Origin: Cymbomonas tetramitiformis | Lineage: Eukaryota; Chlorophyta; Pyramimonadophyceae; Pyramimonadales; Pyramimonadaceae | Reading direction: 5' to 3' | DNA: 64,000 bases | Assembly: GCA_001247695.2 (NCBI GenBank) | Contig: LGRX02029311.1 | Location: forward strand, 19,535-83,534 | The notes under the pieces: model-generated | What the model saw: the letters and a program-made list of their open reading frames with translations, nothing else | The model's database searches: none | What the model was told of the DNA's origin: nothing | Shown: positions 1 to 64,000 of the stretch, in pieces | Layout of the letters: every line of letters starts with the position of its first letter | Numbering within the stretch: the stretch's first letter is position 1 | Made by a program: the position numbers and the translations under genes

Positions 1-3000
1 GTCACAACAGGCGTCCACATCGAAGGGTCCAAACTTCTCGGCGTACTTCGAGGAGTACTCTACTCGGACACGCCAATTCTGTGAGTCTTCGGGGGGAGTC
101 TGCCGTTTTTGTGGGTGAAGGACCGGGGATGGAGCTGACTGCTGGGGCGCCTGCTGCGGGGGTGGTGAGCTCACTGGCACCTTCTCGGTGGGCGCCTCCG
201 ATGCGTCAGCTCGTGATGGCGTTCGCGTCTTCGGTGACGCCAGCTGTGGAGGCGCTGGGGTCGTAGAGGCTCTTCCAGCGCGTGACATGCTCCTCGTTAT
301 CCTTATCTGAGGTGGAGCTCTGTCAGGGGGTTGGTGTGGAGCTTCTGTCGGCTTCGCGCTATCAGCTTCAGGCCAGTCAGGCATGTCGAAGTCGAGGTGA
401 TCCTCCTTCATTCCCTTATAGAGCTTCGGATTAACGAGAGCGATGGTCTCCCCCATGTCCATGGCCTGTTCCGCCACGGAGAGGGTCTCCACTGCTGAGA
501 GCCAACAGTCAACCGTCTGAGCCCAGTGGGGATGAGCTGCGGGTGGTGAGCTGGAGAAGCATTCAGACTCCAGCGTTGCCAGAGGGTCTTTCGGCAGGTC
601 TGAGGTGGGGTCGATCACTCCTGCCTCCTTCAACCCCTCGCGAACGTCCTTGTCTTTGAAGTCGGGTCTTCTGGACAGGGCGTCTGGTACCAGCAGCAGC
701 GCTCCCTTGATGTACTCCATTCTCGGGACTCCCACCTCCACCAGATCCATGTACCAGCGTGCCTGTCTGCGGCTAAGCTCTCTGCCAGGTTCCATCAGCC
801 ATTCAAGAGGGCGGTGATCACCCTGGATACGGAAGTTGGTGAAGATGAGGTAATGCCGCCAGGTGACGGTGGTACAGTGGTGTAGAGCACCTAGCTCACG
901 CTCGCCGGTGTGGTAATTCTGCTCGGCGGCTGAGAACTGGCGGCTCTCGTATGCTATCACGCGCAGCCCAAGACCATCTCCATTGTCTTGCATAAGTACT
1001 CCCCCAAGAGCGATGCCGCTAGCATCCGTCTGCACCACGAAAGGCGCTGTGCCGTCTGCGGCACCCTTAATGTTGGGCAAGGCGAGCACTGGCGCTGATG
1101 TGAGGGCCTTCTTCAGCTCCTCGAAGGCCCACTGCTGCATGGGACCCCACTCCCAGGGTACGTCCGACTTGGTCAACCGGGTGAGGGGCTGAGCGATCTC
1201 GGAGAAGCAGTGAATGAACCTGCGGTAATACCCCGCTAGGCCCAAGAACTGCCTGACGTGGGTAACCGTCTCCAGCTCGGGCCAGTCCCTCACTGCAGCC
1301 ACCTTGTCGTGTTGGGGTCTGCAGCCATCTGCGGAGATACAGTGGCCAAGGAACCGCAAGGATTTCTTCAACAGCTGGCACTTGGACCTCTTGAGGAAGA
1401 CGCCCTTCTCCCTGCATGTCAGGAGCAGTTGTTTGACGTGCTCGTAGTGCTCTGCAGCGGTGTTGCTGAAGACGACCACGTCATCGATGAAGATCCGGAC
1501 AAATGGGAGATGGCCCAAGGCCCGCTGCATCCGTCGCTGGTACTGAGATGGTGAATTCTGCAGCCCCTGCGGCATGACCAACCACTCATATGACCCCATC
1601 TGGGTGGTGAAGGCGGTCTTCTCGACATCTCCTGGTGCCATCGGTACTTGCCAGAAGCCATCCACCGCGTCAAACGAAGAGAAGAACTTCGCACCCTGCA
1701 TCTCGTCGAACATCATCTGGATGTCTGGGAGAGGATACTTGTCCTTAACTGTCTGGCGGTTGAGGAGCCGGTAATCGATCACTAGTCGCAGCTCCTTGGG
1801 GTTCCCGGGTTTAGGGACCATCAAACAGGGAGCTGCATAAGGGCTGGAAGAGGGTCGGATGTAGCCCTTGGACATCAGAGTCTCCACGCGTTCTCGAAGT
1901 TGGCGAAGTTCCTCTGCGGACTTCTTGTAGATGCGCTGGCAGGGAGGTCCCTTCTTGCTCAGCTCAGGGTCCAGGTTAATGTTGGCTTCATCTTGGGGGT
2001 CATGTCTGAGTCCATCGATGTTCGGTAGGGCAGTCGTCATCTCCTTCTTGTACTCCTCACCCCAGAAGTCCTGAAACTTGAGGGTCCACTCAGGGCTCAC
2101 TTCTGCATCTTCAGTATCCGCAGCGGGTTCGGCGTTCTCAGAGTCGATAGCCGTGGCTGCAAAGGCAGAAGCAGTATCGTCGGGGGACTTCTCGGCCACC
2201 ATGAGCCAGGCGGGCTGTATCTCCGGGTCGTCATTGCCGCGTAGCTTCTGCGTCTCCGCATACACCAGGTACTTCTTCAGCTGGGCAGGGGTCAGGAACA
2301 CCTCATCCACCAATCCCGCGCAGGCTGTGCCCTTCGGAGACCTGTCCCCAGATGCTTTCCCAGGAGAACAGCCTGTGATGGTGACGCGATCCCCAATCTT
2401 GCCACTGCGGGACTTCCTGAGGAAGGAGACGGAGCCATTCCCTTCATAGCCCAGAGTGACAGGAGAGTGACTGCGCAGCCACCTTCCGCCGAGGATAACA
2501 TCCACCTGTATGCCCAGTGGCAGGATCCGGAGGGCAAGAGCGTTCTCCGTATAGGTGCCCGTGGTGGTGTGCGTGTTAAACTTGGCGTACGCGGTGGCGC
2601 CAGTGATCTTCACAGATCCATCCGCCAGGGTGACTCGCATCTCGGAGCCGGCTCGTGTTGTGAGGCCACATCGCTTAGCGCTCTGCTCCGAGATGAAGTT
2701 GTCAGAGGCCCCCGAGTCAATCAGCACCTTGACCGTGTGCCCTCTGAGGGTTGCGTAGAATACCAGCAGTAGCGGTCCTTCTTCGTCATGTGCCGCTGCA
2801 AGGGTACCCTCGATGTCGGTCTTCCACTGAACTCCCCCATCTGTGCGTATGCTTTTGCACTTGAGGTTGGGGAGGAGGTTGTCCGAGGCCTCGCGGCATT
2901 CTTCCAACGTTTGCCTACACGCGGCGTAGAACTCCTCATCCAGCAAATCAACATCTTCAGGCGGATGACTGACGAGGTTGTCTGCACTCGCCGTCAGCAG

Positions 3001-4656
3001 GGTGCCCGCTGAGGTGCATTCGCTCGAGGTGGGGCTGACATGAGTGGTGTCACTGGTAGTAGGGCTCACATGTGTAGTGCCACTGGTGGTAGGGCTAACA
3101 TGGGTAGTGCCGCTTACTGTGGGGCTCACGTGGGTAGTGCCGCTTGTTGTGGGGCTCACATGGGTAGTGACACTATTGGTGAGACTGCCATGGGTGAGAG
3201 GATCCTCGTCATGCTGAGGGCTGCCAGCAGGGGAGTTGTGGGCGAGCTGGTGGGAGCTCTGGTGGTCAGTTCTCGTCTGAGGGGTCTCAGCTGCTGCCAT
3301 CTGCTGGGTGAAGCAGAGCGAGTTGACCGAGGACTCCTCTTCCATCACCTCAGGGTCTTCAGCGATGGGGTGGCTGTCGAGACAGGGTGGCGCTTCATCC
3401 GCTTCATGCGTTTTGACGGTGGTTATCTGCTGGGTGAAGCAAAGCGAACTGGGTGCGGAGGTCTCCTCCGCCTCTGAGCAGTAGGATGAACCTTCGGGGT
3501 TTCCTCCCGGAGTGGCCGGCGCGTTATCATGGTGCGAAGATGTAGTCTCTGTCGTGGGCTCGGCCAGCGAGGATGATGGAGGGGATGCTCCCAAGGGGCT
3601 GGGACCCAGCTTCCTCATCTTGTACTGGTGTACTGCGTGCAGACTGCACCAGGCGCCAGGTAAACCCACATCTCCCGCTGTCCCAGGTATCGTGCCCACT
3701 TCAGTGTCCAGGGTGCAGAGGGATGTCGAAGACCTCGCTGCTGCTCTTCGTGCGCCCTCCTTTTCCCACAGCCTGCTACCTGGGGAAGAGTCTGGACTCG
3801 AAGTGGCGATTGCCTTTTGCTGCTCGGCAGGCGACAGCTCTCTCCAAGCCGCGTAGAGGTCGTGGGAGCTGGTGTTAGAGGATTCGGGGACTTGCTGGCG
3901 ACCGTCGTGTGAAAGGAGGTGCCACAATGCTATGCGCTGATGGCCTTCCTTGCGATCTTGAGGTTCGCGGGCAATGCGTATCCTCTCTGCCAGCTGGTTG
4001 GCGCGGTTCACGCGCTCCTTTGGCGATCGACTCCCAGAGTGTACGCGGCTGCGGACGCGCTCCGACATCTTATCCACCAGGTCCTTGGCAGCCTCTGGGG
4101 ACTTGCGCAGAGCTCTGCGGACCTTCTGCATGGCGACTTCGAGGGGGAGGGAGTACAGATCTCTCTTCCAGTGCCACGCAGTTAGCCTTTTCCGTGGGTC
4201 TGCGAGGTTGGACTGATAGATGGGCAGCGGTAGGACAACACGCGGTCGGGAGCGAAGGTCGCGGGGCTCTCCGCGGTTGTTGCCCATAATGGGGGGTCTG
4301 TGCCGGGGAACTCGCCGTCCCCTCCGACCCTCGATCCTCGCTTGTGTATAAGCGGGGCCGTCATCGAGAGGTAGCGACGGCTCATCGAAGGGGGTGCTTC
4401 CTGCGAGAGGGTGGCTGGACAAGTCATCCCTCGGCGGCGATTGGGCACCAGCTGAGCGGTAGGTGCGTCGCAAGCGGGTCCCAGAGGTGAAGGCCACACT
4501 CTTGGGGTGGGGACGTTGGCCCCAAGGGTCTCTGCGTCCTCGGGCGCGTCGGGGTTCCACTGGTTCTGACCGCTTCTCCAGGGCGGAGAGGGTCTGATCA
4601 TCAGGGCAAGACCTCACTTCCCCGAAGGGCAGGGTCTGGGGCTGGCCGCCGGCCAG
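1..4656 (-). CDS. pol: Pol polyprotein of element A (protease, RT, RNase H, start of Dam-like methyltransferase), partial
   Basis: An open frame of 1552 codons without a stop, continuing past the left edge. In translation order: a Ser/Pro-rich linker with THVS-type 10-residue repeats (about 3190-3030); an aspartic protease with DSGASD (about 2720-2700); RT with FSSFDAVDGFW and the catalytic box FIDD (about 1490); RNase H with QTDASG (about 1040); the tether LLVPDALSRRPD; a linker; and the first part of a Dam-like N6-adenine methyltransferase ending in FGPFDVDACCD at the edge. Translation probably comes from a -1 shift out of gag: the frames overlap at 4656-4614, and the overlap contains CCCC and GGGG steps where a P-site tRNA could re-pair, but no canonical X-XXY-YYZ heptamer. 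Enzymes act in cytoplasmic particles during reverse transcription. Integrase is not in view. Confidence 0.9.
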   Translation of the reverse strand, partial: MAGGQPQTLPFGEVRSCPDDQTLSALEKRSEPVEPRRARGRRDPWGQRPHPKSVAFTSGTRLRRTYRSAGAQSPPRDDLSSHPLAGSTPFDEPSLPLDDGPAYTQARIEGRRGRRVPRHRPPIMGNNRGEPRDLRSRPRVVLPLPIYQSNLADPRKRLTAWHWKRDLYSLPLEVAMQKVRRALRKSPEAAKDLVDKMSERVRSRVHSGSRSPKERVNRANQLAERIRIAREPQDRKEGHQRIALWHLLSHDGRQQVPESSNTSSHDLYAAWRELSPAEQQKAIATSSPDSSPGSRLWEKEGARRAAARSSTSLCTLDTEVGTIPGTAGDVGLPGAWCSLHAVHQYKMRKLGPSPLGASPPSSSLAEPTTETTSSHHDNAPATPGGNPEGSSYCSEAEETSAPSSLCFTQQITTVKTHEADEAPPCLDSHPIAEDPEVMEEESSVNSLCFTQQMAAAETPQTRTDHQSSHQLAHNSPAGSPQHDEDPLTHGSLTNSVTTHVSPTTSGTTHVSPTVSGTTHVSPTTSGTTHVSPTTSDTTHVSPTSSECTSAGTLLTASADNLVSHPPEDVDLLDEEFYAACRQTLEECREASDNLLPNLKCKSIRTDGGVQWKTDIEGTLAAAHDEEGPLLLVFYATLRGHTVKVLIDSGASDNFISEQSAKRCGLTTRAGSEMRVTLADGSVKITGATAYAKFNTHTTTGTYTENALALRILPLGIQVDVILGGRWLRSHSPVTLGYEGNGSVSFLRKSRSGKIGDRVTITGCSPGKASGDRSPKGTACAGLVDEVFLTPAQLKKYLVYAETQKLRGNDDPEIQPAWLMVAEKSPDDTASAFAATAIDSENAEPAADTEDAEVSPEWTLKFQDFWGEEYKKEMTTALPNIDGLRHDPQDEANINLDPELSKKGPPCQRIYKKSAEELRQLRERVETLMSKGYIRPSSSPYAAPCLMVPKPGNPKELRLVIDYRLLNRQTVKDKYPLPDIQMMFDEMQGAKFFSSFDAVDGFWQVPMAPGDVEKTAFTTQMGSYEWLVMPQGLQNSPSQYQRRMQRALGHLPFVRIFIDDVVVFSNTAAEHYEHVKQLLLTCREKGVFLKRSKCQLLKKSLRFLGHCISADGCRPQHDKVAAVRDWPELETVTHVRQFLGLAGYYRRFIHCFSEIAQPLTRLTKSDVPWEWGPMQQWAFEELKKALTSAPVLALPNIKGAADGTAPFVVQTDASGIALGGVLMQDNGDGLGLRVIAYESRQFSAAEQNYHTGERELGALHHCTTVTWRHYLIFTNFRIQGDHRPLEWLMEPGRELSRRQARWYMDLVEVGVPRMEYIKGALLLVPDALSRRPDFKDKDVREGLKEAGVIDPTSDLPKDPLATLESECFSSSPPAAHPHWAQTVDCWLSAVETLSVAEQAMDMGETIALVNPKLYKGMKEDHLDFDMPDWPEADSAKPTEAPHQPPDRAPPQIRITRSMSRAGRASTTPAPPQLASPKTRTPSRADASEAPTEKVPVSSPPPQQAPQQSAPSPVLHPQKRQTPPEDSQNWRVRVEYSSKYAEKFGPFDVDACCD

Positions 4657-7597
4657 TCATTCATCGCTCTCCACCAGGGGAAGGCCGTCACCCTCCACAA
4701 GCTCGATGCCCGCACGGGCCGCCAGGGTCTGATAGCTCTGCTCGTCCTCACAGGTAGCGAGAGCCAGGACCTCCTCGGAGAACTCTTCTGGGACGCCATC
4801 CACCAGGAGATGTCCTCCTGCTGCTCGATGGCCCAAACGACGGCGGCTACATACCCAGGGGAGTTCGCCAGTCGAGCGGGTGCATTGGCCCTCCACTCCT
4901 TGAGCTTAGCCTCGTCCGTACAGTTACGGACGATGTGCTCCGCAGAGCCGCAGGCGAAGCACCGGCGGACTTTCGGAGCATCAGGGCGGGAGAGGCCAGG
5001 TGGTGGTGGCAAAGGAGTCACTGCCGCGGCGACGGTGGTGGCAGGCCCGTTCTCCAGCATGGCAAGAGCTGGGCGGTTCGAAGAGGGGGTACGCCTGTAG
5101 AAGGGGGTGCGAGGTGGTGGGTTAGCGAAGGAAACAGCACGGGGAGGACGGTCTTGAGAGCGCCTCTGAGCCGCCTCCGTGTCAATGTCACTCTCCACCT
5201 CCTCAGCAACTTCCCGAATCTTCAACAAGGCGTTGTGGGTGCCTGGGATGTCGTCAGCGACGGCCTTCCTCTCCCACTCTTCTGGTTTGGAGACATCCAA
5301 GTGGATGGCTCTCAGGCGCCGCATCACCTTGGGTGCATATTTCAGCCCCCGGCGGTACGTAGAGAGCATCGACAAGTTGGTCATCTCCACGCAATTTGGG
5401 ACTCTGCCGGCCAAGAAGTTGACGGAGGCCATGCGGGTCTCCAGTCGCGAGAAATACTCCGCCGCGGTCTCGTTCACCGCCTGCTTCAGGGCAATGGCCT
5501 CGCCGTGTGCGTTCTCCAGGTAGGCCTGCGTCAGAGAGCACACCGCCAGATCGCTGAAGAACACGTCCAGCTCCCCGTAGCGTTGGTGCCAAGCTTGCTC
5601 GGACCCAAAGGTCCCCGCCGCGCGCTCCAAGAACTTTCTCTGCTGGTCTTGAAGAGTGTACTCCTTGAAGCTCCAAAGAAGGCTTGACACACTCGCCTGG
5701 TACTCTGATACTGATGGCGTACAACTGGGAGTGGTCAGTGCTTCGATCACGATGGCCTCCTGGAATACCTTCCGCACCATGTGGGAGTAGTGCTCCAACT
5801 GCGTCAGGAGGCCCTCCTTGTCGGCCGATTTTGTGTCGGACGCGGAGCGGGGGAACCTGGTGACGCTCTTGACCAGCTTTAGCACCATCTCTTTGGTCTT
5901 GTGCTCCAGGCGGACCTCGTCTGGAGATGCTCGCAGGTTAGTGCCCTGCGGCAGACGGACGATGCCTGGAACAAAGGGGGTGGCACTGGGAGAGAGCACG
6001 GGGTTTGCAGCGGCGGCAGAGTGAACGGGGTTCACGGTAGCGGCAGAGTGAACGGGGTTTGCGGCGGCGGAATGGGGAAAACGGGCAGGAGGTGATGGTC
6101 CCGGGGCATGCGCGGGCGGAGGCGCAGGCGCGGGATTTGTGGGGACTGCGGTCGGAGTGGGCGGTAATGTAAGGGCTGATGGTGGTGCGGGGAGTGGAAG
6201 AGGTGTATGGAAGGGCAGGGGTGTGGATGGTTGTGCGGCCACCACGCTCATGCTCCGGTACCAATCGGAGTTGCTGACCTCCGACCACGCGGCGAGCCCG
6301 TCCTGATCGAAGTTCTGCATCTCCGACTCCCGCGCAGTAGCAGGGATCCACTCCCATACTGGCTGCCCCATGCTGGTAGACCGCACATTGGCCGCGGCTG
6401 GGTCCCCCATTGCCATATCCATGACCTCGCGGTCGACCATAAGGACCCAGGTCTCCACACGAGGGTTGGTAAGGGGTAGGGGTGCATGGTGTAGCCGGCC
6501 CCCCATGCGCGCATATGCAGTCAGCGGCGCTCCCAGCAGGTGCATGATCCTGAACAAGATGGCGTCGCCCTGCACCCCAGCCCGGCGGCGTTCGTCCCAT
6601 GGTAGGGAGACGGTTGCCGCGCCTCGCACCCCAGCTGACTGGTGCACCCACAATGACCCACCATCGTGGGTGACGAAGAGGGCTCTGACCTCTGGGTACT
6701 GAGGGTAGGAGGGCTCTGGTGCGGGATCGTCAGGGGGATCCTGAGGTGGATCACTAGGGGGGCCTGGTGGCGAGTCGCTTGGACTGGAGTCTCTGGGCTC
6801 TGAGTCGGGATTGCCACCGCCGTGCACCACCGTCTCCATCGACTGCCGCCGGCGGGCCACCATCATGTTATGGGGATTTGGCCGGCCCTGAGTGGGAGGT
6901 TCGGCGGGAGCGGTCTCAGCGGCGGTCTGAGGCACTGGAGGGGTTACGCTGGCGGCGGCGTCTGCCTCGTGTAGATGGTCCGCCGTCAGGCCCTGTGCGC
7001 TGCCCTGAGGGTCGCCTGGTGGGGAGGCTCCTGCCGATGTCGTCGCACCAGGCAGCGCGAGTCCTCTCGAGAGCACCGCGGAGATGTCCAGGGCCTGTAC
7101 TGCCGCTAGGACTTCTCTGCGAATGTGTTCACTTCGGCTGCTCGCGTCCGAGTCAGAGCCGGACCTGTGGGCGGCCCTCCGCCTGCGCTCAGCCCGTGCC
7201 TGCGTGCTTCGGCTGCCTCTGGTCCCCGTGCTGGTGCGGCTGATGTCCGTGCCGGAGTCGGGGTCAGAGTGATCAGGTGCGTGGCTTGGACCTGGGAGAT
7301 GCTTGCCGTGTGTCGCAGGGCCCGAAGATGCCCTTCGGGAACGTCGACGCCGGCGAGTCTCTGAGGTTGTCGCCACCGCGGGAAGGTGGCGCACCAAGAG
7401 CTGGGTACCGCCCAAGACGTTCTGCTGAACCCCGCTGTCAAGGGGTACCTGCAGAGGGTCCGGCAGGGCCGCGGCGCCGATGCTGATGAAGTGCTGCAGC
7501 GATGAGGGATCCGCGCCTGAGTCATGAAGCGCGGAGGTGGCTGGTGCCAGCTGATGGGGCTGCTGTGGTCGATGTTGCGGCTGTTGTGGCGGCTGCG

Positions 7598-7634
<37 letters not shown>

Positions 7635-8141
7635 TAACTGCTGCTGCTGTAACTGCTGCTGCTGTAACTGCTGCTGCATCGGTTCCAGTGGCTGCTGTTG
7701 AAGCCACTGCTGTTGCTGCTGCTGGTACGCGAGCCACTGCTGCTGCTGCTGTAGCTGTTGTTGGAACGGTGTGGGATATGCGCCCACGGGGTGATGGGTT
7801 CCCAGTGTGAACGGCACTGGTGATACTCCCCCAGCGAGGGGCGCTGATTGGGGCAATACCCAATTGACGCCGTTCCATACAGCCTGTGCGGGGGTGCCAT
7901 CCGGCATAGTATAAGGGCGGGGCACCGCTGTGTAGGGCATGGTGGTGCCTGGATGTGGAATGGGGTGAGCGGAAGCATATGCGGAGGGCGATGGGAAGGT
8001 TATGGGAGAGAACAGAGTGTGGTGTAGCTGCTCTGCACTGACACTCATGCTGGGAAATGCCTCTGATGTCTGCTGTGACATCCTGATTGCTGAGCTGGTT
8101 GAGATCAAGGACTGGGTGTGGCAATAGCCACAGGTGAGCAA
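4614..8141 (-). CDS. gag: Gag polyprotein of element A
   Basis: A 1175-residue capsid/nucleocapsid protein. The N-terminal half is low complexity: a Gln-rich run (about residues 125-190), His/Pro stretches, an Arg/Ser-rich segment and Pro-rich acidic linkers. The conserved capsid-like part is about residues 750-1010. A CCHC zinc knuckle of form C-x2-C-x4-H-x4-C (CFACGSAEHIVRNC) lies near residue 1060 and would bind RNA. The listed start is the first Met; a second Met at residue 21 (MSQQTSE) is equally plausible. The 3' end overlaps the pol frame by about 43 nt, in the -1 relation. No internal stop is present, in contrast to the decayed gag of element C, which shares the IEALTTPS-like block, the REVAEEVE-like block and the knuckle. 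Confidence 0.88.
7570..7770 (-). repeat. CAG/CTG triplet repeat encoding polyglutamine in gag A
   Basis: Imperfect CAG repeats on the minus strand, seen as (ctg)n with cag/taa interruptions on plus, encode the Gln runs of gag A. Element C has HAT-repeat arrays in its corresponding linkers instead. Confidence 0.85.
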
Positions 8142-9268
8142 AGTGGTGAGTGCTCGCCTTTTTTATTTAATTAGTCTCGTCCTCTTCGATGTCGCTCGCT
8201 GGAGGCGAAGGGGCGGGACTTCCAGGTGGTGATGGGGGAACCCAATCAGCGCCAAGGAGGACCCAAGGGGGGGCGTCGATCACTTGTATTGCCTGGAGAT
8301 GCCACACGTGGTCGTAATGTACTGGTGGGATAGCCAGCGTGACTATATCCAGGCGCTCAGTTCTCCTCCTCGTCGTCAGAGGAAGAGGGGGAAGGAGGAC
8401 CGCTCCAAGGACCGCTCTGCCAGAAGGCGCCTGCTGGTGGGTAGGTGGGGTCTGGAGGGAATACCCACTTGATGGGTCCTTGTTTCCACCACGCTCTTCT
8501 GTATTCTTCTGGCGAAGGGGGTACTGCCATGCACCGGCGAACTCAAAATTTCGCCAGGGCTCCGCGACACAGATTTCAAGTGCCTATGTATGCAGGCAGG
8601 GGTCGAGGAACTGCAACCAGAAAGCTCAGCAAGGTCCCAGAAGGTAACCGGACTTCGTACACTCCCAAAATATTCCAGCCAGAGGGTAAACCAGAGGTGT
8701 CCAGAAACTGTCCAGAAACTGTCCAGAAGCCACTAAAAGAGCTGTTTTGAGGGGCTTTCCCAGCTGCTGGTGGCCGTGAGGGCGGTATTGGGGGGTTCTA
8801 GGGTGTTCTATGGGGTCTGGGGAAGGAGTTTTTGGTGGTGGGGGCTACTGTGGAAGGTTTCGGGGTAGGCTGAAAACGGGCTAAAACGGCTATTTTGGGC
8901 TGTTTTTGGCTGTTTTTCGCCTTTTTAAGGCTCTAGAAAGTGGGCTATGAGGTTTTCCTGGCTACTATAAACCGGGGAAACCCTTTAGGGTGCTCCCTGA
9001 CGGTTGTTTGTAGCCTGGGGCAGACTTGGAAGTTAAGATCGGAAAACGAATGTTGACTTTTCTGAGCCTGGTTGGGCCCCCAGTGTTAAGGGGCGAAAAT
9101 ATGAAGTTTTGGAGATGTTTTCCAAAGGATACGGCCGTTGTATACGAAAAAAAATGTACTTACGGAGGCTAAAATTGCGCCCAGATAGCCGGAAGTGCAG
9201 CTCTCCCCCTGTATTACAACGGAAGTTACAAAAGGCCCGTGGGCGAGTTGCGCAGAGGCGAAATCGCA
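8142..9268 (-). other. Leader of element A, non-coding
   Basis: About 1.1 kb between the candidate primer-binding site and gag. Short ORFs occur on both strands but none shows recognisable protein character. It is read as the 5' untranslated leader and would be expected to hold packaging signals, which cannot be identified by eye. Confidence 0.5.
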
Positions 9269-9282
9269 GCACGCTGATACCA
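9269..9282 (-). promoter_or_regulatory. Candidate primer-binding site (initiator-tRNA-Met-like)
   Basis: The minus strand reads TGGTATCAGCGTGC. The first nine bases match the start of the common plant PBS TGGTATCAGAGC, complementary to the 3' end of initiator tRNA-Met. It lies two bases after a CA that could end the 5' LTR, which is the expected spacing. The match after base nine is imperfect. Confidence 0.45.
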
Positions 9283-9284
9283 AA

Positions 9285-9707
9285 TGTGCCAGGGGCAGCA
9301 ACTTAAATTTACCGGGATTAACAGCCCGATTGACCCGAACGGAGAGTGGAAAGTGCACCAGTGGTCAGATTGAGAAAAGAGGACCTCGGAGACAGTTTTA
9401 ACGTGGACACAAAAATTCCAGACGTTTCTTGATAGTTTTTTGTCGTTTGGAACCTGGCCCCGACACCTGGGTCCTCATAGATCGCTACATTTTAAATTGG
9501 GATGGCCGATCGGCACGACAGAGCCAAATTAGACAAATTTGAGCCCATCGGACTACATAGGGGGAAACGAGAGCCCAGAAGGAGAATTTTCTATTTTTTT
9601 AATATTCTTTGAAAGAAGAAAATAGTCTACAACACTGGGACCTGGTCAATTTGTCTGGATTGCTCCGGGATGGCCGCCAAGAAATTGGCCAAACTGCCGA
9701 TTAACAC
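9285..9707 (-). repeat. Candidate 5' LTR of element A
   Basis: The minus-strand segment would begin TGTTAATCGG near 9707 and end in CA at 9286-9285, directly before the candidate primer-binding site. The matching 3' LTR would be outside the window, so the start is not proven; about 420 bp is typical for gypsy LTRs. Confidence 0.35.
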
Positions 9708-9721
9708 TCAATTTTTGAAAT

Positions 9722-12700
9722 TTGCGCTCCAAGCCTCCCGTTATGTTCAGTGTAGATCGCTCCCTTGGAACTGATGATCGCTGTCCAGCTCCACGACGCG
9801 AGCGTGGCGAAACGCCCCGCGTTGACCCCACAGACCTTGGGCCTAACCCTAACCCTAACCCTAACCCTAACCCTAACCTTAACCCTGAGACATCAGTACT
9901 GGCAGCACTGGAGGAGGATGATGGTCAGGAAGAGGAGACCCAGTGGACCTTCAACCCACTCAACACCCCCTGGCGGAAAACTCCTCGACCGCGAGTACCG
10001 AGAAAACCTCGCAGCAGAACTCCGAAGACTGTACGAGACCGACTGCAGCATGAGGCAGAGGTTACGAGGTTGGGAGATGAACCCCCAGGACTTCGAGCGG
10101 AGTCACTGGCGGATCGCACGCGCGCTTGGAGAGAGATGACGCACCCGGAGCACATGGCCGCGGCAGCGCTGGTAAAGGAGAATGAGAAATGGAGAGATGC
10201 ATGGGTACCCGAAGGGTGGCGCAGATATCGCCGCCGCTGGTACAGATGGCATGGGAAGGTCACCCCTGACCTGACGATAACCGAAGGAGCAGTTCAGCTA
10301 TCTCTGGAGACCGAGTGCGGTACTATCCCAGGTTCTGGTGGAGATGTAGGAATTCCAGACGCCTGGTGCAGTCTATACCGGGTGCACCAATGGAACCAGC
10401 GAGAAAGGGAAGCTGCGGAAGAGGCTGCTCACCTGGCCCTACCATCAACAGCAAGTGGTGATTCATTCTCCCTGGACTCAGCGGAACCATCAGAGGCGAA
10501 TCCAGCGACAACTCTGGATTTGACCTTATCTCCATCCAGTTCTCAGCCCGCAACTTCTGGGGACATTTCAGACCTCGAGGACTCCCAGCGGTCGCTCAGC
10601 TTCACGCAGCAGTTGATGGAGCGACAGCTGGCCACCGCCAGATCGGAGAACAATCCAAGTGTGCTGACAACGGTGACAGAAGGAGTGGAGCCGACTCCCC
10701 TGAAAACCATCCAGGAGGAAACCCACCTGGAACTGCTACTAACCATTCAGAAACAGCAACGCCATCGTCTGCGGCCGATCCTGGAAGGTAATGAAGCAGT
10801 GGCAGCACCAGCGAACGTCACCGACGCTCAGGCGGCACCGCGGGAAGAAGAAACCCCCTCTTTCACTCCAAAGTCCGAACCAGAAGATAGCTCTGGGGAG
10901 GAAGAGGAGGAAGAGATTTCCATCCAACCTCTTCGCTCTTACCCTCTGGAAAGCCGCACGCAGAGCCGCGCCAGACGACGCGCTCAGGGACAAGAGCGAC
11001 GCGCTAAGGAGCGGCAGCTACAAGCAGATCGCGACCTGGAAGGTGGATGGTACTTTGGTCCGGATCCTCGTTCTCAGCCTGCACCACCGCGCACAAGACC
11101 TATCCGGTCTAAGCAGCGCGTACCTTTGCATCACCCAGTGCGAGCAGCCATCTGTGCACATCTGCGACGCGATGGTCAAGTAATGTGGAACCAGGACAGT
11201 CAGCTGACTGCGATTCGGGACAAAGAGGGAACGCTGCTATTGGTGTTCTGGGCCTTGCTGAAGGGACAGCGAGTGCGCGTGCTGGTGGATTCGGGTGCCT
11301 CGGATGAATTCATCTCCAGTGAGTGCGTCAAGAGATTGAACCTCACAGTTCGCGCTAATGGAATGCCGCTGAACGTTACCCTGGCGGATGGGTCAGTGCA
11401 GACCTCTGCGCAAGTCGCTTACGGCAAGCTGACCGCCGAGACTTCAGAGGGGACTTACTCCGAGGTCATCAAGATGCGAGTACTTCCTCTGGGCATCAAG
11501 GTGGACATTGTACTCGGAGGAAGGTGGTTGAGACACCTCTCGCCGGTCACGCTGGACTATGATGGGTGGGGATCAGTCAAGTTTCGCCATCATGGCAAAT
11601 CCGTGCGGATACGGGGATGTTCGCCGGGGCGTAGCTCCACACGCAAAGGCGAGAGAACCGCGATGGCTCTGGAACCGATGGTAATGTTATCTGCGGCCCA
11701 AGCGACCAAGGAGATCAAAGCCTACCGGCGCAGATATGCGGGAATGGACAGTGCCGCGACACCCCACGACATCTTAGTGGCCTATGCGACACCTTTGGTA
11801 GGGACTTCGATGTTATCAGCGATGGCCACCAGCGAGAATTTGGAGGACCCTTCAATCTCCCCCGAGTGGAGAAAGAAGTTTCAAAAGCTGATCGAGTCCT
11901 TTTCACCTCGAGTAATTCGCGAAGCGCTGCCCAACTTTGACGCTCTGCGAAAAGATGAAGTGGCCCATGTGAGACTGCAAGAGGGATGGAATGGTATCGC
12001 GCCCGCTAAGAGGCCCTATAAGATGTCCATGGTGGAGCTGACTCAACTGCGAGAACGCCTGGATGAACTCCTGAGCAAGGGCTACATCAGGCCTTCCTCA
12101 AGTCCGTTCGCTGCACCAGTGCTGATGGTTCCCAAGCCTGGGAAACCTGAAGTACTCAGAATGGTCTGCGACTTCCGAGCCATCAACAGCCTGACCGTCA
12201 AGGACAAATATCCACTTCCCGACATTCAGCAGTTGTTCGACTCCATGCATGGGGCCAAGTACTTCTCCTCCTTCGATGCGGTCGATGGATTCTGGCAGAT
12301 GGCTATGGCGTCTGAGGATGTGGAAAAGACGGCGTTCACTTCTCCCTATGGCTCGTATGAGTGGTTGGTGATGCCCATGGGGTTGACCAACAGTCCTTCC
12401 TGCTATCAGAGACGCATGCAGCGCGCTCTGGGACATCTTCCTTTTGTAAGAATATTCCTGGACGATTGTATCCTCTTCAGCAACACCTTGGAGGAGCATC
12501 TTTCCCATCTCCAGCAATTTCTCGAAGTCTGTGAGAACCAGGGTATCTACCTCAAGGAGTCTAAGTGTCAACTACTGCAGACCCAGATACGCTTTCTGGG
12601 GCATGTCATCTCACGGGAAGGAAGTCAACCTCAACATGACAAGTTGGCCGCCATCAGGGACTGGCCCGCTCTGGAAAACGCCACGCATGTGCGCCAATTT

Positions 12701-13725
12701 TTGGGGTTGGCTGGGTACTACCGGCGGTACATGCTGGGCTTCTCCGAAGTAGCACAACCTTTGACTCAGCTCACCAAAGGGGATGTCGCTTGGCTATGGG
12801 GACCCATGCAGCGTTGGGCCTTCGAGGAGATTAAGAAGGCGCTATGTTCTTCACCCACTCTGGCTCTACCCGATATGAAAGCGGCGGCCGAAGGACGGCA
12901 TCCTTTCGTGGTACAAACTGACGCCAGTGGAGTGGCGCTGGGGGGAGTACTGATGCAAGACGTAGGAAATGGATTGCAACCTATCGCCTTTGAGAGCAGA
13001 CAGTTTAATGGAGCCGAGCAGAACTACCATGCTGGCGAAAGAGAACTCTGCGCTCTCCATCACTGCACTACGCAAACTTGGCGACACTACCTCATCTGGA
13101 CCGAGTTCCAATTGCAGGGTGACCATAAGCCCCTAGTCTGGTTAATGGCACCCGGGCAACCTCTCAGCCGACGCCAAGCCCGATGGTACATGGATCTAGT
13201 GGAGGTAGGGGTACCCGAGATGGAGTACATCCCTGGGGCGCTACTCTGGGTTCCAGACGCTCTGTCCAGGCGACCCGACTACAAGGAAATTTCCGCGAGA
13301 GAAGGACTGGTAGAAGCTGGCTTTGTGCACCCGGTTACTGGGAAACCGCAGCGACCTCCTCGGCCGCAGACACTGCCAGCAAGTTTCGACCTGCAGCTGG
13401 TAAAGAGTCTCGCCAAGGACGCGCGCCCCTGGGAGTGGTAGATCCCAACAAGTTGAAGGAGCGCAAGTCCAACAGCGCCAAGACCAAAGATCCTGAACCA
13501 GTTCTCGCGTACAGTGGGACTCTCACCTGGATGGACTCCCCTCAACTCTGGATGGACGCCTTACATACCCTGCAGCTGGCCGAAACCGGGTACGAGGAAG
13601 CAACCCTGGCAGTTCAGACGCGCTCTGGCAAACTGACAGCATCCTCGCCTCCTTCTCCCAACCTCTCAACAGCCGATGTCACACTTCGGCTCAACGTTCA
13701 ATTCCCGATCCGATCTCATTTCTAA
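9722..13725 (+). pseudogene. pol: Element B: Ty3/gypsy pol fragment (protease-RT-RNase H), no gag or integrase
   Basis: One open frame to 13441 (about 1239 codons; the first ATG is at 9743). It holds an N-terminal linker with a PN repeat from a CCCTAA tract, an Arg-rich region, an aspartic protease (DSGASDEF, about 11290), RT with FSSFDAVDGFW and FLDD (about 12460), RNase H with QTDASG (about 12916), and the tether PDALSRRPDY. After the stop at 13441 the related linker continues in another frame to about 13725, so a 1-nt indel near 13.43 kb broke it. Homology then ends before any methyltransferase or integrase. The closest relatives in the window are A and C. It is either a 5'- and 3'-truncated relic or was cut by the insertion of A. 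Confidence 0.85.
9841..9886 (+). repeat. Telomere-like CCCTAA tandem tract
   Basis: Six near-perfect CCCTAA units (TTAGGG on the other strand), followed by one CCTTAA variant. In the pol frame of element B they encode a Pro-Asn repeat. Confidence 0.9.
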
Positions 13726-15221
13726 TTCCGATTCGTCATTCTTGATTCAGATGTTATGCCGACAGACTGACACGATGACTGTCCCACAGTACTGTCATAC
13801 TACTGTACTGTCATACTGTCATAGCGTCATACTGTCATACTGTCATAACCTTGATATCTGATACTCGATTTCATTGTCTTTTCAACCCCGATGCGAATCC
13901 GACCATTCTTCGAGGGTCTGACCGAGTACCACGATGACACCCCCCACAGTAATATCATACTACTATAGTGTCATACTGTCATAGTGTCATAGTGTCATAC
14001 TGTCATACCCCGGACATCTGGTATTCATTCTCATCGTGATTTCAAGCCCAATTTCACTGTCATCGTGCCAATCCCAGATTACTCCCGATGACACATATAC
14101 GGACGCATAGGCATATCGGTTCACGCTGTGCCTCTGGGCACATTTCTCGATCTTCACGAGGCCGTGGATGGGCTCAGCCCGGTCCGGCGGACTTCACGTG
14201 ACACCCGGTGAAGTGTCATCCAGTTCGCGAGGGCGTGAGCGCTTCTGAGAGAAAGCATTTTGGTAAACAAGAGCTGGGTCCGAGCGAACATAACTCGGGT
14301 TTGGAGTTGCTGTCGTACGCGATGACGTGGCTGTCGTGCTGCTGAATAACTGACTGTGACGTTTTGGGTTAATGTAACGGCTGATACGCCATGGGTGGCG
14401 TATGTGGCTGCTGTGCAGGGGTGCCGTTGTCGTGACGAGTCGTACTGTAGTGCTTTGGTGTTTTTTGGGGTATAATTGCATGCGTGACAAGCGCCATCGG
14501 GCGGATAACTGATTGTGAGGAAGGGGGCTGTCTGATGGGCGTCACAACGGTCGCGGGTTTCACGGGGGCTCGACTCGCAAAGGGGATGGACCTGTGAGAC
14601 TTGCCCCTGTAAGGGTAGCAATCAAAAGGGATCGTACTGCTGCTGAGAGACGCTGTCAAGAAGGCTTGTACTTGCGAAGGGTGAGACTATCACAAGGGCT
14701 CGCCTTCATGCGTGTGCTGTGGCGAACTGGGGTGCAAGCGGGGCGTATGCCGGCATGTGCTTTCCTGGTGTCGCGCTGAAGCAAGATTTATATCCGAAGG
14801 GTGACTGGCTGACGGGGATCGCTGGTGGTACCTGAGTACGAAAGCGGGGCGGTGGCGTGGCTGGTGTAACTGGTATAACTAGTATAACTAGTATAATTGG
14901 CATAGCTGGGGGAAAATGGTGCTGCAGAGTGGGGGAAAACGGTGACAACTGAGCGTGAACGTGAGTATGATTGCCTGATGGGTGACAGGGATGTGGCTGA
15001 GCTGGGACAGGGGGGGGGAGACCCTGTCGTGGGCTGCAAAAGGGTCCCCCCCTTCGACCCTATGGTTGGGCGTGTCCATAGTTGTGACAGCTGTCGCGAT
15101 TATGAACAGCGCTGTGTCGTGGCAGGTGGCGTGGTGGCACGGCTGCTGAGGTGTCAGGTGTGCGGGGTGGCGCTGTCTGCGCGCGCGCGTTGTTTACGGG
15201 GGAATTTTTTTAAATATATCC
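13726..15221. other. Non-coding stretch with simple repeats
   Basis: There are two blocks of imperfect CTGTCATA-type repeats (about 13780-13850 and 13960-14010) and a short ACTAGTATA repeat (about 14865-14895). The remainder shows no convincing gene on either strand. It separates the pol remnant of element B from the spliced gene. Confidence 0.6.
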
Positions 15222-15685
15222 TGTCCAAAGTGCAAACAAACTACATCCATGGAACCTTGTGCCGCTACCGCCACGCTTTACCGTGGTGAACTTAAGCCCG
15301 GATCAGGCTATTTGTTGATGTTTAAACACATCGGGAAACACTCTTGCACAAACCTTGTCAAAAAAACCAAGCCAACAGAGCTTGGGGAAACCGAAACTGA
15401 GGCAGTCTTGAAGGCAATCCCCGAGATGGGCGCAGCTCGATTGGAAAACCTGAAGATGGCTGCAACCGCCAATGTGATGAACAAACTGCTGAGTGGACAC
15501 GAGTCAACCACCCTAGAAGACGTACTGAACGTGTCAGAGGCGGTGCAAGATGTTCGGGCTTTGGAGTACGTTATTCGAGGAAGCAAGAGCTCGACGTATG
15601 TCCCCTCAAAGGACCCCGATGTCGAGATACGACAGTTGCGTCAGCGCTTGCAAGAACTTGGACTCCGCGCGTTGTTGTTCGAAAG
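15222..15685 (+). CDS. Unknown spliced gene, first visible exon
   Basis: The open frame contains CPKCKQTTSMEPC followed 26 residues later by KHSC, suggesting a small Cys/His zinc-binding module. A charged helical region follows, ending RQRLQELGL. The frame is open upstream of the Met at 15249, so the protein may begin in an earlier exon; the CPKC motif favours that. A GT donor at 15686 begins an 82-nt intron ending in CACAG at 15767, and joining keeps the frame. I do not recognise the family. It differs from the neighbouring retroelements in lacking any pol motif. It may be a host gene or a domesticated transposon protein. Confidence 0.5.
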
Positions 15686-15767
15686 GTACGCATTCAAAAC
15701 ATAGCAATATCAATATTGATGTTGTTCCATGTTTGTTATTTGAAACTAACAAATGTAATTATCACAG

Positions 15768-16161
15768 GCCGCCTTTGCAGTACTTCATCTGTCCCTTGGA
15801 CATTCCGTGGTCGCCGGCCAAGGTGATGCTATTAATGGACAGAGTCCTCGGAAAGCCACCTTTCAAAGGTCAGCTGGCTTATTCTGATGGCATGCACAAA
15901 ACAATGAGGGACAAGGTGGTGGAGAAGATATGTTGCGTGATTCCAACACTCGGCTTGATAAAACTAGTAGTCAACCCCTTGCCCGCCGGGGAACGCGGCA
16001 TGGACGAGAGGGCGATGTGGGCTGCGGTCGATTACGCCGTCGCTATCTACGCTCAGGAACACCCAGAAGAGTTTGCGGCATACCTGGATGCAAAGAACTG
16101 GTCAGAGTCCAAAGGTCAAATACATTTTCGACCAGGGGGTTTTGTTCGTGACGCAGCATGT
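15768..16161 (+). CDS. Unknown spliced gene, second exon
   Basis: This exon continues the previous one in phase (about 131 residues, from PPLQYFICPLDIPW to GFVRDAAC). It is a globular-looking segment with no recognised motif. It ends at a phase-0 GTACGT donor at 16162, immediately before the satellite repeats. Reading through would give a repeat-encoded tail of no plausible function. Confidence 0.5.
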
Positions 16162-16164
16162 GTA

Positions 16165-17767
16165 CGTGTAATGATAGGTATGTGCACAACTGCAGGGGGT
16201 GGGGCAGCTGGCCTCGGATGGTTCCTATATCGCGCGAACTTGCGGAGTTCTCGCGTTTTAGGAACTATTCAAGGGCAGCCATCACACACCTGCGAGGGCA
16301 CTGCACGGGCAAAGCATGCACGGCTTTCATTGTGTACGCACGGGGGATGATAGGCATGTGCACAACTGCAGGGGGTGGGGGCAGCTGGCCTCGGTACTGT
16401 ATGGTTCCTATATCGCGCGAACTTGCGGAGTTCTCGCGTTTTAGGAACTATTCAAGGGCAGCCATCACACACCTGCGAGGGCACTGCACGGGCAAAGCAT
16501 GCACGGCTTTCATTGTGTACGCACGGGGAATGATAGGCGGCATGTGCACAACTGCAGGGGGTGGGGGCAGCTGGCCTCGGCACTATATGGTTCCTATATC
16601 GCGCGAACTTGCGGAGTTCTCGCGTTTTAGGAACTATTCAAGGGCAGCCATCACCCACCTGCGAGAGCACTGCACGGGCAAAGCATGCACGGCTTTCATT
16701 GTGTACGTGTAATGATAGGAGGCATGTGCACAACTGCAGGGGGTGGGGGCAGCTGGCCTCGGATGGTTCCTATATCGCGCGAACTTGCGGAGTTCTCGCG
16801 TTTTAGGAACTATTCAAGGGCAGCCATCACACACCTGCGAGGGCACTGCACGGGCAAAGCATGCACGGTTTTCATTGTGTACGATCGTGTAATGATAGGC
16901 ATGTGCACAACTGCAGGGGGTGGGGCAGCTGGCCTCGGATGGTTCCTATATCGCGCGAACTTGCGGAGTTCTCGCGTTTTAGGAACTATTCAACCAGGGC
17001 AGCCATCACACACCTGCGAGGGCACTGCACGGGCAAAGCCTGCACGGCTTTCATTGTGTACGCACGGGGGATGATAGGCATGTGCACAACTGCAGGGGGT
17101 GGGGGCAGCTGGATTCGGTACTGTTTGGTTCCTATATCGAGCGAACTTGCGGAGTTCTCGCGTTTTAGGAACTATTCAAGGGCAGCCATCACACACCTGC
17201 GAGGGCACTGCACGGGCAAAGCCTGCACGGCTTTCATTGTGTACGTGTACGATGATAGGCATGTGCACAACTGCAGGGGGTGGGGCAGCTGGCCTCGGAT
17301 GGTTCCTATATCGCGCGAACTTGCGGAGTTCTCGCGTTTTAGGAACTATTCAAGGGCAGCCATCACACACCTGCGAGGGCGCTGCACGGGCAAAGCATGC
17401 ACGGCTTTCATTGTGTACGCACGGGGGATGATAGGCATGTGCACAACTGCAGGGGGTGGGGGCAGCTGGCCTCGGTATGGTTCCTATATCGCGCGAACTT
17501 GCGGAGTTCTCGCGTTTTAGGAACTATTCAAGGGCAGCCATCACACACCTGCGAGGGCACTGCACGGGCAAAGCATGCACGGCTTTCATTGTGTACGTGT
17601 AATGATAGGTATGTGCACAACTGCAGGGGGTGGGGCAGCTGGCCTCGGATGGTTCCTATATCGCGCGAACTTGCGGAGTTCTCGCGTTTTAGGAACTATT
17701 CAACCGGGGCAGCCATCACACACCTGCGAGGGCGCTGCACGGGCAAAGCCTGCACGGCTTTCACGGG
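16165..17767 (+). repeat. Satellite of nine units, 174-187 bp each
   Basis: Units start with TGTGCACAACTGCAG at 16181, 16356, 16543, 16725, 16902, 17081, 17262, 17438 and 17612. They are almost identical apart from small indels near the junctions (for example an added ACC, GTACTGT or GGC). Near identity implies recent amplification or ongoing homogenisation. Open frames across the units are a by-product. Confidence 0.95.
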
Positions 17768-18440
17768 TTTGTGTTTTTCCTGTCTAGCGCTGCAATGTGA
17801 TGGGGAATGGGAACGTGTTTATTTATCAGACACGGTGATATAACGCGATGTACTTGTGGTGTTCTAAAACCAAACGCCGTGTTCTATACGGAGATGGGGT
17901 TGTGTCTTTCCTGTATAGCGCTGCAATGTGATGGGGTAAAGGGGATGTATCTATTCATCAGACACGGGGTTGTATAATGCGTTGTACATGTGGTGTTGTG
18001 GAATCAAACGCGTGTTGTATATTGAGATGGGGTTGTGTTTTTATTATTTAGCGTTGCAATGTGAAGGGTAATGGGGATGTGTATATTCATTATACGCAAT
18101 GATGCAAAACATAATATTGATGTGGTGTTGGCCCAATTTTGGGTGCCCCTGTTTCACGTTGCGTGCCCGTAAGTATCGTGACAGGGTGTATACAAAACTT
18201 GATGTGGTGTTCAGGAATCATACGCCATGTTGTACATTAACATGGAGCTGTGTCTTTCCCATGTGGCGTTGCAATGTAAGGGCAAATGGGGAGTGTCCAT
18301 TCATTAGACACAGTGATGTATAGCGCATCGGTGTACGGGAATTAGACGCCGTGCTGTATACTTTGATTGGGTTGTGTTTTCCCTATGTAGCGTTGCAATG
18401 TAATGGGGAATAGGGATGTGTCTATTCATCAAACACAGTC
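17766..18440 (+). repeat. Diverged tandem repeat of about 125 bp
   Basis: A unit containing GGTTGTGTNTTTCC, a TAGCGTTGCAATGT block and TTCATCAGACAC recurs at about 17766, 17894, 18026, 18245 and 18368. It is much more diverged than the adjacent nine-unit satellite, so it is older. Confidence 0.75.
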
Positions 18441-18469
18441 ATGTGTAACGTCAGATTGATTTGTACCAG

Positions 18470-19519
18470 TCACATGATGTACAGGTGATCATTGAATCAG
18501 CTTGTGAGAAATTATCCAAGTTCAAGTATGATGGAGGCGATGTTGGTGCTGAAATGGTGAACCGACAACGAGATAGTGTCGTTCCATTACGTTCATGTTC
18601 CTGGGCGAGTCTTGCTGCGGAGGTGGAGGAGGTGATTCAGGCGAAGCAAAAGATATCAAATCCATCAACATCTCTCATCACCGTGTCTGAGGCCACTATT
18701 CGTCATTATTGTGCAGCTCGGAGAGCACGGTCGCTAGTTGCTCGAAGGCACAATCCTATCGCTGATGTCGGGGTGCATAAGTTACAAGGGGAGGCGGACG
18801 TGTTCAACATTGATGCGCCGTTTAGCCATGCTATGGTTCGCGACTTTGAGGACATCTTTTTTGAGTTGTTGGACTTGAACATTCCGGCGGTGCTGCGTAA
18901 TTGGGATGATCATGCGAAGTGGAAAGCAGACAAGAAGCAGGCATTCACGATATGTAGCACGGTGACTTTGAAGCAAGAGGTGAAGAAGGCGCCTTATTCG
19001 GACATGCAGGTGGTGTTGGGCGGAGCTGTTGCCGTTACGAACAGCATTCTTTTGTGCTTGCCCGTGGCGTGTGATGAAGCCTTTGGTGGAAATGGTGTCA
19101 GTCAGAAGAGATCAAACCCATGTGTCAAGCAGGCATATGCTGTGACCAGACTGGAGCGGGAGCGCAGGAGCACGCCAACCCAACAACTTAATGACTGGAA
19201 CATGGTTGTGCAGACTCACACGCCGCTCAAAGAATACATGGAATCGTGCACGGTGAAGATGTCTATTTCGGATGGTGGCTTTGATCATAACGCCAGCAAT
19301 TCTGAGGTGCAATATGTGCAGACCAAGGACCACTTGCGTAGTGATCGAAATTATGATGCGGACTACCAACGTGCAGCGGGTTTGAGTTCATTCAATGAGG
19401 CGGAGCGTGTCAATGCGGCGCAGACTAAGGCCGTGTGCAAGGCGGACGTGCCCACTATGTTGGCACTTGGGCCTCCTTCGAATAGTGCTGACCTTCAACG
19501 AAATCGACGAGGGTTTCAG
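18470..19519 (+). CDS. Unknown spliced gene, third exon
   Basis: About 345 residues in one frame, with no pol or gag motif. Conspicuous features are a basic segment (HYCAARRARSLVARRH), a central region with FEDIFFELLDL, and an ISDGGFDHN motif followed by a charged tail; such acidic-residue motifs occur in nucleases and transposases, but I cannot assign it. Base composition shifts to GC-rich near 19.5 kb, where the frame runs without a stop into sequence that looks like the gag of element D. I read this as element D abutting or inserted into the gene, with the fused frame accidental. The true 3' end of the gene is therefore uncertain or missing. Confidence 0.45.
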
Positions 19520-20740
19520 ATGGCGATGACATCTGCATCGCCTGCTGCGAGCGACGCTGGCACATGGGCGGACTCGCGTGACGCCCGGCCGCGTTCCTCG
19601 GGAGGCGCACCTTCTTCACCTCCGAGTCCGCCACGGGCGCGTCAGCTGTCTCGGTCTCCTACGAGGCCTCCATCTCCGGCGGGGTCGGATTGGGATGCCG
19701 TGCGGATGGCCACCTCATCCGTCAGTGCGGTGGGCAGGTTTCTGACCGTGGCAGAGGTGCGCAGCTTGAGGGAACACCGCAACCTCACCGTCTTCATGGT
19801 GAAGTTTGCCGTGGCACATACGAACCGCTGCCGGGACCAGCGGATTGTGTATGAGCTGGGCGTGTGCAACCAGGAGCGGGGTCTCAGGATGCGGGAACAT
19901 CCGGGCATCACCAGCGCAGTCGCCAGGAAGCACGACAAGACAATCTCTTGCGGGCAGCTGGGCTGGCGCCTCCCTCTTGGGGGACAGACGGTGTCTGCCA
20001 ACCTGTTGGAGGCCATCATGTCCGCTTATGCTGATCTGTCGCATCGTGCCTCAGGACACACGCTCGACGGAGGCTATGCAAGGAACATCGAGTTCACGCT
20101 GTGCAAGTACGTGGAGCTTGGGTCGGCGCACGTGCTGCGCTGCAAGGCGCACCCGAACGCCACGCCAGTGCATTATATTTTCATGGATGATCAACGGTGT
20201 CTGCCTTGGCGGACGGAGTTCACAAACGAGTATCTTGGGCGGGACGACCGGAAGTTCACTCACGTACAGTGGGGTTACTCGGAAACAGCCGTGCCCTGGT
20301 TGCAGACGGCCCTGAGCCACTTGGAGGCGCGCCTTCTCTCGCCGCAGCCGCCCGCCCGTGAGGCTCGTCTGGCCGTGAGGTCAGAGCACGTGGATACACG
20401 CTGGTCAAGGAATGTGGACGAGGTTCGCGACCCCCCTGCGCGTCATCAATGGCCGCCTCCTCCCAGGACGTTCGAGCATCAGCCGACCGTAGGTGGTGCT
20501 GCACATGCGCCTGCCCCTTCCGTTGACCGCCATGGGGCTGCTACCCATGTCGTCCACGCGCCGCGGACGTCCAGGATCCCAGCCGGCCACGGCCCACGCC
20601 GTCCTCCTTCTCCAGCTCTCTCCAATTGGAGTGAGGCTACGCAAGCGTTCCAGCATTATACAGACGAACGGCGTGAGGCGCAGCGCGGGCAAGCGCATTT
20701 TCAAGAGGGCTCCCCGGGTACAGCGGGCGGGCAGCCCTGA
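19520..20740 (+). CDS. gag: Gag-like region of element D
   Basis: About 406 residues from a Met at 19520: a Ser/Pro/Arg-rich N-terminus, a folded-looking middle (about residues 60-290) and a Pro/His/Arg-rich basic tail. No CCHC knuckle is present. It is called gag only by position, directly upstream of pol, and by its disordered-globular-basic layout. The stop TGA (20738-20740) overlaps an ATG at 20740 in the -1 frame, which suits either frameshifting or reinitiation. The frame is open upstream into an unrelated exon. Confidence 0.45.
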   Translation: MAMTSASPAASDAGTWADSRDARPRSSGGAPSSPPSPPRARQLSRSPTRPPSPAGSDWDAVRMATSSVSAVGRFLTVAEVRSLREHRNLTVFMVKFAVAHTNRCRDQRIVYELGVCNQERGLRMREHPGITSAVARKHDKTISCGQLGWRLPLGGQTVSANLLEAIMSAYADLSHRASGHTLDGGYARNIEFTLCKYVELGSAHVLRCKAHPNATPVHYIFMDDQRCLPWRTEFTNEYLGRDDRKFTHVQWGYSETAVPWLQTALSHLEARLLSPQPPAREARLAVRSEHVDTRWSRNVDEVRDPPARHQWPPPPRTFEHQPTVGGAAHAPAPSVDRHGAATHVVHAPRTSRIPAGHGPRRPPSPALSNWSEATQAFQHYTDERREAQRGQAHFQEGSPGTAGGQP

Positions 20741-23700
20741 TGCACAACCGACGCTGTGGCCGTGGGCTGCCTGCACGGGCGGTCCACCTACGGCCAGGAG
20801 TCCTGCGGGCGTGTGTTTCGCTTGCAGGCAGTGCAGTGATTTGGTGGTGGTTGGTACGAGGTACCGTGCCCATGGTCGCCGTCTGGGCGATGTGGGAGGC
20901 GATATCGTGGCACTTGACATGGTGCCCTTTTCGCATTTGGTGGGGGCGCTTTGTGGCCTCGTTTTTGAACTGGCTGCCGGTGTGGTGGTCGACTGCTCGA
21001 CGTCGTCCCCGTCGTGCATGCTATGACGTTTGGGTCTTATGGGCCCTCGCCTGCGTTTGGTACGTTGGGTTGCTTGTCCTGCGCACCACGGGCATTTATG
21101 CTGGAGTGCACCGTGTTCATGCCGAAGGTTGGACGGTCGTGCCCCTACGCGCTGTGGTCATTTTCTTGACGTGCTGGTCACGGTGTGCGGCCGCCCTCCT
21201 GATCGCCGTCCTTGCTTGGCTTTGGGTCTGTGCCAGCGTCTTCGCGGAGGATGTGGCGTGCCACGCCCTTCATGTCCCGGACGACCCTTTGGACGCACAT
21301 CACGTTCGACGTGGCCGTGGATGGGGCGTTCCGTCTTTACGTTGGTCTCAAGTTTTCCTGTTGGGCCGCGTGCGCCTGCCCGCTTTGCCGGCCAGGTTGA
21401 ACAAACCTCGCTTTGCAGCGCGCTGGGCGCAGCTTCGGCGCAACCTTCGGCTTCATTGCATCGCGCAGGCCGCTTATGTCGCGCTGGTCCTTGCAATCGT
21501 GGTCTTCACCGCCGCTGGTGGGAGTACTCGCTTGGCGCACGGGGGGTGGAGAGTATGGGCGTGCTTCTTCGCTTCGAACTCGCCAGCAGCCGCAGTGCGC
21601 TTCAACAGAATTTTGCGATTTTTTCTGCTTTTGTGCGGGGTTTTGTGGGTCGCTGGCAAGCTGGCTGAGAGCGTGCCCATGCACAATGCCATGTCGCCCG
21701 CGCGCAGTGCTTGGGGTGCATCCCCCTGCACTTCATGGGAGGCCCAGCAGTCCTCGAGGCAATGGGAGCCGGGCTGGGAAGCCAACATCGCGGAGCAGGA
21801 TGAGGTCTTGCCGTACACCGTGCTGGACGAGCTCCAACCCCTAGGTGACACGACAGTGACCAAGGACGAGGCAGCGTGGCTCGACACTGAGCTCAATGCC
21901 ACGTTTGGAGGACATCCTGACTTCAAGGAGGAGCACTGGGAGGAGATGCGAAATGTTCTTCGCAGGTGCAAGGCCACGTTTGCCAACAGTCCTCATGATC
22001 TTACAGGCTACAAGGGCAAGGCGGAGCACAACACGTTCTCTATTCCTTTTATAGACGAATCCAAGGCCGCTTACCAGAGGCCCAGGAAGTACAGCCCGGG
22101 CGAGCAGGAAATCATCGATATCCACTGCAAGGAACTCCTGGAGTATGGCTTCATAGAGCCGGCAGCCAAGCACTGCAGGCATGCGAGCAACGTCGTCGTG
22201 GCTGGCAAGAAGGATCATGAGACCGGCCTTTGGACCCAGACGAGGTTCTGCGTGGACCTCAGGGGTGTCAACCGGCACTCCCTCAAGGACAACACGCTTC
22301 CACACCGACCAGAAGAGCTCTACCAGAAGGTCGCGAAGGCCAAGTTCAAGACTACGCTGGACGCCACCAAAGCCTTCCACCAGATTCCCATGGCCACGGA
22401 AGAGGACAGAAGCAAGACGGCGTTCTGGTGGAAGAATCAGCTCTACCAGTACACCTCGATGCCGTTTGGGGCAGCTGGGGCAACATCTGCGTTCGTGAGG
22501 ATCATGGATTACGAGTTGCGCCATTTGCAGCACTGTACTGTGGCGTACGTAGATGACGTGGTGGTCTACACAGACTGCACGCCCGAGCAGCATCTGAAGG
22601 ACGTTGAGGACGTGTTACGTACCTTGGGGGACGCAGGCATAAGATTGCACGCAGGCAAGAGCACTTTCGGTGCAGCCACGGTGGACTTTCTGGGTTACCG
22701 CATTGGGCACAATTCCATTGGCGCGCAGGAGGCGAAGTGCAAGGCCATCCAGGAGCTTCCGAGGCCGCAAGACAAGACGGGGCTTCGCTCCATCCTGGGC
22801 ATGATGAACTATTACAAGGGCTTAGTGGGTGAGCCAGGAGGGCCAAATTACTCAGAGATGGCCCGCCCTCTCAACGACTTGCTCAAGAAAGAGATCACTG
22901 ACATCAAGGGAGCTTGGGGGAAGGATCAAGACCGAGCACTCCAGGAGCTGAAGGACGCGCTCTGCTCTGGGAGATGTCTGAGGCCCATCGACTACGACAG
23001 ACCCCTCATATTGTATACTGATTGGAGCACCTACGGCATTGGCGCAGTGCTGGGCCAGAAGGATGACGATGGCAAGGAGTACATCTGCATGGCGATCAGC
23101 CGATCTTTGAGTAAGACAGAGAGGCAGTACGCCAGCTTCAAGGGTGAGATGCTTGCAGTGGTGTGGGCAGTGCGCACATTGAGACAGTACCTGCACGGAG
23201 TACACTTCACGCTGGTGACTGACCACTCACCGCTCACCACGTTGATGGAGAAGGCTGATCTTCAGGGTCAGCACTTACGTTGGGCAATCAGCTTGCAGGA
23301 GTTCGACTTCACGGTGCAGTATCGCCCAGGAGCCAAGAACAGCAACGCTGACGTGCCCTCTCGCTACCCGTTGCCAACCACGACAGACGAGACTAGGGCA
23401 AGGCACGAGAGAGAAAAGGTGACTGCGCTTCACGCGGGCGTGGGGGAAGTGCGCGGTAAGGATTTCCGTGATCACCTGTGCTTCATGTTGGCTGGGGAGG
23501 TTTCCCCAGGGGACGAGGTCACGCCAGAGGTCCAAGTTGCCAACTATTGCAAGAGGGCTGCCGTGGAGCAGTTGGGCACGGGGCCAGCGCATCGCTTGTT
23601 CGATTTGCACCACCAGGAAGAGTTGGAGTGCAACCAGGTGGCGATGTTCGACACTGATCTTCCCGAATTGGTGATCGACTCTGGAAGGTTGGCGAGGGCA

Positions 23701-24402
23701 GCGTGGAAAGCGCTGTGCCTGACACGACCTACGCGAGGCACGCATGGTGAAGGGAGTCCCGCGGTGTACAGCAACGAGTACTTCGAAGGCGAACGTATCC
23801 TGAAGCCCGAGAAGGTGGACACCAGGGTGTTGAGCAAGCAGTTCTTCTCGCAAGCTCGGGAGGAAGGTGTAGTATGCTACGAGCCATGTGGAGGCCTTTG
23901 TGCTGGTCTGGAGATGCTGCTTCGCAGTGGCATGAAGGTGGACCAATACCTATATCAAGACATATCACCAAGCAGCCAGGCAGTGGCCAGAGCCAGATGC
24001 ACTGCGCTGCTACGACGATACCCTGACCTCATCTCGCCCAGCGCGGTAGAATTTGGGGCTCTACCCCAAGATCTGCGCGACACGACAAGCGCTGACTTCA
24101 TACGGGCAGGAGCTCTTCGAGGACGTCAGTGGGTCATGGTGTGTGGGTTCCCATGCCAGGACCTTTCCCCTGCTGGGACGCTTACGGGCCTGGACGGCAG
24201 GCATAGCAAATTGTTTTACGAAGTGGTTCGGCTTCTATCCACGCTGCAACAGTTACAGCAGCAGAAGCCCCCAGGATACATCCTGGAGAACGTGTCCCCA
24301 TTGTCGCACAGGCCCGGGACCAAGATCAGGGACGAGGTGTTCCCGTACATCCCGTACAGCCAGTTTGTGCTGGTCTGGAGATGCTGCTTCGCAGTGGCAT
24401 GA
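20740..24402 (+). CDS. pol: Pol of element D, part 1: hydrophobic region, RT, RNase H and DNMT3-like methyltransferase (5' part)
   Basis: 1220 residues. Residues 1-310 contain about five hydrophobic, Trp-rich stretches (near 27-60, 95-120, 135-165, 245-270 and 290-310). No D-S/T-G protease motif is visible. RT spans about 430-700 with CVDLRGVN, TTLDATKAFHQIP and the YVDD box (about 602). RNase H begins at LYTDWSTYGIG (about 757) and ends near NSNADVPSRYP. A cytosine-C5 methyltransferase follows: motif I as CYEPCGGLCAGLE (about 1046), motif IV as GFPCQDLSPAG (about 1137, catalytic Cys) and motif VI as ILENVSPL (about 1184). The residues around PCQ resemble the DNMT3/DRM group. The frame ends artificially at a 454-bp tandem duplication; the remaining motifs lie beyond it. 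Confidence 0.85.
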   Translation: MHNRRCGRGLPARAVHLRPGVLRACVSLAGSAVIWWWLVRGTVPMVAVWAMWEAISWHLTWCPFRIWWGRFVASFLNWLPVWWSTARRRPRRACYDVWVLWALACVWYVGLLVLRTTGIYAGVHRVHAEGWTVVPLRAVVIFLTCWSRCAAALLIAVLAWLWVCASVFAEDVACHALHVPDDPLDAHHVRRGRGWGVPSLRWSQVFLLGRVRLPALPARLNKPRFAARWAQLRRNLRLHCIAQAAYVALVLAIVVFTAAGGSTRLAHGGWRVWACFFASNSPAAAVRFNRILRFFLLLCGVLWVAGKLAESVPMHNAMSPARSAWGASPCTSWEAQQSSRQWEPGWEANIAEQDEVLPYTVLDELQPLGDTTVTKDEAAWLDTELNATFGGHPDFKEEHWEEMRNVLRRCKATFANSPHDLTGYKGKAEHNTFSIPFIDESKAAYQRPRKYSPGEQEIIDIHCKELLEYGFIEPAAKHCRHASNVVVAGKKDHETGLWTQTRFCVDLRGVNRHSLKDNTLPHRPEELYQKVAKAKFKTTLDATKAFHQIPMATEEDRSKTAFWWKNQLYQYTSMPFGAAGATSAFVRIMDYELRHLQHCTVAYVDDVVVYTDCTPEQHLKDVEDVLRTLGDAGIRLHAGKSTFGAATVDFLGYRIGHNSIGAQEAKCKAIQELPRPQDKTGLRSILGMMNYYKGLVGEPGGPNYSEMARPLNDLLKKEITDIKGAWGKDQDRALQELKDALCSGRCLRPIDYDRPLILYTDWSTYGIGAVLGQKDDDGKEYICMAISRSLSKTERQYASFKGEMLAVVWAVRTLRQYLHGVHFTLVTDHSPLTTLMEKADLQGQHLRWAISLQEFDFTVQYRPGAKNSNADVPSRYPLPTTTDETRARHEREKVTALHAGVGEVRGKDFRDHLCFMLAGEVSPGDEVTPEVQVANYCKRAAVEQLGTGPAHRLFDLHHQEELECNQVAMFDTDLPELVIDSGRLARAAWKALCLTRPTRGTHGEGSPAVYSNEYFEGERILKPEKVDTRVLSKQFFSQAREEGVVCYEPCGGLCAGLEMLLRSGMKVDQYLYQDISPSSQAVARARCTALLRRYPDLISPSAVEFGALPQDLRDTTSADFIRAGALRGRQWVMVCGFPCQDLSPAGTLTGLDGRHSKLFYEVVRLLSTLQQLQQQKPPGYILENVSPLSHRPGTKIRDEVFPYIPYSQFVLVWRCCFAVA

Positions 24403-24816
24403 AGGTGGACCAATACCTATATCAAGACATATCACCAAGCAGCCAGGCAGTGGCCAGAGCCAGATGCACTGCGCTGCTACGACGATACCCTGACCTCATC
24501 TCGCCCAGCGCGGTAGAATTTGGGGCTCTACCCCAAGATCTGCGCGACACGACAAGCGCTGACTTCATACGGGCAGGAGCTCTTCGAGGACGTCAGTGGG
24601 TCATGGTGTGTGGGTTCCCATGCCAGGACCTTTCCCCTGCTGGGACGCTTACGGGCCTGGACGGCAGGCATAGCAAATTGTTTTACGAAGTGGTTCGGCT
24701 TCTATCCACGCTGCAACAGTTACAGCAGCAGAAGCCCCCAGGACACATCCTGGAGAACGTGTCCCCATTGTCGCACAGGCCGGGACCAAGATCAGGGACG
24801 AGGTGTTCCCGTACAT
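23897..24816 (+). repeat. Near-perfect tandem duplication of about 454 bp in the methyltransferase region of D
   Basis: 23897-24350 recurs at 24364-24816 with about two differences (one substitution in CCAGGAYACATCC and one missing C in GGCCCGGG). The start offset is 467 and the end offset 466. It covers motifs I to VI. The repeat shifts the frame; removing 466 nt restores continuity with the downstream frame. Confidence 0.95.
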
Positions 24817-26866
24817 TGCCAGCGTCATTGGCCGACCAGTGTCCTTTGATGCAGCACAAGCAGGCGCTTACGCACATCGATTGCGAGCGTATTGGAGCAA
24901 CTTGTTCCAGGGCCACCAGTTCCGTTCCGTTATGAGTAAGGTGGCAAGACCAGAAGGACGAGTTGTGTCGTCGATCCTGTCCAAGGGCTGGCAGCCCAGG
25001 CCAGTGATAAGAACGGACCGCGCGCCTCACTACGTGGTGAACGTGGTGGGAGAACCATTGAGGGCTCTGCCCACCATCATGGCGACGCAAGGGTCAAGAG
25101 CATTCAGGAAAGCAAGGATGGGCACTGTGGTGCGCAACCAGAATGATGAAGACATCGAGGAGGAGTCCAGAGAGGTGAACCTCGACGAGAAGGCGCTAGC
25201 CATGGGCTACAGCGCAAGCGAACTACGCATGGCCGATGGCCTGAACGACACAGAACTGGCGAGCATTCTGGGCCTGGCCATGGATCGCAGGGCTATGGAA
25301 CTGTTGATGGCGGTCGCAGAAGCAAGCAGGAAGGGGCTTCCTCACAGCGAGGAGTCCTTGGAGGCGGAGAATTCCCCAGGACAGCCTATAGCTGTAGACA
25401 ACAACTGGGCGGACCACGCGAGGTCGGACCCTCAGCAGAGGCAAGCTTTGCTGGCGGAATGGGTTGAGAATTCAAAGGCATATACTCAGCAGGTGGCGAA
25501 GACCATGAGTCACCGTGACTGGGAGGAGAAGCTGCAGATAATGTGCTCGCAAGGGCAAAAGGGTGCAGAAGGAATTGGGACTCAGCGACAGAAGGCGGGG
25601 ACCAAGAAGAAGAAGAAGAACGAGTGGCAGCTCCACACCATCGAGCAGTATCGCCGGAGGCACGAGAGCCACTTCGTGAAGGAGGGCGCAGCTCCAGCAG
25701 TGCGTGTCGACGTGCCTGCTTGGAGTCCGCCTGTCAAAGATGCAGAGATGAGACTGCCCAGATTGGCGTGCACCACCAGGCTCGCGGACTTGATGGCCAG
25801 CGTGGCCGAGCAGCAGGCTGATCGCGAGAAGTATCGGGATGTTCATGATGACGCATGGTGCCTCAGATGGTTGAGGTCCAATGGTGGCGTGAAGTTACCG
25901 GAAGACGAAGTCCATCGCGTGAGGAGGCGCGCAGCACGACATCGATGGGATGAAGCTACGGACGAGATCTACATGATCACGTTGTCAGGCAAGGAAGTGA
26001 GGATACCCAAGCCTGCTGACCGTCTTGCGTTGGTCAAAGAATATCATTCCAGAACGGGCCATTGGGGTATAAGGCGCACACAGCATCTTCTGTGGCAGCG
26101 TCATTGGTGGGCCGATCTGAGGAAGGACGTTGAGGCCGTGGTGACCCAATGTGAAACCTGCCAGCGTGTGAAGACTCATTACGCAAGGGAAGAGGCGTGC
26201 CTGTCGCCCAGGCTTGAGATCGTGTCATTCATGTACCGGTGGTCGTTGGACCTAGCGTGGCCTTCAAGGAGAGAGACCAAGGCGGGCAACAACAGGGTGC
26301 TCATCATGACCGAGCACTACACCAGGTTCATAGTCTGCGTGCCCATTCCCGACAAGGAGGCGAGGACCATTGCAGCGGCATTTCGCAGCCATGTCCTGGC
26401 GGTATTCGGGGCGCCAGCAGAGTGCCTGGTGGATGGAGGCAAGGAGTTCGAGGGCGAATTCAAGCAGTTATGCAGAGACTGCCTGATAGACCGCCGAGTC
26501 ACATCGCCAGACTCACCGGAAGGCAATGGCCTCACGGAGCGGGTGGTGCGTACGATGAAGTTCTGTTTCAAGAAGATCGCCTTGGAGAAGGGCCTCGACT
26601 ATGAGTGGGACGAGCAGCTCTGGGCACTCGTGCTGAGCTATAATGCAGCGCGCCAAGAGTCCACAGGAGTGGCACCGTTCACTTTGTTATTTGCCCAAGA
26701 GGCAGTGGTGCCACCGGACTTGAAGCGAGCGCCCAGCATAGATTTCAGTCCCGAGATCGAGGATGACAAGGACGCACGGGTCAAGGAGCTACCTGCTAAG
26801 GGCAGAGGTGGTGAAGCGACTGATGGTGCACGCTGGTTGCAGTCTGGAGGTGGCACAACATCGTGA
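24803..26866 (+). CDS. pol: Pol of element D, part 2: methyltransferase C-terminus and integrase
   Basis: It opens with the remainder of the DNMT3-like domain: a DAAQAGAYAHRLRAYWSNLF segment matching the family's motif VIII region, then RALPTIMATQGSRAFR, like the end of DNMT3 catalytic domains. A charged linker with a Lys run (about 265-275) follows. Integrase then shows an HHCC zinc module (HSRTGHWG to CETC, about 414-455) and the catalytic triad D (SLDLAW, about 481), D (VDGGKEFEG, about 543) and E (GLTERVVR, about 578). The stop at 26866 is due to an extra C (GCTACCTGC) in the first copy of a duplicated block; the second copy lacks it and stays open. Integrase acts in the nucleus to join cDNA to host DNA. 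Confidence 0.85.
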   Translation: MFPYIASVIGRPVSFDAAQAGAYAHRLRAYWSNLFQGHQFRSVMSKVARPEGRVVSSILSKGWQPRPVIRTDRAPHYVVNVVGEPLRALPTIMATQGSRAFRKARMGTVVRNQNDEDIEEESREVNLDEKALAMGYSASELRMADGLNDTELASILGLAMDRRAMELLMAVAEASRKGLPHSEESLEAENSPGQPIAVDNNWADHARSDPQQRQALLAEWVENSKAYTQQVAKTMSHRDWEEKLQIMCSQGQKGAEGIGTQRQKAGTKKKKKNEWQLHTIEQYRRRHESHFVKEGAAPAVRVDVPAWSPPVKDAEMRLPRLACTTRLADLMASVAEQQADREKYRDVHDDAWCLRWLRSNGGVKLPEDEVHRVRRRAARHRWDEATDEIYMITLSGKEVRIPKPADRLALVKEYHSRTGHWGIRRTQHLLWQRHWWADLRKDVEAVVTQCETCQRVKTHYAREEACLSPRLEIVSFMYRWSLDLAWPSRRETKAGNNRVLIMTEHYTRFIVCVPIPDKEARTIAAAFRSHVLAVFGAPAECLVDGGKEFEGEFKQLCRDCLIDRRVTSPDSPEGNGLTERVVRTMKFCFKKIALEKGLDYEWDEQLWALVLSYNAARQESTGVAPFTLLFAQEAVVPPDLKRAPSIDFSPEIEDDKDARVKELPAKGRGGEATDGARWLQSGGGTTS

Positions 26867-28387
26867 CACTCTACATTATGAAGGAAGAAGGGGTGGTGGG
26901 ATTGAGCCCAAACCACACCAGTTTAAGGTGGGTGACTTTGTCTACATTAGACAGAAGCCTCGCAGCGGCATGGAAGTCGCGACCAAGTCCGCCATTCTGA
27001 AGTTGGTCAAAATACAGCGGGATGGTGTGGTGGTGCTTGAGGACGCCACCAAGTTAAGAGAGAAAAGCACTGTGCAGAGCATCGCGCCATGTCACCTACA
27101 GGTGAAGGACCAGTATGATTGCAGTGCAGCCGTTCCCAGCAAGCACCTGGCATGCGAAGTGTGCAGGAGGACTGATGGAGAGGCAGAGATGTTGCTATGT
27201 GACGCATGCAACAGGGGTTACCACTTGTGGTGTCTTAACCCAGCATTGGATGGAGTACCAGAAGGTGAGTGGCTATGTCCCAGGTGCTCAGGCACGGGAA
27301 TTCAAGCTGCCAACGCCGAGGTGCAGACCCAAGAAGATGAGAGCTCTGGAGTCCTGGAGGACAGACTGGGCATAAAGGAGCAGCAGCTTAGTGAGAAGTA
27401 TACAAGAAACACTGCAAAGTTGGACAGCAATGCAAGTGTACGGATAAGCGGGTTTGTGAGTGCAGTCTCTGTAAGAAGATCTGCTGAAGCACAACGCTTC
27501 CTCACTTTTGTACCATACGTCTCCCATCATCTTAGATGGTACCGCCATTGGGTTGTGAACCCGAGACGTAGGTTGAACGACCAGCATTGTGGAAACGACT
27601 AGTTCGTTCATGCTGCGCATGCGAGTTCGATAATGCAGCGCGCCAAGAGTCCACAGGAGTGGCACCGTTCACTTTGTTATTTGCCCAAGAGGCAGTGGTG
27701 CCACCGGACTTGAAGCGAGCGCCCAGCATAGATTTCAGTCCCGAGATCGAGGATGACAAGGACGCACGGGTCAAGGAGCTACTGCTAAGGGCAGAGGTGG
27801 TGAAGCGACTGATGGTGCACGCTGGTTGCAGTCTGGAGGTGGCACAACATCGTGACACTCTACATTATGAAGGAAGAAGGGGTGGTGGGATTGAGCCCAA
27901 ACCACACCAGTTTAAGGTGGGTGACTTTGTCTACATTAGACAGAAGCCTCGCAGCGGCATGGAAGTCGCGACCAAGTCCGCCATTCTGAAGTTGGTCAAA
28001 ATACAGCGGGATGGTGTGGTGGTGCTTGAGGACGCCACCAAGTTAAGAGAGAAAAGCACTGTGCAGAGCATCGCGCCATGTCACCTACAGGTGAAGGACC
28101 AGTATGATTGCAGTGCAGCCGTTCCCAGCAAGCACCTGGCATGCGAAGTGTGCAGGAGGACTGATGGAGAGGCAGAGATGTTGCTATGTGACGCATGCAA
28201 CAGGGGTTACCACTTGTGGTGTCTTAACCCAGCATTGGATGGAGTACCAGAAGGTGAGTGGCTATGTCCCAGGTGCTCAGGCACGGGAATTCAAGCTGCC
28301 AACGCCGAGGTGCAGACCCAAGAAGATGAGAGCTCTGGAGTCCTGGAGGACAGACTGGGCATAAAGGAGCAGCAGCTTAGTGAGAAG
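26641..28387 (+). repeat. Direct duplication of about 758 bp separated by 232 bp in integrase/PHD of D
   Basis: 26641-27398 and 27631-28387 are identical except for one extra C in the first copy. The start offset is exactly 990 nt, a multiple of three. The 232-bp spacer (27399-27630) has no similarity to the flanks and contains stops. The first copy also encodes the PHD finger. It is either a real segmental duplication or an assembly join of two alleles. Confidence 0.95.
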
Positions 28388-29380
28388 CTGTCCTCGGAGA
28401 TGCGCCTGCTGCCAGCAGACGTGGGTCCTCGCCGCGTGGTGAAGGGGGACAAATCTCAGCCATGGCATGCGATTTCATCAAGGGAGATGCTATTGGAAGG
28501 GGAGGACATGTTCTTGGGCATGCCAGATCAGATTGATTGGGGCAGGCAGGATAAGCTGTCCAAGGCTGTGCAGATCTTCATGCCAGGGCATTGGAATGAA
28601 GGGCATCGCACGGTGCTGAGCAAGAAATACCGGGAACAGAAGGCAATGGCAAGGCAGCTGAGGGATGCACCTCGTGTGCCTGCTTTAGCTGAAGAAGAAG
28701 TCGAAAGACGAGGAGAATTGAGACATATGACCAAGGCTCAAGTGCGAGAAGCTAGCGCGCTGCAGTGGGGGCTTGAGCTGGTCATCACGGTGCCCTCCGA
28801 GGTGAGGCGATTGGCGACAGAGGTGGACTGGAAGTCCATCGATGGCGTCTGGGACCCATGGGCAGGTACTGGGGTCATCAGCGAGGTGATGATGGAACAG
28901 TGGCCGCAGTTGAGGTTCATGAATAATGACTGGAATTCTCAGTTGGGTTGGTCTGAGGCGCGCGACGCACTCCAACCAGGTAATTATCGCTTATGGAAGG
29001 AGAAATATGGCGTTTGCGACGCGGTGGTGACTTCACCTTGGTTTGCAGCGCTGGACATTGCATTTCCATTGGCAGTGATGGCCAGTCGTGTGGTGGCATG
29101 TGTCCACGTTCCATCTTATTACTTGACAGACATGACCGAGAGCAGGGCTGCGTACTTCAGACGATTGAGTCAGACGGGACGCTTGCATGTGATTGGGCAT
29201 CTGGAACATGGACCTATTGGCCGCAGGTGTATGTGGGTCTTGGTATTCAAGAATCCGCTGGTTAGAGCAAGGATGTTACAGGGTGGAGAAGGTGAAGGCA
29301 TTGGTATGTTCACTTTCAGCTTGGGCAAGTTCATGGCAGATGGTGATACGACACAGTATGCTGAACAAGCCCATATTTGA
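27587..29380 (+). CDS. pol: Pol of element D, part 3: integrase C-terminus, PHD finger, methyltransferase-like domain
   Basis: 597 residues in the same frame as part 2. Residues about 15-160 are the integrase C-terminal region with a small beta-barrel-like segment (FKVGDFVYIRQKP). Residues about 185-234 form a complete C4HC3 PHD finger: CEVC, CDAC, YHLWC and CPRC at canonical spacing. Such fingers read histone H3 tails, so it may steer integration, as chromodomains do in other gypsy integrases. Residues about 400-560 hold a Rossmann-type methyltransferase signature: DPWAGTG (about 422, SAM-binding motif I) and TSPWF (about 481, in place of the catalytic NPPY/SPPY of amino-methyltransferases). 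Asp/Asn/Ser-Pro-Pro is altered to SPW, so activity is uncertain. Stop at 29378-29380. Confidence 0.82.
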   Translation: MWKRLVRSCCACEFDNAARQESTGVAPFTLLFAQEAVVPPDLKRAPSIDFSPEIEDDKDARVKELLLRAEVVKRLMVHAGCSLEVAQHRDTLHYEGRRGGGIEPKPHQFKVGDFVYIRQKPRSGMEVATKSAILKLVKIQRDGVVVLEDATKLREKSTVQSIAPCHLQVKDQYDCSAAVPSKHLACEVCRRTDGEAEMLLCDACNRGYHLWCLNPALDGVPEGEWLCPRCSGTGIQAANAEVQTQEDESSGVLEDRLGIKEQQLSEKLSSEMRLLPADVGPRRVVKGDKSQPWHAISSREMLLEGEDMFLGMPDQIDWGRQDKLSKAVQIFMPGHWNEGHRTVLSKKYREQKAMARQLRDAPRVPALAEEEVERRGELRHMTKAQVREASALQWGLELVITVPSEVRRLATEVDWKSIDGVWDPWAGTGVISEVMMEQWPQLRFMNNDWNSQLGWSEARDALQPGNYRLWKEKYGVCDAVVTSPWFAALDIAFPLAVMASRVVACVHVPSYYLTDMTESRAAYFRRLSQTGRLHVIGHLEHGPIGRRCMWVLVFKNPLVRARMLQGGEGEGIGMFTFSLGKFMADGDTTQYAEQAHI

Positions 29381-29408
29381 GTCTGTGCTACTGCGCGCAG
29401 CAGCTACA

Positions 29409-29418
29409 GATGGGGGAT
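29409..29418 (+). promoter_or_regulatory. Candidate polypurine tract of element D
   Basis: AGATGGGGGA lies directly before TGTTGGAAATC and 29 nt after the pol stop. This is the expected position of the plus-strand primer next to a 3' LTR. Confidence 0.5.
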
Positions 29419-30148
29419 GTTGGAAATCTGGGCTTGCATGGAAGAGCTTGGCGTTCGATCTTAGGATATCAGAATTTCAAAAATTTTGTAGCCTTATGGT
29501 CTCGTTGCTTGTTCAGTTACCGGCACCAGTGAATGTTAATGACAAACTTACGATCATCCGCGAGTGTTGAGATTGCCCGATTCCGAGGATATTTGTACCA
29601 CCATATGCACACGCTTGCGACAGCTGTAACAAACGCCGGCTTCTCGTGGTATCGAGCCGGGTTTGTCCAGCTGGTGACACGCGTGACAGGAGTGACAGTA
29701 TGACAGGCTTCGCCAAGATGACCTCCTGAGAGAGACAGACCTGCTAGGGAAGATATTCGCAGTATCAGGTTACCAAGAAATGATACGGTGACGACGGCGA
29801 TGACTCCTTTGCCACTGACGTGTCAGTCAGAATAAGTTAAGCGGTAACAGTGTTAAAGCTGGCATGGAATAATGACTTTCCATTGGCCAGATGAAGATTT
29901 GAGGGCTAGAACCCGTTACAGTTTTGGGAAATGTGACAGAGCATAGAGAGATAAGTAACCTCTGGCCGAAGGTCAGATCAGTGGACTCATTATTGTTTTG
30001 CCTTCGCAAGTGCTAGGTGGCTGTTCGCGTGCCAGTGCTAGATTGCTAAGACAGTTCTGCTCACAGCTTTTGTACACAATAATTCGTATTTTGTGGTTAT
30101 TGCACAATTTTGATGAATATATTTTACTGCTGTTTTCATACTTTTTCA
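29419..30148 (+). repeat. Candidate 3' LTR of element D (TG...CA, 730 bp)
   Basis: It begins TGTTGGAAATC after the purine tract and ends TTTTTCA. The next base starts a second TGTTGGAAATC. No upstream partner LTR is visible, so the call rests on the boundaries alone. Confidence 0.5.
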
Positions 30149-30354
30149 TGTTGGAAATCTGGGCTTGCATGGAAGAGCTTGGCGTTCGATCTTAGGATAT
30201 CAGAATTTCGAAAATTTTGTAGCCTTATGGTCTCGTTGCTTGTTCAGTTACCGGCACCAGTGAATGTTAATGACAAACTTACGATCATCCGCGAGTGTTG
30301 AGATTGCCCGATTCCGAGGATATTTGTATCACCATATGCACACGTTTGCGACAG
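30149..30354 (+). repeat. Second, partial copy of the first 206 bp of the D LTR
   Basis: It repeats 29419-29625 with only a few substitutions, then diverges after TTGCGACAGC. Directly abutting LTR copies suggest a tandem LTR product or an internal direct repeat of the LTR. Confidence 0.8.
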
Positions 30355-31309
30355 CACAGTACCTTTCCTCATTAATGCTAAAACTGCGAGAAATAACAAG
30401 ATTCAACAAGAAAACATAAACAAAACATCAACTTCATGATTAATGTGCTTTTTGCTTTCAAAAGGCGAAATGACAGGCAAACGTAAAGAAAACAGTACCT
30501 TTCCTCATTAATGCTAAAACTGCGAGAAATAACAAGGTTCAACAAGAAAACATAAACAAAACAGCAGAGAATTTGTATGGGATTCCTTCAGGATGGCGAC
30601 TTTTGTGTTTGCGTTTTGAGCTAGCTCTGCTTGCGTTTGACGGCTCAAATTGCGCGCGTTACGTGCACTAAAAACACGGAAAAGTTTCGCTACGGGATCT
30701 TCTTTGTGTGGGATTTGGTTGGGATCTGCGTTGGATTGCTTTTTCTTGAGACTCTGGGCGAGATTTGTGACTTGATCTTAAGAATGTTCGCAGCTGGTCC
30801 ACTCCGACGGCTGTAAAGCTGGCAAGATATGCGCGTGGACGTCTTTAGTGGACCCGCGTTCTCGCTTTTCGCTGGATGTTGTTCAGATGATGCGGATGCT
30901 CAGATTAGTGATCATTGGATGCCGGCAGAGGCTTAAGTATGGGGGGGGAAAGTGAGCTCTTCTCAGCAACATAAGTAAGCAAGGCCGCCGGAGGCTATTG
31001 TCAAAAAGTACGAATAAAAAGTATCTTTTTAGTTTGTTAACAATCTGAGCAAGTTTGGGGCCAGATCTTGTATCCTCACCAGCTGCTAAAAATAGTCTAT
31101 CAGCCTTAAGTATAGTGGAAGTACCTCCCACCTTCTAGGGAAGTTCCTTACACCTTCTGGCTAAGTTCTCTACAGCTTTTGGCAGTATTTTGGCTCTACT
31201 GGACTGGTATTCTTGGAATTAATTTCTGGAAACGCCATACGACCATATTTGACACTGTCATAGTTGTCATATTGTCATAATTGTCATACGGTTGACCGAC
31301 AGTTGACTT
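30355..31309. other. Non-coding stretch with a 72-bp direct repeat
   Basis: 30356-30427 recurs at 30492-30563 with one substitution (ACAGTACCTTTCC... to ...AAACAAAACA), separated by 64 bp. The rest is AT-rich with no supported gene. It lies immediately 5' of gag C and could contain the 5' LTR or leader of that element, but no matching 3' copy was found past 61 kb. Confidence 0.6.
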
Positions 31310-31569
31310 TTGATGCTTTCGTCTGGACCTTCGCCCCCTTCCACAACCGCCATGGACCCTTCCACCACCGCCTTCCCTCTGACACCCTTAGATCCCTCTC
31401 CACCAACCGCTTCCACCGCACCGGGACCTTCGGGCCCTTCCACCACCACCTTCCCCTTGACCCCCTCCGACCCCTCTCCACCGATCGCTTCCATCGCAAG
31501 GGTCAGTACTGGGCAGGCTGTCGACGTTTATCAACCTGTTCCGGACGTGCCCTTCGGCGTGCCCTTCAG

Positions 31570-31835
31570 CGCGCCCGTCAGCATGCAACCGGGCATGCAA
31601 CCCGGCATGCAACCTGGCATGCCTGGCATGCAACATAGGCCAGGTGGCATGCAACCCAGCATGTTTCAGGGCCAGTTCTTGCACGGCCCATCCCCAGCCC
31701 CTCCTTTTGTGTTTCAACAACAAGAGGGTGGTTGGGGCAGCGTGCAGCAGCATGCAGCATGGCAGGCTGAGCATGCAACCCGCCAGCCCCAGCATGCAAC
31801 CTGGCAGGCCGAGCATGCAACCCGCCAGCAACCAG
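31570..31835 (+). repeat. GCATGCAAC-type repeats in gag C, first cluster
   Basis: Irregularly spaced GCATGCAACC-like units, first close-set (CCGGCATGCAA) and then 18 to 36 bp apart. Confidence 0.8.
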
Positions 31836-32589
31836 GCCTCTGGCCCTACGGCATGCCACACCACCATGCCCCAGGCGTGTTGACACACGCCCCGTACACT
31901 CCCGCGCCAATGTCGACCACTTACGGGGACCCGTGGACGTTACCCGCATATTTTCCACCGCCTCTACCTCCAATATATGGAGTTGACCCTGCGTCAGAGG
32001 CACGTGCTAGAGAATGGTGGGCAGCACGAGAGCGCATGGCGGCTGCAGAGCGGGCGGTGGCGACTGATATGAGAATGGTCCCCCAACGATTGTATCCGAC
32101 ACCGCTGATGGAACCGACTCCCCACACCGATACTTCTCCTGACGAGGGTGTGGTAAACCACCAGCCGCATCATCGTCGCCGTGCTTCGGGACCGGAGACT
32201 CTTGGGAGAACCTTGCCCATACACACGGAGCCCCAAGACGTGGTGACCGAGGACCTCTCCCAAGCTCACGCGTCTCAACCTGGGAGCACGACATCCGGCT
32301 CCGGCTATGAGTCTGCGGCGGGCACTCAGCATAGCCGCAGACGACGAGAACGGCGTCTCAAGTTGGAGAAGCATCGGAGGAAGGAGCTGACGGACCAGGA
32401 GGTGGTGCAGCGGGTGGTGCGCGCTGAGACCGCTCGGTACCTTGCGGAGACCGAGGCGGGGAGCCTGCGCGATCGGATGGCTCAGCTGGAGGCTGCTACA
32501 GCGGAGGACGAGGTGGCCGAGGAACGTCGTCTGGCAAGAAGACGCCGGGCAAGTCTGGATACCCCTGTGGTGTCCGGGTCTGGTGGGGG

Positions 32590-32873
32590 CCAGCCGCAGC
32601 ATGCAGCGGGAGCGGCTGAGCATGCAACACAGCATGCAACACGGCCGGCCGAGCATACAACAAGTCCGGCTTCGCATGCAACACGCCCGGCTTCGCATGC
32701 AACCAGCTCAGCTTCGCATGCAACACAGCATGCAACCCGCCCGGCTGAGCATGCAACGGGCCTGTCTCAGCATGCAACACGCCTCGACCCGCATGCAACA
32801 CGCCTGGCTCCGCATGCAACCAGTGGGTTCCAGCATGCAACCGGCGCCTCCCAGCATGCAACCAGCGGGGGAC
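32590..32873 (+). repeat. 18-bp GCATGCAAC array in gag C, second cluster
   Basis: A mostly 18-bp periodic array; each unit ends in GCATGCAAC and encodes xxxHAT (for example RPAEHAT, SSASHAT). Confidence 0.92.
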
Positions 32874-34974
32874 AGCTAGCCTTGGGCTGGAAGGATGGGA
32901 AGTCGCTCGTCGCCGATGAAGAATCGCAAAGCCGGAGTAGCGACTATAAGGACACGGAGGACGACCCTGGTGACGACCCTGGAGATGACCCTGATGGTGA
33001 CCCGGCTGGGGGGGCGGGACCGTCGACGTCAACTACACGGCTGTTAGTGGTCACTCCCCAAGGGGATTCCTTGTGGGTGCCCCCGAGTGAATTGGCTACT
33101 ACAGCGACGTTACCCGAGATCACCTCCTCGCGCTATGGTCTGTCGGCAGCCCTGAAGATCTGTGACAACCTTGGGCTGAGTCCTACTCGATACATTCTGA
33201 GCGGGGCCGGCGGTACCTCTTTCCCCGAGATACGTCCGCTGCACACCACCGAGACCTCCACCTACGCTCTCTTGGTGGACCGCTCGGTGGCAGAGGAGTC
33301 TATTCGAGGCACGAGGCGTCCCAGAATTCCGTCACAATGGTACCAATGCCCGAGACGACCGGTGGTGGATGCCTTCACGGAGTCGGAGGCGGAGACCTAC
33401 GAGCTGGATGGGCTACAAGCCTGGGTGGAGGTATGTGCTGCTCCATGGTACCTGGCTGCATCGTTTGGGTCATCTTCTGAGACGCCCCAACCCCCTCTAC
33501 AGCCTGCCCCTTCCACATTCCCGGCTCCTTCCCACCGACTTTCTGCCGACGCCGCGACCTTCTCACCGACGGCGTCACAGCATGCGGCAGCAACGGGACC
33601 ACCTGTCGGGGTGGCACGAGCTCCGGAGGACCCCATGGCGATGTACACCCCCGACGACCGCTCCTACCAGACCGCGATCAAGAACGAGAGCTCGCTCTTG
33701 AGGGGCATCTACAAGCTGGTGGAGGACCTCCCGGAGTTCCCCGGCGATCACTACACGAAGGGCCGGGCCATGGACGACCTTGAGGAGTTCTCTGTGGCGG
33801 TGAATGCGCTTCTGGAGCACACGTGACGGTGATTGCGGCGCTCACTACTCCCAGCTTTCGGCGTGAGGCGCAAGGACGCAACCAGCTCAGCGTCTCCACC
33901 TTGCTATGGATGGTCAAGACTGCCAAGTTGGCCAAGGCCCAGAAGCTGTACGTCGAGGAGATGGCGCCAGGAGGCAGCGAAGGAGAGGCGTGGAAGGCGA
34001 GGTACGCAACGGTGCCACGGTTCATGGGCGACCTTGCCTTGTCGGTGGACATCACCACGGACGCCCTGAAGCGGTTGAAGTCGGAGCTACTCTCAACGAG
34101 GCAGCGATCGGAGGAGAAGACCGGTGCCTTCTACACCCGCATCACCACCCGAACCGCGACTGTCAACTTTGTGGCGGACGTAGTACGGGGTTGCGGCAAG
34201 GTTACCAAACTGGAACTTCTCGAGCTCTTTTGGGGTGGACTGCGTCACAGCGTTCAAGTGGGTTCCAAGCTGGCGGACCTGGGGCTGGACACCAGTCACC
34301 CGGAGCAGTGAGAAGATGAACAACGTCGACTCGGACGGTCCGACACCTCCGCCATCTTGAAGGTTCGTTCCGTGGCCACGGAAATTGAGACGGCTAAGGT
34401 GATGGAGGACGCGGTTCTCCACGACACCATCGCCCGTAAGGTGGCGTTGGAGATGGGACACCGACAGCGGCAAGTTCCACCACGCAGCACCCCGTCTGGG
34501 CGGTCTAGATGGCCCCCGAGGAGGCCTGCGTTGGCGGCACTCACGTGGGAGCCGGGGACTGCCGGGGGCGACTCGGCAACAGCGGCCCCGGTGACCGTCA
34601 GCACGGCGGCGACCCAAGGATCCCGACCGGCACCTGCGGTGAGGGAGCGGCCCTGTTTTGCATGTGGCAGTCTCGAGCATTTGGTGGCCAATTGCACAGA
34701 CGAAAAGAAGTTGGCAATCTGGAAGGCCAACGCCCCGGCACGGTTGGCGCGAAGGCCAGGGCAAGTGGCGGCTTGCGTGGAGGTCATTGAGGAGAGAGTC
34801 GAGGAGGATTCCCTCAACCCCGAAGAGCTTGAAATGATGGAGGAGGTCCTCGCTCTGACGGATGTTGACGTGGACCTCTATGGGGATCTGTGTGCCCTGT
34901 GTGACATCACGAGCACCGAGGATCCAGCTTTTCGGAGTGGGGAGCCGACAGGGGCTCCCGGGCAAGAGGAGTAA

Positions 34975-37815
34975 ATCTCCATCGACCCCGTGGACAGAGG
35001 CAGCCCTATACCAATGTGGCAGCCCGTCCTTCATGGCCCTCGCGGACGTCACGTGACGAGGCCACCGCCTGTATCCCGACAAAGCCCGTCTCACTGCGAG
35101 CGCTGCATGCCCCAGTGAGCACAGAGGCTTCATCAGACTTGCCCCATGGTGTGGCCGCACGGCCCCCCTCCACCGTCAGCCCGAGGCCCCGTTCATCACG
35201 GATAGCCTTCAGTGGCCGAGAGCGCGCACGGCGCGCAACCATTTTGAGCAGACGACCCCTCTCAGTGGAGGATTCCCCCCCTGCTCGGGGATCATTGATT
35301 CCGCCGATAACCCCACCGACAGCACATCCTTGTTGGGAGACTTACTGTGCCGAACATGGTGTCCCAATTGACCGCGGTAATGTTGATGGACCTCCCCCAC
35401 GTATCCGAGCTCATCACGCGGCACCAACAGTTCAGCCCAGCGACTACAAGGATCTGCACCTAGCTGCACCGGGGGCCTCCGAGGTGTACCAGAGTTCCCT
35501 GGCGGATCAGCGTAGGCGGTTGACATCGTGGAGCTGGAGGAGTCCGGCCGAGGCTACTTCTGAAAGTGTCCTACTACGACAACTACGCATGACCCTCAAG
35601 AAGAAGTCCCCGGCAGAGGCACACAAGATGGCTGAGCGCAGTCGTCGCCATGCTACACGACGTCCCGCGACTACACCCTTCAGTCGACGCCAACGGAAGC
35701 ACGAGTTGGATGAGCTTATACTCGCCCGCTTGCGTGGTCGCATGGGCGGCACATTGGGCTTGGCCTGGGCAGAGTTGAGCCCACGCGAGCAGCGTCGGGC
35801 TGTGGAGCAAGAATACGGGCCGAAGACGAATGTACCTCAAGAAGGCCGACCTTGGGAGACGACTGGGCTCCGTCGCCTTCGACGGCGTCAAGCGTCGGCG
35901 GCGATATCAATACAGCAAGCCTATCGCTTGTGGCGACGTCGGCGGGCACAACGAGCGCAGGACACCCCCTTTGGCTCCCATGCGCTCAAGACGGCCTCCA
36001 CATGGACCACGGCAGTCCAGCGGGTCAGACAGTGCGGCAAGGCGGTTGTGCATGCTGTGTTCGGACGTGTTCGACGAGCACACCCACCTCCCAATCCTAC
36101 TCCTCTCAAACCAGACGAGACAGTTCTTGCGGCAACTCTGGGATCGAGCCCCTCGGACCTAACCCACAGCACGGACGAGTCCGAGATGGAGATTCATTGC
36201 AGCCAGTACCGGTTGCAGCAACACCGTGAGCAGTCCTCGGGGGAGGATACGCCTACCCGTCGTTCGAAGCCTTCGAGGAGTGGGAGGAAGCGTACGACCT
36301 TGGACCAGCGGATGAAAGCCTGGAGGAAGAATGAAGCTGCACGTCTTGCGGCTTGGGAGGCTGCGCGTCTTGCTGCTTGGGAGGGTCTGAGCACGACCCA
36401 ACAACCGGCGGGCGAACCTGAGCACCTCGAGGAGGAGCTGAGTATGACCCAGCAACTGGCAGGCGGATCGGGCAGCATACTGCCAGTATGCAACCAACGT
36501 GCTGCATCCTGCCCTAGTCCGCCCGAGGAGGAGCTGAACATGACCCAGCAGCTGGCGGGAGGACCTAACAGCCCACGCCGGCATGCAACTCGACCGGCGG
36601 AGCATGCAACGGGCTTGTCCCCGCATGCAACACGCCCCGACCAGCATGCAACACGCCTGGTTCAGCATGCAACCAGTGGATTCCAGCATGCAACCAGCGC
36701 CTCACAGCATGCAACCAGTCCGGCTGAACATGCGACCGACTCGCCTGAGAATGCAGCATGCCTTGCTGAGCATGCAACCAGCCGGCTTGCGCATGCAACC
36801 AGCCGGCCTGCGCATGCAACCAGTGGGTCTCAGCATGCAACCTGCCCAGTTGAGCATGCAACACGCCCAGCTGAGCATGCAACCCGCCTCGCTGAGCATG
36901 CTACCAGCTCGCCTGAGCATGCAGCATGCCTTGCTGAGCATGCAACCAGCCGGCCTGCGCATGCAACCAGCCGGCCTACGCATGCAACCAGTGGGTCTCA
37001 GCATGCAACCTGCCCAGCTGAGCATGCAACACGCCCAGCTGAGCATGCAACCTGCCCAGCTGAGCATGCAACCAGCTCGCCTGAGCATGCAGCATGCCGC
37101 GCTGAGCATGCAACCAGCTCGCCTGAGCATGCAGCATGCCTTGCTGAGCATGCAACCCGCCCGGCTGAGCATGCAACACGCCTCGCCTGGCATGCAACAC
37201 GCCCGGCTCAGCATGCAACCAGTGGGTCTCAGCATGCAACCTGCCTCGTTGAGCATGCAACCAGCCTGGCTAAGCATGCAACCTGCCCGGCTGAGCATGC
37301 GACACGCCCGGCTGAGCATGCAACCAGACAGCCTGGGCATGCAACCGGCTCCGCCAAGCATGCAACATGCCCCGCTGAGCAGGCGATGCGCCTGGCCCAG
37401 CATGCAACGCGCTCGGCCCCGCATGCAACCGGTGGGTTCCAGCCGCTGGAAAGCGGATCAGACAGCGACTCTACACATGTCAGCGCTACCGACAGTGGCA
37501 TTACTCACGTCAGCGCCACCGACAGCGACACGACGCACATTAGCGCCACCGACAGCGACACAACGCATGTCAGTGCCACCGGCAGCGACACCACTCACGT
37601 CAGCGACACCAACAGTGACACCACTCACGTCAGCCCCACTGATAGTGATACCACTCACGTCAGTGTCTCGACCAACGCCACCACGTACGTCAGTGCCACT
37701 GAACACGGTAGTGGCGAAGAACACGAGTGCAACGCCTTGGTGGACGAGGCTGCAACCGCTTTGAGTTCTCACCCAATTGAAGATGCTCTTAAATGTAAGC
37801 GTGTTCAACTGGATG
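34975..37815 (+). pseudogene. pol: Pol of element C, N-terminal linker region
   Basis: An open frame (displayed to 38006, but homology leaves it at the G run 37815-37822) of low-complexity character: Arg-rich segments, an acidic and Ser-rich part, a long HAT-repeat array (36580-37440), then THVSATDSDT-type 10-residue repeats (37470-37690), which element A shares. Eight G at 37815-37822 stand where seven would keep the frame with the downstream protease; a one-base gain split pol here. No catalytic motif is present. Such linkers probably separate gag-proximal and protease domains. Confidence 0.7.
36580..37440 (+). repeat. 18-bp GCATGCAAC array in pol C linker
   Basis: Several dozen units of form N9-GCATGCAAC. 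Variants include GCATGCAGC and GCATGCTAC. It is open in several frames on both strands, giving spurious long ORFs (MQPARLS and LHAQLGR types). Confidence 0.95.
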
Positions 37816-40437
37816 GGGGGGGTGCGCTGGAAAGCAAACACTCGAACAGGGACACTCTTGGCACACACACTGTCAGCGGTGCGGGACGAGGAAGGACCCT
37901 TACTCCTGGTGTTCTATGCCTACCTGCGTGGACATCGAGTAAAGGAGCTGGTGGACTCAGGCGCCTCGGACAACTTCATCTCGGCGGATTGTGCCCGTAC
38001 CTGTGACTTGACAGTGCGCTCAGGGACGCCAATGAAGGTCACACTGGCAGATGGATCTGTAAAGACCGCTGGAGAGGTGGCGTACACCAAGTTCACCGCG
38101 CACACGGCGGCGGGAGTAAACTACTGCGAGAAGCGAATGGCTCTGCGAGTCTTGCCGCTAGGAATCCAAGTAGACGTGGTGTTGGGGGGTAAGTGGCTTC
38201 GCAGTCTTTCCCCGGTCACGTTGGATTATGCCGGTCACGGTTCCGTATCCTTCAACACGCGAGCAAATGGTGGAGGACAGCAACGGGTGACACTCGCGGG
38301 CTGTAGTCCGGGGGTGGGTCAGGGCAAGGCCCAAGGCGCGGGGCTGATCGATGAGGTATTCTTGACGGCAGCGCAGCTGAAGCAGCACCTCACCCACGCC
38401 GAGACCAGGCGCCTGGCCGGGGATGAAGAGTCACAACCTCAGTGGCTCATGATGGCCGCGCGCGGGAACGACCATGAGGCAGCCTTTGCGGCTACCGCTG
38501 CTGAAGTACCGCCACCTCACACCCCCGTGGAGAAGGAAGGACCCCGTCAAGATACTCGAGATGCACCGGTAAGCAGCACGTGGAAGCAGCGCTTTGACGC
38601 CTTCTTTGAGAAGTATCTAGATACCCTGTGTGCAGCTCTACCGGAGGCCTCCAAGTTGCGTCGCACTGAGGAGGACAAGGCCCGCATCGATCGCAAGCCG
38701 GACGCGGAGGGTGGACCACCATGTAGGCGTCCATACAAGATGACCGCTGAAGAGCTACGCCAGTTACGTGAACGCATCGAGCAGCTCATGAAGAAGGGTT
38801 ACATCCGGCCGTCGTCAAGCCCGTATGCCGCCCCATGTCTGATGGTACCCAAGCCTGGTGATCCGAAGACATTGCGTCTGGTGGTGGATTACCGACAATT
38901 GAATCAGCAGACGGTGCGGGACCGGTATCCACTACCGGACATCCAACTGATGTTTGACGAGATGCAAGGGGCAGCGTTCTTCTCCTCCTTTGACGCGGTG
39001 GACGGATTCTGGCAAGTGCCAATGGCCGAGGAGGACGTGGAGAAGACCGCGTTCACCACCCAGATGGGGGCCTACGAATGGTTGGTGATGCCCCAGGGCC
39101 TGCAGAACTCTCCATCTCAGTATCAGCGGCGAATGCAGCGTGCACTTGGTCATCTCCCCTTTGTACGGATTTTCATCGACGATGTGGTGGTCTTCTCACG
39201 CACGGTGGAAGAACATTACGACCACGTACGTCAGTTCTTGGACACTTGTCGAGAAAAAGGGGTATACCTGAAGGCATCCAAGGCGCAGATGCTGAAGGAG
39301 TCTCTACGGTTCTTGGGCCACACTCTATCCGCCGAAGGATGCCAACCTCAGCATGACAAGGTGTCCTCCATCAAGGACTGGCCGAAGCTGGAGACGGTAA
39401 CCCACGTCAGACAGTTCCTTGGACTAGCGGGGTACTACCGCCGGTTTGTGCACCGGTTCTCGGAGATTGCCCAACCCTTGACCTCGCTCACCAAGACCGA
39501 CGTACCGTGGCAGTGGGGAGAACTCCAACAATGGGCCTTCGACGAGCTGAAGACCGCTCTCTCCTCAGCCCCGGTATTGGCATTGCCCGACATGAAGGCA
39601 GCCGCGGATGGGTCAGCGCCGTTTTTGGTACAAACGGACGCAAGCGGAGTTGCTTTAGGAGGCGTACTCATGCAAGATACGGGGGACGGTATGAGGGTGA
39701 TCGCCTACGACAGTCGGCAGTTTTCTGCAGCGGAGCAGAATTACCACACCGGCGAAAGGGAGCTCTGTGCGTTGCACCATTGCACCACCGTCACCTGGAG
39801 GCACTACCTGTTCTCCTCCGACTTCCGGCTACAACGTGACCATCGCCCCCTGGAATGGCTAATGTCCCCGGGACGAGAGCTTAGCCGACGACAGGCACGG
39901 TGGTACATGGACCTGGTGGAAGTCGGTGTCCCACGGATGGAGTACGTCAAGGGAGCCCTCCTTCTGGTTCCCGATGCGCTATCCCGCCGACCTGACTACG
40001 TGACCAAGGACCCGCTCTCCGTGCTGGATGTCGAGGAGATCTTTGAAGACCACCCGCCACCCCCTGTACCAGGATGGGTGGCCACCATGGAGTCATGGAT
40101 GGATGGCGTGGAGACGCTTCAGGTGGCGGAGCGAGCCCTGGTAAGCCTGCTCCAGGCTGGCAGCGCGCCCTGGCATGCAGCATGCCTTACTGAGCATGCA
40201 ACCAGCTCAGCTTCACATGCAACCTGCCCAGCTGAGCATGCAACACGCTTGCCTGAGCATGCAACCAGCTCGCCTGAGCATGCAGCATGCCTTGCTGAGC
40301 ATGCAACCAGCTCAGCTTCGCATGCAACCAGCTCAGCTTCGCATGCAACCAGCTCAGCTTCGCATGCAACCAGCTCAGCTTCGCATGCAACCAGCTCAGC
40401 TTCGCATGCAACCAGCTCAGCTTCGCATGCAACCTGC
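37816..40437 (+). CDS. pol: Pol of element C: protease, RT, RNase H
   Basis: One open frame (visible from 37777 to 40455). Aspartic protease with VDSGASDNF (about 37955). RT with VDYRQLNQQT, FSSFDAVDGFW and the FIDDVVVF box (about 39175). RNase H with QTDASGVALGG (about 39635), then the tether VPDALSRRPDY (about 39975). The residues match element A closely through this stretch. It then enters another HAT-repeat linker, in which an 11-nt deletion (CCTGCCCAAGCACG near 40438, compared with neighbouring units) shifts the frame. The domain itself shows no lesion. Confidence 0.9.
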
Positions 40438-40870
40438 CCAAGCACGCTTGCCTGAGCATGCAACCAGCTCGCCTGAGCATGCAGCATGCCTTGCTGAGCA
40501 TGCAACCAGCTCAGCTTCGCATGCAACCAGCTCAGCTTCGCATGCAACCAGCTCAGCTTCGCATGCAACCTGCCCAGCTGAGCATGCAACACGCTTGCCT
40601 GAGCATGCAACCAGCTCGCCTGAGCATGCAGCATGCCTTCCTGAGCATGCAACCAGCTCAGCTTTGCATGCAACCTGCCCAGCTGAGCACGCAACACGCT
40701 TGCCTGAGCATGCAACCAGCTCGCCTGAGCATGCAGCACGCCTTGCTGAGCATGCAACCAGCTCAGCTTCGCATGCAACCAGCTCAGCTTCGCATGCAAC
40801 CAGCTCAGCTTCGCATGCAACCTGCCCAGCTGAGCATGCAACACTCCCAGCTGAGCATGCAACATGCAAC
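40170..40870 (+). repeat. 18-bp GCATGCAAC array after RNase H in element C, with higher-order structure
   Basis: It includes runs of an identical unit AGCTCAGCTTCGCATGCA (six in a row about 40306-40425, three later) embedded in a larger block that restarts with GCTTGCCTGAGCATG at about 40247, 40447, 40590 and 40707. The homogeneity indicates recent tandem expansion. It contains the 11-nt frame-shifting deletion. Confidence 0.93.
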
Positions 40871-41626
40871 ATGCAGCCTGAAGCACAACTAATGCTGCGA
40901 GCTCCCACCGACTACTTCGCTGATTTGTCCGAATCTGGAAAGCACCGGCAGGAAACGAGCACCCCGGGAACCACCCCGGTATTGCGTCGTAGTGCTCGGC
41001 TGCGACAACCCATTGCCACGACGACTCCTTCCGTCACGCCGAAAACCTCGACACGGCCTGCTACGGATTCCCGAAGGCCTAAGCAGCCAGCTCGGCCGTC
41101 TAGTCGAACCGCCAAGCCCCCAGCCGATCGACAAGACTGGAAGGTGCGCAAGGAGGTCTTTGAGCGCCTCCAACGACAGTTCGGCAGCTTCGACGTCGAC
41201 GCGTGTTGTGACCTGGGTGGACGGAACCGCCAAGTGGACGCCTACTGGACTGATTGTCTGCAACAACAGTGGCGGGGAAAGCACGTCTGGTGCAACCCCC
41301 CATACTCCAGCAGTCATATCTCCATCGAGGCGGTGTTGCGTAAGTATGTGGACGAATGGCGGCAAGACCCCGCACATACCTCGGCGGTGTTCCTTCTACC
41401 GGACATCCAGGCCCGCATGCCTCAATGGAGGCGGCTCTTCAGAACGGCTGGTATGAGGCTGGTGGAAGTGATACCTACCCATGACGAACGAGGAGTACCC
41501 ACGCAGCTGTTCGAGACTCCTGACGGTGTACTTCACGACCTTCCATGGCCCGTGCTAGTGGTACATGCTCCCCCTACCCGACAGCTGTTGCCGAGAGTAC
41601 GGCATCCCCGAGTGGCGCCTCCTATA
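40438..41626 (+). CDS. Dam-like N6-adenine methyltransferase domain in pol of element C
   Basis: The last part of the frame visible from 40175 to 41632. After the repeat linker comes a basic Ser/Pro linker (about 40900-41130) and then a domain of about 150 residues: DWKVRKEVFERLQRQFG, FDVDACCD (about 41192), a Trp-GKHVWCNPPY catalytic motif IV (NPPY about 41296-41307), then TSAVFLLPD and W...FR. This pattern is that of the phage-type DNA N6-adenine methyltransferase (Dam) family, which binds SAM and methylates adenine in DNA. The domain sits between RNase H and integrase, as at the left end of element A. Its frame runs directly into integrase once the MITE is subtracted; the stop at 41630-41632 is contributed by the MITE. 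Confidence 0.82.
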
Positions 41627-41794
41627 CAGTAAACACTCGATTTTAAGAAAACAGGAATTTTCGGGCAGCCTAGCAAATTTCTTATTTATATAGAGATCTT
41701 AAATATGGAGTGTTATGTGTTAAATATTGTGAAGAAACCAAAAAAGCTGGCTACTTTCTTATTGGCGGGTTTTCTTATTACCGAGTGATTACTG
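41627..41794. mobile_element. 168-bp Tc1/mariner-type MITE
   Basis: Ends CAGTAAACACTCG and CGAGTGATTACTG are inverted repeats with one mismatch, flanked by TA on both sides (41625-41626 and 41795-41796). CAGT termini and a TA duplication are mariner-like. There is no coding capacity. Removing 170 nt joins the Dam-like frame to the integrase frame. Confidence 0.85.
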
Positions 41795-41796
41795 TA

Positions 41797-42906
41797 GTGC
41801 GACAGGGTAAGGCTGCTGAGACCCGCGATGCTACGAGCCTCCCCACGGACGTTACATTCCTGGAGTCCCTGCACGATGAGTATGCACGTGCCGGCCCTCT
41901 TCGGCAGCTGCGGGATGAGATCCTTGCGGCCCCGCACCATGCCACGAGGGATTTCCGTATCGTTGGGGACGTGCTATGGCGTGTAGCCGCAGGACGGTAT
42001 CAGTTGGTTCTCGGCGAGGACTCCCCTTTGCGAGAAGTAGTCTTCAAGGATGCCCACGACTCCACCGCTGCAGGCCACACTGGCCGGGAGAAGACACTGG
42101 AGAGAGTTCTCCGCAGGTTCTGGTGGAAGAATGCCTCCGAGGATGTGGCAGGATGGGTGGCCTCATGCCCTACATGTCAGGCGGTTCGTCCCCGGGCATC
42201 CTACCCCGATGGATTATTGAATCCGCACGCTATTCCCCAACGCAACTGGCAGGATGTGAGCGTGGACTTCGTTACAGGGCTGCCGCTCACCGCCCAAGGA
42301 AACGACGCCTTTGTCACCTTCACGTGCAAGCTGAGCAAAATGGTGCACCTTATGCCCATGAACTTTGGGGACAGCTCTGCGCAAACGGTGGCCCGCATCT
42401 ACTTCGACGTTGTCTGGAGGCAGCATGGAGCCCCGATGAAGATTGTATGCGACCGTGACCCCAGGTTCCAGGACTCGTTCTGGCGTGAGCTAATGAGGCT
42501 TATGGGGGTACGGGTGGCTTCTACCACTCCGTACAACCCTCGTTCGGACGGACAGGCGGAGCACACCAACCGGGTGGTGGAGGACATGCTGCGCTCGTTC
42601 GTGGGTGCCAATCCTGATGACTGGGACCTCTACATGACGAACGTGGAGTTCGCTATCAACGACTCGCGCAGTGATGTCACCGGGTTCACGCCCTTTGAGC
42701 TATGCTACGGGGTGTCCCCGATGTCTCAATTAGATCTTTTCCTGGAAGCTGCAACTCTCCCTGGCTCTGCGCGACGGAAAGGGGGGGTGGGTACCGCCCA
42801 TGAGATGGCTGCGAAGTTTTCGTCGCAGTTGCGGGACGCGCGTGGCCGCCTTGAGTTGGCTCAGCAGCGCCAGCGGGAGCAGTTCGACCGGCGCCACAAG
42901 CAGCAT
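41797..42906 (+). CDS. pol: Integrase of element C, N-terminal and catalytic part
   Basis: The open frame continues the Dam-like domain after MITE removal. Zinc module H...H (DAHDSTAAGHTG) and C-x2-C (SCPTCQ). Catalytic core: D in VDFVTGL (about 42269), D in CDRDPRF (about 42450) and E in GQAEHTNR (about 42559), giving the DDE triad. The frame is cut at 42906 by the copia insertion within the AQQRQREQFDRRHKQH region, and the C-terminal part resumes at 56534. Apparently undamaged apart from the insertion. Confidence 0.9.
42902..42906. repeat. Target-site duplication AGCAT, left copy
   Basis: AGCAT precedes the left copia LTR and recurs at 56529-56533 after the right one. Five bases is the usual copia footprint. 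Confidence 0.9.
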
Positions 42907-43302
42907 AATAGATAGTATGAAACACATATAGGGTAGAATATTCTATATATCCGTGTTTTAATACTATCGCTGTACGCAAAAATATGAGGCTGAAACGGTG
43001 ATAAGTCTGTAAAGATATCACATATGAGAGTCTGAGAGTCTAAGTAGCTTATGCTACGTGCGCTGTGTAAGTCTGTACGAGTACGGCTATGGTGATGCTC
43101 GAGTACTCTAACACGTGGCTCGCAGTCACTGTCGCTGTGACTCGCGGTCTCTGTCGCTATGACTCGCGGTCTCTGTCGCTATGACTCGCGGTCTCTGTCG
43201 CTATGACTCGCGGTCTCGAGCCGAATAATAATGCAGTCATCTGTCACATGCATCGAGGAATGTCATACAGGGGGCAGTACGGTATATCTAGTCCCCCGTG
43301 AC
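42907..43302 (-). repeat. 3' LTR of copia element (396 bp)
   Basis: It matches 56153-56528 and 63556-63910. It has four copies of a 22-bp unit (CTCTGTCGCTATGACTCGCG-type) near 43120-43215. On the minus strand the LTR begins GTCACGGGGG, just after a purine-rich tract, and ends ATACTATCTATT. Confidence 0.93.
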
Positions 43303-43487
43303 ACCACCTCATTCTGTGGATGTGTGTGGCAGTGGCATGGTAATGTAAGACAAGCAAATATCATAATACTCGAAGAACGGAGCAAGCATATATCAGGCAT
43401 TTGCATTGGCAAGAACTGGTCCTATTGGTGCCTCCGGGTCTTTAGAAATAGACATGCTCGCAGAGGCCCACCTTCCCTCGCCTCGGG

Positions 43488-45558
43488 TCACCCTATCAAG
43501 TTCTGCCGCTGCAGTGATGCTAGGACAATCTCATCCTGTCGTTGCTGTTGTTGTAGTTGTTGCTGCTGGGCATGTAGCTGCTGTGCTTCAGCTGCTCGTA
43601 GCTTCTCAACCAGCTTAACACGCCGGTCCTTAATATCCAATAGGCAGGCAGTGAACTTGTCAATAATGGGAACCCCGTGTTTGGTGATAGGAAGGGCTTT
43701 TGTGAAAATGTCAGACTGATTGTCATCAGTCGGAATCCAGACCGGTGTAAACTTCCTGAGGGGCCCCTGACACCAGTTCCTAACCGCGTGGTACCGAACC
43801 GCAATGTGTTTGAGCTTAGAAGAGAGTGCCCGCTGAGTGACTAGAGTCTGAACTGCTGAGTTGTCTACATTGATGGTGATGAGCTCATCTGAGGGAAAGA
43901 ACTCTGTCAGTGTGTTATAGATGGCCAGGGCGGAGGTGCATGCCTCTGACATGGCAACATACTCTGCCTCTGTAGAGTGAAGGGCAGTGCATGACTTCTG
44001 CTTCTTTGACCACCAGTCAATGAGCATACCGTGAAAGTAGAGACAGTAGCCGGAAACTGAGTTCCGTGTGGCAGTGTCTCCTGCATGGTCTGAGTCACAG
44101 AATGCGGTGAGCTGGGGTGCTGCAGAGTCAATAGCCATAGCAAGTGTGTAGTCCCTGGTGGAATAGGCATAGTGTAGAATCCGTTTGGCAGCGGTGAGGG
44201 CTTCAACTGTGGGCTGGTGGCAGAACTGAGCCAGATATGTGACGTGGTAATATATGTCGGGTCTGACTGTCCTGGCTAACCAGAGCAGAGAGTAGATCAA
44301 GGATCTGAGGGGTGTCTCAATGGACCTGTCAATGGTATCAGGTGAGGGAATGGGGAGGGAGAGACCCTCTGTCATCGGTGATCGAGGTGGCTGCTTATCC
44401 GTGTCTATGCTGAACTTAGCACACAGATCTGTGATGCTCCGCTCGTGTGAAAGCTCAATCCTGGTCGGGTATGACTCTCCTGTAGGAAGTGTCTCAGTCT
44501 GAACATCAACTCTGAGCTGGAGGAACTGGTTGAGGACACCAGAGTAGGTGGCCTGAAATGTGGACATGATGTCAGTGTGAAAGCGGGCTCTGGACAGCTC
44601 ATCGGCACAAGCCACAATGAAGTCATCAACATAGATGAGGACTATGAAGAGCTGAGTGTCAATCCAGCCGATGTATAGGCACTCGTCATATGTGGACCTG
44701 CTGAGTGTAGGGTAGCGGTCCGTCATGAATCTGTGTGCGGTCTCTGACCAGAGTCTGCCTGAGGTCCGATGTCCGTAGAGTGCCTTCTTCATATAGGCAC
44801 CTACATATCCTTTGGGATGAATGTACCCCTTCGGAAACCTGACATAGTACCGCTCATCCTCAGGTATTAGAGCCTGGAGGAAAGCCTGAGAGACATCATA
44901 GTGGTATGGCATGAGTCTGTGCTTTAGGCAGAGCGCTAGTAGGAGTCTGAAGGTGGTGAGCTGAGGTGTAGGGGCAAAGGTCTCCGCCTCCTCATAGAAG
45001 GTACGGTCCATGTCTCCTCTGGTGGTGCATCTGGCCTTGAACTTATCAAGGGAGCCGTCTGTCAGCTTCTTGAGCTTAAAGACAAACTTACTGGGGAGGA
45101 CGGTGGAGCCTGGAGGGAAGGCGGTGACTGGATCGGCCCTGTCTGGCTGAAGTATGCCGTCGATCTCTGACTGAATGGCTTTGTGCCACTGTCTCCAATT
45201 AGGGCTGAGCCGAGCCTGTCTGTATGTGGCAGGGTCAGGCTCGTCCATGAAGGCATCACTCGGGAAGTCTGCGGGGTCCGAGTCTGCATCCCTGAGGGCA
45301 AGGAGCATGGCCTTCTGGTCTGGGGAGATTATGACAGCATCGGTGTCTGCATACTGGGTGGAGTGTGAGTCAGCAGAGTCGAAGTACACCTGGTATCTGT
45401 GCTGGACCTGAGGCTTATGGTCTACAGACACGATGACTGCAGGGTGATACTTCTGTCGGTCAACTGGCTTAGCCGAGCACATAGCAAAACACGGGTAAAA
45501 GACATTAGGTGCCCCATGTTTGTGTCTGTGCTTGAGAAAGCTGATGAGAGTGGCATAG
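43488..45558 (-). CDS. pol: Copia RT and RNase H
   Basis: About 690 residues, ending QRQNLIG. RT: VFKLKKLTDGSLDKFKAR, YDVSQAFLQALIPEDE, and the active site YVDDFIVAC (about 44610-44640). The connection domain includes YSLLWLARTVRPDI. RNase H: FCDSDHAGD (first Asp), STEAEYVAM (Glu) and VDNSAVQTL (Asp), with QSDIFTKAL near the end. The tail is Gln-rich. The apparent start MYSSITFFP (45584) lies in the Mutator-like insertion; true coding continues from integrase at 48970. Removing 3420 nt (element plus one 9-bp target copy) leaves the frame unbroken. Confidence 0.93.
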
Positions 45559-46089
45559 GGAAAAAAGGTTATAGAGGAATACATAAGTGCATAATGGGGA
45601 ATAGAAAATCGAATCTTTTTTGGGGGAATAGATTATAGATACTCTATGTCACATGCCATCGAGCCATGCCATCTATCGTTTCGGTTTGTACTACAGTATG
45701 AACTATCACTCGGTACCCCGGAGGTACAAGCGCAAGCGGTTCAGCGTGTGCAATATTTTGCGTCTGGCACACCCCCTTCTTCTAAACAATTTTTTGCATG
45801 TAGCATGAAGCATAATTTTTTCCACCCTTCGATTCTAAAGCGTTTGTATTCATTAGGTGAATACCTTTCGTTTGAGCTATCGATTGGCCCCATCCGCAAC
45901 CGCATCAGCTTAGCCTTCGCGACTGCAAGCTAAGTTGGTGCGGTGTGAGATGGTTTCAACCACTTGCGGCTTTGCATAATAGGGGTTTTCGTGAGAATCT
46001 TCTCACGAAACTTGGCAGTGATATTGTTCATATCAATATCAGTGCACCCTCAAGAGCATATGGCAAGCCGTTGAGTATATTAAAGACGG

Positions 46090-46980
46090 CCGCGTGCTGG
46101 CATGATGCCTTTTGGGTTTGAAACCCAAACCCAAACATGCCAAACAGCGAAGGGCTTCCCGTGAGTTCCAGCGCACGTAACTTTGCAAAATATATTGATA
46201 AGATGCATATATTTCACTTTTCTGAAGTGCAAGGTTTGCGATAGCTTGTGCGCGAAGTTAGCATATTATTTCTTTGACCCAGATTTATGAGTTTGTATAT
46301 CACGCTAAAATCTGTGTCAAAGAAATAGTAATACCATTTTGTGCACAGACTTTCTTAGACCTTGTGCTTCGAATATATCAAAGATAAATATCTTGGCAAT
46401 ATTTCTACGCAGTTACGTGCGCTAGAACGCACGGGAAGCCCTTCGCTGTTTAGCATGTATTGGGTTTGGAAACATTCGAACCCAAGCCCAATAGATCTGC
46501 CAAAGAAATAAATTGATGGTTTTGCCAACAAGTTATCTCAAACCTTGTGCTTCTGAGAACTGAAAGATTTGTCTTGTAAATATTTGTGCATAGTTTCGCG
46601 CGCTATAACGCACGGGAATTGCTTTTCAGTTTGGCATGTATTGGGTTTGGGTAAACTCGAACACAAACCCAATAAATCTCCAAAGAAATAAATGGATGGC
46701 TTCGTGCACAAGGCTTTTGAGGCCTTGGGCCTTTGGCAACTAAAAGATATATATCTCAGTAATACTTTTGCAAAGTTACGGGCGCTGGAACTCACGGGAA
46801 GCCCTTTGCTGTTTGGCATGTTTGGGTTTGGGTTTGCATGTACTCAAACCCATGATGTGTAGCACGCGTTTTGCGCATAGCTTACATCAGAGGTTGTGCG
46901 TTTGAGGGTGCACCAATATTGCTGTTAGCAATATTGGTGCCAAGTATCGTGCGCTAGAACGCACGAGAACCCCTCCGCTG
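46090..46980. repeat. Repeated and inverted GGGTTTGG-containing segments in the Mutator-like element
   Basis: A module with AACGCACGGGAAGCCCTT-CGCTGTTTGGCATGT-GGGTTTGG recurs about every 180-190 bp (near 46430, 46615, 46790 and, degraded, 46965) and in inverted form near 46120-46185. It looks like an internal subterminal repeat array. Confidence 0.7.
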
Positions 46981-47329
46981 TTTGAGTTTTGATGCGATGT
47001 GCATGAAAGTTATAAGGGCCTCTCAGCTTAGCTCGCAGTCGCGACTGCAAACTGAGCTGATGCGGCCACGGCTCAGTCAAGAGCTCAAAAAACTCCTACC
47101 TAAGAGTCTAAATGATATATCTTTGTGCATTACGAACGTTGGAAAATGTTTTCCCAATCTAAATTACTCGCAAACAGTGTGGGGTATATACGTGCAGTGA
47201 AATATTCACGGCCGTGAATTTAATATTCACGGCCGTGAATTCCAGATTCGGGAGGGCGTAAACCGTACGTTTATGTGAGAACTGAAGTCGGCTTGGTTGC
47301 AAAGACCTGTCTGGTATTTTCTCTAAGTA

Positions 47330-47690
47330 TTTTCAGACGTGTTCCCAAAGTGACCAAAAACCGAACGATCGGCGATCGAACGGTTTTTGGTCACTTTGGG
47401 AGTGAGATCGTGAGTTTAGGCTTGGTGACAACACGCGAAACCACTGAGTATTTTCAGACGTGTTCCCAAAGTGACCAAAAACCGAACGATCGGCGATCGA
47501 ACGGTTTTTGGTCACTTTGGGAGTAAGATCGCGAGTTTAGGCTTGGTGACAACACGCGAGACGACACTGAGTATTTTCAGACGCGTTCCCAAAGTGACCA
47601 AAAACCGAACGATCGGCGATCGAACGGTTTTTGGTCACTTTGGGAGTGAGATCGTGAGTTTCTAAGGCTTGGTGACAACACGCGAGACAA
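47330..47690. repeat. Three tandem units of about 120 bp, each with a long perfect hairpin
   Basis: Each unit contains CCCAAAGTGACCAAAAACCG followed by a short CGATCG-rich loop and its exact reverse complement (at about 47343-47399, 47464-47520 and 47586-47642). Spacers read GAGATCGTGAGTTTAGGCTTGG and AACACGCGA. Arms are at least 20 bp without mismatch. Confidence 0.93.
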
Positions 47691-48454
47691 CACTCAGTGT
47701 ATTACCAGTGTTTAAGTATTACAGTCTGAAAATACTTGGAGAAAATACTCACTGTCTGATTTGTTAAATATGCAATTTTAACTAAAGGCGGAAGGCTTTC
47801 TCTCCGGGAGTGTGCCCTGTCCAGCGAAATAAAGATCTCTAAGATGGTATTAATCTGAGTAATCTTTTGCTTCAAAATATTATCACATATTCCTACTTAG
47901 TATGATGTGGGTACCCGTTTCGCAAAGAAGATGAAAACCCATTGCGCAACTATTGCGGGTTTCAAATTCCTTAAATTCCACCCGCTTCCGCCAAATGAAC
48001 GCGTCATCCCACAACGAGATGTGTGGTTGACCGTTCAGTTTTTGCAATTTGTTTAGGGAAAACAACGCATACGAAATACTATTTTTGCTAACGCTTCCCT
48101 CATCCGTTGCCCAGGCTCTCTTGCAAACGAGCGCGCGAATGAGGGAAGAAACGCCTAGCGGAAACGTGGACGCGGTTGACATCCGCGTTTCCGCTAGAGG
48201 TGAAATTGCATTGCCAAACGGCCAGTATGGGTTTATTATGCTTATATGATATGCGTGATATGTTCATGCTGTGCAAGATGCGTCCCTGTTGGGCGTGAGT
48301 CGAGTTGGCTGGCTCGAATCACGCCCATGATTACCCCCCTCACAAGAACCGTCAAGCATCCTAGATTCCGAACGGATCTTGCTTCCAACCCTTTCTAATT
48401 TGAGCAGAATTGCCTGCACACTCGGTATCGTGGTCAGCAACTCGCGTAGAATTA

Positions 48455-48570
48455 CGTATCTGGTTCAACGAAAGCCACGTATCTGGTTCAACGAAAGCCC
48501 TGTATCTAGTTCAATGAAAGCCCCGTACCTGGTTCAACGAAAGCCCCGTATCTGGTTCAATGAAAGCCCC
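48455..48570. repeat. Tandem repeat of about 21 bp in the Mutator-like element
   Basis: Units resembling CGTATCTGGTTCAACGAAAG are repeated about five times with single-base variants. Non-coding. Confidence 0.85.
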
Positions 48571-48969
48571 GTAATCTTGCTTGCGCAAACAAAGTTGTTC
48601 CTAACACTTATTATGTAGTCAACTGTACAAGGGAACCGTGGAAAGCAAGGGCGACGCACCTTTCATTTTTGATGGAGAATCTTTTACCCTGTCCTCTTTC
48701 TTGAATAGAGGACAATAAAATGCATACCATCAGTGTTCAACAGTACAACGATACCCGCCGTTGTCGCAAGAAAGGCACACCCTGCCGTACTTTTTCGGAG
48801 GCTTCCTCATGTTTGCAATAACCAAGTGAACCGAGGTGGGGTGGGGGCAAAATAATTCAAACGGTGATATTAGACGCATGTTCATGTGTCACAAACTTAT
48901 TCCCCAAAAAAAGATTCGATTTCCTATTCCCCATTATGCACTTTTCTATTCCCTAATCATTATGCTACC

Positions 48970-51296
48970 GTGGCATAGTGGCTTTTGGCCAGCTGGAGAT
49001 AGTGTATGAGCTTGACCCAGACTGGATGCCTGAGTTTAGCACACTGGACCTTGACATAGGCAAAGGTCTCTGACTCGTGAGTGCTGCATGCAAGCTGGAG
49101 GATGTCGGGGGAGGAGAGGGCTGCGGGGCGTCGGATGGGGTACAGCTTCTTTGTGAAGATAGCTGTGGAGGCGGGATCAGCTAGAGTGTTGTGTGTGTTG
49201 GCAAGTGTCTTAGCCATGAGAGCAGTGTCAGTGACAAACGTAGGCCTAGAGAGAGCCTTGAGTTTCCCTTTCACTGTGTCAAAGCATAGATAGTTGCCAG
49301 GTGTGAGATTCCCGACATAGCGGTAGGGCTTGCTCTTAGGCTGCAGCTTAGCCGAAGTGTCAGCTTTAGCTCCTGCCTTAGAGCGCTGTGCGGGGTCCTG
49401 CCAGACATTGCACTCGGACCAGAAGGGCCGGAGCTCGGTGTAGTCGAAGTGACGGCCAGTGTATCTGAGGTGAGGTGTGTCCATCCCAATGTGCTTGTTA
49501 GGCATGACATTGAGGACTGTGTTAATGGCATGGAGTGCAGCAAGAGGCCACGTGTACAGCGGGGCATCATATGTGCGCATGGTGCTGTTCATGATCTTCT
49601 GCATGTCTCTCCAGAGCACCTCAATCTGAGCCTGGAACTCGTGCATGTATGGCGGACCGGTCTCATGACGCATGCGGTACTGTCGGAGGAGTGTCTTCAT
49701 CTCCTCCGATGTGTACTCTGTGGCACAGTCTGTGTGGAAAGTGATGGTCTCTGGTGTGAAGCCGTGGGACTGAATGTCATCAAGGACAGTCTGGAGGTGG
49801 AAGTGTTGGCCTCCCTTAGAAGGTGAGGCATATCCGAAGACCTTTTTAGTGACGGGGCACTTAAAGGCACTGATGAAGACTGACTCGTCATAGCCAGGGG
49901 GTTTGCATGGGCCCCAAATGTCAGCAAATATGTGCTGAAATGGCTTGGACTGTTCCCATTTGACAGGCCGGTGGCTGGCTGGCAAAGCCGGAGGTGGTCT
50001 GCGGTTGGCTCTGTCAAATACATTAAAGGGTCCTGGGCGCTTGGCATTCCAGGTGTTGCAATGAGCACACCCGCAGCCTGACAGGATAGTCCTGAGTGTC
50101 TTCATGGATAGGTGTCGTCTGGGCACTGCAAACTGAAGCCCCTGTGAGAAGAGGTGAGCAATGTACTCGTGTGAGTAGTGGCCCAGACAGGCATGGAGGT
50201 ACTGATGAGGGTCAATCCTGGGGACTGTGGTGGCATCCTTGAAAAGGATGATGGTGTCGAACGGAGCCCCCTGGATGAAGACACGGTCAGCACCGCCCTC
50301 CTCTCCTGCATCTGTGAGGTCCTGGGGGGAGTAGGTACCAGCTCGAGGGCGGGAGAAGAAGCCGGGTGTGCCTGCTGGGATGGTGGCTATCTCCTGAAAG
50401 TGATAGGTGAGTGGCCACCAGGCTGCAGATGGTGACTTCCGAAGACACACCGTGTATGAGGTGTTATTAGGGTCTAACCAGAAGTCCTCTAGCATCTTCG
50501 TCAACATCCTTTGGATGATGGAGTTGATGAAGGGCGGGTTGGCCCAGAAAGAGCGCCCGCACCAGACATGATCCTCAGCAGGGTCCTCGAGGGAGTAGTA
50601 GTGCTGGCACTGTGTGTTACCCCGTGGGTAGGGGATGCCGTCCGTGTAGAGGTCTGTGTCACAATAGCCATGTGGACTGTGCTGAGCAAACTCTCTGTAG
50701 GCGGACCTAGCAACCATCCAGTCGACTGTGCCCTTCTCTGCAAGCTCCGAAGGGGCAGGCTGCAGGAGGGGTCTCCTCTGTGCTATGGAGTGGGCAGATG
50801 GGGTGGCTCGCCAGCTGCTGGGGTGTACAACATAGTCTCTGCCAGTGTCATAGAGGTCAAAGAGAGAAGCACCGTGGTGCCATGTGAGGTCGATGAAGTC
50901 AGGGGAGCGGGCCCCGTGTCTGAGCATCTGGCGGACTGAGAGGAGGTTTGGGGCATTTGGATCATAGAAGGCTTGGAGAAAGGGGAGTGTGATCCAAGTG
51001 CCGTCGGTGTACTGGAAATCAATGGAGGCTGTGCCGACACTGTGAGGCTTGTAATGCTTATTTGAGGCTGTGGTCATGCTGGAGGTGCACGGGGACAACT
51101 CAGTGAAGAGCTCCCTGTTGTTCAGGAGGAGATGTGAGGCTCCTGAATCTACAAGGAGGTGCCCGTGCGTGTTGGAGGCACGGCGGCCTTTCCCAAGCAG
51201 GGGGAGGAAGACCGGTGTGCCGTGGGGACAGTGCGGGGCACTGTCGGTGCAGCTGAGGTCTCTCCCCACGGCGCTGCAACCGCAGGGTCGTAGACC
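48970..51296 (-). CDS. pol: Copia protease, Dam-like methyltransferase and integrase
   Basis: 769 residues are displayed from 51269. Protease VDSGASHLLL (about residue 40). Then an insertion not usual in copia pol: a Dam-like domain at about 190-350 with DWMVARSAYREFAQHSPHG, a Cys-Asp-x-Asp segment, WCGRSFWANPPF (NPPF about 243) and TSYTVCLRKS, aligning in pattern with the Dam-like domain of gypsy element C. Next the GAG-pre-integrase zinc module (HACLGHYSHEY, CGCAHC; about 366-415). Integrase core: D in FADIWGP (about 453), D in FHTDCATEY (about 512), E in QAQIEVLWR (about 548). The frame ends artificially at 48960 in the Mutator-like end. An in-frame TGA at 51297-51299 separates it from upstream sequence in the same frame. 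Confidence 0.88.
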
Positions 51297-51908
51297 TCAA
51301 TGCTGACCCCAGGGGCCCAAATGGTGGTCATCAAAGACCTCAAACTGGGCCCAATCCTCATTAGGGTCACTGGTGCAATATGAGGGGTGAGTCAGGGTGT
51401 AGTTCTCCAGGAACTGATTAAGCTGTTGGAAGGAGGGAGATGGCACAACTGAGAAATCCCACTGAGAGTGCTCTGGGGAGGGTGAGCTGTCTGGCCGTGG
51501 CCGAGGTGTGTCAGTGCGGATCGGGGTGTCTGCCATGAACTGCTTCCACTTAGTAGTGGTCTCCGAGGTGTCCTCCTGAGATTCAGGGATAGGAGGGAAC
51601 TGGAAATCCGGTGTGACGGCACAGGCCTGCACTGTGGACGGGACCGGGGGCTGCATGTGTGTGTCTGAGGTAGCAGCCAGCCGGTCAGTGTCCACCAATG
51701 CAGGCAGGGTGCCCGCTGTAGCCCGTGTAGTTGCCCTATCGGCAGTGGGCTGAGCAGGCACCGTACCGTCAGTGTCGGATACTGGAGGAGGAGGAGGAGG
51801 AGGAGGTGTGTGTTGGGGCGGATAGCCCTCGGTGTCTGACTCGGAGCCTGAGTCGGAGACATCGGCCCAGAGGCCAATACTCTCAAGCCCGGGGTACAGT
51901 ATGTACAC
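51297..51908 (-). CDS. Copia accessory linker, acidic Ser/Pro-rich part
   Basis: About 203 residues in the protease frame: a Ser/Asp/Glu-rich start (DVSDSGSESDTEG), a run of Pro, then Thr/Pro-rich sequence and an Asp/Glu/His-rich end stopping at TGA 51297. No domain is recognised. It lies between the gag-proximal ORF and protease. The preceding ORF joins it by a 1-nt frame change near 51.91 kb. Whether the TGA is read through, spliced out or a disabling mutation cannot be told. Confidence 0.5.
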   Translation of the reverse strand: MYILYPGLESIGLWADVSDSGSESDTEGYPPQHTPPPPPPPPVSDTDGTVPAQPTADRATTRATAGTLPALVDTDRLAATSDTHMQPPVPSTVQACAVTPDFQFPPIPESQEDTSETTTKWKQFMADTPIRTDTPRPRPDSSPSPEHSQWDFSVVPSPSFQQLNQFLENYTLTHPSYCTSDPNEDWAQFEVFDDHHLGPWGQH

Positions 51909-53158
51909 TCCAAGGGGGCTAGAGAGCTGTCAGAGGCACCGAGTGTAGGCGGTTGCCCGGAGGCCACTGTAGTGTCGGCCCCGAGAGCTGTGCTTAGAGA
52001 TGTAGGGGTGTCAGCGGTGGTTGCACCGTCAGTACAGACGGTGTGATCGGTGGGCGTGCCCACAAGCGCCTCATCGGCACCGTGTCCCAGGGGCGGTGTA
52101 GAGGCAGCTGCTGGCTCACAGAGTGTGGTGGGAGCTGTGGTGACACCACTGGAGGGCAAATGTGGTGTGTGGTTGGCCGGTGCCGTAGCACTGGCGGAGG
52201 CCGGCTGAGGTGAGGCTGTAGCCGGTGCCGTGGCACCACCGGAGGTCGGCTGAGGTGAGGCAGTAGCCGGTGCCGTGGCACCACCGGGGGCCGGCTGAGG
52301 TGAGGCAGTAGCCGGTGCCGTGGCACCACCGGAGGCTGGCTGTGTGGAGGCAGTAGCCGGTGCCGTGGCACCACCGGAGGCTGGCTGTGTGGAGGCATTG
52401 GCCGGTGCCGTGGCACTGGCATAGGCCGGCTGTGAGAAGGTGATAGCCGGCCGAGGTGACATATAGAATGTGTATGTCAGTGTTATGTGCAAAAGTGCGA
52501 GGAGCACAGCAACGTGGAAGGAGATCCAGTGCATGGCAATGGCTACTAGGGTGCGTGTGGCCGAGGGAGTGTTACAGCCAGGCTGTGGTGTGGCGGTGTG
52601 TACGGCAGCAATGTGAACTGGGTCCGTATGCGTGCCCTCCCAATGCATCCCCATCCCAGGCACTGCAATATGAATGCATGCAGTGTCAGGTGCAATTGTG
52701 GTGGCTGGGGGGATACCAATGGCCCGAGGCTCAGGCTGGTGGCAGTCGGGGGGTGGTGATGGTGGTGGGAGGGGAGCGGTGGAGGTGGGAGGGGTGGTGG
52801 CAGTGTCCGGAGTGTCCTCGGTGGCAGTGTCCAGAGTGTCCTCGGAGGCAGTGTCCAGAGTGTCCTCGGAGGCAGTGTCCAGAGTGTCCTCGGAGATGGT
52901 GGAGGCCACTGAGGTGCTGCCGGTCAAGAGGTCAGTCAGGTAGGGCACAGGGCACTGGGTGTTGCAGTCCACGGTGATGTCTGTCTGGACTGGGGCGGTG
53001 GCGGTGCTGTTGGCCGAAGCCAGTGATTCAGCTACCTGGTGCTGCCGCTGAAGCTTCTGCTGCTGCTGAATGGCCTTCTTCTGCTTCTCCTTGTCCCGCT
53101 TCCTCTGCCGCTTTGTCCTCTCCCAAGCCGGGTCCTCGTGGTCCGGGTCCTCTCTCAA
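51909..53158 (-). CDS. Copia accessory ORF, low complexity
   Basis: The ATG at 53158 overlaps the gag stop (ATGA). The N-terminus is highly charged with Lys/Arg and Gln (about residues 10-45), probably a coiled coil. Then come four copies of EDTLDTA, a hydrophobic stretch (VAVLLALLHITLTYTFYM) and tandem 15-residue ATAPATASxQPxxGG repeats (about 52.2-52.45 kb). The displayed frame continues to 51392, but sequence character passes to another frame near 51.91 kb. Function unknown; the hydrophobic segment could be a membrane anchor. Confidence 0.5.
52190..52450 (-). repeat. 45-bp coding minisatellite in the copia accessory ORF
   Basis: Units of about 45 bp containing GCCGGTGCCGTGGCACCACC on plus, five to six copies, encode ATAPATAS-type repeats. 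Confidence 0.85.
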
Positions 53159-55713
53159 GTCAGTAGCCGTGACGGTGTCAAAATATCTGAATGCAAAGAG
53201 GGCGGTGGGCTCCAGCTGGGGGAAGGTGAACTGGGTGTCGGGTGGAGAGGCGGAGGGGGAGAGGGAGCTGAAGGGATTGGGGGAGAAGTGGTTGGCCGAA
53301 GCCGAGGGGGTTGGGTGAGGTGAGGGGCCAGAGAACTGAGGGATCCAGGGCTTACTGGTGAGGGCGGGCCACTCAGTCTCATCATCCTCCTGGTCTGCCT
53401 GGAAGCTGACTGCCTGAGCTGGATGGTGAAACTCAGAGCGGCGGGGGGGCGGGGTGGCGGAGGGGGTGGCTGCTCTGAGCTGTGCAACCTCCTGCCTGAG
53501 AGCTGCCAGCTCGGATGCGGTGCTGGCTGATGCACTGTCAGTGGGGGTGAGGTGGGGGTGGCAGGGGTGCGGTGGGGGTGGCAGGGGTGCGGGTGTGGAG
53601 GGCGGGGGGCAGAGACATGGTTCACAGATGGAGGGGGGCCGGCCTTAACCCACATGTCGGCTCTCTCAGCCAGTGTGCAGGGGCAGCCCAACCTGGTGCC
53701 GAGGGAGTGGGTGACGGTCTTGTTGAACTTGTACTTGCAGGAGCGGCAGGGGTGGCCGATGGACTTGTCATTGGGGTCGGAGGGGGTGAACTTGAAGCGG
53801 TCCCAGGTGCCAGAGGGGGTGGAGTCCTTGTTGGTGGAGCCGGCGTGCTTGAGCTTGGCCGCTTTGTACATGGCCTTCTCGTGCTCAATGAAGGCAGCTC
53901 TGTTGCCGCCCCGTAGTGGTGAGCGGGGCCTGGATGGAGGTGGTGTGGTGGCCCGAGGGTGCGTACCCTTGCCACCTTTGCCCCCCTTGCCGCCCTTGCC
54001 GTTAGGGTGCTTCTCTCTCGGCTTGGTGGTGTCAGCCGAGCCCCGCCCTCCCTCACGGACTTCCCCCGTCATGGAGGCAGCTCGGGGGCGGGATGAAGAG
54101 CCAGGGAGCTGGGAATGGTGGGCAGAGCCCCGGGTGTACCACACATTACCGATGGCCTCAATGAACTTCTGAAGACCACCGGGGAAGCCAGAGGAGGTCA
54201 TGCGGTTGTTCTCCTCGTAGGTGCGGATGACATCGAAGTACAGGGGGATGTCAAAGAGGTGCTCGGCCGTGTCCTGGGAGGCCCGTAAGATGTCGATGAG
54301 GACCTCCTGCTCCTGCTGTCCAGAGAAGGCGGGGTGAAGCTGCCTGTGGCTGCCGATGAGGGTGGCGAAGGTGTTCAGCTTCAAGCCGGGGTCCTCGGAC
54401 TCAGAGATTCGGAGGGCCTTGGCCTTGGTGAGGTTGGAGTGGTCCGTGGAGGGGGGGTAGGTGATCAGGCGGCAGTGCACGTGCAGTAGAAGCAGTCTGC
54501 CGTCCACCTGAGCCTGGGGGGAGTCCTTCACAATTTGTGCCAACACAATCTGTGTGTTGGCACAAGTGGCCGCAAGCAGAAGTTGAGCTAGAAGTCCATT
54601 GGAGATACCGTCGTAGGGCTCGTCCTTCAGTCGGCGTTGAAGGTTAAGTAGTGCTGGGGCGTGTCCAGGTCGGGTGGCGGTGAGCACACGGGTCAGGGCC
54701 TCACAGAACTTCTTGAACACAATGTCGCCGCCCGCGGTGAGGAAGTTCAATTGGAGTTCACGTTGTTGTTGTCGCTCGTGAATGTCCGTGAGGGCATAAT
54801 AGGCGGTCTTCAACTGCTTCAGGAGCGGAGTGACGTCAGGAGTGGTGGAGCGGGTGTTGAAGGCGCTGGTGTTGTCGTCCATGATGTGCTTGATCTTGGT
54901 TGGAGGAAGTGGTTGCCCATCTCGATGTTGCAATGGCGTAACCTCTGGAATAGTCTCCAATTCCTTGGTGGCGTCGAACATCTTGTCCGAAGTAATTACG
55001 ACTGAAGATGGCGTCGAAGATGAAGTAGTTCTACTCGCAACAGTGCGAGCCAGAGAGGTGGCGTTGACGCATTCGTCGCGGACTTTGATTAAGTCGTCGA
55101 GGATGGTCTCGTTGAGTTGATTGACGTCGTTGAGTTCTTCCTTCGTGACGTAATTCTCGTGGATCTCGTCGGACTGAGCAGATGAGCGCTGAAATGCAGA
55201 TCCAAGTGAGGTAATGGTGGCAGGGTAGAAGTCTTCCAAAATTCTTTACGGCCCGTAAACTATATTTCCGCTGGCCCGCTTTCGGCCAAAACGGTCAAGG
55301 AAGAACAATGCCCGCCGCAGGCGCGAAATTTCGAAATTAAGTATGGGGGGTTGATAAAAAGTAGCATAAAATGCCTATATTTTTGGCCGAAGTTTGGCCG
55401 GCTCATATTTTTGTGCGGCCCGGGGGCGAAAGCCCCTTCGGCCCGGTTTCGGCCCGGAGCGAGCTTCTGCGGCCCCGGGCCGGCCCGCCACGGTAAGACT
55501 TCTACCCTGAATGGTGGTGGAGATCTCGTCCACTTTGGCGGTGACGGCATGGAGGTCTTGAAGAAGGGCGTTGATGGTGATGGAGATTTCTTCGTTTGTT
55601 GGAGATGGGGGAAGAGGTTGTCGTGAAGTAAATAATCGTCGTTGAGAACGTGGTTGAAGTTCTTGTGTTGGCGGTTGGGATCCCGGAGTTGTTGTTGGTG
55701 TGAACGTTGACAT
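53155..55713 (-). CDS. gag: Copia gag, interrupted by a GC-rich insert near its N-terminus
   Basis: The main part, 55239-53155 (694 residues), has an acidic helical N-terminus, a capsid-like middle (about residues 100-380, FKKFCEALTRVL, LLLLHVHCRLITY), a basic Gly/Lys-rich stretch, and a Cys module HPCRSCKYKF...GCPCTLAERADMW (about 510) in place of a standard CCHC knuckle. A Pro/Ser-rich tail follows. The apparent first exon or N-terminus lies at 55713-55505 in the same frame (MSTFTPTTTPGSQ to VDEISTTIQG). Between them, 55240-55500 is unrelated and contains stops. The call is by position and composition. Confidence 0.65.
55240..55500. mobile_element. GC-rich insert in copia gag with inverted ends
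   Basis: GGTAGAAGTCTT and AAGACTTCTACC occur in inverted orientation near the two edges (55488-55508 and 55224-55242). The interior has GGCCCGGGGGCGAAAGCCCC-type stems. Its class is unknown; no direct target duplication was found. Confidence 0.4.
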
Positions 55714-55763
55714 GGTAGACCTTCGGACCGTTGGTGGCGGTGAAGGCGACGATGTTGCGCAAG

Positions 55764-56152
55764 ACGTTCTCCTAGGGGTTGAGATGAAGATTTTCTCTAA
55801 GTTTTGTTAATTTTCAAAAAATTGGCCAGCGCTTCCGCGGTAAATGCTCGTAATTTACCTAAAATCTAAGGCGTCCCTCAAATTTTGGCAGAGCGATGTG
55901 ATAATTAACGGTCGTTTCAACATTGAAGTTAAATGAAAGGCCGAGAGGGCAATCGTAAAAGAATTCCCAATCATAAAAGGTTTCGGCGAGTTAAAATTGA
56001 AACCGGCCCGACCTGCGGAGGGTTAGTGCAAAAGCAAGTCGCAATTTTCAAACAATTTCGCTGACTGCCAGTTCGATGTGCTTTTGGCGGCTAATTTGAA
56101 ATTTGTTGTTTCATCAGAGATTGCAGTGGTGCGTTGTGGTATAACATAACCT
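55764..56152 (-). other. Copia 5' leader
   Basis: Non-coding sequence between the 5' LTR and the gag start. I could not recognise a standard tRNA primer-binding site next to the LTR; the adjacent minus-strand sequence is AGGTTATGTTATACCAC. Confidence 0.5.
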
Positions 56153-56528
56153 AATAGATAGTATGAAACACATATAGGGTAGAATATTCTATATATCCGT
56201 GTTTTAATACTATCGCTGTACGCATAAATATGAGGCTGAAAACGGTGATAAGTCTGTAAAGATATCACATATGAGAATTCTGAGAGTCTAAGTAGCTTAT
56301 GCTACGTGCGCTGTGTAAGTCTGTACGAGTACGGCTATGGTGATGCTCGAGTACTCTAACACGTGGCTCGCAGTCACTATCGCTGTGACTCGCGGTCTCT
56401 GTCGCTATGACTCGCGGTCTCTGTCGCTATGACTCGCGGTCTCGAGCCGAATAATAATGCAATCATCTGTCACATGCATCGAGGAATGTCATACAGGGGG
56501 CAATACGGTATATCTAGTCCCCCGTGAC
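56153..56528 (-). repeat. 5' LTR of copia element (376 bp)
   Basis: It matches the left LTR apart from one fewer 22-bp unit (three instead of four) and scattered single-base changes and indels. It should contain the promoter for the minus-strand transcript. Confidence 0.93.
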
Positions 56529-56533
56529 AGCAT
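56529..56533. repeat. Target-site duplication AGCAT, right copy
   Basis: Matches 42902-42906. After it the integrase reading frame of element C resumes (QYAVGDLVWIEAR). Confidence 0.9.
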
Positions 56534-56752
56534 CAGTACGCAGTGGGAGATCTGGTGTGGATCGAAGCTCGTCATCTGACGGAAAAGGTGATGGACCGTG
56601 CGCTGTGCCGAAAGCTCGGTAAGCGCTGGCATGGACCTGTAACCGTGGTGGAGTGCTTCTACAGCGATTTGCAGGCGGAGCTGGCAGAGGCGGACCGCGG
56701 GGCACCGGTGGCATATCGGTTGGCCCTACCGCCGCACTGGCGCGCATTCACG
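56534..56752 (+). CDS. pol: Integrase of element C, C-terminal part
   Basis: It resumes the frame cut at 42906: QYAVGDLVWIEARHL, LGKRWHGPVTVVE and AYRLALPPHW, the usual GPY/F-like integrase C-terminal module that binds DNA. Subtracting 13627 nt (42907-56533) keeps the frame. At 56752 it is cut again by a Mutator-like element just before the conserved RIHDVF...LKPY segment, which follows at 59159. The junction has two extra bases (CGCGC), so this join is not frame-perfect. Confidence 0.88.
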
Positions 56753-57111
56753 GGAAGCATCTCTTTTGTGTCGCGAGGTCCTTTTATTTGTCTTGTCGCT
56801 CGCTCGTCATCGACAACCAATGGTGTTTTGCCATTTGTGCAGTTACAAAAGTCGTATTGCAATGGCATCTTTGAGCTGGCATGTTCTGATTGGCTTTCCC
56901 GATAGTGGGTGCACATGGTAAGGGCCCTGCCAAAAAGCGTCAGGTAGGAAGGATGGTGTTCCCTCCCCATCCCCGCCCCTACCACCGTGGGAACGCCATT
57001 CGCCTTATCCCACCTTCGCACAAGGGAAGCTTATGGGAGCCGATTCATGCGAAATGTCGCCAAAAGAGAACAATCGTGCCGAACCGCGCAAAAAACGCGA
57101 CTGAATCGGCT

Positions 57112-57152
57112 GTCGCGGGCTGTCGCGGGCTGTCGCGGGCTGTCGCGGGCTG
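57112..57152. repeat. 10-bp tandem repeat TGTCGCGGGC
   Basis: Four units in the Mutator-like element, non-coding. Confidence 0.9.
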
Positions 57153-57349
57153 CTCGATGCTGTTTCCAAATGCTCGATGCTGTCGCTTCGTTTCCAAATT
57201 TCGGGAGGAGAGAGCAAAATGTCGAACAGCATCAAGGATTTGGAAACAGAGCTCAAAAGTTATGATAGTGACGTGGCAATAAATAGCATTCGGGTCTGAG
57301 CGAGCAGTGCGACCGTAGGATCAGTCGAAGACGAGCGAGCGACAAGCTA

Positions 57350-57438
57350 GTTATAGCTGCCACGTCAGACGTATATGCTCTGGACTGCGCCTCCGGCACA
57401 GTCCAGAGCATATAGTCTGACGTGGCAGCTATAACTAC
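57350..57438. repeat. Long palindrome in the Mutator-like element
   Basis: TAGTTATAGCTGCCACGTCA and TATATGCTCTGGACTG are repeated in reverse complement on the far side of a loop of about 11 bases (CGCCTCCGGCA), giving arms of nearly 40 bp with minimal mismatch. Confidence 0.93.
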
Positions 57439-59158
57439 CTCGTGTCGCAAAAAGATTCGTTTATATTAACGACGCTTCGCAGCTTTTTCAGAAATATGCT
57501 GTTTTTCATTTCGTTTCCCTTAAAGGAGCGAAACAGGTTTCCTGGAAAAAAGTGACATCAACAGGCCACACCGCAGGAGCTGTCCCTCAAAAATTATGCC
57601 GTTGGAAAATTTCCAAAAAGTTTCTGCCCATGTCAGCAGTCCTACCCCGGATTGTGTCGAGCGCTCGCGCTTTACCGGCCAATCATGATACGATAGCATC
57701 TGAGGGATACCGACCTCAGCATCAGCAGTCCTACCCCGGATTGTCTCGGCCGATCGCTCGTAGCCGACAACGAGAGACACGTTTAACAATTCACAATTAT
57801 ACCACAAAGATATGCGGAATTTCCAATTATGAATTTGTCGCAACACTACCACTTTCATTTTATTTTTCACTTTCACTGCTAAGACCGCTGAACTGAGCGC
57901 CCCGTAAGTCACTCTTCAGCGACCGTTGTGTTTGGAATAATCCCGTCTACCAAACACAACGTAACTTTGCATATGCATTCTAAAGTATGTTAGGAACCTC
58001 ATATTTCTTGCGCGCGCAAGATCCGTTCACATTCTAGGAGTCTGGACGCGGCGCGTTAGAGGGGGTGGATGATTTTGTCATTCGTCGAGTCCGCTGACTC
58101 GACTCACGCGCAGCAGCGACGCATAATGCACAGCATGGCTTTATCACGCATATCTCATATGCATATACAACATATTTTGAGCATCTGACACTGCACTGAC
58201 AGCTCTGGCGGAAACGCGGATGTCATTTGCGTCCACGTTTCCGCTAGGATTTCTTCCCTCATTCGCGCGCTCGCTTGCAAGCGAGCATGCGCATCGCGTG
58301 AGGGAATTGTTTGCAAAAATAGCACCTGGTGTGTGTTATCTTTCCGAAATAAATTGGACAGACTCGTCAGTCAACCATACATCTCACTGTAGGCTGGCGC
58401 GTTCATCCGGGTATAGCGAACGGAATTTTGAGTTTCTAAAACCCCCAATAGTTGCGATTGCGGGTATCATTCTACGTGATGCGCGTATCGATAAACTTAG
58501 TAGGAATATGTGATAATATTCAATAGGAAATTCTTGCTTAGATTAATACATGATCTTAAGAAGTAATCTTGTTTTGGCTCGACAGGGGCACACTGCGGGG
58601 GAAACGTTCCGTGTTATTCTTAAAATTGCATATTTAACAAATGACATTTGAACACTCACCACTGCCAAAACGGACAGATTTTGCAAAAACGGTCACGATT
58701 CTGCAAAAGCCGACACTGGAAAACTCTCGAGCGTGTTTGACCTCATCATTATGCCATGACACCATTCGGGTGTCATCGTCATCGTCATCGATTATGGGGT
58801 GGGGATGGGGTCTGATTCTCTTTCTGTGTGGCGATTTTATTGAAAGGAATTTTCGCGAATTAATTCCTCCGTTCAACACGACACCCTGAATGCAATTAAA
58901 ATAATCGTTTGTCCGATTTGTTTTTCATAATTTGTTATCCTTGCTATTCCTGTCCATACAAATTTGGTCATCTGAAAATTTTCTGTGAATTTTGTGGATT
59001 TCTGCGAATTTTCACGACAGAAATGAGCGTTGCGCTCATGTTTGTCGCAGGTGCGACAGAAATGAGCGCAACGCTCATTTATGTCGCACGGTATAATTGC
59101 AGTTTTGTCGCACGGTGCGACAAATAAAATAACCTTGCGACAAAAATGAAGTGCTACC

Positions 59159-60339
59159 GCATTCACGACGTGTTCGCGCAGCACCGCCTGAAGCCGTACA
59201 TCTCCGGCAAGGATGAGTTTGCATCTCGAGCACAACTGCCCGTACCTGACCTGGTAATGGTAGATGGGCAAGCGGAAGCTCACGTGGACAAAATCCTGGC
59301 GTATCGTGTACGCATGGTCAAGGGTAAATCTGTGGAGGAATGGAAGGTACGCTGGACGGGCTACTCGGCAGCTCACGACCAGTGGCGCTCCAGAGACAAG
59401 ATGGACAGAGGCGGGGAAAATCAGCAGCTCAAGGAGTTCGAGGCACGACGATTAGGCTTGCAGGCGGACATGCTGAAGTCTACTGAGCATGACCGACGGC
59501 AACGTCAACAGCGACAGCCCGCCCACCTTGGCGTCACCTTATCCCAGCTAATGGAACACCCATGTGACGTTCCGGAAGTGGATTCTCCACCGGAAGACTT
59601 CTGTCTGCCGTGGGAGCGGGTGGAAACCTTGGGGAATGGAGAGCTAGTGGTGATCACCGACCTTGAAGAGCGGAAGACCCGGCCAGTGAGAATCTTGGTG
59701 TTGTTCAGCGGAACTGGATCGGTGGAAAGGGAGTTTGCCAAGTGCTTCCCGTCTGCCTCGGTGGTTACGCTCGACAACGACCCACGCTGGCAACCCAACC
59801 ATCTCGCATCAATAGAGGACTGGGACCCCACTCAGTATCCACCGGGATTCTTTGATGTCATCTGGGCCAGCCCTCCATGCACCCAGTACAGTCAGGCGCG
59901 CACTACGGGAGGTCCTCCTGATCTGGAAGGAGCAGACAAGAGTGTGAAATGCACCCTGGATGCTATCGAGTACTTGAAGCCCATGCACTGGTTTCTTGAA
60001 AACCCTGAGGGAAGATACCTAAATGCATTGCGGTTGCGGTCAGTGGTTCGTAAACTGCCACAGCCTCTTTTTTGCACCTACTGTAAGTATGGAGAGCGAT
60101 ATCGTAAGCCGACATGTATCTGGACTAGCTCACCTCCACCAACGCCATTGCTGGAATGTACCTCGTGGACACCTTGCGCATGTAAATGGGCCACCGGAGG
60201 GCACCCTGAGACTGCCCAGCTTGGACCATCGTCTTCACAGCAACCAGGGGCGCGAGATGCTCACGCCGTGTACCCCGTACCAGCTCCGTTACTGCGTCAT
60301 CTCTTCCACCATCTTCAATTCGAGGAGCTTGATACCTGA
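59159..60339 (+). CDS. pol: Chromodomain and C5-cytosine methyltransferase, C-terminus of pol of element C
   Basis: The last part of pol (displayed from an accidental ATG at 59146 in the Mutator-like end; residues below count from there). RIHDVFAQHRLKPY closes integrase. A chromodomain at about 45-103 shows VDKILAYRV, EEWKVRWTGY and DQW, with aromatic positions partly kept (W, Y, W); such domains bind methylated histone tails and guide integration. A cytosine-C5 methyltransferase follows at about 180-330: VLFSGTGSVEREF (motif I), VVTLDNDP (II), WASPPCTQYSQAR (IV, catalytic Cys), FLENPEG (VI, ENP instead of ENV), YGERYRKPTCIWTS (VIII-like). This small form resembles phage-type C5 methyltransferases. 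The frame ends at 60339 with no lesion visible. Confidence 0.85.
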
Positions 60340-60414
60340 AGACACCGGGAGCGGCATCGGGAGATAGGCCGCTCTTGAGGGGGGAGGAGTTGTACCGGGA
60401 GGTACGAGCAGCGG

Positions 60415-61075
60415 GGTTGCATGCTACAGAGATCTGGTTGCATGCTGCCGACGAGTGGTTGCATGATACAGATGCCTGGTTGCATGCTGCGTATGCCTGG
60501 TTGCATGCCACAGATGCCTGGTTGCATGCTACAGATGCCCGGTTGCATGCCACGGAGGCCAGGTTGCATGCTACAGATGTCAGGTTGCATGCTACAGAGG
60601 CCCGGTTGCATGGTTGCATGCTACACGGAGGCCAGGTTGCATGCTACAGATGTCGGGTTGCATGCTACAGAGGCCAGGTTGCATGCCAGAGGCCAGGTTG
60701 CATGCGACAGATGTCGGGTTGCATGCCACAGAGGCCAGGTTGCATGCGACAGAGGCCAGGTTGCATGCGACAGATGTCGGGTTGCATGCCACAGAGGCCG
60801 GGTTGCATGCGACAGAGGCCAGGTTGCATGCGACAGATGTCGGGTTGCATGCCACACAGGCCAGGTTGCATGCGACAGAGGCCAGGTTGCATGCGACAGA
60901 TGTCGGGTTGCATGTCACAGGGGCCAGGTTGCATGCTACATATGTCTGGTTGCATGCCACAGAGGCCAGGTTGCATGCGACAGAGACCATGTTGCATGCC
61001 ACAGAGGCCAGGTTGCATGCTGGTGACGGGTGGTTGCATGCTGCAAGGGCCTTGTTGCATGCCGGTCACAGCTGT
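60415..61075 (+). repeat. 18-bp GTTGCATGC array 3' of pol C (inverse orientation)
   Basis: More than thirty units of N9-GTTGCATGC (for example ACAGAGGCCAGGTTGCATGC), mostly 18 bp apart. It is the same core as the upstream arrays, read on the other strand. It begins about 75 bp after the pol stop, so it is probably 3' untranslated. The long ORFs through it on both strands are by-products. Confidence 0.94.
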
Positions 61076-61623
61076 ATGAAGAAATAATTGATGGCAAGGC
61101 AGATTTCATGAGAAGATCTGCAATGACAATAATTATATCGAGGATCTGGTGGATTCCAGAAAGATCTGCAATGGCAATATCGTGATCTGCCTGATGATTG
61201 GTGGAGGAGTACCAGAATCAGGCATATATGTGCACATGATTGGTCGATGGCAGATGTCAATACAGGAATCCTGCTAGTGATTGTTAGAGAGCAACATGTT
61301 GAAAGGGAAGCTTGGAAAAGTGGACCTCAATTAGTGTTGATCAAGAGAATGAATTAAGGACAAGTTTTACATGTTAGTGTTAGGCTGTATGCCAAGACTG
61401 AACATAAGGATATAGATGTATTAGGTTTGAGACCAGACATTATATCGGAAAAGTGATTGTAATTCTAGGCTAGAAGCCAGAGTTTGTCATGCAATAAAAC
61501 AGTGGAATATAAGACTGTGAAGTTAATATTACACACCAAAAACAGCAGAAAACATAAAAAGAAAAGAAAGAAGATAAAAGAAAAGAAAGAAAAAATAAAG
61601 AAAGAAATATGTTTAAGTTATCA
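61076..61623. other. Non-coding junction between element C and a copia fragment
   Basis: AT-rich, with a purine-rich AAAGAAAGAAG stretch (61555-61610) just before the copia homology. An AAGATCTGCAATG motif is repeated (about 61113 and 61160). No gene is seen. Confidence 0.6.
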
Positions 61624-61639
61624 GGAGTGTGCCTGGTAC

Positions 61640-63369
61640 ATCAGCCCTAATTGGAGACAGTGGCACAAAGCCATTCAGTCAGAGATTGACGGCATACTTC
61701 AGCCAGACAGGGCCGATCCAGTCACCGCCTTCCCTCCAGGCTCCACCGTCCTCCCCAGTAAGTTTGTCTTTAAGTTCAAGAAGCTGACAGACGGCTCCCT
61801 TGACAAGTTCAAGGCCAGATGCACCACCAGAGGAGATATGGACCGTACCTTCTATGAGGAGGCGGAGACCTTTGCCCCTACACCTCAGCTCACCACCTTC
61901 AGACTCCTACTAGCGCTCTGCTTAAAGCACAGACTCATGCCATACCACTATGATGTCTCTCAGGCTTTCCTCCAGGCTCTAATACCTGAGGATGAGCGGT
62001 ACTATGTCAGGTTTCCGAAGGGGTACATTCATCCCAAAGGATATGTAGGTGCCTATATGAAGAAGGCACTCTACGGACATCGGACCTCAGGCAGACTCTG
62101 GTCAGAGTCTCAGAGACCGCACACAGATTCATGACGGACCGCTACCCTACACTCAGCAGGTCCACATATGACGAGTGCCTATACATCGGCTGGATTGACA
62201 CTCAGCTCTTCATAGTCCTCATCTATGTTGATGACTTCATTGTGGCTTGTGCCGATGAGCTGTCCAGAGCCCGCTTTCACACTGACATCATGTCCACATT
62301 TCAGGCCACCTACTCTGGTGTCCTCAACCAGTTCCTCCAGCTCAGAGTTGATGTTCAGACTGAGACACTTCCTACAGGAGAGTCATACCCGACCAGGATT
62401 GAGCTTTCACACGAGCGGAGCATCACAGATCTATGTGCTAAGTTCAGCATAGACACGGATAAGCAGCCACCTCGATCACCGATGACAGAGGGTCTCTCCC
62501 TCCCCATTCCCCCACCTGATACCATTGACAGGTCCATTGAGACACCCCTCAGATCCTTGATCTACTCTCTGCTCTGGTTAGCCAGGACAGTCAGACCCGA
62601 CATATATTACCACGTCACATATCTGGCTCAGTTCTGCCACCAGCCCACCGTTGAAGCCCTCACCGCTGCCAAACGGATCCTACACTATGCCTATTCCACC
62701 AGGGACTACACACTTGCTATGGCTATTGACCCTGCAGCACCCCAGCTCACCGCGTTCTGTGACTCAGACCATGCAGGAGACACTGCCACACGGAATTCAG
62801 TTTCCGGCTACTGTCTCTACTTTCACGGTATGCTCATTGACTGGTGGTCAAAGAAGCAGAAGTCATGCACTGCCCTTCACTCTACAGAGGCAGAGTATGT
62901 TGCCATGTTAGAGGCCTGCACCTCCGCCCTGGTCATCTATAACACACTGACAGAATTCTTTCCCTCAGATGAGCTCATCACCATCAATGTAGACAACTCA
63001 GCAGTTCAGACTCTAGTCACTCAGCGGGCACTCTCTTCTAAGCTCAAACACATTGCGGTTCGGTACCACGCGGTTAGGAACTGGTGTCAGGGGCCCCTCA
63101 GGAAGTTTACACCGGTCTGGATTCCGACTGATGACAATCAGTCTGACATTTTCACAAAAGCCCTTCCTATCACCAAACACGGGGTTCCCATTATTGACAA
63201 GTTCACTGCCCGCCTATTGGATATTAAGGACCGGCGTGTTAAGCTGGTTGAGAAGCTACGAGCAGCTGAAGCACAGCAGCTGCATGCCCAGCAGCAACAA
63301 CTACAACAACAGCAACGACAGGATCAGATTGTATTAGCATCACTGCAGCGGCAGAACTTGATAGGGTGA
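61640..63369 (+). pseudogene. pol: Copia RT and RNase H, frameshifted copy
   Basis: It is almost identical to the RT/RNase H at 43488-45558, including YVDDFIVAC, FCDSDHAGD and the Gln-rich tail. An 8-nt insertion after GGTCAGAG (TCTCAGAG, near 62106) shifts the frame, so it reads as two ORFs: to 62134, and 62131-63369. With no 5' half it cannot make a complete pol. Confidence 0.92.
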
Positions 63370-63555
63370 CCCGAGGCGAGGGAAGGTGGGCCTCTGCGAG
63401 CATGTCTATTTCTAAAGACCCGGAGGCACCAGTAGGACCAGTTCTTGCCAATGCAAATGCCTGTATCTCTGCTGGCTCCGTTTCTGAGTATTATGATATA
63501 TTGCTTGTCTGACATTATCATGCCACTGCCACACACATCCACAGAATGTGGTGGT

Positions 63556-63910
63556 GTCACGGGGGACTAAATATACCGGACTGCCCCCTGTATGACATTC
63601 CTCGATGCATGTGACAGATGACTGCATTATTATTCGGCTCGAGACCGCGAGTCATAGCGACAGAGACCGCGAGTCACAACGATAGTGACTGCGAGCCACG
63701 TGTTAGAGTACTCGAGCATCACCATAGCCGTACTCGTACAGACTTACACAGCGCACGTAGCATAAGCTACTTAGACTCTCAGACTCTCATATGTGATATC
63801 TTTACAGACATATTATCACCGTTTCAGCCTCATATTTTTGCGTACAGCGATAGTATTAAAACACGGATATATAGAATATTCTACCCTATATGTGTTTCAT
63901 ACTATCCATT
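63556..63910 (+). repeat. 3' LTR of the truncated copia copy (355 bp)
   Basis: Begins GTCACGGGGGACT and ends ATACTATCCATT. It has two of the 22-bp units, compared with four and three in the other LTRs. The last 90 bp of the window after it shows nothing identifiable beyond a short AATTCCCAGTGGGAATT palindrome. Confidence 0.9.
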
Positions 63911-64000
63911 AGAATTCCCAGTGGGAATTTTAGCAAAAACCTTATTTTTTCTCATAGCTCAAGATTGAAATACCTCAACTCAGGTTTCGTTTCACACATG

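What the first reader, a model, noticed from the sequence alone, without database searches (positions are those of the whole stretch)
19520..60339. Two gypsy lineages each carry a C5-type plus an amino-type methyltransferase flanking a reader-tipped integrase, in opposite order
Element D reads RT-RNase H-[DNMT3-like C5]-integrase-PHD-[DPWAGTG/TSPWF amino-type]. Element C reads RT-RNase H-[Dam-like NPPY]-integrase-chromodomain-[PPC C5-type]. The motifs are visible. Captured cytosine methyltransferases in retrotransposons are known from charophytes and dinoflagellates, but a paired 5mC and N6/N4 set around an integrase with a histone reader is, as far as I know, not a described architecture. The mirror-image order suggests independent assembly under the same selection, perhaps self-methylation of cDNA with two marks and marking of the integration site.
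Basis: partly seen in the sequence, partly recalled or inferred. Interest (0 to 1): 0.93.

Follow-up and report, generated by a model that had tools for sequence, protein, structure and literature searches.

The report
Jumping genes carrying paired methyltransferases
In a green alga, two separate families of jumping genes each carry two different methyltransferase-like enzymes built into the same long protein as their copying and integrating machinery, which suggests that they chemically mark their own DNA, or the DNA where they land.

Summary
The window is from a Cymbomonas tetramitiformis-like genome. Element D encodes RT-RNase H > DNMT3-like C5 methyltransferase > integrase > PHD > methyltransferase-like domain AM. 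Element C encodes RT-RNase H > Dam-type methyltransferase > integrase > chromodomain > phage-type C5 methyltransferase. Both window copies are broken. Of genomic copies fetched for their long open frames, 6 of 6 D copies carry all domains in one 2411-2415-aa frame and 14 of 20 C copies carry all five in one frame; the other six C copies keep the order with a split or missing domain. All four methyltransferase domains show purifying selection (pN/pS 0.05-0.16; RT and integrase 0.04-0.08). Three of the four rest on profile matches. AM rests on motifs, sub-threshold profile hits and a low-confidence model; its substrate is unknown. Beyond the finding: a copia element here also carries a Dam-like domain, and retroelement Dam domains group apart from phage ones, so DIRS elements are a likely source. 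Methyltransferase-bearing retrotransposons are known; ten searches of an open-access library returned no paired layout. Self-marking of cDNA is my best guess but untested, and the CpG-decay test gave little support.

The parts
22117..23466 (+). Element D: reverse transcriptase and RNase H
   Evidence: Pfam RVT_1, RT_RNaseH; domain bounds
23827..24336 (+). Element D: N-terminal part of DNMT3-like C5 methyltransferase (motifs EPCGGLCAG, GFPCQDLS, LENVSPL)
   Evidence: PF00145 37.5 bits; relative P0038 best matches PDB DNMT3C (30 bits) and DNMT3B
24333..24791 (+). Element D: second copy of the C5 N-terminal part made by a local tandem duplication (period 467)
   Evidence: the repeat finder D9, blastn
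24794..25048 (+). Element D: C-terminal part of the C5 methyltransferase (HRLRAYWSN)
   Evidence: joined to the N part in one frame in L112-L117
25964..26773 (+). Element D: integrase (H2C2 zinc binding and DDE core)
   Evidence: Pfam Integrase_H2C2; rve 32.5 bits at a cut-off of 32.6
27123..27317 (+). Element D: PHD finger, first copy (990-base tandem duplication)
   Evidence: Pfam PHD 49.9 bits
28112..28306 (+). Element D: PHD finger, second copy
   Evidence: Pfam PHD 48.6 bits
28562..29296 (+). Element D: AM, second methyltransferase-like domain (DPWAGTG ... NNDWN ... TSPWF ... GPIGRRC)
   Evidence: No Pfam/NCBIfam hit for the window domain; motifs conserved in relatives; low-confidence model; pN/pS 0.049
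38785..39954 (+). Element C: reverse transcriptase and RNase H (aspartyl protease upstream in the same frame)
   Evidence: Pfam
41075..41554 (+). Element C: Dam-type DNA N6-adenine methyltransferase (VDACCD, NPPY)
   Evidence: PF05869 48.9 bits, TIGR01712 39.1 (below its cut-off of 97.05), phrog_111 62.8
41974..42873 (+). Element C: integrase, interrupted in its C-terminal tail by the copia insertion
   Evidence: Pfam Integrase_H2C2; rve below cut-off
56529..56752 (+). Element C: continuation of the integrase tail after the copia insertion
   Evidence: translation; 97% to L089, L097 and L105
59128..59487 (+). Element C: chromodomain region (element sequence resumes at about 59158)
   Evidence: Pfam Chromo 29.8 bits
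59608..60336 (+). Element C: phage-type C5 cytosine methyltransferase (FSGTGS, SPPCTQYS, ENP, YCKYG)
   Evidence: phrog_757 58.6 bits; PF00145 18.3 bits, below cut-off; motifs
61063..61640 (+). Element C: 3' end of the element (...GGTACA)
   Evidence: similarity between most of the fetched copies that reach this far stops here
42907..56528 (-). Element E: copia-type retrotransposon nested in C, flanked by AGCAT on both sides
   Evidence: terminal repeats; flanks and frames
50307..50726 (-). Element E: Dam-like domain between the Pol_BBD region and the integrase (NPPF)
   Evidence: PF05869 25.8 bits, below the 28.1 cut-off; TIGR01712 22.7; falls with retroelement Dam on a long branch; 150 scored genomic matches at 96-100% identity
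1..117 (-). Element A: start of a Dam domain at the window edge; the rest lies left of the window (L111)
703..1878 (-). Element A: reverse transcriptase and RNase H, relative of C (about 75% DNA identity)

Best explanation
Both elements are Ty3/gypsy-type retrotransposons whose Pol polyprotein includes two methyltransferase domains besides RT, RNase H and integrase. SHOWN: domain order, one open frame in many copies, conserved motifs, purifying selection on all four domains close to that on RT and integrase. INFERRED: after translation (and protease processing, at least in C, which has an aspartyl protease; none was found in D's frames) the methyltransferases travel with RT and integrase in the particle or pre-integration complex. 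They methylate the new double-stranded cDNA, or the DNA at the landing site, with two marks (5mC plus, in C, N6-methyladenine; in D an unknown second mark), while the PHD or chromodomain docks the complex on chromatin. The benefit would be that the new copy carries host-like or protective marks when it integrates. INFERRED origin: C's Dam from a DIRS-type element with the same RT-RNase H-Dam order; C's C5 from a phage-like enzyme; D's C5 from a DNMT3-like gene (the last two rest on best matches, not trees).
For: One-frame polyproteins: C 14 of 20 fetched copies, D 6 of 6 fetched copies. A diverged gypsy relative (A, left of the window; 62-78% aa identity in Dam, IN, chromo and C5) keeps the order Dam-IN-chromo-C5, with a stop between Dam and IN, and its neighbour A' keeps RT to C5 in one frame. 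pN/pS: C Dam 0.074, C C5 0.113, RT-RH 0.078, IN 0.057; D C5 0.082 and 0.161, AM 0.049, RT-RH 0.036, IN 0.041. Motifs among database relatives: C5 SPPC 102 of 109, ENP 103 of 103, strict motif I 75 of 107; AM motif I 14 of 15, SPWF 8 of 8; Dam VDACCD-type 11 of 11. Dam trees: retroelement Dam apart from viral-contig Dam, 100/98 and 97/98. A DIRS-like element with RT-RNase H-Dam in one frame and a tyrosine-recombinase-like frame (named by eye) lies in the same genome (L120). Precedent: de Mendoza et al. 2018 (PMC5890265; abstract, parts 1-2 and passages read) report that retrotransposon DNMTs can methylate CG de novo.
Against: No activity or methylation data. C copies show no clear excess of C/T change at CpG (C>T 0.095 vs 0.090, G>A 0.128 vs 0.106; normalised rates); D shows at most a modest excess. 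AM may not be a DNA enzyme, or not a methyltransferase. Dam motif IV was intact in only 9 of 13 aligned relatives, some of them fragmentary gene models. The precedent paper also says that a DNMT is not needed for retrotransposition in those genomes. Copies used for pN/pS were picked for open frames, and the C copies differ by only about 1%.
Confidence: 0.5

Rival explanations
1. The methyltransferases act mainly on other DNA: they modify host chromatin, or act against DNA viruses, in a way that helps host and element together (antiviral defence).
For: Morozov et al. 2019 (PMC6338049, passages read) propose this for retrotransposon Dam/Dcm domains; Cymbomonas carries endogenous giant viruses and polinton-like viruses (PMC10675990, passages).
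Against: Placement inside Pol next to integrase in two element families, with selection like that on RT and IN, points to a role in the element's own cycle.
Confidence: 0.12
2. Methylation serves silencing or copy-number control of the element's own insertions, with the reader domains aiming new copies at already silent chromatin.
For: Chromodomain and PHD are histone readers; an amino-methyltransferase fused to a chromodomain writes 4mC at transposons in bdelloid rotifers (PMC8885841, passages).
Against: Thousands of first-look candidates suggest weak self-limitation; no strong CpG decay in young copies.
Confidence: 0.18
3. AM in D is a class I methyltransferase of another substrate (histone, other protein or RNA), or no methyltransferase at all; then only C pairs two DNA-methyltransferase domains.
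For: No significant sequence match for the window domain; motif IV reads SPWF instead of the recalled (D/N/S)PP(Y/F/W); the weak Pfam hits of its relative P0036 lie below cut-offs and its matches cover the motif I side only; Foldseek TM-scores are 0.20-0.30 and VIA rows include Dot1L and some acetyltransferases at similar Z; it sits beside a PHD finger.
Against: P0036 matches MethyltransfD12 (18.4 bits), N6_N4_Mtase (17.2) and phrog_799 DNA methyltransferase (28.1 bits); the Foldseek rows shown are methyltransferases or their homologues.
Confidence: 0.4
4. The arrangement is an assembly or gene-model artefact, or chance adjacency of nested insertions.
For: The window copies are broken and nested; several database gene models are oddly fused (P0039, P0069, P0073).
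Against: Uninterrupted frames with all domains in the same order on separate contigs, and low pN/pS in those frames.
Confidence: 0.01

Closest known systems
KnitGypsy-Dnmt3 (Klebsormidium nitens; de Mendoza et al. 2018, PMC5890265, parts 1-2 and passages read)
   Same: LTR Gypsy element with a Dnmt3-related methyltransferase inside the Pol polyprotein, under purifying selection.
   Different: The passages I read mention no second methyltransferase, PHD or chromodomain; the domain order in the figure was not visible to me.
SymbioDIRS-Dnmt3 and SymbioLINE-Dnmt (PMC5890265)
   Same: Retrotransposons that encode C5 methyltransferases (in Pol for DIRS, in an upstream frame for LINE); two DIRS architectures with different domain order acquired independently.
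   Different: DIRS and LINE classes; one methyltransferase each in what I read; no DDE integrase.
DIRS retrotransposons with Dam-type N6-adenine methyltransferase (mentioned in PMC5890265 and PMC6338049)
   Same: RT-RNase H-Dam order in L120, and the Dam domains fall with the gypsy Dam.
   Different: C has a DDE integrase, chromodomain and C5 methyltransferase.
Chromoviruses and other reader-tipped gypsy elements (Ectocarpus, PMC12477816; Chlamyvir-related in Cymbomonas, PMC10675990; passages read)
   Same: Integrase with a C-terminal histone reader.
   Different: No methyltransferase in the gypsy elements in the passages read; readers named there are chromodomain and Tudor, not PHD.
High-copy scaffolds in Burns et al. 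2015 (PMC5741210, passages)
   Same: [quoted passage not shown] possibly this family.
   Different: Not assembled into an element in the passages read; no Dam, no architecture.
Orchid Ty3/Gypsy elements with an m6A RNA demethylase domain (PMC9289625, search listing and start of abstract only)
   Same: Gypsy element with a captured nucleic-acid methylation enzyme.
   Different: An eraser of RNA marks, not paired writers.

Membership tests
Ty3/Gypsy LTR retrotransposon (elements C and D) | Pol order RT-RNase H before a DDE integrase | tested here: met
   (rve below cut-off, Integrase_H2C2 above)
Ty3/Gypsy LTR retrotransposon (elements C and D) | Paired long terminal repeats | tested here: inconclusive
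   C's 3' end found but no matching 5' repeat in the window; the fetched stretches may not reach the 5' end; D has only a 208-bp repeat at 29417/30148
Chromovirus (element C) | Chromodomain C-terminal to the integrase | tested here: met
   Pfam Chromo; 20 of 20 fetched copies
Chromovirus (element C) | RT within the chromovirus clade | not tested
   no RT tree with reference elements was built
KnitGypsy-Dnmt3 type (element D) | Dnmt3-related methyltransferase in Pol of a gypsy element | tested here: met
   DNMT3 relation by best match, no tree
KnitGypsy-Dnmt3 type (element D) | DIRS-like arrangement of terminal repeats | tested here: inconclusive
   208-bp repeat behind D could be part of a split repeat, but the 5' part was not found
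DIRS element (considered for C because of Dam) | Tyrosine recombinase instead of DDE integrase | tested here: not met
   C has Integrase_H2C2 and an rve match
PF05869 Dam (element C domain) | Profile score over cut-off and motif IV (N/D)PP(Y/F) | tested here: met
   48.9 bits vs 28.1; NPPY
PF05869 Dam (copia E domain) | Profile score over cut-off | tested here: not met
   25.8 vs 28.1 bits; NPPF present; falls with retroelement Dam on a long branch
C5 cytosine methyltransferase (element C domain) | Motifs I, IV (PPC) and VI and a profile match | tested here: met
   phrog_757 58.6 bits; motifs; Pfam PF00145 alone is below cut-off
DNA amino-methyltransferase (AM of element D) | Motif I DPFxGxG and motif IV (D/N/S)PP(Y/F/W) (recalled), profile match | tested here: inconclusive
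   DPWAGTG present; SPWF deviates; no significant profile match for the window domain
Catalytic activity of any of the four methyltransferase domains | Methyl transfer to DNA | not testable with these tools
   needs bench work

The most novel reading that the evidence does not exclude
Two gypsy families in one alga have independently built a dual-mark writer onto a histone-reading integrase, so that each new insertion arrives with two DNA marks and is placed by a chromatin reader. With the Dam-bearing copia and DIRS elements, retrotransposons in perhaps thousands of copies may be a major source of both 5mC and 6mA in this genome.
Probability: 0.4. Interest if true: 0.93.

Novelty: new variant of a known kind. 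Interest (0 to 1): 0.82.

Why it matters
It shows in-frame, selected pairs of methyltransferase-type domains in retrotransposon polyproteins, assembled in two element families from different enzyme families, and a Dam lineage shared by DIRS-type, gypsy and copia elements. It makes the question of why retroelements carry DNA methyltransferases directly testable: Cymbomonas is grown in culture and has been sequenced by nanopore (PMC10675990), and the copies are numerous, recent and often intact, so that 5mC and 6mA could be read over them and over their junctions.

Tried and rejected

Methylation footprint. The pairwise counts (CpG 1.1-2.5 times other sites in D) are inflated by TpG abundance and were replaced. 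The pN/pS values for D RT and AM (0.60, 0.79) came from misregistered alignments and were replaced. The A-versus-C values were mostly saturated and not used. The C values (which included the window copy) were redone with codon alignment, without the window copy.

Order exceptions among database gene models: P0039 shows AM before IN and P0073 shows C5 before Dam. P0039 reads like a fused gene model by eye; P0073 could be that or head-to-tail copies. Neither was checked in DNA.

Element B (9719-13441) has no methyltransferase match; whether its downstream part was lost or interrupted was not worked out.
Full report
WHERE IT IS. Best database hits of the window's proteins are 90-97% identical to Cymbomonas tetramitiformis (CYMTET) proteins (P0001, P0017, P0045, P0046), and the window lies at G000:C19992:19535-83534 of an unnamed 851.7-Mb genome in 25,745 contigs. 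Cymbomonas is a phago-mixotrophic prasinophyte green alga; its updated assembly was reported as 68.3% interspersed repeats (PMC10675990, passages).

THE WINDOW. It is a nest of retrotransposons. D lies on the + strand (domains 22117-29296). C lies on the + strand from the protease/RT frame at 37765 to its 3' end at 61640. C is split by the copia element E (minus strand, 42907-56528, AGCAT on both sides) and by a second insert between about 56.75 and 59.16 kb. Element A (minus strand, left edge) is a relative of C with about 75% DNA identity in RT. B (9719-13441) is a third gypsy relative without a visible methyltransferase.

DOMAINS OF D. RT and RNase H; a C5 methyltransferase (PF00145, 37.5 bits) whose relative P0038 finds DNMT3C (30 bits) and then DNMT3B first among solved structures; integrase; PHD finger; then AM. 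In the window copy the C5 domain and the integrase-tail/PHD region are each duplicated in tandem with periods of 467 and 990 bases and near-perfect identity, and the series is spread over several frames. Recent rearrangement and assembly error are both possible. No protease was found in D's frames.

DOMAINS OF C. Aspartyl protease, RT, RNase H; Dam (PF05869, 48.9 bits); integrase; chromodomain; a small C5 methyltransferase that matches phage family phrog_757 (58.6 bits) better than Pfam PF00145 (18.3 bits, below cut-off). The profile of 29 relatives finds DNMT2-type tRNA methyltransferases first in the PDB (34.3 bits). Both C5 domains also share hits to phrog_363 and phrog_116, as C5 enzymes would. 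Among relatives found in the database, many of them free-standing, SPPC is kept in 102 of 109, ENP in 103 of 103, a strict motif I in 75 of 107 and the YC.Y motif in 87 of 96.

COPIES. The Dam profile gave 7257 first-look candidates in the genome; 150 were scored and all 150 exceed the cut-off. Twenty-five of the 150 lie in frames of 2000 aa or more; I fetched 20 of the 25. In 20 of 20 the order is RT-RNase H, Dam, integrase, chromodomain; C5 follows in 19. Fourteen of 20 hold all five in one frame. L096 and L104 have a split C5, L106 shows none, and L101, L103 and L107 have a split integrase. The AM domain gave 3302 first-look candidates; 150 were scored at 96-100% identity, 5 of them with an internal stop. 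Of nine frames of 2400 aa or more I fetched six, and all six hold RT-RNase H, C5, integrase, PHD and AM in one frame of 2411-2415 aa. The copia Dam-like domain gave 5801 first-look candidates; 150 were scored at 96-100% identity, 24 of them in frames of 1461-1463 aa. L119 shows Dam and integrase in one frame that runs on into the sequence that opens the window's RT frame. Selection on the copia domain was not measured. First-look counts are candidates, not verified copies.

DIVERGED RELATIVES. Left of the window (L111), A continues as Dam (85 of 136 identical to C), then, after a stop, integrase (234 of 299), chromodomain (72 of 106) and C5 (152 of 225) in one frame; behind it a second copy A' holds RT, Dam, integrase, chromodomain and the start of C5 in one frame cut by the end of the stretch. 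Among 28 database proteins of the AM search, 16 have integrase before AM, one has the reverse (P0039), nine have AM without an integrase match and two (P0043, P0044) have integrase without an AM match; six have both the D-type C5 and AM. In the C family three of 163 proteins carry both Dam and C5 matches (P0013, P0073, P0129). Unnamed proteins from ENA, JGI and NCBI sources (P0047, P0050, P0052, P0055, P0065-P0067) carry integrase, chromodomain and C5; P0065-P0067 are 35-38% identical, so this half of C probably occurs in other organisms.

SELECTION. Codon-aligned pN/pS. D, seven copies including the window: RT-RNase H 0.036, C5 N part 0.082, C5 C part 0.161, integrase 0.041, PHD 0.110, AM 0.049. 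C, 17-20 fetched copies: RT-RNase H 0.078, Dam 0.074, integrase 0.057, chromodomain 0.087, C5 0.113. The copies were picked for open frames, which does not by itself lower amino-acid change relative to silent change. The methyltransferase domains are held about as tightly as the core enzymes, the C5 domains somewhat less.

ORIGIN OF DAM. In a tree of 76 Dam domains, gypsy (8), DIRS-type (2) and copia (1) rows fall together apart from 65 viral-contig rows (100/98). A smaller tree (45 rows, 26 of them viral-contig rows) with five DIRS-like Dam domains of this genome, A and A' gives the same split (97/98), gypsy Dam as one group (97/95), and the DIRS-type rows next to it with weaker support (82/73, including L082). 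Limits: 104 and 108 columns, midpoint root, bootstrap not settled, long-branch warnings in both, and the copia row is a very long branch, so its place is unsure. The label DIRS for P0015 and P0016 (RT plus Dam) is mine by recall; of the genomic rows only L084 was checked in context, as L120: RT-RNase H-Dam in one frame, then a frame that by eye reads as a tyrosine recombinase. The gypsy element therefore probably took RT-adjacent Dam from a DIRS-type element.

HOW IT LIKELY WORKS. Translation gives one long Pol; in C a protease is present. The methyltransferases sit on either side of the integrase, so they could be delivered with it. The simplest account is that they mark the cDNA or the landing site, with the PHD or chromodomain choosing chromatin. 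De Mendoza et al. (PMC5890265) report that retrotransposon DNMTs methylate CG de novo and propose self-methylation of retrotranscribed DNA. Against a strong CpG mark: in C copies the majority-polarised C-to-T rate is 0.095 at CpG and 0.090 elsewhere, G-to-A 0.128 and 0.106. Normalised C/T difference rates per context are 0.0136 at CpG against 0.0108-0.0189 elsewhere in C, and 0.0513 against 0.0318-0.0468 (L112-L115) and 0.0112 against 0.0072-0.0099 (L116-L117) in D. A weak CpG excess in D is possible; the test cannot see N6-methyladenine or targets other than CpG.

WHAT IS KNOWN. Dam in DIRS elements and C5 in gypsy, DIRS and LINE elements are in print (PMC5890265; PMC6338049, passages). Reader-tipped gypsy integrases are in print (PMC12477816, passages), and that paper mentions a DNA-transposon protein with a ParB-like domain and an N4/N6 methyltransferase. 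Burns et al. 2015 noted very-high-coverage Cymbomonas scaffolds with chromodomain, RNase H and cytosine methyltransferase similarity (PMC5741210, passages). My ten searches of an open-access library listed no paper that I recognised as describing two different methyltransferases in one retrotransposon polyprotein or Dam in a copia polyprotein; for PHD-tipped gypsy integrases, 'PHD finger' had no occurrence in the 15 papers listed of 69. I read passages of six papers, not all listed ones, and subscription papers are mostly missing from the library. PMC6338049 speaks broadly of Dam- and Dcm-encoding Ty3/Gypsy and DIRS elements, so Dam in gypsy may have been seen before.

VERDICT. Function is inferred.

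Noticed in passing
50307-50726 (-), element E: A copia element also carries a Dam-like domain between the Pol_BBD region and the integrase; 150 scored genomic matches at 96-100% identity, 24 in frames of 1461-1463 aa.
   Followed up: partly
L120 (G000:C23775:18300-22300): DIRS-like element with RT-RNase H-Dam in one frame and a tyrosine-recombinase-like frame (by eye), in the same genome.
   Followed up: partly
23897-24830 and 26640-28619: Near-exact local tandem duplications (467 and 990 bases) inside D; recent rearrangement or assembly error.
   Followed up: no
about 41627-41791: Short insert between Dam and integrase of C with inverted ends (TACAGTAA...TTACTGTA), MITE-like by eye, absent from the three copies shown.
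   Followed up: partly
36507-37800, 40100-40950, 60345-61062: 21-bp repeat arrays in C, the second inside the Pol frame between RNase H and Dam, where copies differ in length.
   Followed up: no
about 56.75-59.16 kb and 47759-48382: The second insert in C shares a 73% identical stretch, inverted, with an insert inside the copia element E.
   Followed up: no
61640/61641: C's 3' end abuts the interior of another copia copy (61641-63912), so C probably inserted into that copia.
   Followed up: partly
P0069: Database protein with a truncated C-type C5 followed by an N6_N4_Mtase (PF01555) part; gene-model fusion or a further methyltransferase swap.
   Followed up: no
L082 (G000:C527:30758-31147): A further Dam lineage, neither the C type nor clearly DIRS, in a 328-aa frame.
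   Followed up: no
29417-29624 and 30148-30355: 208-bp repeat (99%) just behind D's last frame, possibly part of a split terminal repeat.
   Followed up: no
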